Shown: positions 1 to 64,000 of the stretch, one piece after another
Layout: the number at the start of each line of letters is the position of its first letter
Position numbering within the stretch: position 1 is the stretch's first letter
Assembly (NCBI RefSeq): GCF_036669915.1
Contig: NC_089312.1
Span: 7,889,438 to 7,953,437 of the forward strand
Direction: 5' to 3'
DNA from: Pocillopora verrucosa
Taxonomy: Eukaryota; Cnidaria; Anthozoa; Scleractinia; Pocilloporidae
Length of the DNA stretch: 64,000 nt
Notes under the pieces: generated by a model
Told to the model about the DNA's origin: nothing
Databases searched by the model: none
Seen by the model: the letters and a program-made list of their open reading frames with translations, nothing else
Translations under genes and position numbers: made by a program

Positions 1-181
1 ACAAAAAGCAAAGCATTTTATCTTTTGAATACTTTTGTGACCTTGATTCAGGTTATTTATTGAAGTGGAAAGGTTATTTAAAGAGGTTAAGATAGAAGAC
101 TTTTTCCACTCTAAGAGAACATTAAACTTTGATGATTAACACTTAAACTGATTTGTTGTATTTTGATGTTTTCATTTTAGG

Positions 182-3100
182 GGTCACAGGAATGGTAAAG
201 TTATTCACAATGGAATAGATGAGAGTGATAGTTTGCAGGTAAATGTCTTTTAAAAACCTGTCATATTGTGCAACCACTTGTTGCAGCAATCAAAGGTGCA
301 TTTTTGTCCTTTGAAAGGTGCAGAGTTACTTCTCTTTTTTCCTCCATTGCAATTATATATTTATGGTACCTCTGTGATCAAATTCTCCCCTGTTCATTTT
401 TCTTTCCTTGTAATGTTCTACTGCTTGCTCAGATCCATGTAAGAGAAAAAGATTACAGGATATTTCCCAGCACAAATTGTAGCTATCTTGATCTTTTCAC
501 CTTAGGGGGTGACCAAAAAAGAATTTCTCCTCACTGCATAAATCCATTTCCAACCAGCAAGGTGATGAGAACACAGAAAAATATCAGTTATGGGATATTA
601 ATTGATGCAACACTAAAATTTGAGAGCAGAAATTAAAAGACATGTATGGCAAACAATGTATAGAATTGGTATTTAGATCCTGAGAGTATAAGTGTTACTT
701 ACCAATTCAAAATATTAACCTCCCAAACAATTTTAAAGTAGTTGTCTGATTTAATGATTATCTAGCCAAATTAAATTTTTTTTTTTAATTGCAATAAGGT
801 TTGATACAACATTTGTACACCCCAATATCTCATTAGTAATTCTCCTTACTGTCGGCCATACAATTCTCATGATGTTGCTTTGGATAATTTGGTATTGGAT
901 CAACTGATAATCCTGTAAAAAAATTGATTTTTTACCTTTCTCTCATCACTTTTCCCTTTGATATTGTATTGATATTGTAAGGAGAAATTCTGTCTTGGTC
1001 AGGCATGGGTTAGTGAAGGGTTAACCTTGTATTTTGTGATCAGGCCAGCAGTGGAAGTGGCAGTAGTAGCATAGCTCTTCAACATAATTCCCATTTGCTG
1101 GACAAAGCTGATGAGAGGAAAGTTAACCTTCAAGTTGAGTCAACAACCAATGGTTTTATAGGATTTAACATTCGTGGTGGAAGTGAATATGGCTTGGGTC
1201 TTTTTGTATCTGGGTAAGAACAATATACATGAATTTTTTTTTTAACAGAAATTTTCTTAGTTTGTTGGACAGGCACTTTCCATTCAAACAAAGTTTTGTA
1301 ATTTCTGGTCCAAAATTGAGTCATGTAGTAAAAATTTGGTAGAGGTTTAAGGCAACATTCTGAATTTGTCTTTGTACATTCTAAAAATGTTTCATTGTTT
1401 CATCTGTGATTTTCTTTGGATTTTGCCTCTTGGCCAGGCTGATTGAAGAACAAAATTGCTCTGATTGTTATATAATCCCATGTCTTATGGCTTTCAGTAA
1501 AATTTAGACACAATCTTTCAAGCACTTATCCATGGAGTGATAATGATAAAGTTTTGTATCAAAGTTTTTATTTGGTTAGTGAGTACCCAAACATTCAAGT
1601 GGAGTGGAATTTTTAGCCTTTTGACTGAATTTGTGACAAAATGATTGAGTTGCATTTTGTTCTGATTGGCTACAAAAGTACTATGAATTAAATTTGGTTT
1701 TTCTTTAACAACACATAGTCAAACAGCGTTCCATTTCTTCATCAGACTTCTTTTTCCTTTTAATCCTGTCACCTTTTTTGTGGGGTTTAGAAATCTTGAG
1801 ATGCCATGCTTAGAACAAACTGTGACCTAATAACCCTTCAACTCCCACGATTTGATTGTTAATTCTCTCCTCTAGCTGCTACATGTTTCCTTGTAAAATA
1901 TTTGTGAGAATTTGGTGTTAAATCAAGATAACAACTTATGCCTGATAAGTTTGAGTATTCTCATTACCTGTTTGCTGGATGATGTATGAATGTCATAGTG
2001 AGAAGTTACATGCTAATCACTTCTAGCATTTCAAAGGTTAACAGATCATTTATTCTTTGTTTAGCATTGATCGTGGTTCACTGGCAGAGCAAGCTGGCTT
2101 CAAAGTTGGTGATCAGATCATGGAAGTGAATGGAAAGAGCTTTGAAAACCTCAAGCACAAAGAGGCAGTTGATTTTATTAAATCACAAAAACACATAATG
2201 GTTACACTAAAGGTAATATTTACTTCCATTTCCTTAACTTTTAAGCTGTCAGTCCACTCTTACAATAGAGATTCTCTGATCATGGTTGTAATTAAGGCTT
2301 TTCATTGAATGATAGCATTTTATATGTTCATATACTTCATCATCCACATTAGCTCTACGCCTTTTTACCTGATTTGTTATCAATAACTTTTGCAGCATGC
2401 CTGGCACAATTTGAGAGTGAAGTGGTTAACCTTTTAAACCCCAAGAGTGACCAGCATTTAGTTTCTCCTTACAATAACACTACTGAATCATTCATTTAAG
2501 ATCATGAGAGTAAAGGAAATGATCACCAACTAAAGAAGCTCTTGATTGTTAAACAAATTCTCCTAATCAGCTCCTTAGGAAATGTTTAGATATCAATATG
2601 GAGAATATCAATACTGATGTTAGGGTGTAAAGGGTTAAAAGTTTTTATTTGTTGTAGATCACATGGATCAATGTTAGTATCTGAGAAACTGTGCACCTAC
2701 CCCTCTCTCAATCCAACAACAGTCAATTGATAACAAGTTAGGGTTACTGTTGGGGTTAGTAGGGGAGGGGTAGGTGCGTAGTAGCTCAGATACTGTCATC
2801 GATCCATTCATATAAACTTAACAGTAGTTTTTCACTTGTTTACCAAACTCTCCCTCTGCTAATGCAATGTTTAGTATGACAAGACCATCAAAACAGATGA
2901 CCATAACCTGATTTTACAATAAACTTTCCCATATTTTGCATCATTTTTCAGGCAGTGGGAAGACTTCCTGAGGCAAAACATTACCACTCACAAATCAGCT
3001 GGGTTTATCCTGATGGAAGTGTTGTGGTTGGTAAGTAATCTACTGCAACTGATCTTGAAGCAAAAAATTTAACTGACCTGGTTTTGACTATTTGCTTTAT

Positions 3101-6100
3101 AAATGACTCTCACCCCTGGCAGAAAATTTTTTAGCATAATTTACAGCCTTCGCTGACCAAATTTTAACAGATGTATTTAGTGAAATCGATAAGAACCACT
3201 ACATACAAGAGGAAAATTTCATGCGAAGAATCTCATTTGGAAGTCTTTGGGATACCTACAGAAATCTTTTGGTGTCTAGAAATATGATTACCAGTAGGTC
3301 TTCTACAAAAATCTTGGCACACTCGAGAAAATAAAATCATGACTAAGAAAGGCAGGTATTTGTAAATAGAGTTCCAAGATTCCAGTATTTTTTTGTATAG
3401 AACTTTTATTAATAACCTCTTGCTTTCAATTATAAATCATTATATTCACTCATTGTTTTCTTTTCCCTCAATTTCAATTTTTAATTTTTTTAGAAGGAAA
3501 AGAAACTTTTACCAGATCTATCTCAGCTCCAGCCTCTCCAGTCTCCTCTCTAGAGCTAAGTCATTCTAGTGCCCAGTTTCCTGAATTAGGAGAAATGCCA
3601 ACAAGGGACACACCCAGTCCCAGACCACAGATGCGTGAAGCTAGTGTCCAGACTCCTCAGCCTTCTCCGGAACCTCCCCCAGAGCCTGTGCCAGAAACAA
3701 GAGAGGAAGTTGTAGTTGTTCATGTGAAACAGGATTTTGCAGATTTACAAAGAACGCAGAGCTCTAAAAGTCTGGCAACATCATCAATTAATAGTGGTGA
3801 TGACAGTGAAAAGCAGAACTCAATTCGATCAGCACATTCTTTTGAGAGCGTCAGCAGCAGTAGAGAGGAAATGGCTAAGAGGTATTCAGTTTCTAGCATG
3901 AGCAAGGAGGAAGCCATTTTGAGTGGCAGTGATGGTGAACTGAATGACAAAAGGAAAGTGAAGAAATCCAAGTCTTTTCTTCAAAAACATGGGGACAAAA
4001 TCAAATCAAAGTTGAGCTTCAGGAAGAAAGGAAAACCAAAAGTTGAAGAAAGAGGTAAGGCAGAAAATTAGTGACCAGTGTTAATTTTCTTTTCCATCTT
4101 CTTAGTGCAATAGAACTAATAAGAAAAAAGGGCTGGATCCTACTTTTAAGTGTGGTTTCCCTTAACATGTGACCAAGGAGTTCATTTGATGTGCTCTTGA
4201 CCCAACATAAAGCCAAAGGAGGAAGTTTCTAAGCTGCGTCCAGGAGCATTCAGAATTTTCAGTAGGCATTGTTAAATCTACAAAGAACTGTTCACACTAA
4301 GGTGTCATGGGGTGCTACGTACAGTTTGTTGCATCTCAACTTGTGTTTTGTTAACTTTCACAATGTGTTTGTGGAGATTGTTTCTTCTCTTGACTATTTT
4401 CCCCTTTCTTTTTGTTATTGTTGTTATTGTTGGTGTAGTTGTTGGGCAGCACATCGAGGTAAAGAGAAAGTAAGACATGACACTTTTTTTCTAATAACTT
4501 TGAAATAAAAGAGTAAGTTGAAAGTTATATCTCATAACTAATTTTTGTGTGTAACATAATTTTGCTCTTAATAGAAAACATATTGTCACCAGTAGTACAT
4601 TCAAATGAGTCATTCTTTTAAATTAGGCTAACATACGATTAAGATCAGCTTAATGTAAATAAGTTAACCTGTTGCAGCTATAACAATTGTGTCACACTCA
4701 TCAAAAGAACAAAATTATTAGTCAATATGAGCTGATACGCTCTGCAGTTAAAAATTTTACTTTCAAATGACATGTTGTAATATCCTAAATAGACTGAATT
4801 ACAGTAACTTAACCCTTACCAATGAATGTGTTTTTAAATAGATGCAAGAGAACTCTATAATAATACTTAAATGTTATGTTGAAAGTAATTATTTGATAAC
4901 GCATGAGTGAATAAGTATGCTTCATTAAGAAAAACAGATATTTCAAAAGAGGAATGAAATTAAGAATCGAAACAGGAAATATACCCATCAACAGATGTTT
5001 ACTACCTTTGCTAAATAAAATAATATTGAAAGAGCTTCTTCTAATTAGCAACAATGTTTAACGAACAAATAACAGCTGATCTCTCTCCAATAATCCTCTG
5101 TCTAGATACTGCAAAAAGTAACAGTTGCAGACACAAACTTTTTAACAACTCTAACTTGATGACCTAGGATTTTCCTTTTTAATGTCTTGCTCGTGTCTGC
5201 TTTTGTTTTATGTTTCTTGTTGCTTTTTCATGTTTAGTTTGTTGTGAGATGCAACTCCCTGTGCATGCAACCCCCATTTTTGAGAAGGGTTTTGGTACTC
5301 AATTAATGTTAGGTGGCTCCACAAGACAACAGATGTTACTGTACATTGAAGAGAAGGCCAAAAAGATTCTGGTAGTGGACGAATACAATGCCGTTATCAG
5401 GCACATCAAACAGGTATGTTGTCCGCGCTATATCTGTTGGCTTTCTTCTTACTGTTTCAAGAATTACCATCCTTAAACTTCTCCTCATAAAATGAGAAGA
5501 GAATCTTAAATTAAAGAGCTGAAAATGAAGGATTTAGTCATTTATTCACATAAAAGAGATTTCCCTGATCGTAGACAAATTATCGTACCTGATGTCACAG
5601 AAAGACATTTGGAAACCAATGAGGAAAATATATTTGTCGAATATAGGGTTTAAGATATCATAGAAATTCACCACTTTGACAAAGTGAGACTTTCGAGATT
5701 TTTCATTCCAACAATAAATTTATCCTTACTTCGCAATAGATTGTTCTGAATTAAGGAAATCTGCAAAGTTTCATGAGAATCTAAAGCAAAATACCAAAAA
5801 TCTTGTACTCCACCTTACCAATATTCACAAAAAAATATCAATTTTGCGTACAAATGTGGATGAAGGGGTGAAGGAGGAGGTTTTCATTCCTTTTTCTATT
5901 CTTGCAAACTTCGGGTTTGTAACTTTTTCCGAGAATTGCTGGATGTATTGCTTTTGTTTTTTAATCATTTTTATCCTTTTGATTTATGAGTAATTGTTAT
6001 AAAACCTTTATATTTTGCCGTTGTAGTACCAAGAAGATTCAGATGTAGAATCTCTTGTTAATAAACTGCTAGCAATACTGGACAAGCCAGAAAAGGCTCT

Positions 6101-9100
6101 TTTGTTGAGAGATATCAGGTAAGGAATCTTCGCCGTCATTGCAACTATCTTCGCTACCAATACAGGAAGCGACAAGTCGCTGTAACAATTCGTATCATTT
6201 GGCAGAAAGGGGGGGGGGGGGTAGGATGGGAGAATCTTTATGAAAATCTTTTTCCCCGTTTAAAGTGACCCAACACTAAACCGAATTGAACTCGTAAGTG
6301 AAGTATAATAACTGGTCATTCTACTTTCACACGAAACGGGAGCGGACGATTTTTGAGGGGAACACAGGGGGATTAGTCGTTGCCAACAGAGTCTAGAGGG
6401 GGGAAACTATTGAAAATTGACTGCCAATGAACAGCCGATGGAAGGAGAACGTAAGAATAAGAACTGGGAGATCTTTCAAACTAATTAGCCATCTTTTTGG
6501 CATGATAAAAGAATTTAGGAGAGCATGGGTGCACCCTTATGCAGGTGATTCGCGGGCTTTCACTCCCCGTGTACGGTGGTGAGAAAAATCTTTATCAGAG
6601 TGTATAGATTTAATAAATGAAAATTCCCCAAGAAATTATTCCTCTTTGTGAAAAGATTACATGGAAAATGTGTTTTATATAATTTGTTGAATTCATCGAC
6701 AGGACGTTAGTTTTACCCTACGACCTTGGAAGGTTCGATGCTATGGTGTCAGCGCATGAAAAGGAGGCATTGGAGTACCTCAGTGGATTCGTGCCCGGTA
6801 GGAGCAAATAATCCCCAGATTATTTCCAGCATATGAAAGTTCTAGTGGTTTTGAATTCTTTGTTTGATGCGATGTTCATGTTTATCTCTCTTTTCTAAGG
6901 TTCGCCAACCATAATACCTACCGTTGCTGAGAAACCGAAACGTCAACTTGTGGCTGCAATTCAAGGTAGTGTCTTAGATAAACGGTTAGGCAGGGGGTGG
7001 GTCCTTATCATTAGCGCTGCAGGACGCGCGTTTCTTCGCCTGCCGGAAGATTGGAGTCGAGTCGGGGATAGTTTTACCGCCACTTTTCCACAGGCGAAGA
7101 AAGGCTCGAGCCGAAGCGCCACTAATGTGGGCTTGCATTGCTCCCAGGCTAATGAGCGTTGAGCTTAAAATTGGCCTAGTTTTTTGTGTGTGTTTTGTGC
7201 GAACACATATTGGCAGTTCGAGGTTAGGGAAATATCTACCAGGAACTTGTTTTAGCGATATTCTGTTCAAGCATTAGACGACACGCATTCTACGTGATCT
7301 CGGATCAGCGAATTGGAGAATTTATTTTGTTTGAAAAAAATCCCTCCCTTAGTTGAGTACATTTTTAGTAAGGCGTTTCAAGCTGGTTTGTTCGGTAAGT
7401 CATTCAGTATGTCTTCAGAGTTTTGATTCCATATCGTCCCGTTAATGAACAGACTACATGATATGACGTTTATCCGAAGGCTCAGCGAACTTGTTACACA
7501 GATTTTAGTTTGAAAGAGACTTTGCAAACTTAAATAAAATTTCAAAACTCAGGATTGTCGTTCTATTTTTTACACCTATACTTTGCCTCCATTTTTCAAA
7601 GTGAGCGATCCTTTGGGGGAAGAAATAAAGAATATTCTTTCAAGATCATTAACGTATAATTTCAGAATAAGTAGGGATGCAGAGAGGAAACATTTTAGTT
7701 ATTTAAAACCGCAGCTGTTGGGTGCCGTAAATTGTCGAAAGGCAACATAGCCGTAAATAAGTAATGACTAAGATAGTATCTCACATTTCAGTGGATGGAA
7801 TATTTTGCTTTGTGCTCCAGTAGATAATTATTTTGTTTTTCGGTAACGAGAAGTGCCTGCTGTGAATTGTTTTAAGGCAGAACATCCCACGCTCTTCATT
7901 TATCATTTTTTAACCACAATGTGTGTAAAAGGGGTTAAGTATTTTAACGAAAGCGCTTCGCGGGGAAAAGAGTTCTTTCTACGTTCACTGGGTTACAGTT
8001 TTAATTGACTATTTTTGTTACTTCACATTCACAGACAGCAGAGGGAGTTTTCAACTAAGAACGAAAGAAGAAGTGGAGAAAATCAAACAGGAAAAGGAAG
8101 AGATGGCAAAAAAGCGAGAACAAACGGCCTGGCTGGGAGGCAGCATTCTCGATCGACATACGAGAGTCCCAAACAATCCAAACGCTCTCATACGTTTACC
8201 GGAAAACTATAGAATGGATTCTGTTGCTGAGAAAGATTCGAGCACAAGCAGCAACGCTCCAACTTCATTTGATGTTCCAGTGATACAGGTGAACAGCGGC
8301 GAGGCGTCCAGAGGAACGAAACACGATGAAAACGACAATGAACGACTCGTGGCGTCGAACTCGCTCCTTGTTCCCGACAGAGTATCGATCGAGTACAAGG
8401 ACGACGAGGAAGCAGTTCCTGCGGCGTCCACTTCATCAGGGTCTCCTTTTTCAATGGCTGTTCCGGTTATATCCGTTTCCAATGACAACAAAGCAGTTAC
8501 GATACTACTCTCTAAAAAGAGAACAAGTTTAGGTAAGGGACTTTTTATCCTCCGAAATTTAGGAAAAACCAGTGTGTTCATATTCGAACTAATCCACGGA
8601 ACGTGAAATCCTATGCGGCTTTTTTTCTTTGTTAGCAATGATAACATAGGGATCGCTTTCATTTGGGTTTATTTATTCATTTATTTGTCTAGGTATAAGT
8701 ATTTCTGGAGGAAAAGGCTCCAAGACGCAACCCGAAGTCAGGGTAGAGAAAATTTTTCCTGGTGGCGCTGCAGCTGATGATGGAAGACTCAGGGTAAGGA
8801 GATACAGACACATTTGCAATAGATTTAACCTGAAGTTTGGCCTTCATCACTAGCCCTTCGGCACGAGCGTTTTTTTTTTCCCCGCCCGTGGGTTAAAATA
8901 TGAGGCCGTGAACAGTCTAGCACTGATCATTATTAGTGCCAGACCTCCGGCCAACTTCTCCCCGACTCGTCTTCCCGCGGGCGCTGTTAATGAGGGCTTA
9001 CGCGAAAGGCTACAATGGATTATTTTCTTTAGCAAGTGAATTTTTCATAAAGAAATGTTCGCCATGCGCAGTTGCATCCGGCTTGTGAAAAGGTTGGTAT

Positions 9101-9298
9101 ATGAAAATTAAAACGGGCTTTGTGCTAATGCATCATGTGTTGTATTTTCTTGCCTGTTAGAGTGGTGATGAAATTCTGTCAGTGGACGGCGAGAGCCTTC
9201 AAGATGCCACACACGCCGAGGCTGTGGATATCATCAGAAAATCGTACAACAACAAGAGCAAGGATGTTATGGAGATTGTAGTGATACCCAAGCAGTAG
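182..9298 (+). CDS. WHRN: Whirlin-like PDZ scaffold protein (3' part; 5' exons outside the window)
   Basis: Whirlin is a multi-PDZ scaffold of sensory hair-cell stereocilia and the Usher complex; in a cnidarian a role in ciliary or stereociliary hair cells is only inferred. Exons whose phases join: 182-238, 1044-1213, 2065-2212, 2952-3030, 3494-4054, 5238-5413, 6027-6118, 6703-6797, 6900-6965, 8035-8532, 8693-8793 and 9161-9298 (stop TAG). A PDZ domain spans 1110-2212 and carries [12 protein letters not shown] and [14 protein letters not shown], closely like whirlin PDZ2. After it comes VGRLPEAK, then a Pro/Ser-rich linker with a basic patch. Exons 5238-6797 encode a harmonin-homology (HHD2-like) helical domain containing [11 protein letters not shown]-terminal PDZ begins LGISISGG and contains [13 protein letters not shown]. 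The order PDZ, HHD, linker, PDZ is that of whirlin; harmonin lacks the second HHD. The first HHD and PDZ1 would lie upstream. Exon boundaries were set by eye. Confidence 0.87.
820..1024. repeat. MITE-like repeat, family B, degraded
   Basis: The interior (ATCTCATTAGTAATTCTCC, ATATTGTATTGATATTGTAAGGAGAAATTC) and a GAAGGGTTAAC end match the copy at 38648. The left terminus is degraded. Related partial copies lie at about 480-610 and 2427-2638. Confidence 0.6.
1831..2041. repeat. TTAA-type MITE-like repeat, family A, in a whirlin intron
   Basis: About 211 bp, from TAACCCTTCAACTCCCACGA to CATTTCAAAGGTTAAC. It is closely similar to the copy at 47554-47762. The 3' edge lies only ~24 bases upstream of a coding exon of the whirlin-like gene. 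Confidence 0.75.
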
Positions 9299-12200
9299 CA
9301 GAGTTTTGTGAAGTATTATTTTATTGGTATGGGGTTAACTGTACGTTGGACAAGCACAAAATCACATGCTTTCACACGCGTAGTAAGAACAGTTTTACAC
9401 AATTAAGTCTACTGTAAGAAAAAAGTATGCTTTCTCTATTTGACAATCCCTTCGGAAATTCTATCCGTTTAGCTAACATTCACTTTAATTCGTGTTAAAA
9501 ATTTTCCCGATCAGTTTCCAGCGACTCATTGGAAGGCAGTGGTAATTTCTACAACGTTTATGTTTGAAGTTAGACTGATTTTATAACACCAATTTTCTGC
9601 TTAGAATAACCAGTAATAATAATTTTTATGAAACATCAACTGATTTTAGATCAAAGTTTTCAAGAAGTTTTCTAAGGTTTGCTCAATAATTATGTCATGC
9701 AGCACAACGCTTTTAGCCAGAACTGTAAATACACCAAAATGGTTTTAATCACATCACATTTACCAATCGCCCCCTTGCGTTGCCAGCCGTCTGTTTCTTG
9801 CCACTAAGAATTCTTTTTATCCAACGTTCCTTATTACACCTCTGGCTATTGAATCGCCTGCATCTCTTAGTTTTTAGAATCGATGCATCTCACAATTACT
9901 TTTGTCTGTTTGGTTATATAACTGGGCGCAGGACGTCTTTTTAAAACCGAAAAAGAGCGCTAAATTCATACTGCCACACGTCTTACGTATTTAATGAATG
10001 AGTTTGCCATCGGACATGCAGTCCGTTTCAATTAAGCTGGGCAGCCATATTAGGCTTTTTGAAATTGCTGCATATGTTTAGTCAGAAAGGAGTGATTTCT
10101 CTTGTTTAGGTAACTTAAATAAATGACTTCAATGTCACTACCAGTCCCTCTCCTTTTAACTCTCCTTATGCGAATGCGATAGAAACCTTGGGGTGCAGTT
10201 GGAAGAGAGAGCTTGGGAATAAGTTTATAATCAGTTAAGAGAGAATTTTACAAAGTTTCTTTTGAAATTTTTTTAACTTCTTAGTGTTAAAAAAGGAGTG
10301 ATTAAGTTTAAACTGGAAAAGTTTTGTTTGAAAATGAGTATTTTACTCGAGAGTTGTCTTCTTTCTAGCTGTGTTGCTTCTTAACGAGAAAAATCTACTA
10401 TTTCAGGCAGTTTTCTGCTGGGTGCGTGTCGTATGTATAGCTATAGGTGGACCCGAAGTTCCCAAGAAAGGGTTGTCCTCCGAATTATTTTAATATCTGT
10501 TTTTAGAAAAATGTTTGCAATAGTGTCTGTTCAGAGATTCTCAATTTTTGTGATTTGTTAAAATATCTCTTTTTTTTGGTTTCGTAATATTTGAAAAAAC
10601 GACTTTTTTTAATTACCCCATGTTTGTCAACGTCGTTAAAATTTTGAATACTGTGTTGCCCAAGAAAGATTTCTTCATCACAGATCAGTAAAAAGAGACC
10701 TAACAGGAAAACTTTTGTTCTACCAAGTCCCATTGCAAAAGATAAAATCGAAGAAAAGAAAAAAACAAAAAAGAAAAAAAAGAAAAGAAGCTTAAGTCAA
10801 ACCAAACCTTCAAAAAGCTTTAGCTTGTAGTACTTGTTGCCCAAGAAGTTTACTACAAGCCTCGACTCGATGCACTGATCCCAGCCGGTTTACCTAGCCC
10901 ATGTACAATCATATTCAATGAAAACTGGCTAAACACACCACTTATGTTCACACAAAGATCTCTCCTCCCCCATAAACCAGTGAAATTCATCTATTCATTT
11001 CTTTCTGGGGCAGACAAGAATCTTCAAGTGACGAAATATCGTCTTTTTTATGCAATGTGATATTTTGTCTCGTATCATTAGTGTGAAAATATATTTTAAT
11101 CACTGGATTAAAATGAACAGCTTTCTCGGTATGGAAATGATTCGGCACCATCGTAAACAGATCATAGCGTCATATTTTTGTAAGATAAAGTGGAAACAAA
11201 CTTTCTATAACGTACGATGTACATTAATCAGTAGCCATAATTTGCAGTAAAATTCTATATTTAGCAGAGATGTTGTTGATCTTGGTTATTCATTTTCGGT
11301 TTTGACATACAAGGAGTCCTTACTTGTCCGTAACAAAGTTTACTCCCAAACCCAGAAATAAGTTCCCGTTCATACACTATAAACCGTGTGAAAAATAAAA
11401 TTAAAAAGACTATCTTTCTACTCTGTTTCTATTCTACCACATCGCCATTCAAACACCCACCTCACGAAACTCACGAGTAAATGACCAGAACACAGGACAA
11501 ATCAATTTCTTTTAGGAGTACTTCTACACAATCAGAGGAAATCGAATATTATCCCGTTCCAATTTAGCCTTGTTACAAAAGTAATAGCAAAGATTGCACA
11601 CTCCCAATCAATCTAATGTGTCACGCAATCTGGTTATCATTTCGCGCGATTGAAGTAATAGAACCATAGAGTATCGACCCACATTTTCACAATACTATCG
11701 CACAGTGAAAAAAGGCGGCGTGCATCACTGCTTGCGTCATCAAAGGGAGCTCAGTCCCAGGCTCTGGCAGACGAAACGCTACGAGGAATTCAGATACAAC
11801 TGCTCACCTTATCAGTAACCGAGCACTATTTACACGATTTTGTTCCTTTGCTTTTTAACCAAGACGCAAGGCAAAATAAAAATGCTACAATGTGCCATGA
11901 AAATGGTTGCACGGTAGCACTGTTGTTTGGCCTAGACAGGTGCAGTACAAACTATATATTTTGATAAATTATTATCGTTATCATTATTATTGTCCTCGTC
12001 ATCATAATCATCATTATTATGATTATTCCTTGCTTCCCCCAAATTTCTCTCTCGCTTAACTGGAAAGGGTTCCCGGAAGGAAGCTCGAAGCGTTTGTTCA
12101 GGACCTAAAGACTTAAGGTCTTAGCGGAGGGAGGAGGGGAAAAGTGGTACAGAAGATTACTTTACAAGGCTACACTGATAAGTTAGTCAGACCTTTAATA

Positions 12201-15200
12201 TCCCTATTATTTACCATGATAGTAAAATAAAGATACAACAAGGCGCTTTGTCAACGCATTACAAAGACGTGTCCAAGCTAGAGCTTCCCACATAGATGAT
12301 CTATGGGGCTCAATTCGTAGGGTGGGTGTAGAGATAAACATAACAAAGTTCCTCAACACACGATGGTAATAATCAGGAACATAGTTTTTCTACTAACATT
12401 AAAGTTAAATAATTATACTACACTCAGTTCAACTTACATTAACACCTTTAAATACTTTGCTAGGGATTTAAAAGGAAAAAACGAGAAAAAAAAACGGAAA
12501 AGAAAAACATCAATAATCTTTAATCATAGGCTCACAAGAGCCATGTTGGAGAAAAGTTGCAAAACAATACTATCGGTGACAAAACATAAGGTTTGGTTCC
12601 CTAGTGTTGTAAGTGTAACACTGCCATATTCACTGTTCTTTCTTAAGAAAAACGACGATAAAAAAACAAACAAACAAACAAACAAAAAACATTTGTTGAA
12701 ATGGAAATTTCACCCTAGCCACTGACTCTCTGAACCCTTAAGTAATTTCTACCATATCCCAATAACAGTACCATTGGTTTTAGTCTCAGTACAGTCTCGT
12801 TTGTCTGGAATGATGTTTTGCATGTCATTAGAAAGATTAAGCACAACAACCTTAAAGAGCCATTTCTACAGTTCAAAATTACAGCTTGAAACCAACTAGA
12901 GAGACGTGTCTCACTGAAAAAGATGTAAAGTACAGCTTCCGTGACACGTTTTCTCTCTCCAGACTAGTAAACTAATACTCCCAACCAACAGGAAAATATT
13001 CTTTTTTTTAACTACTACAAAGATTAAGTATTTCATCCAAACTGTACGATGATTTTCTTACTTCTTATTACCTAACTGTTTCACAGGGTATCAAGCCTGT
13101 AAAGAGAATTTAAAGTGTGATCACTAGTGGGGTGGAAGAGTTAAATATCTGCTGCTTCTCTGTGGACACACCATGTCCATTACAGTCAAGTCGTGTTGTT
13201 AATTAGTTGATTAACTTGTTAATGTGATACATGTTTAGTACATTGTTGAAATCTGTGTTTGTGAGCTTTCCACAAACTGTTTGTGTTCATGAGTTTCTTG
13301 TTGGACCTTTTCATATCTCCTGGTAAGATTTCCTCTTTTTGTTGTCTTCTTCACACACTTCATTCCACTTTACAAAGTTCAAGTATAGTGAGTAGTTAAC
13401 ATTTTGTCGTAAAATAGTCGATCACCAGGTGTAGAGGAAGTTCATGGCTTCAACTCTCCACCTGCTGTCATTGTTGCTGATGCTTGCTTGGGTCACTGTC
13501 GCCGCTCTTTCTGCAGAGCTGTGCAACTTTTATTTGCCTCCTCCTCCTCCTCCCCTCCCCTCTGTATGGATTCCTCTTTCGTACGTAGTGTTTTCAACTG
13601 TTAAAAATTGATCTGTTTGTTGTCTTGTCTGTTCCTGATCTCTGTCTCTGTCTCTGTCTTGTTTGGAGGCCTATACAATTTTTTCCTAAAAAATTTCAGT
13701 CCAAGAACACAAAGGATAAGAAGAAGGCATTTCCTTAACCCCTCCTTGAAATCCATGAGATAGTCATTCATATGTTCCACCCTACTTTGATTGCTTAGCT
13801 GGTTTCTGTCTTAACATTTGTGTAAAGTAACAAGTCTTGTTTTAAAGTTAAACCAGTGATGTCCTTCCACTTCCATGATTCTTCGCTGGAATGTTTCCTG
13901 GTTACGTCAGTTTTAGTCACTTGTGGATATTTTAACAGTGTGTTCCTAATTTAATCTTTCCAAGGAGAGCCACACACCTCCATAGCACTGCACAGATTTC
14001 ATTCAGTCATGGTATTCAGTTGCTAGGTTTATAGATACACATAAAGAATGAGGCACAGGATTGACAGATTCCATTTACAAAAAAAAACATAACTGATTCT
14101 CTTGATAACTGTAACACGTTTTATAACACTTTGACATAAACAAAAACAAATAAGTCAAGTTTTTTGTCCATTGGTAGCTGTTTGCTATACTGTCTTGTCC
14201 AGTTTCTGTTAGCACTTCTTGAAAACCAATTGACACAGTACTACACTTGCATCCTTGGTACAAGAAATATGAAGATCCAGTGGGATACACCATTATCAAC
14301 CACTCAGACACTTCAGTTTCATTTTCTTCTTCTTCATCATCATCATCATCTTCTTCCTCAACTCAGACGGTGGGCATTTCAGGTTTGCACCAACACAGTC
14401 CAGTTGAAGGGAAAAATTGTCTTATTAGTACTTAGCATTACTCTACTGTTATATTGCTTAGTATGTTGTTAGGGTAAGATTTCCTCTGCACAGCCCCATA
14501 CTACAATATGCATACAGTTCTTAGTTAAAGGAAACAATAGCAAGATTGCATTCAGCGCTAAGACTTTATTTGATAACAGCATGGGGCTGTACCAAAATTT
14601 TACCATTGTTAGCAAATTACTGTTAGTACTGTTTATAACTTTTAAAACTTAGCTGTTACATATATGTATTTTAACACGGTGTATCACACAGAATTGAAGC
14701 AGCAAATGGATTCTCTAGTAAACACATTGGCAAGTTCAATTCATCTTGTCTCATATGTAAATTATTTGTCTCAAAGCTAAAACAAAAAAAATATATAAAA
14801 ATAATTGATAATCTAACTGTTTTTTCCCTGTTAAATTATGTTGAACTAGTAAATGAATACTGGCAGGACTGTGTAAATACAGTTTTCAAATAATTATATA
14901 AATTTCCTTAAAATGACATGCAACACCATCAACTCCTTGAGTTTTTACTTCAGTCTTATGTCTTCTGTCTCATGAATGATTGTGCCCCTCCCTCAAAAAC
15001 AAAAACAAAAACATTAAAAATATAACAAAAAATAATACACCTCCTTGGGGATAACTTCCATGAGTTTATCAACCACAAAAAGGAATTCTTGGTTTGGCTT
15101 CGCTTCTCTTCTCTTCCACCATTCACTGTGAGGTCTGCTTCCAAAAGCTAACCAAATGTGAAGGCTGTGGGTTGTGCAGTGTGCTCTACTTTATGATAAT

Positions 15201-16069
15201 GGTACATTGTTTTTATGACTATTAGTGTGATAATTTTCTATACTTCTGTTATGTTTTGGCTTGCTCGACTATTTACCTTGTGCAATTCTGCCAAATAATT
15301 GTGCTAATTAACTTTGTTGTGCTACTACTATCTAATATATCAGTTACAGTTGTTAGTAAACAAAAGATTTGTTAGTATATGGAATGAAATGAGTGTTGTG
15401 ACTGTGTTTTTCCCTTGTCAGTCTTATCTGTCATGCTAACCTAAAGAATGGCCCTTTTAAATGACAACACATTCAAACTTTCCTAATACAATGGCTAAGG
15501 TGAAATATCCCTTTTAGGCAGTCTTTTGAGCAGGGAAATGTCTATTGACAACCCACTTACATTGATATACAACAAAAAAAGAAGCTCACTCTATCTTAAG
15601 ATTGTTTACAATTCACGAAAATAACCTACAGTTGTACCTTAATAATTACGCTCTGTTTTTTAACAAGCAACACAAAAGCTCGCTTGAAATTACTCATACC
15701 AAACGTCATAGGTCATTCCAAGTGAATTCTGTCCAAATCATCACAACAGTGAACATAGAGAGGGAAGAAAGTCCTGTAAAAGTCTATCAGTAAGTCTAAT
15801 TGAGTACTGTCAAAACCATAGTTGGTTAATTTTAGCACATTGTTTAGTTCCTATTAAGAAAATTCACCATATCTGGAGATAGACACCCCAAGGGTTGCCC
15901 TGGTGTTTCGTTACATCAGTTTTGTCACCAAAAAAAATGGAAAAAAAAAATGAAATGAATTTCAGGTAAACACACTTTTCCTACATGTCATATTACAACC
16001 ACAAAAATAACAACAAAACAAAACAGAATGAAAAAAAAAATGAGAATACCCTTTACAATACTGTCACAC
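9299..16069. other. Gene-poor intergenic stretch
   Basis: Convergent space between the stop codons of the whirlin-like gene (+) and OAT (-). It should contain both 3' UTRs; an AATAAA lies near 10118. I see no exon with family similarity. It holds simple repeats: ATT/ATC-rich sequence about 11960-12030, CTC-rich 13540-13560, CT-rich about 13640-13660, and TTC/ATC about 14320-14360. There are several A-runs. One short reading frame with a signal-peptide look is listed separately. Confidence 0.6.
13444..13611 (+). CDS. Possible small secreted peptide ORF (55 codons), unrecognised
   Basis: I do not recognise this frame. It starts ATG at 13444 and ends TGA at 13609-13611. The N-terminus reads like a secretion signal: short polar start, a Leu-rich core (LHLLSLLLMLAWVTVAAL) and a small-residue SA cleavage-like site near residue 24. 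A six-Pro run follows. The Pro run comes from a CTC/CCT simple repeat, and Leu-rich frames arise by chance in CT-rich DNA, so this may not be a gene. It could also be a first exon. No downstream exon was found. Confidence 0.2.
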   Translation: MASTLHLLSLLLMLAWVTVAALSAELCNFYLPPPPPPLPSVWIPLSYVVFSTVKN

Positions 16070-19000
16070 TCAAGCAAATGACTCAATAGTGTCCCTAATT
16101 ATTCCAAGGGATTCATGGAGCTGTTCCTCTGTGATCACCAAAGGCGGTGTAAAGCGAATAATGTGATCATGAGTAGGTTTAGCTAGAAGACCATTATCCT
16201 TCAGTTTTAAACACACCTTCCAGGCATCGAAGTCTAAAAAAAAAAGATAAAAGTTTAAAAAATTACCTGGTATATGATCTGTATTGGTCACATACACAAG
16301 CCTATGAAAATTGATGTAATTTAAGAGAAATTTTGTTCTGACAATTTCCTAGCCAATGACAACCATAAAAATGTCCACTTTGCACAGGGGAACTTAAGAT
16401 TTATGGCATTTACAGTGTGTTGCATCAAGGCTGAAGTGTAATTCTTTGTATCAATTGCTCATATTCTTTGAAAAACAAGACAACCTTGAGAAACTACAGA
16501 GCAAGGACAAGATTAGGAACAGACTAGAACTAAAAGTAACATCAGCAAATGGAGCTGAACCTCAGCTGTAGTTAAGGGAAAAAATTAACTTAACTCTTTT
16601 TCCATACAACCCTTCACATTCCCTGTTTTTCATTTTTTTGGAGTGTTTCATGGGCTTGTTGTTTGAAAACATTCTCTGTTTCAAAGCTCATATTCATGAT
16701 TCTGTGATTGAAGTGTGGACGTCTTGTATTCTGCAACATACACCTTTACTGATAACTGACAGGCTATACCAGCAACTAAACTACTCGCTACATCCAGTTA
16801 CAAGCTTGGCTTTTATAGGTATGGTTGAGGATCTACAACGTCCTGTAACATTACAACAGATTCTATTTATATATTGATTCAGGGATGACTCAGCATGACA
16901 CAGGTACTTCTAGAACATTCTTGAAGGTCACACTACAGTGACAATTAATGCTTGCAAATCTTACCATTTGTTGGTATTATCTCTATGGCATTCATAAGTC
17001 CCTTGCCACGAGCAGTCTTGACAACAGCTGGGTTCAGCTTCTTCAGTTCTGGAACCATGATGTCTCCAAGCCTGGCAGCACGTTCAGCCATTTTTTCTTC
17101 TTCCAAAACCTACATGTGTAAAACACAGCAACTTCTGTATAAACTTCTACTAATCAATTACAACATACACTTTTCTACAAATCTAATTGGCACAATGAAG
17201 ACTTTTCTTGACCAGGAACAAAATGAGCAGTGCATGTCACAATATCACTAAAAGGTAAAGATAGCTTACACTGAACCACAATGAATGGTTCTGAATGAGA
17301 AAAAAGTCCATCTCATCTTTTCCCTTCCAAAAAACATGCTGCATTTGCCAAACAGTTCTTGAATAGAAAAAAAAGCTAGGCAGCTTGACATGAAACCAAA
17401 CATTCACTATAATTATCGATAATATTCATGATTCAAAGATTGAACTTTATTCACAGGATCTCAATTTTATATCTTACTTTTAAAGCAGTTACAGCCACTT
17501 TGCAGCCAAGTGGGTTTCCACCATAAGTTGAGCCATGCTGAAAGAAAAGCAAAGATCACCTCACTGCACATGTAGCATTCTTTTCATAAATACTGGAAGA
17601 AAAAATATAGAAAATGACATTATGTCTGGCTAGAGTTTTAGCATTACCTGTCCTGGTTTGATGGTAAGCATAACTTCATCATCACAGAGAACTGCTGAAA
17701 CCTAATAAAACACAATTCATCAAAAGAAGGTAGGGTTCAATATAGAATTTCCTTTACAACACAAAAAAATATAAAGCAGCAGGGAGTTCAAATCTTAAAA
17801 CTACACAAGACTTGTTGTAAGCCAACATCAATATTTCTGTTTTTGGTAAAAGAGTTACCTGGACATGCTGGTAATTCTTTTTAACAAATCCACATCAAAA
17901 GGTACAAAAATGATACATATCAAGGGAGTAAAGGATGGTGAGCACAAAAAGCCAAAATTATTCAGTACAAATTTCAATTGAGAAGGTTTTAACTTAGGGT
18001 TTGTTTCATTAAAAGAATAAATGTGAGTAGGGGGTGACAGGCCAAGGACAAGAGATATAATGACAAGTCTGAATGTAACTTACTGGGTAAACTCCACCAG
18101 AGAGAGCTTTTCCAAGGACAACAAGGTCTGGTCTGACATTCTCGTGATCAACACACAAGCGCCTGAAGTCACAAAATATGTTAGATATTAGCCACCAAAG
18201 TTCTGAGTGAATACAAAAAAAATTTACTGCTGTGTAGTTATTTATTTTGAGTCACATCAGGGTCAAGTGAAACAAAGCTGTAACAATTAATAGGGTAAGC
18301 AAAAGCCAAAGAGCTGAGAACAGACAAGAAAGGAATGAAGCTGATTGAGGACAGAGATTATAAACACTGACTGCAATGAAGAAATTTATTTAAAAACAAA
18401 AGTCAACATAAAAAAAGTGTTATATGAGAACAATCAAAGAAATTGCAGAAAAGACCCTTGAGAAAATTAAGGCTTCAATGGAATTCAAACCTGAGCCTCC
18501 AAGATACTAGCTAGATGCTACTAATCATGTACCAACTGAGCTACAAAGTCATATGTGGAGTGGCAAATTTTAGTAGGTTATTTCTTCTCATAAAGGAATT
18601 GAATCCCAATTCAGTGAAAGAAATGATATTTCATGCATATATCAACCATAGGCCAAAACATCATATGATTCAATTGAAGGTGAAACTATTTTTAAGGCAA
18701 CAGGGCTTTGGCACTTTAAAGCTCTATAACAAATTTAAAGGATATTTATAACTACTAGTTAAGGTATGATCATTGTGCTGTACAGATTGAAAATGAAAAT
18801 TACCAAGACATTTCTCAAAAAATATTACAAATTAAGTTAAAAAAGTAAAGACAAGATGTTATACTGACTGCAACAAAGTGCTTTTACAAAAATAACATAA
18901 CAAAACAGATACACACCTTCCAGTTCTCCCAAGGCCAGTCTGTACTTCATCAGCAATGAAAAGAACCTGAAACATTGAGTACAAGCATTAAATGAGCTGC

Positions 19001-21811
19001 TTATCATCAACTCTTAAGATTCCAAAAGCAGATATTTCAGTTAAGGAATGATTCCAAACACAGGATGTTTTAACTGCGGAAAAATTACTGCTCTTGACAT
19101 TAACAGAAAAACAACACTTGGGATTGCCATTCTTTTTTTATTACTGATCACAACCTTTTCCTGATTTTTTTCTACACCTTCTTTCTCAGACTTAGGTTGG
19201 GAGCAAAATTACTTAGCTTGAATAGCAGTTTTTGTCCATTTGCTTAGAAAATTTAGTCTTCTAAACACCCTCTGAAAATGTTAGGCTCTAATTGATATTT
19301 TAAAAAATTTACCTACCTTATAAGGATTTCACTAAGCAGAAAACTCCAGGCATTTTTAGCTTTTAACAGGACTTGAGTTTCAGTCTAATTTTTTCTGGTC
19401 TTGAAAATTAGGTTCCAAAATATCCATGTTTTTTTTTAAGACACTGTACAAATGGTCCATACTTAAAAAAACCATAGTAAAGCTCTAACCTTGTACTTTG
19501 AACAGAGCTCTCTAACACCTCTCAAGTATCCATCATCAGGAATCTTTACTCCAGCCTCTCCTTGTATTGGTTCCACCATGAATGCACACGTGTTTGGATC
19601 ACTTATAGATTTCTAAATAAATGCAAGGAAAACCAGTCCTAAGCTCAAAAAAATGAATATAAGGAAACCATGTTGACTTAGAGTAGGCTGAATCAAACAG
19701 TGGACCCAACAACAAGGCTGTGCTCTAAGAAAATTTTTGGGGAGCCCAAATGGCTCCTAACTATTCCAGCTAGGGTGCCCAGCCCTCCAGGTTGGTTGCC
19801 CAAAAATTAATTAACTAAGAAATTAATAAATTAATTAATCAATCAAGTAATTAATAACTTAAAATTAATTTATTTTGTGTTTTAATCAGTTAATATATAA
19901 TCAAACCATAAATTTCAATAATTCTTACACTTGCAGGAAAGCTGAGGGATTGTGGAAAAGTACATAAAGTAATTGCAAGTCACTTATCACAGCAATCGAT
20001 AAACAACTACCGACAAAGCTGACTTGCTGGATATTTGCACATAGAATGAATCTTGAAATAAAGATAAAAGCACTGCACTTTCCAAATCCATCAAAATGCT
20101 GAAATAAATCAGACATTTATTATCTCAAGGAAAATTGCAGTGTTCAACGCAAATTCTTGCAATGTCTGTGCAGTTCATCATGCGTGAAGTGAAACAAACT
20201 ACTATTTCAATAATTATTATAATTTGAGTTTGTGTGAAATCATGTGGAACAAAACGTGATAGTAACTTTGAGAGCTTTGAATGTGAATAATTTGACATGT
20301 CACGCAAAAGAATATTTTTCTGCTAGTGACGCTTATAAATCAACCAAATAAAAATGTATCAATCAATCACCTCATTTACCACAGAGGCAAATGCTGCTCA
20401 AGGGGCTGAGTGCCTGGCTGAGCAACCAGAATATTTTTTCAGTCGCCTGGGACCAAATGTTAGTTGCCTGAGGTGACCAGGTGCCACTAGAGCACAGCCT
20501 TGAACAAAGGAGTAATTTAAGAGCAATAACCCTTTTTACCTCACTTCTCTCAGTTACCCTCATTGAAGGTGATCCCCAATTGCCAATCCCCAACATTTAT
20601 CACAGTCTAGCAGATGTTCCCTAACTGAAGTTTCCATCCCTTCATGGTACACCTTACTCAAGTGCAAAGGGTTTCCTCTAGAAAGAGGTTCCACGTTATG
20701 TTTGTAGCTGTTACCCTCACTCAAAGGTGCACCCCCCCCCCCCCCTCTTCCCCACCCCAATTCCAAGGCAGACTCCTTGTGACCTTTGTATTCTTATATT
20801 CTCTCTATGGTCTATTTTTATTGTATCACCAAAACAGAAGTTCTGTGTAACCTTTTTATTGGTTTCATTCATTGAGGGCACATCTATATTTAGGGAACTC
20901 TTTTCATTGTCTCCAAGATTGTTCCCTTAATTGGGCGCTTATTTTGATTTTTAGCAATAAATAGGGGGTTCCTTTATTGGGAAAGGATAACTGAAAAGTG
21001 TTACCTCGAGAATTTAAGGTCTTTCCATATATTTTTAACACAACGATGCGATAAGGAAGAACATTCAGGGAGAGTGTTTGTAATAACACACCCGCTTCTC
21101 TACATTTCTAGTTTAAGAACACGTGGCGCTTAACTAGTGTCTGATGATAATCACAACACTCACCTCCAAAGCAGCAAGGTCGTTGTACGGAATGAGTTCA
21201 AAGCCTGGCATAAAAGGACCGTATTCACCGTAACAGTCTGGATCAGATGACGATGACACCGCGGCTAACGTCCTTCCCCAAAAATTCTCTTCAGCGAAGA
21301 CAATTTTGCCTTTGTTTGCTGGAATTCCCTTCACCTGATAACCCCATTTTCGCGCCAACTTACAAGCTGTTTCACCTCCCTCGACTCCCGTGTTCATGGG
21401 CAGTAGTTTGTCATAGCCAAAAAGTTTTGTAGCAAACTCTTCGAATTCCCCCAAAACATCGTTATAAAACGCTCTAGAGGTCAGCGTCAAGATTTCTGCT
21501 TGGTCTTGAAGCGTTTTCACAATTCGAGGATGGCAATGTCCTTGGTTCACAGCCGAGTACGCGGCGAGAAAGTCGAAGTATCGCTTTCCAGTCACATCCC
21601 AGACGAATACTCCTTCACCCTTTGCCAAAGCTGCTGGTAAAGGATGGTAGTTGTGGGCGCCATAGGTGTCCTCCCGCTTGAAAATGTCTTCAGGTGTGAG
21701 CTGATGTTTGGTCGCAGCGGCTGGAGTAGAATACAATCTCGTCACACGAAACAGATTTCTGTTCAATGGACGAGCACAAAGGCGAAGCATTTTTAGAGGT
21801 TTAAAGTACAA
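16070..21811 (-). CDS. OAT: Ornithine aminotransferase, mitochondrial
   Basis: PLP enzyme that moves the delta-amino group of ornithine to 2-oxoglutarate, giving glutamate-5-semialdehyde and glutamate in the mitochondrial matrix. Eight exons read on the minus strand: 21811-21164, 19612-19490, 18966-18917, 18162-18084, 17701-17648, 17537-17478, 17109-16965 and 16233-16070. Together they are 1323 bases, 440 residues, against about 439 in mammals. The first ~33 residues are Arg-rich and non-acidic, as in a matrix presequence. Family signatures: [29 protein letters not shown], the cofactor Asp in [15 protein letters not shown], the Schiff-base Lys in [10 protein letters not shown], and [11 protein letters not shown]. 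The C-terminus [20 protein letters not shown] is typical. A second ATG eight codons in could also be used. The large first intron (21163-19613) holds a 790-bp TIR element; a later intron holds a minus-strand SINE. Confidence 0.96.
18425..18560 (-). mobile_element. tRNA-derived SINE copy in an OAT intron
   Basis: Read on the minus strand, 18550-18485 contains a GTAGCTCAGTTGGTA A-box and a GGTTTGAATTCC B-box-like segment, spaced as in a tRNA. A short tail with GCCTTAATTTTCTCA follows. The tail resembles that of the plus-strand copy at 60644. The anticodon arm is degraded, so it is not a functional tRNA. Confidence 0.6.
19713..20502. mobile_element. Non-autonomous DNA transposon-like element, 790 bp, in OAT intron 1
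   Basis: The ends are perfect 15-bp terminal inverted repeats: CAAGGCTGTGCTCTA at 19713-19727 and its reverse complement at 20488-20502. AACAA stands immediately outside both ends and looks like a 5-bp target-site duplication. The interior is AT-rich (ATTAATTA tracts near 19800-19880) and has no recognisable transposase. The superfamily is not assigned. Confidence 0.6.
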
Positions 21812-22671
21812 ATTAAAACGAAAAAAAAAGGGCGAATCACAAAAAATACAGTTTCGCCTTTCAAATTATAACCCAATTTTTTAACGTAACAACGGTTACA
21901 CCGTAATGAAATTCCTATTCCACTCCAACCACAACGACCGTGAGAGAGAGAACAACCAGTGCTGAGGACTTGTTTATATTCTCATTGGAGAAATACCATA
22001 TTTGGAATATGACGGCCCAATCCCTCGCCGTCAAGGTTGCACTCTTCATTGTTTTACCCCATTGAGGAAACACAGAAAAAGCACAAACAAGCAAAAAGCA
22101 GAAAATATCAATACATCTTGTGAAGAAAGGAAAATGGTAATTTGTGATCCCATTAGTGATTGATGATCATTTTGTTATCAATCTCCCATGCTATACAGCA
22201 CTATGAAAAAAAGCTAAAATGAAAAAAAAACAAAACAAAAAAACAGCATTTCAAGATTGCAGCACACTGAAAGTATGATTCCCTTATCCCCTGTCTTGGT
22301 TTAGGGTCCATTTGTGGTCTGTTGAAAATTGCCTCTCCCACCTCTTTCGTGGGCCAATCTAAGTCCCTGTCCTGACTCCACCCTTTGTGGACTATTGGAT
22401 GCTAATCCCACTTGGGAGACATAGGGCTATGAGTTTTTCTAGAACCCTCACCTTTAATATAATTAGGCTAGGTAGAATTATCTATGCTAGAGAGGGATGG
22501 ATTACTTTCAAACCAATGCTTTGCACTTATCCATTATGATCCTGCCTCTAGAGCTAGGTCCCTTACCCTCCCCCCCCCCCCATAAAAAACAACAACAACA
22601 ACGAAGTAAAGAGCTTGATCACAAAGCAAATACCATGTGATTTATTTGTCCATTCCATAATTATGAACATG

Positions 22672-22825
22672 ATTAACAGTTAATTTGCTATTATCAACTG
22701 AGTTAACATAAATTGGCCACTGTAAAGAGTTTCAAAACCCTCTTCACCATAAAGAAACTCTTTACAAAGGCCAATTTTTTTTATTGACTCAGTTGATAAT
22801 GTTGATAATACCAAATTACCCTGTT
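22672..22825. repeat. Inverted-repeat MITE-like element
   Basis: Two arms of about 60 bp face each other around 22730-22750. The left arm runs from the AGTTAATTTGCTATTATCAAC block to CTGTAAAGAGTTTC. The right arm runs from GAAACTCTTTACAAAGGCC to GTTGATAATACCAAATTA. Arms are imperfect, with a poly-T interruption on the right. No coding capacity. Confidence 0.55.
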
Positions 22826-23111
22826 ATACCCTCCCACTGGCACAGCACCACGGTTTATTCAGAAATTTACCTCCTTTAAAATGTTATCATGTTTGTTACA
22901 CAAAGGATACCAGTGCATATTTTTTTTGACACAATTAATTTAAATTCCTGGTTCTTTATGATGTTAATAATTGCAAAAAACCAAATTCCACGAATGAAAC
23001 TGAATTACCATTGATAATATAAAAAACTGTCACTCACCACGAAATTAATTTATAGTATATAAAATTTTAACTCCCATATTTTTATTAACATGAACACACA
23101 TTCACATATGC

Positions 23112-23322
23112 TTAACCATTAAGCCCCCAAAAGCGATTAACATGTAACTTCTCCCTATAATATCCACACACTGTTCAGCAAACAGGTAATAAGAATACTC
23201 AAACTTATCAGTTAGAAGTTGTTATCTTGATCAAACACCAAATTCTTGTAACTAATCAACAGGGAAATGTGTAGCAGCTGGAGAGGAGAATTAACAAGTA
23301 GATCTTGGGAGTTACAGGGTCA
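23112..23322. repeat. TTAA-flanked MITE-like repeat, family A (reverse orientation)
   Basis: About 210 bp starting TTAACCATTAAGCCCCCA and ending in GGGAGTTACAGGGTCAA. It is the reverse complement of the copies at 1831 and 47554, sharing the block AAACAGGTAATAAGAATACTC. Ends are degraded. Confidence 0.6.
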
Positions 23323-24053
23323 AATTCCCTCAAAAATTTAGAAAATCCTACAACATTGCATAAATTCCCAATGCTTGAGACCAAGACCATGAAAAATATC
23401 TTATTTCTTCTAATAACTTATCTTTGTGACTTAAATAGGATGAATTCATGAAGTGAAAAATTCACAAATTAAGATATGAATTATTGAATATGTATGCAGC
23501 AGAAAAATATGTTTTCTATTTATACCATCTAATACATTTCATAAAATTTAACATTACTCCTTGTTTGAGATTCCAAAGAGTTGCAAAACCTGTTGTTAGT
23601 TGTCTTCAAATGCACAAAAATTTAATTATGGAAGATATCACTTTGGAGAAAAAAACTTTGGTAACCTGGCCACAATGACATGGCACTGAGGAGTTCAACC
23701 TGCATGACAGAAACCACATTGTGTGGATGAAAATTCATAGCTGGACAAGATGTCAAATGGGGCTACCAACAGCCCAAATTTTAAAACAGTCAGACACAAT
23801 TTTCAAAAGGTTACTGGGCAATTCTTAGGAAACTTGCAATTTAGGTGGAGATAAAAATTATACTGTCACTTCAACATACCTCTAATGTAGTTGATTTAAA
23901 AGGTTATTGCAATTGAACCTTACAGAAGGTATACCAAAATTCACTTAATACACAAGGTAATTAAAAAATTGTTAGCATGCTATAAGATGCACACAACAAT
24001 TGCACGTAAATTCTAATCAATTCCTCTTAATAAGTTAATAGTAACATGATGAT

Positions 24054-27000
24054 TCAAAGTCCCTTGTTGAAGTACACATATTTCAGTGGAGTTCCTCCTC
24101 TTTGTTTGATGATTTCTTGAAGTTCAGGTTCAAGTTTTGAGACTGCTATAGAGCTGCAAGGTGGAAAGGCAAAAAACAACTGGTTTTATAGCTGGAAATT
24201 AATCACAATTGCTCAATTTATTGTGTTTTTTTTACTGTTCTTCTCCTACAGTTCAAGACAATACACTTAGTCACTCCTACATGTATCTCTTTCCATCCCA
24301 AATTTATCCCCCATAATTAACCTCTCCCTCCCCATTAAGAGGAAAGGGTTGCACAGTAGTATTATTGTTAAGTGCATAATTTGTGGATTTCATCTTTTGA
24401 AAAATGTGATTTTGATGAGGTATTCTTCATGTAATCTGTGAACCAAACACTAGTTGTAAACCATTATAATTTAACCTTGGTATTTATGATTTCATCACTA
24501 ACTCTAAGGTAGTAAATTCCTACAAAGATTAAATGAGGGATCTGACAACTTTCATTGTTGACAGTTTTCATAGGGAAATTTGATAAATCACAGCATTAAT
24601 GAATGCTGACAATTGGAAAAAACAGTCTGCAAGCAGTTTACTGATTTTCTATTTGCATATTTTTGGTCAAAGTTTGCATAATATGTTGCTCATTAATCAC
24701 CCACTTCACACTTGTTGATTAGGGTAAAAGCTGAATAAATGGTTTTAATAAGAGTCCTGCACAATTTCAACTACAATGTTTTGGTGTTTTCAACTTCAGA
24801 AAATTACACTGGAAATTAAAGTATCTCAGCCTATAATACAGTGTACTAACCTCTTTTGTGGAAAGATTGCACAACACAAGGGAGTAGCAAACACCAAGCT
24901 TAAAAGAATAAAAGAAAAAGTACTATAAGTCCCAAAAAAGATTTTATTTCAAACAAACTGAGATTTACACCAAGAAGTACAATCATTCATGTCTCTGATT
25001 GGACAAAAAATGTTTTCTTTCAGTTAGTCTTTTGCTTCCCATCTTTGAAATGTTTTAGTCAGTAAGAAAAAAGTCTCAGTATGTGTGAAATAAAAACATC
25101 ATACTGTGGAAAGTGCTTGAATGATTTTTTTTGGCTCTTGTTGCGATGGATCACAATCTCACTTATTTGCTTCACTCACTTGTTTATTTTGCTGATGCAT
25201 TGCGACTTGTGAATAAAAATTGTTCATGCATACTTTCTGTGGAATAATCTCTATGTAATTATCAATGACAAATGCAAGTCAGAGTAGTTTTTGCATTCAG
25301 TTCTTTTACTCAGCTTTTGTAGCCAAACCACCCTCTTACTGTGGTGATCACTACACTCACAGCTACCATGACAATTACAGGAAATAAACCGCAAAAGAAT
25401 TCCCAAAACTACCTTGCACCCATAACCTCAAAAGCCAGTGTGATGCTTTGAATCCCTTATTCTTCTTGAAGTACTGGTTCCTTTTTTTTTTTTTTTAGCG
25501 AATTCTTACATTTCAAGAGGCTGATATTGCTCTTATTCACTAATCATTAGTAACAAGTTATACTCCACTGTCTTCTTCTTTGAATCCTTTTCTAGCAAAT
25601 ATAATGTCAAAACTTTTAAAAATGGTATCATGCTCTTAAGGTATGGTTGTCTGTATGTATCATACTTACCACAATCCCACTAATCCAACTTGAATTGGAG
25701 AAGCTAAAATTGGCCACCGCTAAGATTATAAGATGGAATTTTTATATATCATGTTCAAACATTACTTAATGAAAAACAAACACCACTCTCTTGAGAGGCG
25801 CAGTCAAGAAGCCATCAATGTATATTACCTGTATTTCATCAGCAATTATCATCAAATCAACAAATAAATTCATTACTTTTTTAATTATGAATTTATTCAC
25901 TTCATCATTCATAAGTTTATTTCACTATCCAATCATCTCTTTGTTTAACTATTCAGTTACTTAACATTTACAAGTAAATTTGAACCTATTTCAGTCCATA
26001 AAAATGACAAAAATTTTAAATTTAGCAAAGCTGGGTTAGAGAAAAAGAAATGGCTTAAGACAAACTTGTTTAACCAAAGCTTACCTTCATAAATGGCTTT
26101 GTATCTAGATAGTTCATTATAATTGGTGGGATAGCTGAAAGTAAAAGATGCAAAATGTAAAAATACTGTTAATCGGTTTACTGCAAGTTTACAAACACAT
26201 CCACTACAAGCCTGCCAAAAGGACCCTAATCATAGTCAAATGGCAGTCGCCCAATGAAGAAAACTAACAAGCACTCAGACCATCTTGGCTTGCCTTTATC
26301 TAGTAGTTTTGTGTCTTGTTCAGCTTGTTTTAACAGCTCTACTGCTGGACATCTCAAATTACATGGCAAGCTAAAACATCTTCTCCACTTTTGTGGTGAT
26401 CAATCTAATAATTGTAAGTTAATAAAAATCTCATAGATTCAGCAATATTGCCAGTCACTAAAAGCATCCCAAAAAACTCTGATACAATAATGTAGTATGC
26501 CATTGACTAATGTAGAAAATATGTGCGGTGCAAGTAATCCTTGATAGTTTACATGTTAAAGGTCTGTTGGCTAACTTAAGAAGTATTAAATAATATTATG
26601 ACAATGTCTAACATTAAATAACATATTATGAACCATAGAAAAAACTCATTATAGTAAGCTTACACATTCCAGGAGATGCCATAACTATTCTGGAAAACAC
26701 AACACTTCCTATGGCTTTCCGTGCTGCAGCCTGAAATGTGAAAAGAGTAGATAAAAATGCAATGGCTGAGCTGGCAGACTTTACACAAATTTGGTGCAAT
26801 ATGTTGAACTGAAAATAAATGATGGGAGGTCAAGCTGTCTGAGTAAAAGTGAAGAACAGTTCTCCATAACAGACTACTGGTTGTCTGTCAGCAAATCTTG
26901 GCTATTTCCCATCAACTCAAGCAGTTTCTGGGCCAGCAAGATTTAACTAAAGCATAAGCAAGGTGTGGTACAGAGTGAAACATCTTTTTACATTATAGAG

Positions 27001-30000
27001 AGTAAGAAAGGAGGTAAATTCTGAGCTGACTGGTGAAATTAAAAAAAATTATTATTTAAAAATGCACTCAAGTAGAATAAAAAATTTGTGGGAAACTGAG
27101 AAATTTTTTTTTAAGGGGGAGGGGGGTCGAGGATGGACAAAAGGAAAAATAATGACTTCTATATTAAGTTAGTATAATCTGAAAAAAAAACTGCAATTGA
27201 AGAAAATGCTCACCTTTGATTCTCCAATTCTGTTTCCATCTTCATCAGTTACAGGAATTCCCCTCAATAACTCCCTGCAATCAGAAACAAATTACTTACT
27301 TTAATTATAGAAAGACAAGTATAAAATTAATCAAACTCTTTTCTACTTCAAAGTAAAACAGCTAACTGATGAAGAGAAAAATGTGAGATCCAGGATTTCA
27401 AGTCCCATGCAAATAAAGGAAGATCAATCAAATCTAGGATAAATCAAGATTTTCATTCTGTTGATGCAATAATCATACTAAAAAAGGACAAGTTACTGCT
27501 CCTTTGAAGCAATTGAATTGAAGTCCCATGCAAATAAAGGAAGATCAATCAAATCTAAGATAAATCAAGATTTTTATTCTGTTGATGCAATAATCATACT
27601 AAAAAAGGACAAGTTAGTGCTCCTTTGAAGCAATTGTATTTGTACCATGTAAAAAAAATCAAACCTATTTTACTGTTATGTAAAAGATATGCACTTAAAA
27701 CAATTATTTAAAACTTAATAATAAACATGAAGAAATTACACCCTTCTGATTGGCTGAAAAAGAGTGCATCCTCATGTAACAGGAGTGCAAAGTTGTAACA
27801 TAAATGCAAGCAACAAGTACATTTAGCATGCACATCCTTCTTGACTTTCTGTGATGTTTTTTTGTGTGCCTTATCAACAAATAATAACATGATTTCTCTT
27901 GCAATTTGGTGTAATAAGCACTTGTTAATTTTTCAGACTACAAATTGCACTTGCCCTACTAGGTCATGCAATTTTGTTGTCTTAGAAAAATTTACTCTTG
28001 CTTATTAACACTAAATATCGCTTGAAATCATGTTATTACCTAATTTTTATACTAATAGTCAGCAAGGAGAGTCCACATACGTTTGTCGCATAAGAGGAAT
28101 GTTCACACAGTTTGCTGCAGCAACAGCAGCAAATGGAACAAATCTACCAATCAAAGGTGGAGCTGACTGTAAAATTAACCAATCAAAATTAATGGTTATC
28201 CCAAATAGACTTATAATAGGCAGTAAAGTTTGAACTTCATCCATCACCATTAATCCTTTGGAGTTATTGGATTATGGGAACAAATCAGTGCCCTTCTCAT
28301 AAAAATCATGTTGATTGTTGATGGTGTTACAAAGTGCAGATGACAGATAACTTTTCATCAGCTGCTTAACCAAAACACAGCGGCAGACTCACGAAATAAA
28401 ATATTTCATTTAGGCTTCTGTCCACTGGGCACCCAACAAACTTCTAGATCTACAGTTGGACCAAAAACTTTTATAAGTCCATGGTTGACAATTGCCTGGC
28501 CTGTCTAATAACTGAGTTATCAAAACATGTTAACTGCTGGCCTATTGAATATACAAAAGGGGACTGCACTTCACCTTAGTCAAGTGGTTTAATCCCAAGG
28601 CAACAGCAACAGCTCCTGTTGTGGCAAATGCATATCCCATTCCCAACTGTCTGTGTCAAAGGAATTAATAGTTATTAATATCATCCAAAGTAACATAATA
28701 TTCATTGATAGTAATTAGTGGTTAGTAGTTCTGAATAGTTATTTTATTGTTAATACTAAGACAGTGAGACAGAGATAGCACAAAAAGATGATTTTAACTT
28801 ATTTATTCAATCAACAATTACAATATGTTTGGGTGCAAATCCCACTGCATTCCTAGGGGGTGAATAGCAAAAGGTATTCAGAGTATGATTAGCCAATCAG
28901 AGCAGTATCCACTCAGTATCCACTAAGTATCCAATCAGTATCCACTCGGTATCCAATCAGTATCCACTCAGTATCCAATCAGAGCAGTATCCACTGTTTT
29001 AGTATACACTAATTATAAATACTTAAACATTTAACACAGATTATAAGGAGTACAAGGGACCTATCTTGTCTTACTTTTTGGGATTACCCAATCGGAGCAC
29101 AGGATTCACTTCATCTTGCTTGCATGTGGATAGCTAGGAGCATGTCTCAATAATTAACAATTATTCACTGAAGATGAAGTGAATACTTTGAGTAATCTCA
29201 GAGACAAACTTTGTCTCTGAGATTACTCAAGTAGAGGGGATTATTCAAAAGTGTTCACTGAGCCTGAGGCAAATAACTGTTTCAGTATAACTGTTCAAGT
29301 ACTTTCAAATTCTGTTATAAATTCTGTAAATAAGGAAAGCACTGTGCATAGTTTGTATAATTGCAGTGATGACTTGTATCAAGATAAGCAAGAAGTTTAC
29401 CAGGTTTATTCAATTAAATCGGCTTAATAACTTTCTTTTGAAAAGTGTTCCATCAATCTCAGTAGCATCTTTTGTGCTCTTCTCAACTAAATTTTGTTTA
29501 TCACTTCCTCAGACACATTGACAAAATGCAATGCAGCCACCTTGAAATTGGAATATGACAAGAAATGAAAATAGCAAGATATGATGCAATCCTCAGCCAA
29601 TCAGAACATACACATCTCCATAATCACCTGAACAATTATACTAAAATATAGATATTCTACAAACACATGCCATAAATCGTCAAAGAACCAAGATATAATC
29701 TTACTCATTTGTTATTAGTGAGTCGCCGCTCCGGTTTGTGTAGTTCACTACTGCATTAAATGACTGATTGATCCACTGCCAGAAGAGAACAGCTGACGTG
29801 CTCCTGAAAAAAAATTCATTAATCATGATTTCAGACATTCTGAAAATTTAGAGCTTCACCAAAGTTTCATAACATTACTATAATAGATTTAAACTGAAAC
29901 TACCAGATTCAAAATGTTGCTGATTTTTCACCCATTTCTGCCAAGAGTTTATCCCCTTAAACTTCCACGAGTGACCAAGAAAGAATTTCTCCTTACAATA

Positions 30001-32700
30001 TCAAAACAAAATCAAGTAGACAAGTTATGAGAATAAAGAAAAATATAAGTTAGGGGATTATAAGATGATCCAATACCAAATTCTCCAAACTAACATCACA
30101 AGAACTGTGTGGGAGATAATAAGGAGAATTACTAATAAGATCTTGGGAGTTAAAGGGTTCACAAGCAAGGGATATATTGTATGCCCTCTCAATACTGGTT
30201 ACACTACAATTAACAATTAGTTCATATGTCAGCATACGTTCATCGAGATATGAAGCACACGGGAAGTTTGGAGAGCACGAAAGATGTGTAAGAGTTGCTC
30301 GAGGTGTAGCCGAGAGCAACTCTAGCTTCTTGAGTGCTCTCCAAACTTCCCAAGTGCTTCATATATTGATGAACACACAGCTGACATATGAACCAATTGT
30401 TTTATAACATTTTCAACCCGATGGAAAATTTTTTTCTTAAGAGATTTGTTTGCTGACGTCATGAGCGTGCACAATAGGAATATGAAGTACGCTCATGCAA
30501 TTGAATTTGAGTAGACAAATTTACTAGCTATGTTATAACATGAAATAAAACATGAGATACTAACTTGTAAAATGTCAACATACAACCACATATTGACATG
30601 TTCATTGGTACTTGTGCTGACATTCGTCCAATAATGAACATTTTATCTCCTGTATCAGGATGGAAAGCTGACTCATAGACTTTCTTAGCAGTCCATATTT
30701 GAGCATCAGTGGTTCCAGCAGGTTCTTTTTTCTGCCTGCAAAAATTGATGAGTAACTAGTAATAAGTGTAAAATTTAGAGCCTTTCTTATTTAATAACCA
30801 AAATCTAACACTGTAATGCTATTGAATCATGTTGGCAGAACAAAAAGAACTCACAGCAGTAGGAAACAAGAAACATATTAATTAAAATATTTGCAAATAA
30901 GCTCTGAAACAAAAAAACAATTACACAAATGCAATCCTTATTCTTTGAAGTGTGTCTGAGTGTTTGTCTGTCTTCCCTTTTTGTTCCCTTTCTTTGTCTT
31001 TTTCACTTTTTTAACCTAAGCTTAAGATCACAACCTTATATGGGTAAGGATAATATTTATCATATATTCCATACAGCCCATGTGCATTTCTATTGAAAAA
31101 TACTTTTTAAAATCCCTGCATGGTGAACACAATGAAGCAAGCAGAACCAAAAAAAGCCCTACAGCCATGTGAAAGAAGAAAGGAAGAAGGAGAAAGAAAC
31201 TCCATCCTTCTATAAAACACTTAATGGATGAGTCAGGTTGAGTTGAACAAGACAATATTTTACACCAGGTCTCTTTGTTGAAAGCCTGAGACAGATATTT
31301 TCCCTTCAAGCCCTTCGACAAAGTCAATAAGTACATTATGATAGATAGCCTTACAATCACAAAATTGGTATTTCAAATTGTAATACTAGTAAAGAATTAT
31401 TACAAAGGAGTCCATTATATGAGATTTATTGGCTTCCACTGGCCACCTTAAAACTGGAGTTATGCACCAGCCCCATGGGCCACTTGGGCCCATATAAAGG
31501 CTTACTGGCTACCTTGCCTCATTCATGTTTTTTAAGTATCATATCTTTTTTTTAATGTAGCTGTAAGGCAAAATCAATTAGCTAAATTGAACTTGGTACT
31601 CCCCAAGACAATTGGTTTGTTACCTGTACTTTAGAAGAAGTTCTTTTGCATCATCAAGTTCTTTCGCTGAACGCAAAATATTCTTTGGGTCAGTAACTGT
31701 GAAAAAGTGTTTAGCACGTCCGAGAAACGTTGATTGGTCATAACGAGGGGCATCCAAATTAATTCTTCCACCTTCCAATCTTGGTGTTTCCATGTTTCTT
31801 AATAAAGGAAAAAAAGTGTATTTTTGTTGCATCATTTATTTATAATCCCTCCAGTAACATTCTACACGAAGCAAACCTATGTAAAATACCAACAAGATTT
31901 TTACATTGGGGGAATCCTACAGGATTCTCTTTATGGAATTTTTTTCTTAATGCAGAGGGAGGTCAAGTGCATAAACATTTTGACTGACCTCATCATATGA
32001 AGAAGATAAGTATTACTTGACAAAGGACATTTCTTTATTACTAGGACATTCATCACAATGAATAAACAAAACCTATTCACAAAGTAATCAAGCAAATGAT
32101 CACTACATTTTGTAATCAGCTAAGCTGGGTGCAATCTGGGTTAAATTGTACTTCATCGATTAATTTCTCAAAAACAAGAAAATGAAATGTAACATGTAGT
32201 ATTACGTTTAATTTACGCGTTAGCATTCTCATCAAAAGTACCGGTAGGCGATACGTTTATTTGTAAACGTACTTGAGATTCAATTTGACTCACGGGGCTC
32301 TGGTACCTGTTCGCCGTAGTAATACATTCACGTTAACCGTTTGAAACAAAAAGATTTTACTGTTTGCCTAAAATAAGATATATCCTAAAATGGAGCAAAC
32401 GGCTATCAATCGAGAATTTACAAAAATGTACGAGGTGCGCTAACTAATTATATATAAAATGCACGTCTATCGAATCGAGTTTTCTGTATCACGAAGTAGT
32501 TTCAAAGAATCGATCTACGCACCGTGGAGTGAAACCCACGAAATCGAGAAAGCAATAATCAAAACACTTTAGTTCGTAAATTAGTTTTCCTTACCAGAAT
32601 ATTACACGTGGAACTGTGCCTCGGAATTTCCCAACACAAGAGAAGTCTTTCTGCTCTTGTTTCTTTCCCGCTGTAGATTCCCGGCATTCATCTGAAGCCG
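24054..32700 (-). CDS. SFXN1: Sideroflexin-1/3-like mitochondrial serine transporter
   Basis: Sideroflexins are inner-mitochondrial-membrane carriers; SFXN1 and SFXN3 import serine for one-carbon metabolism. A non-coding first exon ends at a donor at 32595 (about 32700-32595). Coding exons on the minus strand: 31793-31624 (start ATG 31793, four bases inside its exon), 30735-30565, 29803-29705, 28650-28575, 28166-28081, 27274-27214, 26730-26664, 26134-26085, 25719-25670, 24898-24851 and 24153-24054. All phases join and give 978 bases, 325 residues, against about 322 for human SFXN1. Family motifs: [20 protein letters not shown], the HPDTGDKM signature, [68 protein letters not shown] and the C-terminal VYFNKGL. 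An upstream in-frame Met in the unspliced sequence is intronic. SFXN1, SFXN2 and SFXN3 cannot be separated by eye; the 1/3 type fits best. Confidence 0.94.
27401..27636. repeat. Two-copy tandem duplication, 121-bp period (sideroflexin intron)
   Basis: The unit starting AGTCCCATGCAAATAAAGG at 27401 recurs at 27522 almost unchanged, including the tract CATACTAAAAAAGGACAAGTTA. Only a few substitutions separate the copies, so the duplication is recent. Confidence 0.85.
28902..28996. repeat. Short-period tandem repeat (AGTATCCA core) in a sideroflexin intron
   Basis: AGTATCCACT and AGTATCCAATC units alternate through this stretch. Flanking copies of CCAATCAGAGCAGTATCCACT lie on each side. The period is 10-13 bases and imperfect. 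Confidence 0.7.
29188..29230. repeat. Perfect palindrome, 21-bp arms
   Basis: The left arm TTGAGTAATCTCAGAGACAAA at 29188-29208 is followed by a single base and its exact reverse complement at 29210-29230. It lies in an intron of the sideroflexin gene and probably marks a fold-back element. Confidence 0.85.
29951..30162. repeat. MITE-like repeat, family B (reverse orientation)
   Basis: About 210 bp between a degraded CCCCTTAAACTTCCA end and GGGAGTTAAAGGGTT. The interior AAGAAAGAATTTCTCCTTACAATAT matches, in reverse complement, the copy at 38648. Intronic in the sideroflexin gene. Confidence 0.65.
30213..30399. repeat. Long imperfect hairpin element (~187 bp)
   Basis: Arms start CAATTAGTTCATATGTCAGC and end CTGACATATGAACCAATTG. 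They pair with mismatches down to a centre near 30305 where AGAGTTGCTCGAGG faces CCGAGAGCAACTCT. It lies in an intron of the sideroflexin gene. No coding capacity. Confidence 0.75.
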
Positions 32701-33746
32701 AAAGGGGGCGTTACAGGGGGCGGGTTAAGAGCCTCGCTCCCATGGTCGACCCAGGGTCTTTCCCTGAGAGCGAAGTTTGTTTCACATAGGAGATTTGCTT
32801 AGAAATTTAAAATGGATAAATAACTCAAAAAGTTTACTATAGTCTTTCCACGATAAGCACTCTTAGCCTTTGCTCTCTGAGTGGGTGAACGTGAAAAGTA
32901 ATTTGGAGAGAAAAGAAAGATTTGAGACTAAAGTCCATTTACTTTTTTCGCGAGCTCCCCCATCTTCAATGACAATTTTTTTTCGCAATCAGAGATTGCG
33001 ATTGACAAGCATTTGAAAACACATTGAACCACCCATGTAAGTTGCGAAAACTCTGAAGCAAATCTGCACCTTGGTGCGTATTTCTTGAGTGAGTGCGAGT
33101 CGTTTCGGTGCCCCAATGCGAATACAATTTGCGAATTTCTTAGGCCTTGATTATTCACATATCCCTAACAAAATCACCTCCCTGTGCTACTGTCACACTC
33201 ATAGTCGTTGACCTTATTAGGTGCAAATTACGTGAAATACTTTTATAAAGGTTTGAAAAAAACTCATTGCACGATTTGTCTGAATCGATCAGTTCACTGA
33301 TTGCAGCATAGAAGGAAAAGGAACCACTTGAGTGATATAAAAGGGACAAAACTTTGAGTTGCAAAGCCACAAGTTTGAGATGAGGAATTCAAGAAGTAAA
33401 GGATCCAGAGGTACCGTAGCCTGCAGTGCTTCAGTAAGGGATTACAAGTAAGGTATTCAGCTTTAGCAAGGTAACCCCAACTTTCACGCGCGCTTGGGCT
33501 CAACGCGCGCGTATAAGCCGTGCCACACGTTCCTCTCTGGCCACCTCCGATAATACTACTCCGCAAGCTACAGCCTGTGAAATACTACGGTACTGAGGGC
33601 AATACCGCCGGCAACGAACCCAGAATGAGCAATCTCACCGCTCTGGGTTGCATTTTATCGTTACTACCCCTCCCGTTAAAGTTCTGGGCTGAAATGGACT
33701 TGGTTCGCATGAGTAGAGACTGGTACTAGTTCTGAATTAAAGAAAC
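32701..33746. promoter_or_regulatory. Divergent spacer between sideroflexin and HPDL
   Basis: About 1 kb separates the sideroflexin 5' exon (-) and the HPDL start codon (+). GC-rich patches flank it: GGGGGCGTTACAGGGGGCGGG at 32704-32724 is GC-box-like, and an ACGCGCGC-rich tract with short inverted symmetry lies at 33487-33514. No coding exon seen. Shared promoter function is inferred from orientation only. Confidence 0.4.
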
Positions 33747-36379
33747 ATGGTGGTTCGTTTGCATCATGTCGAAATACGTTGTCAAAATCTTCAGCAAAGT
33801 TTGAGGCAATTATGCGGACACTTTGGGTTTAGAGTGCTTGCTTCGTCTTCCTTTCCTAATCGGGTCACTCTGAACCGGGACTCTATAAACTTTGTTTTGA
33901 GCGAAGGCGCCGGTGAGCGAGACACCGTTTACAATGTTGCCCTTGAAGTCAAAGATGTGAAAAATGTGGTGGACAATGTAGAAAGAAATGACGGGAAAAT
34001 TATCAAAAGACCAGAAACATTGGCTGATAGCAATGGAGTGGTGGAATCTGCCGTTATACAAACTCCTGTAGGGAACGTTGTTCACACATTGTTAAATGCT
34101 TCTGGTTACAACGGTGTGTTTTTGCCGAGTTTTCATCGAAGTGACAAGAGAGCGTTACGCGAAGGACTTGATTATGTAACCCCATCGATCTCGTCAAACA
34201 AGAATACAGTGATTGGCGATCGTATTTTAACACACTTTGATCACATTACGTTTGCATGCTCGTTAGGGACTTCTCAGGCGATAATGAAATGGTATGAGCG
34301 ATGTTTTGGGTTTAGTAGGTTTAATATCAGCTCTGACGAGAAATCGGACGGCTTCATTGTGCAGAGCTCAATACAAGGAGCGAGTATCGGGATGAAGTTG
34401 GCAGCCATGCAGTATTGGTTTTGCTCGGAATCAGAGCTGAGAATAGATACCGATGAACCAGGAGGGGGCGTTAAGTTCGTTTTCGCAGAACCTCTCCCTG
34501 GACAAGGTTAGAGCATTTGTTTCAATTGACAAAATCATTCAGGGTTGTGTAATAAACCCTTCGAGGGTTGACTAACTCCCGCGGCTCTAGAGAGTGGACT
34601 TATAAGCTCATGGGGGGGGGGGGGGGTTGTGTATTCATTTAGGGGTTTAGTCAGGAGACACTCACTCTTCCTTTGCTTTCTATATTTTGTCTTTGTTGAA
34701 TGATCAGCTATCTAAAAATTTAGTGCAATCATGTTACTTGATTTCAGTACTTTCACATCATTCAGTAATATCACTAATGTTGGTACAAGTACTTGTAGCT
34801 GTAATGTGCAATATACTACAGAGGGCCTTTTAGAAACTTACCTAGAGAAAAAAGGAGAGTTCCTTTATTCTACACTGTCAACAAGTTTAAAGAAGGAAAT
34901 TACTTCATTTGTTACCATATGATTTTCATCTTAAGCATTAAAAGTTACTTGTAAAATGGTAACACACATTGTTTTGAGATTTTGAAAAGTAACCTTTACT
35001 TTTGAAAATTGTCTTAATATGTGTTGAAAAGTTGAACACAGGGGCTGCTATTTTGAATACTGTGTAGCAATCTGGCCAATACTGATTTCTCCAAACTAAC
35101 ATCAGTAAAAAAAATTATGTAGATATTAAGGAGAATTACTATAACAATTTCATGGATGTTTTTTTTTAAGTGTTAAGTTAAAAAAGTTAAGTTAACACTT
35201 TAAAAATGGGTAAGGGGTGTGATTGTAGGCTGATAAAATTATTTAGAAAGTTTGTGTTACTTGTTAAACAAAAAATGGGTATCTTTTTGGTTAAGATTGT
35301 TGGTTTTTTTAAATTTTTGCAGGTCCTAACCAGGTACAAACATTCCTAACAGAGCATGGGGGACCAGGCATACAGCACATAGGTCTGCATACACCGAATA
35401 TAACTGAAGCTGTTGCTGCATTAAAGGAAAGTGGAGTCAAGTTTATTGATCCTCCATCTGCTTATTATTCTGAGGTATGCAATCTATGCAGTGATGATTA
35501 ATTTAGGATACATGTAAGAGGCTTGGGGACCATAGAGAAGGAGGTACCCAAGTTCAATTTCATAGGGTTTGCTCTGGTTACTTCTTGCTAACCCTTTAAC
35601 TCTTATGATCTGATCATCAATTCTCCCCTCTAACTGTTACACATTTCCTTGTAAATTAGTTGGAAGAATTTGGTGTTTGATCAAGATAACAATCTTTGGA
35701 AAGGTCATCACAATTGGCTTCTTTTTTGCCATACATGTAAATGAGTTCATCTTAAGTGTAGTTGTGGTTTAGCCAATGTATCAGGGTTTCACTCTCAACA
35801 GAATCATGGTGCTAAAGTCAGCTAACTTTGGTCTTTGGGGGAACTTTTATTTGGGTGTGACTTTACTTACACAAAAGTTTTTAGGAGCTAGGCAATCAAA
35901 ATTTTTTCTGCAAGAGCCTATAGGCAACTGGTAAATCTTCTAAGAGGACACATCTGACGAGATCAATCTCACTTCACAGGAAGATAAAGTGCAGGAAATA
36001 AGAGATGTAGGAGAGAGTGTGGAGTCTCTCCAGAAACATGGTATTCTGTTGGATGCAGAGAGCTTCACCTCTAGCAAAAGCACTGCCTCATCTTTGGAAA
36101 ATATGAATGTAAACCAAGATGCTGACAACAAGTGAGTTAAGTTGAGATTCCAAAAAGGAATTTAACATTTTGTTAGTGGGAGGTATTTGTGGTGAATTAA
36201 CTACCTTTCCTTTGTTGTTATTTTACAGGTATTTGATGCAGGTTTTTACTAGACCACTTTTTAACAAAGAAACCTTTTTCCTGGAGGTTATCCAGCGATG
36301 TGGGGCTACAGGATTTGGAGCAGGCAACATAACTGCTCTGTGGAAAGCCGTTGATTCATATTTGAATAAGAAGATCTAA
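33747..36379 (+). CDS. HPDL: 4-hydroxyphenylpyruvate dioxygenase-like protein
   Basis: HPDL is a mitochondrial Fe(II) enzyme of the vicinal-oxygen-chelate fold; in mammals it makes 4-hydroxymandelate, used for the coenzyme Q head group. Exons: 33747-34506, 35323-35474, 35980-36131 and 36229-36379 (stop TAA); 1215 bases, 404 residues, against 371 in human. HPDL rather than HPD is indicated by [19 protein letters not shown] near the start, [30 protein letters not shown], and the C-terminus [19 protein letters not shown]. The metal triad of the family is present: His in HFDHITF (near residue 165), His in GIQHIGLHT (near 272) and Glu in FFLEVIQ (near 379). Exon 3 adds a Ser/Asn-rich linker of about 20 residues, absent from human HPDL, before [11 protein letters not shown]. 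The N-terminus is not an obvious presequence. Confidence 0.93.
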
Positions 36380-39370
36380 TTAAAAAAATTTTTAAAAATT
36401 AATAGACATCTCAATTTTGAGGGTCCAACATAGGTTTGGCAGGATGTGGAATGAGGCTTTAAACTGAGGCAGAATGTGGGATATGAGAAATTTTAAAGGC
36501 AAGATGTGGGAGTCATGACCTCAGAGACATGAAAAAGTATTTATTCTCTGTTTAAAAGGGCTTAATGACTCCTAAAAATGGAGCGTAAAAGTAAAATGAA
36601 ATTCCCATGATTTACTTATGTTTCATGATTTGTTTGCTTGGGTAACACGTGATGCAAGTCAATAAAAACCATGGCAAAAGTAAGGTGATCAAAAGCTTCA
36701 TGAGCATGTTGACTACATTGCCACAAAATAGCGATTTCTGCGTCATCCAAAACTATAGTGGCGCTTGTCCACTGCTAGCTGGACCGCACAAAATCCACTG
36801 ATCAATACAATGTACTGCACCAAACTTCTTTGGGAACGCCTTCTTTATTATTGTATTCCATTGTATTCCACTGTTCCATTGCTCTATCAAAGGTCTTATA
36901 TTTGATGATTTGCAAATTCAAGACAGATTTTATTGCCAGAGTAAGAAAACTCAAATTTTTTTCTATTTCAAAAATGTCTGTGCACAATTAGGAAAGTGTC
37001 CTCTTATGGAAATGTGTAAATACAGAGTTTGACTGGGAGGCAAAAAAAGAGAATCTGAAAGAGTTTTCATATGAAGAACTGTCTGCTCACAAGTGTCCAT
37101 TAGTGGAGAGTTCCTCACTCTGTGATTGGTCCATAACTTTCTCAATCAATTAGGTTAAAAATTAAAACCATTTGGCAGGCAATTTTCCCCACCCCACCCC
37201 CTACCTTTCAGTGCTGACAACATTTCTTGCTTATCATAAATTTAGCCTAGTAAAATATTTAGTATTGTAATCTATTCACATTGTTTCATGAGGATTGTGC
37301 TTGGGGAAATAACATTCTAACAGCCCTAGCATGAGTTAAGAAGTGGTCACAAGAAATTATCTTTCATGGAAAATTTCAGTAATGGTATGTTCCTCCCCCT
37401 CTACCACACACTTAGACTATAGATCATGCAATATTTTGGCAAGCAATTTCACAGTAATCTGTTGGTGAGTTTTGATGGCAGCTGAAGGCTGGGGAGAGAA
37501 ATAAATTTATACAGAGGGGGTGAGTGACATCAAAAAAGGAGAGGGGAAGGGGTGGGGCATTGAATATCTCCTCAACTTTCCTCCCAACCTCTTCCCCACC
37601 CTCCCATCTAACTCTAAATAACAAATGGTCAGTTGGATAATAAACAATTATGAGCTAACCCTTTAACTCCTATGATCTGATTGTTAATTCTCCCCTCTAA
37701 TTTCTTTGTATTGCAAAATGCTCAGCTGCTTCAGTTGTGATATTTTCCTTTGTTCTGAGTAACCATTGTGAATACCAGTACTTTGGTTTTGGTGTAGCAA
37801 CACTTGAGCAAAAAGAGCAACACTTGAGCAAAAAGTGCACCACTATTAAAGAATATAATTTGTCTCAAGAAGAGGGTTACACCTTTTCCATGGCACACTG
37901 CTAGTTCTTTAGGGAAATTATTAGTGCATGAGTACAAACCACTCTTAACAGGCACAAGGTCCTCTATGAGAATAGTTACAAGTAGCAAGGTACCCACCTG
38001 CTCTAGTAAGTTGGCCTCTTGTCATCACCTGTTGGAATTCTTAACTACTGATCTGGTTGGGATAAGGAACAATTTCAGCTTTTCTCTAAAAGAATTCTTA
38101 AAAATGCATAAGCAAAAGGTGGCTACAATTCTATCCTTTTTATTTCCATTTGGAGAAACACTACTCTCACTAACATATTATATACCAAACCTTGAAAATA
38201 AATAATTTCTAACTTTCACATACAGTCCTATTGAAATTAAATATTAATTGTCTTAATTCTCTTACATAACCAACAAAATACCACTTCTCAGGAAAACAGA
38301 GTGCCACAAATTTCTATAGCATAAATATGTTATCAGCTAAGCATAGTTCCTGGTGAAAATTAGAAATGGCCTGAAAGATAAGCAATTAAAAATGATCAGC
38401 TGTGAGAAGTTCAACTCTTATTCCCTTGTGTTTCCACTTTGACATCAGTGGGTTCAAGAATTGACCTAAAACCTTCTCCTTAGCAAATAAAAATTTAACT
38501 ATGTGCATATTATTAAAAAATAATCGGATATACCTTTGATGAACGCAACAGGATTATTTGACAATAAAATGTATTCACCCATTTTTTAAAGGAATAACTT
38601 TTTCATTGTAAATGTTGCACAAGTGAAGAGTGCCCAACCCAAGAGGTTTAACCCTTTCACTCCCAAGATCTCAATAGTAATTCTCTTTACTGTCTACCAT
38701 ACAGTCCTTATGATGTTAGTTCTATGAATTCCAAATTGGATCAACTAATAATTCCCATATGCATATTTCTCTTTATTCTCATCACTTGTCTGCTTGATAT
38801 TGTATTGATACTGTAAGGAGAAATTCTTTCTTGGTCAATCCTGAGAGTCAAAGGATTAAGTGACCTGGAAGAAGGGATAATGCATGCTAATGATAACTGC
38901 TGTAAAATAAAATCGCTGTAGTGAACAGTAATTGTCAGTGCTGTTCTGTATTGATTTGGAATTTTTTTTCAGGTGGTTAGAAAATTATAATATCCTGGAT
39001 TTCAGTGAATCTGGATTTAAAACAACATTCCTAAATCCCCACATCATTCAAATAAATGGTTATAAAAAAAAACTTGCCACCAAAATGTACTCTGAATATG
39101 AATGGTATTTATTTATAATATGCTATCTGCCAAAATTGTGACATATATAAACTATTTAATTCACATCACATGTTCTTTGTCCTAAACTTTTCCAAACCAA
39201 CCTGACTCATTCTTCATCCTGATTCTTTTAGTTTCCAACAGAAGTACAGGAAATCATGGTTTTGGTGAGATTTTCTCTTGATTGTAATCATGCATCAAGC
39301 TACTTAAGTACAACAAAACAGTCTCAATCACCCTTGTTACATGACATCATACAATTTGCAGCAACATCAT
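36380..39370. other. Intergenic region between HPDL and the SIMC1-like gene
   Basis: Convergent space holding both 3' UTRs. It contains a fragment of repeat family A at 37655-37720 and a full family B copy at 38648-38859. There is also a short direct duplication, AGCAACACTTGAGCAAAAAG, near 37796 and 37817. No coding exon with family similarity was seen. Confidence 0.55.
38648..38859. repeat. TTAA-flanked MITE-like repeat, family B
   Basis: About 210 bp, from TTAACCCTTTCACTCCCAAG to GAGAGTCAAAGGATTAA, so TTAA stands at both ends with inverted CCCTTT-type termini. The interior shares GTAATTCTC..TACTGTC and ATATTGTATTGATACTGTA with the copy near 820-1024. Confidence 0.7.
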
Positions 39371-42227
39371 CTATGGAATTTGTGCAAAACTCTTTAGTGA
39401 CAAGATTAATTGCAGTAATTGGTAGCTTCTTGGGGAGAGTGTAGAGTCACATAATAACTCTAAACGAGCTGTCAAAATAGACACTTCCTGTTCAATTCTC
39501 CTCAGTACCTCCACATCATTTAGGGACAAAACTCGCTGTGATTCTTTTCCTTTTGCCATTAAAGACCTCTTGTGACAGAAAATAAAGCTTTGCAGCCAAT
39601 ATGCAAGAAGCATAACAAATTCTTCACAGTTTGTAGTGCTAACAATGCCATCAGAGAGAGGTGGAGATCTTTTGAAGTTTAAGACCACATTTTTCAATCC
39701 AGAGCTAGTCATTCTTTCCTCCTCTAACTCTTCGTCAATAGAACAACAGTTTTTCACCACAATTTCAATCAGCTTTGTCTTCAATAAATGTGACTGTATT
39801 GACTGAAGCAACAATGTTTTATACTTGATAGATGGTAACTCTACATAAGCCAAAACTAAATCATTGGCTAGTCTTACAGCAGTGTCCTCTGGTCTTTGAC
39901 TGACTAACACTGACAACTGAAGCATTCTTTGTAATAAATATAGTGGACAGAAGTTATGCCCACAATGTTGGTCCAATTGTTCCTTGCGATGTTCTTCTGT
40001 GGCCTTTTTAACCCACTCTACAACATCATGAAAATTACCCGAAAGTCTATCTACTGAGAAAAATCGGTGCGCACTTGTCTTGACAAGGCAGACTTTCTTT
40101 TTCTCAACTTCCTTTTCCATGACACTTACAAGAAAAGACAAAGCCATGGAGGCATTCATTTTAAAGCTTTCCACTGTGTGAGACTGTGTGCATCCTGCTA
40201 GCTTCACTATCATGGAAACAAACTCCCATGTAATTTTCTGTTGTAACATCTGTGCCACCTCAGCAGGATGCAATTCTTGAATCCGTAAGAGAATTCTAAA
40301 ACATTCTGTACCACAGCCACTTTGCTTGGAGAGCAAGATATTATTGAACAGGTAAAACAGAAGGGATGGAGGTGGTTTACGACGTGGACTCATAAAGCTG
40401 GTGACAGTTTCCAGGTAGGTTTTGTGAAAATTCTCTTCTTTAAGAGCCTGCAGTGAATTCAGCTGGTTTTCAGTGAAGGTTTTGCTCAAGCTTTCTTCTT
40501 GTTTGCTTGCAAGTTCTAATTTTTTCAGTGGAACTGTGCAGTGTAAAGGTGTTGTGTAATGTAAAAGCTCTCCATCTCTCACAATCCCATGTAAAGGAGG
40601 CCTCTTCTTAGGAGAGAAACTCTCAGCAGTGAGTCTCCTCTGCTTTAATGAAGATGGAGACTGACAAAGGCTTTTAGCCTTTTTGTGTTTGTATGAGTCA
40701 TCAAAACTTTCAATGACTTTTGCAGGTTTGTTGCTGATGATTTCTTGTTTACCAGACCAGAATTTCTCAAAGAGGTTCATTCTTAACTCCCCATTGTGTG
40801 CATCCACTTCTTCATTCTTAACCTGGACACATATAGAGAATCAGGAATCAGTCAACAGGAAAGATGAGAGTTTTGTAGTTAGCACACTTAACCAAAACAC
40901 TGCCTCTCTTCACCTCAGACAACAAACTTTCAGTGACACTTGATGACTGCAAAAGGACTTGTAATGCACCCATCAACTTTTTTCAAAGTCAAAGTCAAAG
41001 TCAATTTGGTATTTTTTGTAGAGGGCCCAATTATAACCCAAAAAAACCATAGAAATTCAAGGAAACTATAAAACCTTTTGACAAAGCCTCAAAGAGTTTT
41101 TACACAACCTTTCTTCTTGTGTCCCCTTTCAATATCGCAGGGTTTCATGGAAAGCAAGATTATTAGAAAAAAATATCCCTCTACTTAGATTGATTCAAGC
41201 TCTTAATCTAACTATGAAACATTTACAAAATGTACCAGTCAGGGCTGTAAATGTTCAAGTGTTTCTATTTTTTTTTTTCAGTCAAGAGAATCTGGTTGGT
41301 GACAATCACAACTTTAAGCATGAGAGTAAGTGAGCATAATGGATACCCTGCAGTTAACCACCATCCTGTCCAGGAAAAGTAACACATGTTGTCCTGGTAA
41401 CTCAATGCAGCCAATACCAGTATAAGCCCCAGTATGGCAGTTGTTGTCCACTGAGTAAGCTAGACTAACCTAAGTAACAACATTACCAACTTTGAACAGC
41501 TTTACGATGATATGAAGGAACCTTGATATGAATAAGCCTCCTTGTGGTTTAGAAAGTACATCCAAACACTGTGCGTGGTTACTAGTTTATCTGGATTAGG
41601 GATGCTCATGAAGATCTGGCCAGACACCACACTGAATGAAAGAGATTGGGTTGTAATTTTTCTTGTTCCAAGAAATTCAATTTTCTTCAGAGCTTAGAAG
41701 AAAAGCTCTGAAGAAACTCAGCAAGATTTCCGTATAACCCTATACTTCGATATGCTTACAGTACTTGGATAAAAGAAACCAATGGCCAAACAGTACATTA
41801 ACACTGAGACTTTGTTTTAGAATAAGTATGGGAAGAACGGGAATCTTTCCATCTCAATTCTCACCTGCTGCACCGATGAATTGGTTTCTTTGAATTCGGT
41901 TGAACTGGTTGCAACTACCTCGTCATTCTCTGGTTTCACAGCTTTAAGTTTCAGTGGCTTCTTCGATTTTCCAATGTCGATGAGCTTTACCTGGGCTTGG
42001 AGCCTCTTAACGCCATTTTCGCTGAATTTCAAATTTTTCAACGGACGACAGGACTCAGATTTAACTTGACTACTTGCGATTGTTTCAATAACATTGCTCG
42101 TCGTTTCCGTCAATTCGACAATGTCATCGTCCTCATCGATAACAATAATTTGTGTTTCCTCCGATATCTTTTTGTTGACAAAGTCTCCTTCATCGTCGCT
42201 GATGACAATCACGTCGTTTTGCGCCAT
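39371..42227 (-). CDS. SIMC1: SIMC1/SLF2-like protein (SUMO-interacting motifs plus NSE6-like domain)
   Basis: In vertebrates SLF2 and SIMC1 share an NSE6-like helical domain that recruits the SMC5/6 complex; SIMC1 also binds SUMO and directs SMC5/6 to viral replication centres. Two exons on the minus strand, 42227-41865 and 40822-39371, join in phase 0 and give 604 residues. Residues 6-13 (VIVISDDE) and about 27-39 (IIVIDEDDDIVEL) are two or three hydrophobic-acidic SUMO-interacting motifs, placed at the very N-terminus as in SIMC1. The middle is basic and Ser/Lys-rich. From MNLFEKFWSGKQ onward the protein is Leu-rich and helical with no enzyme motif, as expected of the NSE6-like region. Human SIMC1 is longer (about 870). 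Assignment to SIMC1 rather than SLF2 rests on the SIM layout; a single invertebrate ancestor of both is possible. Start ATG is 655 bp from STING copy 1 and divergent. Confidence 0.72.
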
Positions 42228-42589
42228 TTACATCTTTCACACAACCATGCTCGCTTTCTGTAGATGTATTTTCTTTAAGGACGTAGAAGTGTTATCTCAA
42301 TTGGCACTGGCTTTAAACGTCCCCTGATGCTCCTTGATGTTCCTCGATGCTCCTCTCTACGCCAGGCACAAAAAATAATTCAATGAGGAACAAACTATTG
42401 TAAGTTTTATATTTTCATTGGCTTTCACGTAATAGCAAGTATTTGAATATTAACGCTGAATAACCGTTTGTAAGGCTCTCACGCGAGTACCAAAATTTTT
42501 CCACAAGGGGCCTAGAGGGGTTTACAAATTCTCTAACCTGTGTGGACACCAGACGGGCCATTTAAGAATAACGATTTTCTTTTGGTTTT

Positions 42590-42881
42590 TATTCCACTGG
42601 GAAAGATATCTCGAAAGTGAAAGTTGCTGAGAGAGCACTTTATAACTTCGAGTCACCCGCCCTAATTCAGGGCTTTCCCCCAGGGGGGTACACCCTGACG
42701 ATATCCACGATGAGGCTCCTGGCCAATCAGATCCAGAGTATTCATCTAGGGGATTCCCCAAATAAGTGAATGGCGTTCAAGTTGAGTAATAGGTTAGCTC
42801 TCTTCAATTTGGCGCATTAAGCTGTGGCTAACTTCACGAGTAAGAAAAGTCCTTCGTGAGAAAGGAATAGTTTTATCCTCC
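42590..42881 (+). promoter_or_regulatory. Promoter and 5' UTR of STING copy 1 (shared spacer with the SIMC1-like gene)
   Basis: GAAAGTGAAAGT at 42613-42624 fits the IRF/ISRE consensus GAAANNGAAA. It is followed by the block TTGCTGAGAGAGCACTTT conserved in the array. GGCCAATCA at 42721-42729 is a CCAAT box. These elements recur at the same spacing before copies 2-4. The 655-bp spacer to the divergent SIMC1-like gene suggests a bidirectional promoter. Confidence 0.6.
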
Positions 42882-44584
42882 ATGGCTGATAATCATCCTC
42901 CCCGAGCAGATGACGTGGCTCAGCAAGCACATAATGGCTTTGGACCACTTTCCGAGCTTCGTGGAAATATTGCTACGATCGCATCAACGATCGTGGTTGT
43001 ATTTAGTAGCGCGGTGCTTTTGTTCGTAGTGAAGGAGAACGAAAAGAGGGAAGGGATTCATTTTCTGGTGTTTAAAACAGCCTTGCTTACCTTGAGTGTC
43101 GTTCTCGGAGAAATAGTACGAAGATTGTGCCTAGTGTTTGAAGAGATTACACACAAGGACGCGAGATATCGAGGAAACTGGAAGGCTGTTCTCAAGACGA
43201 CTTTCACTTTCGATAATTTCGGTGGGATTTTAGTCGTCGCCATCGCTTCCGCTCTGATATTGTGTTTTGGGCTGTATGAACAATACGAAGTATTCTCTAG
43301 TCCAGGTTTCTCCATCTTGTTTTTCCTGAACTGTCTCGTGATTCCGCAGTTGTCGTTCCTTGTGGGTCTTCGACAGCTCTCTCCTGTAGAGACATCGGAT
43401 TTGAACGAAAAAGAAAACAAGAATGTGGCTGATGGGCTGGCTTGGGGCTATTACTTTGGTTATCTGAGGCTGGTACTGCCAAGACTGGAACATCGGATAT
43501 CAGAATCGGACCCATTTCGTCATAAGATAATAGACAAGAAGCTTTTCATTCTACTTCCAAAAACGTGCTTCACATGTGATGACATTGAGGAAGCGGATTC
43601 CAGGGTAAAATGGGTCGGCAATCTCCCGGAGAGTAAAATTAACAGGGGAGGAATTAAGGAGAGAAGTTACAAGCATGCGGTACATGAAATAGTGATGCCA
43701 GATGGGACAAACGAAAAGTACCACTTTATCGTGGAGTATGCCACGCCTCTGATGACCCTCTATGATATGTCTAAGTTCCAAGACGCCCAATTAACGGCTC
43801 CAGAGCGGGATCACCAGGTAGTGCGGTGACCATTTTTGATACACTTGGATTGTTATGTAATTTAATTTTTTACTGCCTCCTACCACAGGCCTGAGAAAAG
43901 CAATTGAGAAGCATGTGAAAAATGTTATCTCTTCCATTCAGAGTTTTTATGTGCTTGTCAAGTAGTTCTCCATGCCTCAATGTGAAAGCTTACATTATGC
44001 ATTAGCCATAGAGCCTGGACACCAGTATGTGTCAGGTCAGACACCAGATGTTGAAGCACCCAGGGAATAGCATTCATGTATTTGTTAGGTTTTGGAGGAT
44101 GGCAGATGATTTTAGGCTAAGATAACAACAGGAAGAAAAAAAAACAAATAAGCAAAAGAATATCAGGTGAATTGCTCTTACCACATTCTGTTCTTTTTTT
44201 TTATTTTTAATTTGAAAATTGATGATAAAATATGTGTACACCAAAAGCAATTCAAATTGGTTGTTTCATACATTGACCAGAAAAGTAAAATGAGAAAAGT
44301 TTAAAACTTCCTTCAAAGTTCCCATAGGCTGTATTTTTCTACCCCAGCCCATTTTTCGGTGGTTAAAACAACTCCTTTGCCTTCTTGTGCTGTATTGATA
44401 AAACAAACTCACAAACAGTTTAAAAACTGTATGTCATTTTGAGCAAAAAGAACAAAAAATGTGCATTTTAATTGTAATGTTCAAAGCAAATGATAATTAA
44501 GTCTTGAAATGTAAAATAAGATTTCATCTGTATGTTAAACATGAATTTCCTATATGTATGTATGTATGAATATATGTACATATA

Positions 44585-44628
<44 letters not shown>

Positions 44629-45343
44629 AAGTCTGCAGGTCGATTTTTGCGTGGAACAGTGCTCAATACGTTGAAGCAGAGCAGAATAAATATTATGAGA
44701 GGAAAAAAGGACGTAACTACATTTCCCGACAAGCCTGTTTCGTGAATCGCTTCACTCTTCAGGGGTTTAGTGAAGCGATTCACGAAACAGGCTTGTCGGG
44801 AAATGTAGTTACGTCCTTTTTTCCTCTCATAATATTTATATATATATATATATATATGAAAGTTGGACAAATCAATAAGACAACTTTTCTGTAACTCTGA
44901 GTTTCATGCTTATGTAGTCATTAGACCAATTTTCATGGCTGATGATCGCGTAAGTGTGAAACGCAGGGTCACAGAAAAGTTAAGTCTTATTGATTTGTCC
45001 AACTTTTAGACATACCATACTCTGCGAATGCATCGAGCACTACACCACAAGGATAGATCATAATCAAGATTTATTTACATATATAATTATATTATATATA
45101 ATTAAACTTTGTTTAATCCTTTTCTTTTTCTCTCTCTTTCATATCCTTTAGGTAGTGTTGTTCATTCGAAAACTGAAGGAAATTTTGGATAAGAGTACAG
45201 AATGTAGAGGAAGGTATGAATTGGTTCCATTTTCAGGAGATGAGGAGAAAAAGAAGATTGCAGATATCCTGGTTGAAATGCATAAAGCTGCCAATGTGGA
45301 GATGGATGAGGAAGCTGATGAAGTGAACATACCAGAACAGTGA
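42882..45343 (+). CDS. STING1: STING (stimulator of interferon genes), copy 1, intact
   Basis: STING is an ER-membrane dimer that binds cyclic dinucleotides made by cGAS-like enzymes and starts innate immune signalling. Exons 42882-43817 and 45152-45343 join in phase 0 (..ERDHQ, then VVLFIRK) and give 375 residues; human STING has 379. Four hydrophobic segments lie at about residues 30-50, 60-82, 113-136 and 141-163. The ligand domain starts [20 protein letters not shown]. Pocket residues equivalent to human Y167, R232, R238, Y240, E260 and T263 are all present (Y194, R255, R261, Y263, E285, T288); human S162 is Gly. The protein ends after the last helix with no TBK1/IRF3-recruiting C-terminal tail, as in other invertebrate STINGs. 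The intron (43818-45151) holds a TA microsatellite and two hairpin elements. It is the array member nearest the SIMC1-like gene. Confidence 0.94.
44588..44626. repeat. TA dinucleotide microsatellite
   Basis: About 19 TA units in the intron of STING copy 1. A shorter run at 44834-44857 sits on the far side of the adjacent hairpin. Confidence 0.9.
44686..44839. repeat. Perfect hairpin, 71-bp arms, in the STING copy 1 intron
   Basis: The left arm 44686-44756 and right arm 44769-44839 are exact reverse complements around a 12-base loop (CTTCAGGGGTTT). Arms contain ACATTTCCCGACAAGCCTG. AT microsatellite flanks both sides. Identity of the arms implies recent insertion or ongoing homogenisation. 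No coding capacity. Confidence 0.92.
44856..45010. repeat. Imperfect inverted-repeat element
   Basis: GAAAGTTGGACAAATCAATA near 44858 is mirrored by TATTGATTTGTCCAACTTT near 44988-45008. An inner pair, GAGTTTCATGCTTATG against CGTAAGTGTGAAACGC, is imperfect. It directly follows the perfect hairpin, so the two may be parts of one larger element. Confidence 0.65.
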
Positions 45344-46214
45344 CCGCTGTGAACAAAATGATATTGCTTATTGATTATAGGAGGGATCTGAGACATAAAT
45401 ACATCAGTCTATAAAAAACTGAGAACATTTTTGGAAAGTAGTATAGTCTATAAAGACAACTGACACAAGTACTATTGTGAAAATACCAAATTTTTTCTTT
45501 TTACACTTTTCTGATACAGTTGTTCACTGAAACTGTAATTTCACAACATTTTATACCAAGGAATCCTAAAGATACTTTGTTGATAGCTAATAAATATACT
45601 GATGTCCTTAACTGTCTGAGGGAGGCAGAAAAATGTGGAAGTTATTGTCACTTTCATACAAGACAAGTAGTGTCCTGGCTCCATCCATACTCCCCACCCC
45701 TCTGCCCCCCAGTTGTAGCATGTACACTTGCCTTGATGGCCAGCTATAAAGGTCATACATGGGTTTGATTAGTATTATATCACTTCACCCTTTCATTCCT
45801 GTGAAAACCCCCAAAAAGTTCTGTTTTCAATTTGATACATTTCAGGTGATGAAAAAGAAGAAAACAATATCATTATACCTCAAGTGTTTTACACTGGTGG
45901 TATTGGTTTATGCAGAGGTTTTATGTCATTTGGCAATAGCATTAATAACCCTTTGATCGTCCTTGTTCTCTTCTATGAGCCTAGCCAAGATGAAGGCAGA
46001 GCTAATTTTAACTGGCCCTCACATAAATATGGATAATCCAATATTGAAGCAATAGTTACCATTATACACCCTGATTTAAAGTCAATTTGTTTCTAGTTTC
46101 TATGAGGACATGCAACCTTCCCGTGAAAACCACAATTTTTAAACCCAACGGACTTTCAAGTGGGGGGCTCCAAAAGGTATAGGTTAGGAAAACGTTTTTA
46201 TTTCAGTTTTTCAT
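45344..46214. other. Spacer between STING copies 1 and 2
   Basis: Contains the copy 1 3' UTR. No coding exon, and no relic of the SIMC1-like gene of the kind seen in later spacers. The sequence is not obviously alignable with the other spacers until the promoter block near 46200. Confidence 0.5.
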
Positions 46215-46496
46215 TCGTAAGGGAAAGATCTCAAGAAACCGAAAGTTGCTGAAAGAGCACTATGAAACTTTGATTAACCCACCACGTCAGGGGGGCTTTC
46301 CCCCAAGGGTACACCTTCTGAACATCCTGACGTGCTCCTGGCCAATCAGGTCCAGAGAATTCATCTGGGGGATTACCCGAGTGAATAGCGTTCTATTTGA
46401 ATAAGTGATCTGCTCCCAACAGTTTGACGTATTTGTTTGAGGCCAACTTCACGAGTAACGTAAGACCATCGTGAGAAAGGAATAGTTTTCTCCACC
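46215..46496 (+). promoter_or_regulatory. Promoter and 5' UTR of STING copy 2
   Basis: An ISRE-like GAAACCGAAAGT lies at 46235-46246, followed by TTGCTGAAAGAGCACT. A CCAAT box GGCCAATCA lies at 46340-46348. Order and spacing match copy 1. A second IRF-like half-site pair in reverse (TTTCAGTTTTTC) lies just upstream at 46201. Confidence 0.6.
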
Positions 46497-47988
46497 ATGA
46501 CTGATAATCTTCTTCCCCGAGGAGATGACGTAGCTCAGCAAGCACATAATGGCTTTGGACCACTTTCCGAGCTTCGTGGAAATATTGCTACGATCACATC
46601 AGCTATCGTGGTTGTGATTAGTGGCGTGATGCTTTTGTTCGCAGTAAAGGATAACGAAAAGAGAGAAGGGATTCACTTCCTGGTGTTTACAACAGCCTTG
46701 CTTATCTTGAGTGTCGTTCTCGGAGAAATGGTACGAAGATTGTGCCTAGTGTCTGAAGAGATTAAACACAAACACGCGAGATATCGAGGAAACTGGAAAG
46801 ATATTCTCAAGACGACTTTCACTTTCAATAATTCCGGTAGTATTTTAGTTGTCGCCATCGCTTCCGCTCTGACACTGTGTTTTATGCTGCATGAACAATA
46901 CGAAGTTTTCTCGAGTCCAGGTTTCTCCATCTTGTTTTTCCTGAATTGTCTCGTGGTTCCGCAATTGTCATTCCTTGTGGGTCTTCGACAGCTCTCTCCT
47001 GTAGAGACATCGGATTTGAACGAAAAAGAAAACAAGAATGTGGCTGATGGGCTGGCTTGGAGCTACTACTTTGGCTATCTGAAGCTGGTGCTGCCAAGAC
47101 TGGGATATCGTATTTCCGAATCGGACACATTTCGTCATAAGATTACAGACGAAAAGCTTTTCATTTTACTTCCAAAAACGTGCTATACATTTGAAGAAAT
47201 CTCCAAAGCAGATGACAGGGTAAAATGGGCCGGCAAACTCCCCGCGAGTAAAATTAACAGGGCTGGAATTTTGGAGAGAAGTTACCAGCATGCGGTACAC
47301 CGCATAGAGATGCCCCGCCCAGATGGAACAGTGGATGAGTACCACTTTGTCCTGGAGTACGCTACGCCTCTTATGTCCCTGTACGAAATGTCAGGTCATG
47401 CAAAAGCCCCCTTGACTGGTCCAGAGCGGGATCATCAGGTGAACAAGTGTGATCTGTTGTAAAATTTTTGATATATGATAATAAATATTTGTTCTTAGAA
47501 TTTCTTTTTGAGGTAGTGTTTTTAATACAAATTTTGTAAGCGATTGTTGTAGCTTAACCCTTTAACTCCCAAGATCTGATTTTTATTCCCCCTTCTAGCT
47601 TAAACAAATTTCCTTGTAAATTAGTAACAAGAATTTAGCATTAAATCAAGATAACAACTTCTACCTGATAAGTTTGAGTATTCTCATTAACTGTTTGCTG
47701 GATAATTTATGAATATTATGGAGAAGTTACGGGTTAATCACTACTGAGAGCTGAAGGGTTAAGCTGATGCTTACACCAACCGAAACCATTTACCTTGTAA
47801 CCTAGGTGGTGTTATTCATCCGCAAGCTGAGGGAAATTCTGGATGACTCTGAGGAATGCAGAGGAAAGTATGAATTGGTTCCAATTTCAGGAAATGACAC
47901 AAACAAGATTGCAGATGTCCTTGTGGGAATGCACAGTGCGAGCAACATAGATTTAGAAGAGGAGACTGATGAGCAAACAAGGCAATAG
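46497..47988 (+). CDS. STING1: STING, copy 2, intact
   Basis: Exons 46497-47438 and 47806-47988 join in phase 0 and give 374 residues. It is close to copy 1 along the whole length: the same N-terminus ([20 protein letters not shown]), four membrane segments and the ligand domain [20 protein letters not shown]. Unlike copy 1 it has Ser at the position of human S162. The R232 and R238 equivalents are kept ([11 protein letters not shown]), but the human K236 position is Leu instead of Lys. The strand EYATPLMSL that carries the E260 and T263 equivalents is conserved. An insertion in the preceding loop ([13 protein letters not shown]) is shared with copies 3 and 4 but is shorter in copy 1. No C-terminal tail. 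The intron is only 367 bp and contains a family A MITE-like repeat at 47554-47762. Confidence 0.94.
47554..47762. repeat. TTAA-flanked MITE-like repeat, family A, in the STING copy 2 intron
   Basis: About 209 bp, from TTAACCCTTTAACTCCCAAG to GAGCTGAAGGGTTAA. TTAA stands at both ends with inverted CCCTT termini. The interior shares TCAAGATAACAACTT and GATAAGTTTGAGTATTCTCA with the copy at 1831. Confidence 0.8.
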
Positions 47989-48149
47989 AGCAGATAAGTG
48001 ACTACTGCTCCTCAGCAGCAGTATGGATGATGAAGGAACTCTGTTACACATTACACATGTATAGAGCTGTGTTTCTGAGTGTAAAAAAATACAGTGTCAG
48101 AGATGTTTGATCCTGATCTTAAGGGGGGGGGGTAAAAGATCTTTTCTTA

Positions 48150-49408
48150 AAAGGGCACAGATGTTCATTAGAAATTTTGATCCGAGTCTTGTGGCTCAAC
48201 CTTTTATTTCACTCATAAAAGATACCAATTGATGTTGGTTGAGGATGCAAATATTGTTTTTTAGCAAAGGGACAGTCCTTATTGGGTTTCATGCAGGAAT
48301 ATTTCACACTTCACAAATTTATAAAGGAAAACTTCAAATCTCACTTCATCATTCCTTTCTGTAAAATTCAGGCATAACATTAATTTTGGGTTTTATAATT
48401 ATGCATCCACTGTAAACTCTCTTTACAAAGTTAAATTAAACTGAAACAGCCTAACACTTTATCTCATGCAATCCCAAAAGATACCAAATTAGGCAGCTGA
48501 AAATATCACTTTTTGTTATGATGTACACTCTGAGAGGCCAAATGTAACAATATGTGCTCCAATCCTTTCCTGGGCTTGATAGCTCAAGGCTTTGAGTTGT
48601 TTTGAATTCTTTAACCTCTGACATCTCACACATTTATGTTGATTGTGTGGTGAAAACATTCAAAGGCACAGCCTTTCATTTGTGTAAGTGGAGAAGTTTA
48701 TAGTCTAATTTAATTAACTCTTCCCTATAGCCTAGCAGATAACACAGTTTGTAATGAGCCCTTTATGGGATAGTAAAGTAAACATGAACAGAGATTTATA
48801 AAACATGCTGAATCATTTAGTTTTTCTCAATTATCATTTGTCTTTGCTTTGCTCTGTGAAATACTTGAACTGATGATTGTTGTGCTCTTAATCTGTAAAC
48901 ATATTAATTATCCCTTTACATCTTTATATCAGTATGCATATTCTTCATACTATTCTGAATTGCACATTTCCTTTGGTACTGACAAGGAGAATCTGTGTTT
49001 CAATCACAGCTTTTTAGTTTAGCAATCATTTCCTTTACTTCCATGGTCTTTATAATAAATATATCAGTGGTACTACTCTAAGGAGAAATTAGATACTTGT
49101 CACTCTAGGATTTAACGGGTTAAAAAATAAAACTTGCCACAAAGCACCTGTGTGTTGACTTTGACTGTACTAGAACACCAGTACCTATATAAGTTTGGGA
49201 AAAATTATAACCAACAACTTTGGTGCTTCTTTGAAGGAGAGTCTTCCCCCTTTGAGCTTTGCCACAGCTTTCAATTTTTTGTTGTTGTTTCAAATCAGAG
49301 GTTCTCTCAATTGCAGAATAAACTACAAAGATTTCACTATGGAAAAGTCTTAGTTACAAAACTGCTTAGAAAAAAAAACACTCAGGGAAGGCCTTAGTGA
49401 TCAAGTCC
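48150..49408. repeat. STING array spacer block, part I (first copy)
   Basis: Sequence downstream of STING copy 2 that recurs after copy 3 (about 55340-56283) and after copy 4 (about 61663-62630). Shared landmarks include AGATTTATGTTGATTGTG-type, CACAGCCTTTCATTTGTGT, GGGATAGTAAAGTAAACATG and CTGTAAACATATTAATTA sequences. It is not coding. It shows that the tandem unit is much larger than the gene. The block after copy 3 lacks about 350 bases present here (48270-48625). Confidence 0.8.
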
Positions 49409-49502
49409 CAGGTAAAAATATAAGGTGGGATCCCGCCAATCCCACCTGGGATCCCAGGTGTGTCCCAGGTGGGATCCCGCCTTTTTCAGGTGGGATCCCG
49501 GG

Positions 49503-49815
49503 TGGGATTATGGAACATCCCGCATGGGATCCCACCTGGGATTATGGAACATCCCGCATGGGATCCCACTTGGGATTATGGAACATCCTGCATGGGATCC
49601 CACCTGGGATTATGGAACATCCCGCATGGGATCCCACCTGGGATTATGGAACATCCCGCATGGGATCCCACCTGGGATTATGGAACATCCCGCATGGGAT
49701 CCCACCTGGGATTATGGAACATCCCGCATGGGATCCCACCTGGGATTATGGAACATCCCACATGGGATCCCACCTGGGATTATGGAACATCCTGCATGGG
49801 ATCCCACATGGGATC
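49503..49815. repeat. 34-bp minisatellite, nine units
   Basis: The unit ATTATGGAACATCC begins at 49507, 49541, 49575, 49609, 49643, 49677, 49711, 49745 and 49779, exactly 34 bases apart. The rest of the unit is CGCATGGGATCCCACCTGGG. Since 34 is not a multiple of three, all three plus frames stay open here and give long WDYGTSRMGSHLG-type frames. These are artefacts of the repeat, not a gene. Confidence 0.97.
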
Positions 49816-50667
49816 CCGCCTTAAATTCCTAATAGCATCCCACCTGGGAAAGCACATTCCGGGCAGGATTAAACCTAGAATCCCACCAATCCCTCTTGGG
49901 ATCCTGCCTCAAATTTCAGATAGTTTCCCACCTGGGAAATCATATCATAGGCGGGATTGCATCTGGGATCCTGCCATTCCCAGTTTAGACCCTGCATAAA
50001 ATTACAGATGGCTTCCCACTTTCAGAAAAATCCTTTGAGGGATCCTGTTTATCACTGAAGACCACAGATTTATGAAATGTACCAGATAGGATATCTTAAA
50101 ATTAAGAGGATAAAATTTTCTAGGTGAGCTATAGACCCCATCAATCCACTGAGGGTCCAAAACTTTCCAACTAGCTATAGAACATACTGACACCTCCAAT
50201 GGAGTCCCATTGTCTTACCAAACTGTTGATCATAAATGATTCAAACAGTACATGAATACACAGACTATAAGTGATAAAGATCTCATAATTTATTTGCAAT
50301 GAACCAGCGTGTGTTTGACTTGTTTCATTAACAAATTTCTTAACCGAACATTCCTAAAGAATAACAGCACAACTCAGCATATAAATTACTTTTTCTTCAT
50401 CATTTAAGCAGACCATCTACAGTGTAATAAGGCTCAACCTTTAAAAAAATTGGCTGTTGTGTATCAAAGAATAAAAGAAAGACAAAACTTCAATAATTCA
50501 TGTTATCAAAATTTTGACAAAGGTAATGATTGAAAGTCTGCTCTCTCTTCAGTCGAATTTTTCAAAGCAAAGCAAGGTCAGAATGTTCCCAAATGTGACT
50601 AAAGTAATCTCGAAACCTTACTCATAGATTTATTTCATTGTAAAGTGTAAGCTTAGGAAACTGCAGC

Positions 50668-50726
50668 ATGCAAGCGACCAATTCGATTCTCAGAATTATT
50701 TTAGTTTCAGTTGCGCTGAGCGTTAG
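50668..50726 (+). other. Signal-peptide-like first-exon candidate inside the fold-back element
   Basis: ATG at 50668 opens MQATNSILRIILVSVALSV, a typical secretion-signal pattern, and runs into a good donor (AG then GTAAGC) at 50727. The phase (2) does not fit the nearest downstream open stretch, so no gene model could be closed. It may be captured host sequence or chance. Confidence 0.2.
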
Positions 50727-51144
50727 GTAAGCTTAATTCAAGCCGTTATTTCTATTCTTTGATAAGATTTTGATCACGTAACGAATATGGCAATTTGTAC
50801 TCACCACAAACTTCTAAAAATCCTAGCTTTAAATGGCCACTCGATCGTTGTTTGAACCAGTCGATATGTCAACCGTTAATTGTCCCTTCTTTTAAGTTCA
50901 CGGCGCCAACGACTTTCTTTTCATTTAAAACACTCACGCTGTTCTCGTTTTCCCATTAAACCACAATAAAAACAATCTTTAGAAGTGTTATATTAAGCAA
51001 AACAGTTGGGAAAAGAAACAACTTGAAGCAAGAGCGGTTAACCGATGAAAAGTACATTCAAAGATGAGCGCCAAATGGAGTTTTCTTTGTTTCCGATCAC
51101 GGGCATACGTGGACCTTTTAGCAAAGAGAATCCGCTGGCTTGAC

Positions 51145-51737
51145 CCATTGCAGTCTCAAGAGTAGCGCGCAACATTATTCTGTCTCTTCTGATCGGTTCT
51201 CCTCTTTTAGATGGTGGTACCTTGGATTCATGTTTTGATGATGACATAAATAATGATGTGAATTCACTCCATGTAGAAATAATCGACAAGAATCGAACAA
51301 GAATGCACGATTTGTGGCCGAAAGTTTCCGAGGAAAGAAAGACTCGAAACCCACTTGAGTTATGTTCACGGCGAAGGTGAGAAACAACACAAGCCAATCA
51401 CATTAGGAAGTATAAGAGACTAGGTGATCCCAGTGTACCAGTACCCAAATCAACAAGGCTTGACCACAACAAGCGTTCAGCAACACGTTCCAACACAGCT
51501 AGCCATCTCGATTCCTCAGTCGGTCTTTCCAGTGAACTAGCAGTGTTGCCAACAGAGTCAAGTGCGTCTCATAACGGAGAAAACATTTGCACGAGAGACA
51601 GAAGCAACTACATGCGATTACAGAGGTGCATTGGAATTCTCGTCTGCAAATGGTTATGCACAGTCCGAAGCGTTACCGAGCTTGGAAAGGGGTGGAGAGA
51701 ACGAAGATACAAGGTTGTCATTTTATACTACAAGTAA
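51145..51737 (+). pseudogene. Unrecognised coding-like stretch with one internal stop, inside the fold-back element
   Basis: One plus-strand frame stays open for about 195 codons except for a single TGA near 51380. It reads ..SPLLDGGTLDSCFDDDIN.. MHDLWPKVSEERKTRNPLEL before the stop, and KYKRLGDPSVPVPKSTRLD, SSVGLSSELAVLPTESSAS after it. The composition is protein-like (mixed charge, Ser-rich linker) and unlike the flanking AT-rich DNA. I do not recognise a family. A GGTGAG donor lies at the stop, so it could instead be an exon end. An overlapping minus frame of 119 codons is also open, so the strand is uncertain. Confidence 0.3.
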
Positions 51738-52455
51738 AATTTTATACCAGACCTACAAGGTATAGAAAAATTTTGTTGATCGCTGACTCAGAGAAGAACA
51801 ACAAGTAAACTTTAAAGCTGTTATTATCGAACTGTGACTTGTCTTTTCATTTGTATGTAAAGAAGGAATTGTATTTTGCACCAAAAATATAAAGAAGTAA
51901 TATTTTTTAGGAGGTCCAGTGATTGGGACATTTAAGAAATTAAGTTATGAAAAGAAACTCGTTTTGTACTTCTCACTACTAACAAGTCTTGTTTTAAAAA
52001 TATTTTCAGATCAGAGTTTCAAATAAAGCAAATTGAAGAAGTAATTTCAAAGGTGTATTTTCTCAAAGGGAACAGTGACCACCTCTGTCTTGTCCGCATG
52101 CCAAATATTTGCGGAGTGTGTGGATGATCCATAAGTATTGGAACTCTCACAAAAACGTTTTGTAAGAATAAAAACAGCAAAACAATATTTTTGTAGGTGG
52201 GATAAAGAATCCCAGGTGGGATATGTAAATCCCGACCAGGATCCCGGGTAGAATGCATAAGTCCCACCTAAGATCCTGGGTGGGATGCAGGAATCCCGCA
52301 TTAAATGCGGGATCCCAGGTGGGATCAAATTTTCATCCCAGGTGGGAAAGGTGGGATCCCACCACCTAAGGCGGGATCCCGCCATTCCCACCTGGGATCC
52401 TGGGTGGGATTGCCGGGATCCCGCCTATATCCCGCCTGACATTTTACCTGGGGTC

Positions 52456-53150
52456 ACCTAAACTGTAAAAATGGTTTGAAAGAATTCATAGGGAGATCCC
52501 CTCTAAATCATGCAAGTATCCAAAGTATTCTTTTGTGTAGAATATGTTTAAAAATATCCCTAATTGCACCCCTCACACAGAGAGGATTTTGTTCAGAATC
52601 ACCTTCCCCCATCCATCAATCACAAGAGATGTCATTCCTCTATAAATACCCGTAAGGTTTTTAGAATCCTCACCCTATCCAATTCCAAAAGGCCCACCAA
52701 GAGTGGTTTGGAAATTTCTTGGAGCCACAAACAGAGGACAGGTTTTCGATTCAACTTCAGTCTGTGACAATTTAACTCCCCTGATACAGATCCCAGGTTT
52801 ACTTATGGCCAGTGATGTTCCTGAGAAATAATGAGGAAAATTTATAAATAAGCGGCACACCAAGAATAATCCTCCTTGTGATTAATTGAATACCTTTGGT
52901 CTCAACGAGCCCAATGTTTTCCACTTGACCATGGGGTTTAGTTATCAATAATTTGATTACAACATCAAAGCCCCTATGTAAAGTTCAAATTATTAATTAT
53001 TAGAAGAAGAATAAGAATTTGAATGTCATTAATAATAACAACAGTCAAGGATCGAGATAGTTCTTCTCTCTTTAGCTGGACAATAACCTAGACAGAGAGA
53101 GAAAGCTGAAATAATTTTTCTTTAAATTGAATCACGGTCTTTATACATGA
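52456..53150. repeat. STING array spacer block, part II (first copy)
   Basis: Homologous to about 56290-57060 and 62631-63240. Shared landmarks include AACTGGTTTGAAAGAATTCA-type, CCCCTCACACAGAGA, CAGATCCCAGGTTTACTTA and TCAATAATTTGATTACAACA sequences. In the later spacers this block follows part I directly, which is how the 3-kb insertion is recognised. Non-coding. Confidence 0.8.
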
Positions 53151-53239
53151 TGTGAGAACCACCTCGTGCTCGAGGTAGTTTCAACCTAAGGAGGCTCCAC
53201 GCGGTTTAGGAAACCAACGCATTCTCCTTTCGGTTTAAC

Positions 53240-53499
53240 ATTCCTCCGGAAAAAGGTTTTCGAAACTGAAACTTGCTGAGAGAGCACTTTCAATCTCCGA
53301 ATTTCCCCTCGCGGGGGGAAGCCCAAAGACACCCTCAAGACTCCTGGCCAATCAAGGTCAGAGTTTTTATCTAGGGGATTCCCAAAATAAATCATGTCGG
53401 GAGTCAAATCGATCTGCCTTCCCCAGTTTAACGCATTTCTTTGTGACCATCTTTACGAGTACGTAAATTCTGCGTTTAGGAGGAAATATTATATACACC
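53240..53499 (+). promoter_or_regulatory. Promoter and 5' UTR of STING copy 3
   Basis: GAAACTGAAACT at 53262-53273 is an exact match to the ISRE consensus GAAANNGAAACT. It is followed by TGCTGAGAGAGCACTTTCAA. A CCAAT box GGCCAATCA lies at 53346-53354. The promoter is preserved although the coding start below it is disrupted. Confidence 0.62.
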
Positions 53500-55183
53500 A
53501 TGGCTGAAAATCGTCTTCCTCGAGGAGATGACTAATAGCCCAACAAGAAAATAATGGCTTTGGACCACTTTTCAAGTGTCGTGGGAAAACTGCTACTGTC
53601 ACTTCAGCTATTATGGTTGTGATAAGTGGCGCGACGCTATTCTTCGCGGTGAAAGATAAAGAGAAGGAGTTTCATTTCCTGGTGTTTACAGCTGCCCTGC
53701 TTACCCTCAGTTTTGTTTTCGGTGAATTATTTCGAAGGTTGTCCTTGTTGTCTGAGGAGTTCAAACACAAACGCACGAGATATCAAGGAAAGTTGAAGGG
53801 TATTTTTAAGACCACTTTCACCTTCGATTATGGCAAGTGTATTTTAGTCGCTGCTATCGCTTCCGCTCTCATATTATGTTATCAGTTGTATGAACAATAC
53901 GAAGTTTTCTCTCGCCCAGAATTCGCCATTTTGTTTTTTCTGAACTGTTTCGTGGCTCCGCAGTTGTTGTACCTTGTGGGTCTCCGACAGCTCTCTCCTG
54001 TGGAAACATCGGATTTAAACGAAAAAGAAAACAAGAATGTGGCTGATGGGCTGGCTTGGAGCTACTACTTTGGTTATCTGAAGCTGGTACTGCCAAAACT
54101 GAAAGATCAGATTGGCAGATCGGAGCTTTTTCGTTACGAAATAACAAGGAAAAAGCTTTTCATTTTACTGCCCAAAACGTGCTTCACTTGTGCTGACATC
54201 AAAGACGCAGACCCAAGGGTAAAATGGGTCGGTCATCTCCCAGAGCTTAAAATTAGTAGGGGTGGAATTAAGGAAAGAATTTACAAGCATTCGGTACATA
54301 AGATAGAAATGCCTCGCCCTGATGGAACAGTAGAAAGGTACCACTTTATCTTGGAGTATGCCACACCTCTGATGTCCCTTTATGATATGTCTGAGCATGC
54401 AGACGCTTCCTTTAATCGTGAGGAGCGGGATCATCAGGTAGGCTAGTTTGTAGTATTTTCCCTTTGATTTTCAAAGTGGAAGAGAATCCTGATCTAATTA
54501 CCACAAACAATATTGTGGCTGATCCCTGAGTAATTGGGTCAATTTCTGCTGTGTATATGCCACTGGCCTCTTAGAACCCACCCTCCCCCAACCCATTATA
54601 ATCTATTCTGTGGTCATTTGTAGATCCCATCTAAGGTGCTTTTAAGTGAATGTTACTTTCACTATCCCAACTTAGTCACTTTCTGTTTTATGTATCTGCC
54701 TTAGAAAGCCTTTTAAGTAGCTCATCTTAAAATGAATTGACTCATTATCCATGAATCTTCCCAATTGGCCATACATTGTCTCACCCCAAAATCTGGAAGA
54801 GTGCAACCCCATTGTTGGAACTGCATTGAAATTGCAAACCCATTATTAAATAGTAAATCCAGCAGTGAAAATGCAAGCCATCCAGTAGCACATCCCCATT
54901 AGCCTTTTATTAGGAAGTACCCCCCTCCCCCCCCTTAGGACTGGTCCTCATAAATATGATTTGTTTGAGGTGGGATGCACATCTAACTGGAACTTCTCTT
55001 CATTGTAACTTATAGGTGGTGTTATTCATCCAAAAATTGAGGGAAATTCTGGAGAACTCCGAAGAGTGCAGAGGGACTTATGAATTAGTGCCAATTTCAG
55101 GAAATGATCCAAATGAGATTTCAAATGTCCTGATTGGGATGCATAATGCTGCCAACATTGAGATGCACAATCCAGAAGCTTAA
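53500..55183 (+). pseudogene. STING1: STING, copy 3: normal start lost by frameshift, rest open
   Basis: The ancestral ATG at 53500 is kept ([11 protein letters not shown]) but the frame meets TAA after 11 codons. Copy 4 has TTGGCT where copy 3 has TAATAGCC, a net +2 change. Past that point the frame is fully open to 54437, and the second exon 55016-55183 joins in phase 0. The first in-frame Met after the lesion is at 53613 ([15 protein letters not shown]), in the middle of membrane segment 1. Use of that start would give about 330 residues with a shortened first segment. The ligand domain looks intact: [30 protein letters not shown] (R232 and R238 equivalents) and EYATPLMSL. The C-terminus ends about ten residues before copy 4 because of a small insertion making TAA at 55181. 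It may be a recent pseudogene, an N-truncated gene or an assembly error. Confidence 0.8.
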
Positions 55184-55339
55184 ATGGAGTGCACAGACCA
55201 GAACAAGAACAGCTCTAAACAAAATAATGCTAATGTGGTGTAGCAAGAAACTCAGTCTGTAATGTTGTACACATAAGTTCCTGATATTTTACAGGACCTG
55301 CAATATAGTAAATGAAATATTTCTTTTCTGATGCATGTA

Positions 55340-56283
55340 GGAATGAGGAGCCTTTGAAGGGGCAAAGATGTTGATTACAAATCTTTATCTAAATCTTGTG
55401 GCTTATACTTTTATTTCACCCATAATAGATACCACTTGATGTTGGTTAAGGAGACTAACATTGTTTTTTAGAGAGGTTAGCAAAGGGACAGTCCTCATCT
55501 TGCAGATTTATGTTGATTGTGTTCTGAAAACATTCAAAGGCACAGCCTTTAATTTGTGTAAGTGGAGAAGGCTATAGCCTAATTTATTTTGCCCTTCCTT
55601 ATAGCCAAGCAGATTACATAATTTGTAGTGAGCCCTTAGTGGGATAGTAACGTAAACATGAACAGAGATTTATAAAACAGGCTGAATAGTTTAGTTTTTC
55701 TCAATTTTCATTTTTCTTTGCTTTGCTCCGTGAAATACATAAATTGATGATTGTTGTGCTCTTAATCTGTAAACATATTAATTATCCCTTTTACACCTCT
55801 ATATCAGTATGCATATTCTTCCTACTATTCTCAATTGCACATTTCCTTACAAGTAGAATTTGTGTTTCAATCACAGCTTTTTAGCTTGACATTTATTTTC
55901 TTTATTTCCACAGTCTTTATAATAAATATTTCAGCAATATTACTTTAAGGAAAAATTTGATACTTGTCACTCTAAGGATTAAAAGGGTTAAAAATAAAAC
56001 ATGACACAAAGCAGCTGTGTGTTAACTCTGACTGTGCTAGAATACCAGTACTTATAAGTTTGGGAGAAATTATAACCAACAACTTTGGTGCTTCTTTGAA
56101 GGAGAGTCTCCCCTTTCAAGCTTCGCTACAGGTTTAAGAGTTTTTTTTGTTTGTTTCAAGCCAAAAGCTCCCTCAATTGTAGAATAAGCTACCAATAAGA
56201 TTTTACTACAGAAAAATCTTAGTTATAAATCAGTAACTGCTAAGAAAAAAAAAACACACAGTGAAGTTCTCAGTGATCAAGTA
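55340..56283. repeat. STING array spacer block, part I (second copy)
   Basis: Aligns to 48150-49408 with an internal deletion of about 350 bases near 55500. It runs without interruption into part II at about 56290, giving the empty-site version of the fold-back element insertion (GTGATCAAGTAGCCTTAATT at 56273-56292). Non-coding. Confidence 0.78.
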
Positions 56284-56289
56284 GCCTTA

Positions 56290-57060
56290 ATTGTAAAACT
56301 GGTTTGAAAGACTTCAGAAGGAGATCCCCTCTAAGTCTTGCAAGTACCCAAAGTATTTTTTGTGTAGAATATGTTCAAACATCCTTATTTTCACCCCTCA
56401 CACAGAAAAGATTTTGTTTGGAATCCCCTCTCCCAGTCCCCCAGAAGAGATATAATTCCTCTATATATACACTTAAGCTTTAAGAATGCTCACCCTATCC
56501 CACCCCAAGTGGTCCTCCAAGGATGGGTGAGGAAATTTCCTGGAGCTGCAAACAGTGGACAGGTTTTCAGTTCAACTTCATTCTGTGGCAATTCAACTCC
56601 CTTCATGCAGATCCCAGGTTTACTTAAGGCCAGTGATGTTCCACTGTGTAGGCTCAACAGGGAAGGAATAATGGAGCGAATTTAGAAATAAGCTGCACAC
56701 CAAGAATGTCAAGATCCCTGCCCACTAAGAGTGATAAATTTCACTTTACGCTTTCAGTCTTTGCATGCCTCTGTATGCTTCAGTATCTCTCTATGAAGGC
56801 ACCCCCTTTTCCCAGAAAGGAGGTTGACCAGGCAAACAAACTAATTGCCTACTTGGCAAGCATTGTTATGAAATCTGCTTCCTCCTTGTTATTAATTGAA
56901 TACCCTTGGTTTCGACAAGCCTGATCGCTTGACCTTAGGGTTTAATTATCAATAATCTGATTACAACATCAAAGCCCCTATACAAAGTTTAAATTATTAG
57001 TTTTTAGAAAAAGAATCTGAATCTGAATGTTACTACTAATAATAATAATATCAGTCAAGG
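56290..57060. repeat. STING array spacer block, part II (second copy)
   Basis: Aligns to 52456-53150 and 62631-63240. It carries an extra ~145 bases near 56715-56890 not seen in the first copy. Non-coding. Confidence 0.75.
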
Positions 57061-57384
57061 ATCGTGATAGCTCTTCTCTTATCCAGTACTGTTCTTTAGC
57101 TGAACAATAACCTAGTCCCTGGCTGACATTCTTTATCCAGATCCTTTCATCGTCTAACCGAGTCACAGGACACCCAGGTTTCAGATAGGTTTCCTCCCGA
57201 TTGTAATTACGAATCAAGGGTCGTGAATGAGAAAAAAAATTTGTCCATCCTTGTAACTGAACCTGAACAATTCAACTATTCTATAAATCTAGAGGGAGCT
57301 GGTGAATTGTGTGGGAACAACACCTCAATGTACGCTATCAATTCATGGTTGCACTCGCAGTCCGCCGTTGCTACCTTTTCACCA

Positions 57385-57575
57385 CTCAGTCTTCATCATC
57401 GTTGAAGTAACAATCAAAACGTTTCGCGTCATTTACAGTGCAAAGTGGCTTGCGTTGGCCGCAAGTTATGTAAAAGTATGTGTGGGTGCATTTCCCAAAG
57501 GAACGAAGGAAATATGATCCCATTTGGCACTAGAATTAAACGGCTGTTGGGGCCCCCCGATGCCCCTCGGTGAAC
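57385..57575 (-). pseudogene. Relic of the SIMC1-like gene start and promoter (spacer 3-4)
   Basis: On the minus strand, ATG at 57432 is followed by ACGCGAAACGTTTTGATTGT. The SIMC1-like gene has GCGCAAAACGACGTGATTGT after its ATG. Similarity runs about 16 codons and contains a +2 frameshift, so the SUMO-motif reading frame is broken. The homology continues upstream of the ATG into the promoter: TTTGGCACTAGAATTAAACG here against ATTGGCACTGGCTTTAAACG near 42300. It is a fragment only; no further exon 1 sequence is recognisable. Confidence 0.62.
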
Positions 57576-57809
57576 CAGGCCTGAATAAAGCCTGAATATG
57601 GAGGAGCTATCTCCAGCAAGCTACTTTTAACTGCCCTCCATATTAATGATGGTATTTGAATTCATGCGAGCTTAGAATACCATTGTCAGCCTGATGGTGA
57701 AGTAGTTTTTCTTTAATTTAACTACGGTCAAACCTCGTGCTCGAGGTGGTTTCAACCTGCGCGGGCTCCACGCGATGTAGGAAACCAACGGGTTTTCCTT
57801 TCGGTTTTT

Positions 57810-58101
57810 CAGTCATCTGGGAGAGGTTTTCGAAACTGAAACTTGCTGAGAGAGCACTTTCAATCTCCTAACAAATGATTTCATCACGCCCTATTTAAGG
57901 ATGTTCCCCAAGCAGGTGGGCAGCCCAAGGACAAACACAAGACTCTTGGCCAATCAAGGCCAGAGTTTTTATTGAGGGGATTTCCCAGGTAAATCATGTT
58001 GCGAATCAAATTGATCTGCTTTCCTTAGTGTTGCGCATTTCGTTGTGACCATCTTTACGAGTACGTAAATTCTGCGTTAGGAGGAAAATATTATATACAC
58101 C
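57810..58101 (+). promoter_or_regulatory. Promoter and 5' UTR of STING copy 4
   Basis: GAAACTGAAACT, the exact ISRE consensus, lies at 57832-57843. TTGCTGAGAGAGCACTTTCA follows. The CCAAT box GGCCAATCA lies at 57948-57956. The last 70 bases before the ATG are nearly identical to copy 3. Confidence 0.62.
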
Positions 58102-59841
58102 ATGGCTGAAAATCATCTTCTCCGAAGAGATGACTTGGCTCAACAAGAAAATAATGGCTTTGGACCACTTTTCAAGCATCGTGGGAAAAATGCTACTGTC
58201 ACTTCAGCTATCTTTGTTGTGATAACTGGCGCGATGCTATTCTTCGCAGTAAAAGAGAAAAATTTCCTGGTGTTTACAGCTGCGCTGCTTATCCTCAGTT
58301 TTGTTGTCGGGGAACTTTTACGAAGATTGTCCTTGTTGTCTGAGGAGTTCAAACACAAAAGCACGCGATATCATGGAAAGTGGAAGGGTGTTTTTAAGAC
58401 AACTTTCACTTTCGAAAATAGCAGGTGTATTTTAGTCACTGCTATCCTTTCTGCTGTAATATTATGTTATCAGTTGTATGAACAATACGAGGTTTTCTCT
58501 CGCTCAGAATTCGCCATTTTGTTTTTCCTGAACTGTTTCGTGGTTCCGCAGTTCTTGTTCCTTGTAGGTCTTCGACAGCTCTCTCCAGTGGAAACAGCGC
58601 ATTTGAACGAAAAGGAAAACAAGAATGTGGCTGATGGGCTGGCTTGGGGCTATTACTTTGGTTATCTGAAGCTGAGACTCAACAGGAGTTTAATTTGCCT
58701 AGTTATTTCTTGCTGCCAAGACTGGAAGAACAGATTGCCAAATCGGAGCAATTTCGATATCAGATAAGAGAGAAGAAGCTTTTCATTTTACTGCCCAAAA
58801 CGTGCTTTATCTATGATAACATCATTGATGCAGATCAAAGAGTAAAATGGGCCGGCAATCTGCCAGAGATTAAAAGAAGCAGTGGTGGAATTAAGGACAG
58901 AAGTTACAAGGATGCAGTTCATGAGATAGAGAAGCCCCACCCAGATGGAACAGTGGAAAAATACCACTTTGTCTTAGAGTATGCCACGCCTCTGAAGACC
59001 CTCTATGCTATGTCTGAGCATGCAGACGCCTTCTTAAATCGTGAGGAGCGGGATCATCAGGTAGGCCTGTTTCTATTATTTTCCCTTTGATTTTCAAGGT
59101 GGATGAAAGTCCTGATCTGATTACCTCAAACAATACTGTGGCTGATCCTTGGGAAGGATATTTGGGTCAAATTTTGCTGTGTATGTGCCACTGGCAACTG
59201 AGAACCTCCCCCCCCCTCCCCATTCTCATCTATTCTGTGGTCATTTATAGATCCCATCTAAGTGACTTTTAAGTGAATTTTATTTTCACTATCACAACCA
59301 GGTCACTTTCTGTTTATACATCTACCTTAGAAAGCCTTTTAAGCAGCTCATCCTAATGAATTTGACCATGAATCTACCCATTTTTAAATCCCTACTAAAC
59401 TATAAGTTGTCTAACCCCAAAATCCTGAAAAAAGTGTAACTCCATTATAGCAACTGTAGTGATATTGCATACTGTTATTATAGTAAATCCAGTTGTGAAA
59501 ATGCAAGCCATCCAGCAGCACATCCCCATTCCCCTTTCATGAGGAAGTACCCCCCCCCCCTTGAGACTGGTCCTCATAAATATGATTTGTTTTAGGTGAG
59601 ATGCAGTCTAACCGGAACTTCTCTTCATTGTAACTTATAGGTAGTGTTATTCATCCAAAAATTGACAGAAATTCTGGATAACTCTGAAGAGTGCAGAGGG
59701 ACTTATGAGTTGGTGCCAATTTCAGGAAATGACCCAAATGAGATTTCAAATGTCCTGATTGGGATGCATAATGCTGCCAACATAGAGATGCACGATCCAG
59801 AAGCTAATGGAGTGCACAGACCAGAACAAGGCCAGCTCTAA
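58102..59841 (+). pseudogene. STING1: STING, copy 4: frameshifted inside the ligand-binding domain
   Basis: Exon 1 (58102-59060) starts normally, [15 protein letters not shown], and encodes four membrane segments, the connector and [16 protein letters not shown]. Right after GGTTATCTGAAGCTG (near 58673) 38 bases replace the three found in the other copies, a net +35. The frame changes and meets TAA at 58765-58767, giving a 221-residue product with membrane domain only. The original ligand-domain frame resumes at [14 protein letters not shown] and is open through exon 1 and exon 2 (59641-59841). In that remainder the R232 equivalent is Ser ([11 protein letters not shown]), while R238, E260 and T263 equivalents are kept. 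A truncated membrane-only protein, a pseudogene or an assembly error are all possible. A short intron is unlikely because no GT donor precedes the insert. Confidence 0.82.
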
Positions 59842-59977
59842 ACAAAATAATGCCAACTCAGTATAACAAAAAAACTCAATCTGTAACATGGTACACATAA
59901 ATTGCTGATATTTTATGGGACCTGTTATATTCTAATGAAATATTCCTTTAGTGGTGCATGCAGGAATGAGGAGCCTT

Positions 59978-61660
59978 CCTTTATCTTTCTTCTGTTTTCA
60001 GCTAGTATATTTATGGTTTACCCAAAAAACGATTGTTATTTAATGGTACCTGCAGAAATCCAGATTTTACTTCTGAAACCCCATGGTTTTAATGACCAAA
60101 AAAATGAAACTTTTTTATAGTTATTTATTATATTGAATCCTAACAAATAACTGATGGACATTTTATAGTATGCCTGTTGCATGTTGCTCTGAACAATCTG
60201 GGAGGCTAAAATGTTTTATGGAGGTTTTGAGAAAGAGAACAAGTATCCCTGTTCCTTCCAATCTCCTTCTGACTCTCAACTTCCTAAGTTTGGTAGCTAG
60301 AAGGGTTTGATCATTTTTATGTTATTTGAAATTTTTTTTAGCCTGTTTGAATTTATTTTAGCCTAATTGATACTTTGGGTGATGAACTGCACATAGATAT
60401 TTAGCATGTCAATGAAGACAAAAATCTAGTTGCATAAATAACTCATGGTGAATAATTTGTTATGATCTAGTAGTTATGATTGTCATTTCTGCTTTGCCAT
60501 TTTCAATGACTGCTTAAATTGAAGGTTCAGTCCTCAGCTGTGTGTCTTTCAGAATGACCAAGATTCTTCAGTCAGACCCTACTGTCATTTATTCACCACT
60601 TCACAGATTTATTTGGAACCAACACAATGACCAGCTCCCAGTTGGCTTGTCAGCTCAGTTGGTAGAGCAATGCACTGGTATTGCAGAGGTCATGAGTTCA
60701 AATCCCGTACAGGATTAGATTTTTTTTTCAGGCCTTAATTATTTTCACCACTGCTTAAGTAGTATAACTGCAAGGATAGGTTCCATATTCATTTCTTCAA
60801 CTACAGTTCACATATATGATTTTCACATATTTACAGTCAACCAAGATCCTCTTAATCATGGGCTCATCATAATTTGGAAGACCCACAGCTACAGATTGTA
60901 TGAGCATGCTTAAGTTGCTAGTTGTTGCATTTTAATTCTGTCAATAAATTATTGTCTATCATACCCTTTCTAATTCATTTGGACATAAAGAAGTAGATAT
61001 TTTGGCCTGGATTATGTGAAAATATCCTTATCCCTACCCCACCCTCAGAAATAATTATGTCTAGAGTTCCTTCCTATTTCCAAACCCATTGAGAAGATAA
61101 GTGGCTGTCAGAGTTTTTCAAATACCCACCCTGCCCTCATTATGATTGACCCTTCATAGGGTGGATGGGTACATTGTCTAGAAACACAAATAGTCTTCAG
61201 GTTTTCAGTTCAATTTCATTCTACAAATATTCATCTTTGTGGAATGCAAAATTTAGATTAGACTTGAATGAACAAAGAAAACTCAAAGAGAGATGACAAA
61301 TTACTTTTCATGAACTCTTGAAAGTACCCCAAAACATGATATTTTGAAATATTTTGAAAAAATAGTAACAATTCATAACAATTTCAATTTGCCCTCAAAG
61401 CTACACTTCTCAGCCAAATATTCAGTTCTCTGACACATCAGCCATCGTACAACTGCCTTAAGGGTTTATTAAATTTTATTAGATATCTTCCAACATGTGC
61501 CCATTGCCACCAGCTCATCGAAAAAACCTCAGTAAATAAGCAAATCATGTGAAATTTTGCAACATTTTAAATTGATTAATGTTTTATATATAGCTACAGA
61601 GATAATCATATACTGCACTGACATATATTTTCCTCAACAATAAATAACCCCAACCTGATT
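59978..61660. other. Extra ~1.7-kb stretch in the spacer after STING copy 4
   Basis: Homology with the region after copy 3 breaks at GGAATGAGGAGCC near 59978 and resumes as block part I near 61663. The intervening sequence contains the SINE at 60644 and otherwise no gene or recognised element. Confidence 0.5.
60644..60860 (+). mobile_element. tRNA-derived SINE copy
   Basis: 60644-60716 folds as a degraded tRNA: A-box-like GTCAGCTCAGTTGGTAGAGC, a seven-base anticodon loop CTGGTAT (GGT, threonine-like) and B-box GTTCAAATCCC. A T-run follows at 60720-60728, then a body with CAGGCCTTAATT and GCTTAAGTAGTATAACTGC. Mismatches in the acceptor and T stems argue against a working tRNA gene. Confidence 0.7.
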
Positions 61661-61662
61661 TT

Positions 61663-62630
61663 AAATGTGATGTTTGAATTCTTCTCACTTTATTATTCTC
61701 CTCTGTAAAGTCCAGGTATACCATTGCTTTTAGGCTTTATAGTTATGTATCAAGTGTAAACTATCTTTAGAAAGTTGAATTTAACTGAAACAGCATAACA
61801 TTTAAGGCAGCTGAAAATGTCACTTTGTTATATTATGAACTCTGAGAGGCCAAAAATTGATTATTTGTACTCTTTAGATAGGAAACAAGCACCCCAATAT
61901 AACTTTATATGTGTTCCAGTCCTTTTGTGGGCTCAATAACTCAAGGCTTTGAGTTGTTTTGAATTCTTTAACCTCTGACATCTCTCAGATTTATGTTGAG
62001 TGTGTTGTGAAAATATTCAAAGGAACAGCCTTCAATTTGTGTTAGTGGAGAAGTTTACAACCTAATTTAATTTACTTATCTTTATAGCTTAGCAGATAAC
62101 TCAGTTTGTTGTGAGCCCTTTATGGGATAGTAAAGTAAACATGAACAGAGGTTTATGAAACAGGCTGAATAGTTTAGTTTTTCTCAATTGTCATTTGTCT
62201 TTGTTTTGCTCTGTGAAATAATGATTTTTGTGCTCTTATTCTGTAAACATTTTAATTAAACCTTTACACCTTTATATCAGTATGCAGATTCTTCATACTG
62301 TTCTCAATTACACATTTCCTTTGGTACTGACAAGGAGAATCTGTGTTTCAATCACAGCTTTTTAGTTTGGCAATCATCTCCTTTACTTCCATGGTCATTA
62401 TGATACATATTTCAGAAGTACTGCTTTAGGGAGAAATTAAATACTTGTCACTTCTAGAATTTAAAGAGTTAAAAATAAAACTTGCCACAAAGCACCTGTG
62501 TGACAACTCTGACTGCACTAGAACACTGGTACTTGTAAAATTATAACCAACAACTTTGGTACTTCTCTGAAGGAGTCTCCCTCCTTCAAGCTTTGCCACA
62601 GCTTTCAATTTTTTTGTTGTTGTTTCCAGC
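61663..62630. repeat. STING array spacer block, part I (third copy)
   Basis: Aligns to 48150-49408 from about its position 48330 onward, including the segment missing from the second copy. It ends abruptly at TTTTTTGTTGTTGTTTC and joins part II, so about 100 bases at the junction are deleted. Non-coding. Confidence 0.78.
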
Positions 62631-63240
62631 AACTGGTTTGAAAGAATTCATAGGGGGTTCCCCTCTAAATTATGCAAGTATCCAAAGTATGTTTTTGTGT
62701 AGAATATGGTCACATATAGCCCTAATGGCACCCCTCACGCAGAGAAGATTTTGTTTGGAATCACCTTCCCCCAGTCCCTCAGAAGAAATGTCACTCCTCT
62801 ATAAATACCCATAAGCTTTTAGAATCCTCACCCTATCCCATTCCAAAAGGCCCTCCAAGGATGGGTGAGGAAATTTCCTAGAGCCACAAACAGTGGACAG
62901 GTTTTCAATTCAACTTCATTCTGTGGCAATTCAACTCCCCTCATGCAGATCCCAGGTTTACTTAAGGCCTGTGATGTTCCCCTGTCCAGGCTCAAAAGGG
63001 AAGGAATAACGGAGCAAAGTTATAAATAAGCGGCACACCAGGGATAATCCTCCTTGTGATTAATTGAATACCCCTGGTCTCGACGAGCCCAATGTTTTCC
63101 ACTTGACCATGGGGTTTAATTATCAATAATTTGATTACAACATCAAAGCCCCTATGCAAAGTTCAAATTATTAGTTATTAGAAAAAGAATATGAATCTGA
63201 ATGTTATTAATAATAATAATAACAGTTAAGGATCGTGATA
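62631..63240. repeat. STING array spacer block, part II (third copy)
   Basis: Aligns to 52456-53150 and 56290-57060. Non-coding. It leads into the SIMC1-like relic and the fifth STING promoter. Confidence 0.75.
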
Positions 63241-63509
63241 GTTCTTCTCTCTTTAGCTAGACAATAACCTAGACCCTGACTGACATTCTTTATCCAGATC
63301 CTATCATCTTACAGAATCACAGGACACCCAGGTTTTAGATAGATTTCCTCCTGATTGTAATTACGAATCAAGGGTCGTGAATGAAAAAAAGACACATTTA
63401 TCTATCATTGCAACTTAACCTAGACATGTCAACGACATCTTACAATCCAGAGATAGCTGGTAAATTGTGTGGGAATTACACCTCAGTGTACGGTATCAGT
63501 TCATGGTTG

Positions 63510-63700
63510 CACTCAGTCTTTATCATCGTTGAAATAACATTCAAAACGTTTCGCGCCATTTACATCACAAAGTGGCATGTGTTCCACGCAAGTTGTGTAA
63601 AAGTATCTGCATTTTCTGTAGGAACGCGGAAACATGGTCCCATTTGGCACTAGAATTAAACGGCCCTTGATGCTCCTCGATGCTCCTCAGTGAACCAAGC
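63510..63700 (-). pseudogene. Relic of the SIMC1-like gene start and promoter (spacer 4-5)
   Basis: On the minus strand the ATG at 63559 is followed by GCGCGAAACGTTTTGAATGT, against GCGCAAAACGACGTGATTGT in the SIMC1-like gene. Upstream of that ATG, CCCTTGATGCTCCTCGATGC at about 63664-63683 matches CCCTGATGCTCCTTGATG near 42322 in the gene's promoter. It has the same structure as the relic at 57385, so both derive from one duplicated unit. Confidence 0.62.
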
Positions 63701-63934
63701 CTGAATGAAGCCCAAATATGGCGGAGCTATCTCCAGCAAGCTACTTTTATCTGGCCTCCATATTAATGATGGTATTGGAATTCATGTTGAGCCTGATGGT
63801 GAAATAATTTTTCTTTAAATTTAATTACGGTCATTGCACATGATGTGAGAACCACCTCGTGCGCGAGGTGGTTTCTGCTAAGGAGGCTCCACGCGGAGTA
63901 GGAAACCAACGTATTCTCCTTTCGGTTTTTCATT

Positions 63935-64000
63935 CCTCTGGAAAAGTTTTTTTCCGAAACCGAAACTTGCTGAGAGAGCACTTTCAATCTCCGAACAAAT
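63935..64000 (+). promoter_or_regulatory. Promoter of a fifth STING copy (gene beyond the window)
   Basis: GAAACCGAAACT at 63956-63967 is an ISRE match, followed by TGCTGAGAGAGCACTTTCAA and TCTCCGAACAAAT as upstream of copy 4 (57841-57876). By the spacing in copy 4, the ATG would fall about 225 bases past the window end. Confidence 0.6.

Follow-up and report, generated by a model that had tools for sequence, protein, structure and literature searches.

A tandem array of six STING loci in the coral Pocillopora verrucosa: probably one output module and diversified sensors

The genome of Pocillopora verrucosa carries a tandem array of six STING loci (c1–c6), four of which lie within the 64 kb stretch of DNA analysed here (the window). 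We read it, with more confidence than doubt, as an old array of IRF/NF-kappaB-inducible STING receptors in which one output module is combined with diversified sensors; inducibility is suggested by promoter sites and the ligand differences by likeness to characterized receptors. The membrane halves of the copies are similar and their sensor halves more diverged, and the array may therefore read several alarm molecules via one output. STING expansion and differing ligand preferences are already known in corals; the literature searched gives no account of how such an expanded set might come about and be regulated.

Organization of the array

The four loci in the window (c1–c4) are arranged head to tail and span positions 42,882–59,841. 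A tblastn search of the whole window with exon 1 of c1 and with exons 1 and 2 of c2 recovered c1–c4 only, all remaining matches having E values of 0.22 or more. In the whole-genome search the array runs past the window edge, with c5 at C1:7953619–7954584 and c6 at C1:7957127–7958035, and two further STING loci are found outside it, at C8:13098212 (the C8 copy) and C1:79356 (the C1:79-kb copy). The genome (353 Mb) thus holds at least eight STING loci, six of them in a single array of about 25 kb; the search gave nine matches, with c4 scored as two pieces, and these locus counts are lower bounds. A PF15009 profile search gave 11 matches covering the identical eight loci, all of which score above the cut-off for this ligand-binding domain (c4 through its second piece); the three extra matches fall on the second exons of c1 and c2 and on the first c4 piece.

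The initial annotation had proposed at least five STING genes in tandem, each with its own promoter and two exons. The arrangement is confirmed and extends to six loci, of which two, c3 and c4, are disrupted; c1, c2, c5 and c6 are the open copies of the array. The fifth promoter that it placed at the right edge is real: the block at 63800–63995 matches that at 53107–53301 at 89% and leads into c5, an open copy outside the window. Its division into c1 and c2 versus c3 and c4 was also right, being backed by 85 of 100 informative coding sites. It had further attributed the array to repeated unequal exchange of a 5–6 kb unit. The homologous spacers support tandem duplication, but the unit is not even: the ATG-to-ATG distances along c1–c6 are 3.6, 7.0, 4.6, 6.1 and 3.5 kb. 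Given this uneven spacing and the different histories of the coding halves, gene conversion probably also acted. Some insertions between copies have no counterpart.

Gene structure and disrupted copies

The exons of the four loci in the window are as follows.

42882..43817, + strand: c1 STING exon 1, 312 aa, transmembrane region and most of the ligand-binding domain (Pfam, tblastn, alignment)
45152..45343, + strand: c1 STING exon 2, end of the ligand-binding domain, without the C-terminal TBK1/IRF3 tail motif (tblastn, sequence)
46497..47438, + strand: c2 STING exon 1, 314 aa (Pfam, tblastn)
47806..47988, + strand: c2 STING exon 2 (tblastn, sequence)
53500..54437, + strand: c3 STING exon 1, disrupted (tblastn, sequence)
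55016..55183, + strand: c3 STING exon 2 (tblastn)
58102..59060, + strand: c4 STING exon 1, disrupted (tblastn, sequence)
59641..59841, + strand: c4 STING exon 2 (tblastn)

With phase-0 exon junctions (CAG/GT...AG) taken from the sequence, the full proteins comprise 375 (c1) and 374 (c2) residues. The Pfam domains STING_TM and STING_LBD match all four loci of the window, with STING_LBD E values of 3.2e-41 for c1, 9.3e-38 for c2, 5e-40 for c3 and 5.8e-29 for the second piece of c4; in the window scan the first piece of c4 matched STING_TM, with its LBD under the cut-off. The STING transmembrane domain (PF23417) is accordingly found in c1, c2, c3 and the first piece of c4, and the membrane half of c5, c6 and the C8 copy was recognised solely via alignment with c2. 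The structure predicted from a five-row alignment was poor (mean pLDDT of 39).

The c3 frame consists of 11 codons in all, from an ATG to a TAA, followed by a frameshift; the remainder is open in a different frame from 53532, where the first ATG (53613) lies inside the first hydrophobic stretch. In c4 a net gain of 35 bp near 58,675 shifts the frame. Rescue of c4 by splicing is not favoured, as the 22 frame-keeping GT–AG pairs (68–215 bp) would drop conserved coding sequence. Both copies could be recent losses in a birth-and-death process. The vertebrate-type C-terminal TBK1/IRF3 tail motifs were both absent from exon 2 of c1–c4 in a motif search, and none was seen by eye in c5 and c6.

Ligand-binding domains and their likely orthologues

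The ligand-binding domain (LBD) of c1 is identical to that of the coral STING structure 8gjz at 119 of 132 positions, compared with 97 of 132 between c1 and c2, and that of c6 is identical to the coral STING structure 8efn at 125 of 130. In the LBD tree c1 groups with 8gjz (support 98) and c6 with 8efn (support 99), the deep nodes being weak (29–52; 31 for the c3–c4 node). From their residues, we take 8gjz to be Sp-STING1 and 8efn to be Sp-STING3 of Stylophora pistillata. Subject to these identities, c1 is likely to be the orthologue of Sp-STING1 (2'3'-type) and c6 that of Sp-STING3 (3'3'-type), with the identical pocket residues N and S; both measured specificities would therefore be present in one array. 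These two residues are given as the basis of the 3'3' preference of Sp-STING3 (PMC9980059, partial text).

In the alignment, residue 189 is G in c1 and c4, S in c2, c3 and c5, and N in c6, the C8 copy and the C1:79-kb copy; c1 thus differs from Sp-STING1, which has S189 (PMC9980059, partial text). Arg261, Tyr194, Tyr263 and Thr288 are retained in c1–c4. The stacking aromatics of Sp-STING1 (Tyr194 and Tyr263) and its lid arginine (Arg261) are also found in c5, c6 and the C8 copy; both aromatics are replaced in the C1:79-kb copy. Each open copy could then be a STING of the ER membrane with a cyclic-dinucleotide repertoire of its own. Diversified cyclic-dinucleotide recognition, which the initial annotation had put forward on the strength of the expansion, now gains support because two array members, c1 and c6, match receptors of different measured ligand preference (PMC9980059, partial text).

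Different histories of the membrane and ligand-binding halves

Within subgroups, silent-site divergence is two- to fourfold lower in the membrane-coding half than in the ligand-binding half, with dS values of 0.146 and 0.474, respectively, for c1–c2, 0.094 and 0.408 for c3–c5, 0.200 and 0.466 for c3–c4, and 0.158 and 0.308 for c4–c5. None of the six pairs of c1 or c2 with c3, c4 or c5 shows a significant silent-site gap. A bounded tract stands out between c1 and c2, and 0 of 200 shuffles were as extreme.

42859..43568, + strand: c1–c2 low-divergence, conversion-like tract (63 of 710 sites differ, versus 138 of 539 outside)

The contrast between modules is also found in c3–c5 and, more weakly, in c3–c4 (P = 0.054; P = 0.34 at fourfold sites) and c4–c5 (P = 0.07 with the cut at codon 181). 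The membrane-half dS is lower here too when the C8 copy is compared with c1, c2 and c5, which silent-site constraint could explain. The within-subgroup pattern is what module-limited gene conversion would give, and such conversion probably also acted; a membrane module kept alike in this way would let all copies feed one shared output. Conversion across subgroups, considered for c1 with c4 and c2 with c3, which share the S/G189 block, was dropped, as the cross-subgroup runs were not significant (the four cluster statistics are 0.0245 for the 13|24 sites, 0.25, 0.996 and 0.073).

Promoters

The promoters of c1–c5 have three elements in common, an ISRE-type site, a CCAAT box and a kappaB-like site, whose positions hardly vary. 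The following sites were located by motif search (distances from the ATG).

42613..42625, + strand: c1 ISRE-like site GAAAGTGAAAGTT, -269
42749..42759, + strand: c1 kappaB-like site GGGGATTCCC(C), -133
46235..46247, + strand: c2 ISRE-like site GAAACCGAAAGTT, -262
46292..46301, + strand: c2 strict kappaB match GGGGCTTTCC, -205
53262..53274, + strand: c3 ISRE-like site GAAACTGAAACTT, -238
53374..53383, + strand: c3 kappaB-like site GGGGATTCCC, -126
57832..57844, + strand: c4 ISRE-like site GAAACTGAAACTT, -270
57976..57986, + strand: c4 kappaB-like site GGGGATTTCC(C), -126
63956..63968, + strand: c5 ISRE-like site GAAACCGAAACTT, -247 (the c5 ATG lies beyond the window)

The position-matched kappaB site of c2, at -129, is GGGGATTACC and is off consensus. 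Across the genome, the strict ISRE (GAAANNGAAASY) occurs in six of the eight loci at -238 to -270, CCAATCA in seven at -152 to -160 (-159 in c1) and GGGGATTNCC in six at -126 to -144. The 26-nucleotide pattern around the ISRE has five matches in 353 Mb, namely c1–c5, and its reversed control has none. The eight columns of the GAAA core are invariant in all five promoters, and the three spacer columns vary. Both strict sites occur together in none of the 836 overlapping 400 bp segments of positions 1–42,200, and in fractions of only 0.0004–0.0020 of Markov simulations of each c1–c4 promoter. The strict ISRE by itself is less restricted: of ten in the window, five lie elsewhere (exons of c1, c2 and c4 and two other places), and it is also found inside the c5 exon and at least once in other genomic stretches examined.

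Outside c1–c5 the layout is partial. The unlinked C8 copy has an ISRE and a CCAAT box at matching distances (chance of the ISRE by simulation 0.00085), without a kappaB site. The C1:79-kb copy has neither a strict ISRE nor a strict kappaB site, its distances being measured from the open frame, whose start is uncertain. In c6 the kappaB-like site and the CCAAT box are kept, with no strict ISRE and a one-mismatch ISRE on the opposite strand only; c6, with its 3'3'-type pocket, may for this reason be wired to NF-kappaB alone.

Interpretation and alternatives

In our preferred reading, each open copy would recognise a particular set of cyclic dinucleotides, whose source would be the many cGAS-like enzymes of the animal or bacteria, and promoter sites of the IRF and NF-kappaB types would render the copies inducible by the very pathway that they start, a positive feedback. 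More tentatively, and rather improbably as a whole, the array could form a self-amplifying bank with a shared, converted output module, in which 2'3'-type receptors depend on ISRE and kappaB sites and the 3'3'-type c6 on a kappaB site only, which would keep viral apart from bacterial alarms at both receptor and promoter.

The alternative that survives best, possible yet on the unlikely side, is an ordinary birth-and-death process of tandem duplication, in which the copies are largely redundant, the promoter likeness is descent and the module differences reflect constraint. Tandem duplicates make up almost a third of the predicted genes in two corals (PMC10236652, partial text), two copies of the array are disrupted, and the lower membrane-half dS recurs with the C8 copy. 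The c1–c5 promoters are homologous, so that common descent accounts for part of the site sharing; however, the ISRE spacer columns vary while the core columns are constant, and the site spacing is kept at the unlinked C8 copy. Constraint fits poorly with a silent-site gap that is significant within subgroups and absent in all six cross-subgroup pairs, and redundancy with c1 and c6 matching receptors of different measured preference (PMC9980059, partial text).

Recurrent positive selection on the LBD, the arms race raised by the initial annotation, is not shown and seems to us doubtful. The LBD exceeds the membrane half in dN in c1–c2, c3–c4, c3–c5 and c4–c5, and also, without a higher dS, in c1–c5, c2–c3, c2–c4 and c2–c5; its omega reaches 0.69 (c2–c5 and c4–c5), and dN exceeds dS in two 40-codon windows of exon 2 (0.306/0.235 for c1–c3 and 0.275/0.239 for c1–c4). 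These two windows are small, however, and c4 is disrupted, and omega over a whole half stays under 1 for all computable pairs, so that relaxed constraint would suffice. Lastly, coral genomes are diploid and sometimes heterozygous, but an assembly artefact, with allelic haplotypes or repeats placed end to end, is very unlikely because dS is about 0.09–0.65 between halves of c1–c5 and another coral has one counterpart for c1 and a different one for c6, and the array, with its unmatched insertions, sits within a 36.6 Mb contig.

Pathway partners and known systems

The count of cGAS-like genes proposed by the initial annotation gave 59 Mab-21 matches in the genome (presumably many cGAS-like enzymes), alongside five IRF DNA-binding domains. 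No cGAS-like gene was noticed among the sixteen ORF entries of the window scanned with Pfam, a tRNA scan gave 0 hits, and no relatives were confirmed in viral and prokaryote contigs. S. pistillata, with seven STINGs and 42 cGLRs, resembles P. verrucosa in having several STINGs, including the likely counterparts of c1 and c6, and many Mab-21 enzymes; tandem linkage, promoters and gene conversion are not described in the text covered (PMC9980059). In the literature searched there is no account of one STING array holding likely Sp-STING1 and Sp-STING3 orthologues, of a shared ISRE/CCAAT/kappaB-like STING promoter layout or of module-limited STING conversion. The texts of PMC10236652 and PMC12005167 (main text only) have no mention of STING, and that of PMC12314368 (likewise) none of STING, TMEM173, gene conversion or interferon. 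Likely orthologues of both types in one array, with a common promoter grammar and module-limited homogenization, lead to testable predictions on how several cyclic-dinucleotide inputs are coupled to one output.

A parallel case is mammalian TLR1/TLR6, immune receptors arranged in tandem, where gene conversion homogenises one module and the second diverges; this is another family, studied in nine species with orthologue/paralogue contrasts, compared with one genome and LBD counterparts only here (PMC2077338, partial text). In Nematostella, immune cells activated by poly(I:C) show a rise of STING1 along with IRF2, and the antiviral programme in the same animal group is said to operate without known cytokines (PMC13319465, partial text). 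In the human STING promoter a STAT1 site is called critical for interferon induction, and STING is lowered by depletion of STAT1, STAT2 or RELA, with NF-kappaB action at the promoter itself left open (PMC5298905, partial text). Humans differ in having one STING gene, and the coral sites are predictions. PDB entry 5cfp, which we take to be the STING of Nematostella vectensis, where the gene is single copy, shares the domain with the array, its LBD being 45–55% identical to those of c1–c6.

Content and extent of the STING array

The array is real and larger than the initial annotation had proposed, and it is of a known kind, the coral STING expansion. Four STING loci (c1–c4, from left to right) do lie head to tail at 42,882-59,841, as had been claimed, with Pfam matches to the STING transmembrane and ligand-binding domains. 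The right-edge promoter assigned to a fifth gene indeed precedes one, c5, which is open in both exons (the single stop counted inside its profile match sits just past the exon-1 donor); inside the window, tblastn found no fifth copy (remaining matches, E of 0.22 or more). Searching the genome (353,415,432 bases, 52 contigs), in which the window is C1:7889438-7953437, revealed c6 beyond c5, with both exons open, and two loci outside the array, one on contig C8 (both exons open) and one at 79 kb on the window's own contig (C1:79 kb). This makes at least eight STING loci, found alike by a PF15009 profile search; three of its 11 matches are not separate loci (they fall on exon 2 of c1, on exon 2 of c2 and on the first of the two c4 pieces), and these genome-wide match counts, for STING as for PF15009, are lower bounds. 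Judging by sequence, the array copies are not alleles, since they differ too much. Of the proposed 5–6 kb repeat unit, the tandem copies stand but the regular length does not: the ATG-to-ATG distances computed from the coordinates are 3.6, 7.0, 4.6, 6.1 and 3.5 kb.

The two-exon layout described for each window locus is also predicted here, with a long exon 1, a short exon 2 and a phase 0 junction. Both exons are open in c1 (375 aa) and c2 (374 aa). In c3 a stop after 11 codons is followed by a shifted frame, and in c4 a net 35-bp insertion shifts the frame. These lesions aside, both frames are open, against about seven stop gains expected per copy at 0.14 neutral changes per site (half of the c3–c4 dS), so the lesions would be recent, or constraint on both genes would have lasted until lately. 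A motif search of c1–c4 found no vertebrate TBK1/IRF3 tail motifs. Three further features were observed:

44686-44839, c1 intron: inverted repeat whose 71-bp arms match perfectly around a 12-bp loop, with flanking TA repeats; resembles a foldback or MITE-type insertion
49491-49814, c2–c3 spacer: 34-bp minisatellite, 9.5 copies, with related stretches near c3 (~52353-52430)
~60640-60720, downstream of c4: tRNA-like stretch read by eye, in which ARAGORN found 0 tRNA; perhaps a SINE

Divergence of the membrane half and the LBD

Within the tract 42,859-43,568, c1 and c2 differ at 63 of 710 sites, compared with 138 of 539 outside (0 of 200 shuffles were as extreme); c1 or c2 differ from c3 or c4 by 20.5–21.4% inside and 27.5–32.0% outside. 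With a cut at codon 198, dS for the membrane-coding half and the ligand-binding domain (LBD), respectively, is 0.146 and 0.474 for c1–c2, 0.094 and 0.408 for c3–c5, 0.200 and 0.466 for c3–c4, and 0.158 and 0.308 for c4–c5. None of the six pairs joining c1/c2 to c3/c4/c5 has a significant silent-site gap, and protein change is higher in the LBD in four of them (c1–c5, c2–c3, c2–c4 and c2–c5). The simplest reading would be gene conversion mostly limited to the membrane half within these two subgroups, together with faster protein change in the LBD. Weaker tests gave Fisher values at four-fold sites of 0.003 for c1–c2 and 0.34 for c3–c4, and P values of 0.054 for c3–c4 and, with the cut moved to codon 181, 0.07 for c4–c5. 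As a contrary case, c1, c2 and c5 also have lower dS in the membrane half when compared with the C8 copy. Conversion confined to one module has been described for TLR1/TLR6 (PMC2077338). Omega over a whole half is below 1 wherever computable; two 40-codon windows exceed 1, both in exon 2 (c1–c3 and c1–c4).

Likeness to solved coral receptors

The closest solved structures to the array STINGs are chains 8gjz, 8efm and 8efn. We take 8gjz and 8efm to be Sp-STING1 and 8efn to be Sp-STING3 of Stylophora pistillata, because their residues fit the published description. That description (PMC9980059) gives S189, Y194, R261 and Y263 for Sp-STING1 and N178 and S275 for Sp-STING3, linking the latter N and S to 3'3' preference; c6 retains both. 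In the alignment, the S189 position holds G in c1 and c4, S in c2, c3 and c5, and N in c6 and both dispersed copies. c1 is identical to 8gjz at 119 of 132 positions, compared with 97 of 132 to c2, and c6 to 8efn at 125 of 130; the tree supports these pairings at 98 and 99, with weak deep nodes (29–52). These pairings suggest that c1 parted from c2, and c6 from the other copies, before this genome's lineage separated from Stylophora.

The C1:79-kb copy (L012:4174-5181) is a divergent STING with an open exon 1, an ambiguous start and changes at both stacking aromatics of the pocket, Y194 being replaced by N and Y263 by H; the LBD tree places it with c2 at a support of 90. It may perhaps have lost cyclic dinucleotide binding.

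S. pistillata is reported to have seven STINGs and 42 cGLRs (PMC9980059); the genome analysed here yielded eight loci for STING and 59 matches to Mab-21. The count of cGAS-like genes that had been suggested is available as these matches, which do not equal genes and may include Mab21L-type genes. Matches cluster at C5:13.01-13.13 Mb, C13:4.03-4.05 Mb and C12:0.37-0.43 Mb, suggesting that these enzymes are tandemly expanded as well.

Promoters of the array

The motif GAAANNGAAANTT lies upstream of each of c1–c5. The window holds eight matches (0.79 expected): besides the five in these promoters, a c4 exon has one and two lie in other places; a 26-nt pattern around the motif has five genome matches, the c1–c5 promoters, and its reversed control none. 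Across the five promoters, all eight GAAA-core columns are invariant and all three spacer columns variable (hypergeometric 0.0034 for the core alone, with 46 of 90 ungapped columns invariant). CCAATCA is found at -152 to -160 (bp before the ATG) in the C8 copy and in c1–c6, and the latter six also carry GGGGATTNCC, at -126 to -144; in c2 this site departs from the kappaB consensus, and a strict kappaB match lies at -205. Upstream of c6 the strict interferon-response-type site (ISRE) is absent, and the opposite strand carries an ISRE with one mismatch. On a different contig, the C8 copy retains an ISRE at -258 and CCAATCA at -156, with no kappaB site upstream, and the C1:79-kb copy has neither a strict ISRE nor a strict kappaB site upstream. 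These motifs call for caution: the c1–c5 promoters are homologous, and the ISRE consensus is found in coding exons too.

A STAT1 site has been described as necessary for induction of human STING (PMC5298905), and in Nematostella, activated cells show a joint rise of STING1 and IRF2 (PMC13319465). A genome profile search matched five IRF DNA-binding domains. The analysis shows which genes are present and in what order, their lesions, the likely orthologies, the motifs in the promoters and the pattern of divergence; in the mechanism that we propose, IRF and NF-kappaB would induce the open copies, which would bind different cyclic dinucleotides and feed one shared output. We found no description of the regulatory and evolutionary anatomy of the array in the literature searched.

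The neighbour of c1

Head to head with c1, on the minus strand at 39371-42227, lies a gene resembling SIMC1 (39371-40840 versus PDB entry 7t5p, E 4.8e-15). SIMC1–SLF2 brings SMC5/6 to viral replication centres, according to PMC9708086. A minus-strand ORF at 41817-42227, its possible first exon, shows two acidic SUMO-interaction-like motifs by eye and has no Pfam match and no meaningful PDB match. Since the c1 ISRE is ~390 bp from the ATG of this ORF, c1 and its neighbour could share a bidirectional promoter.
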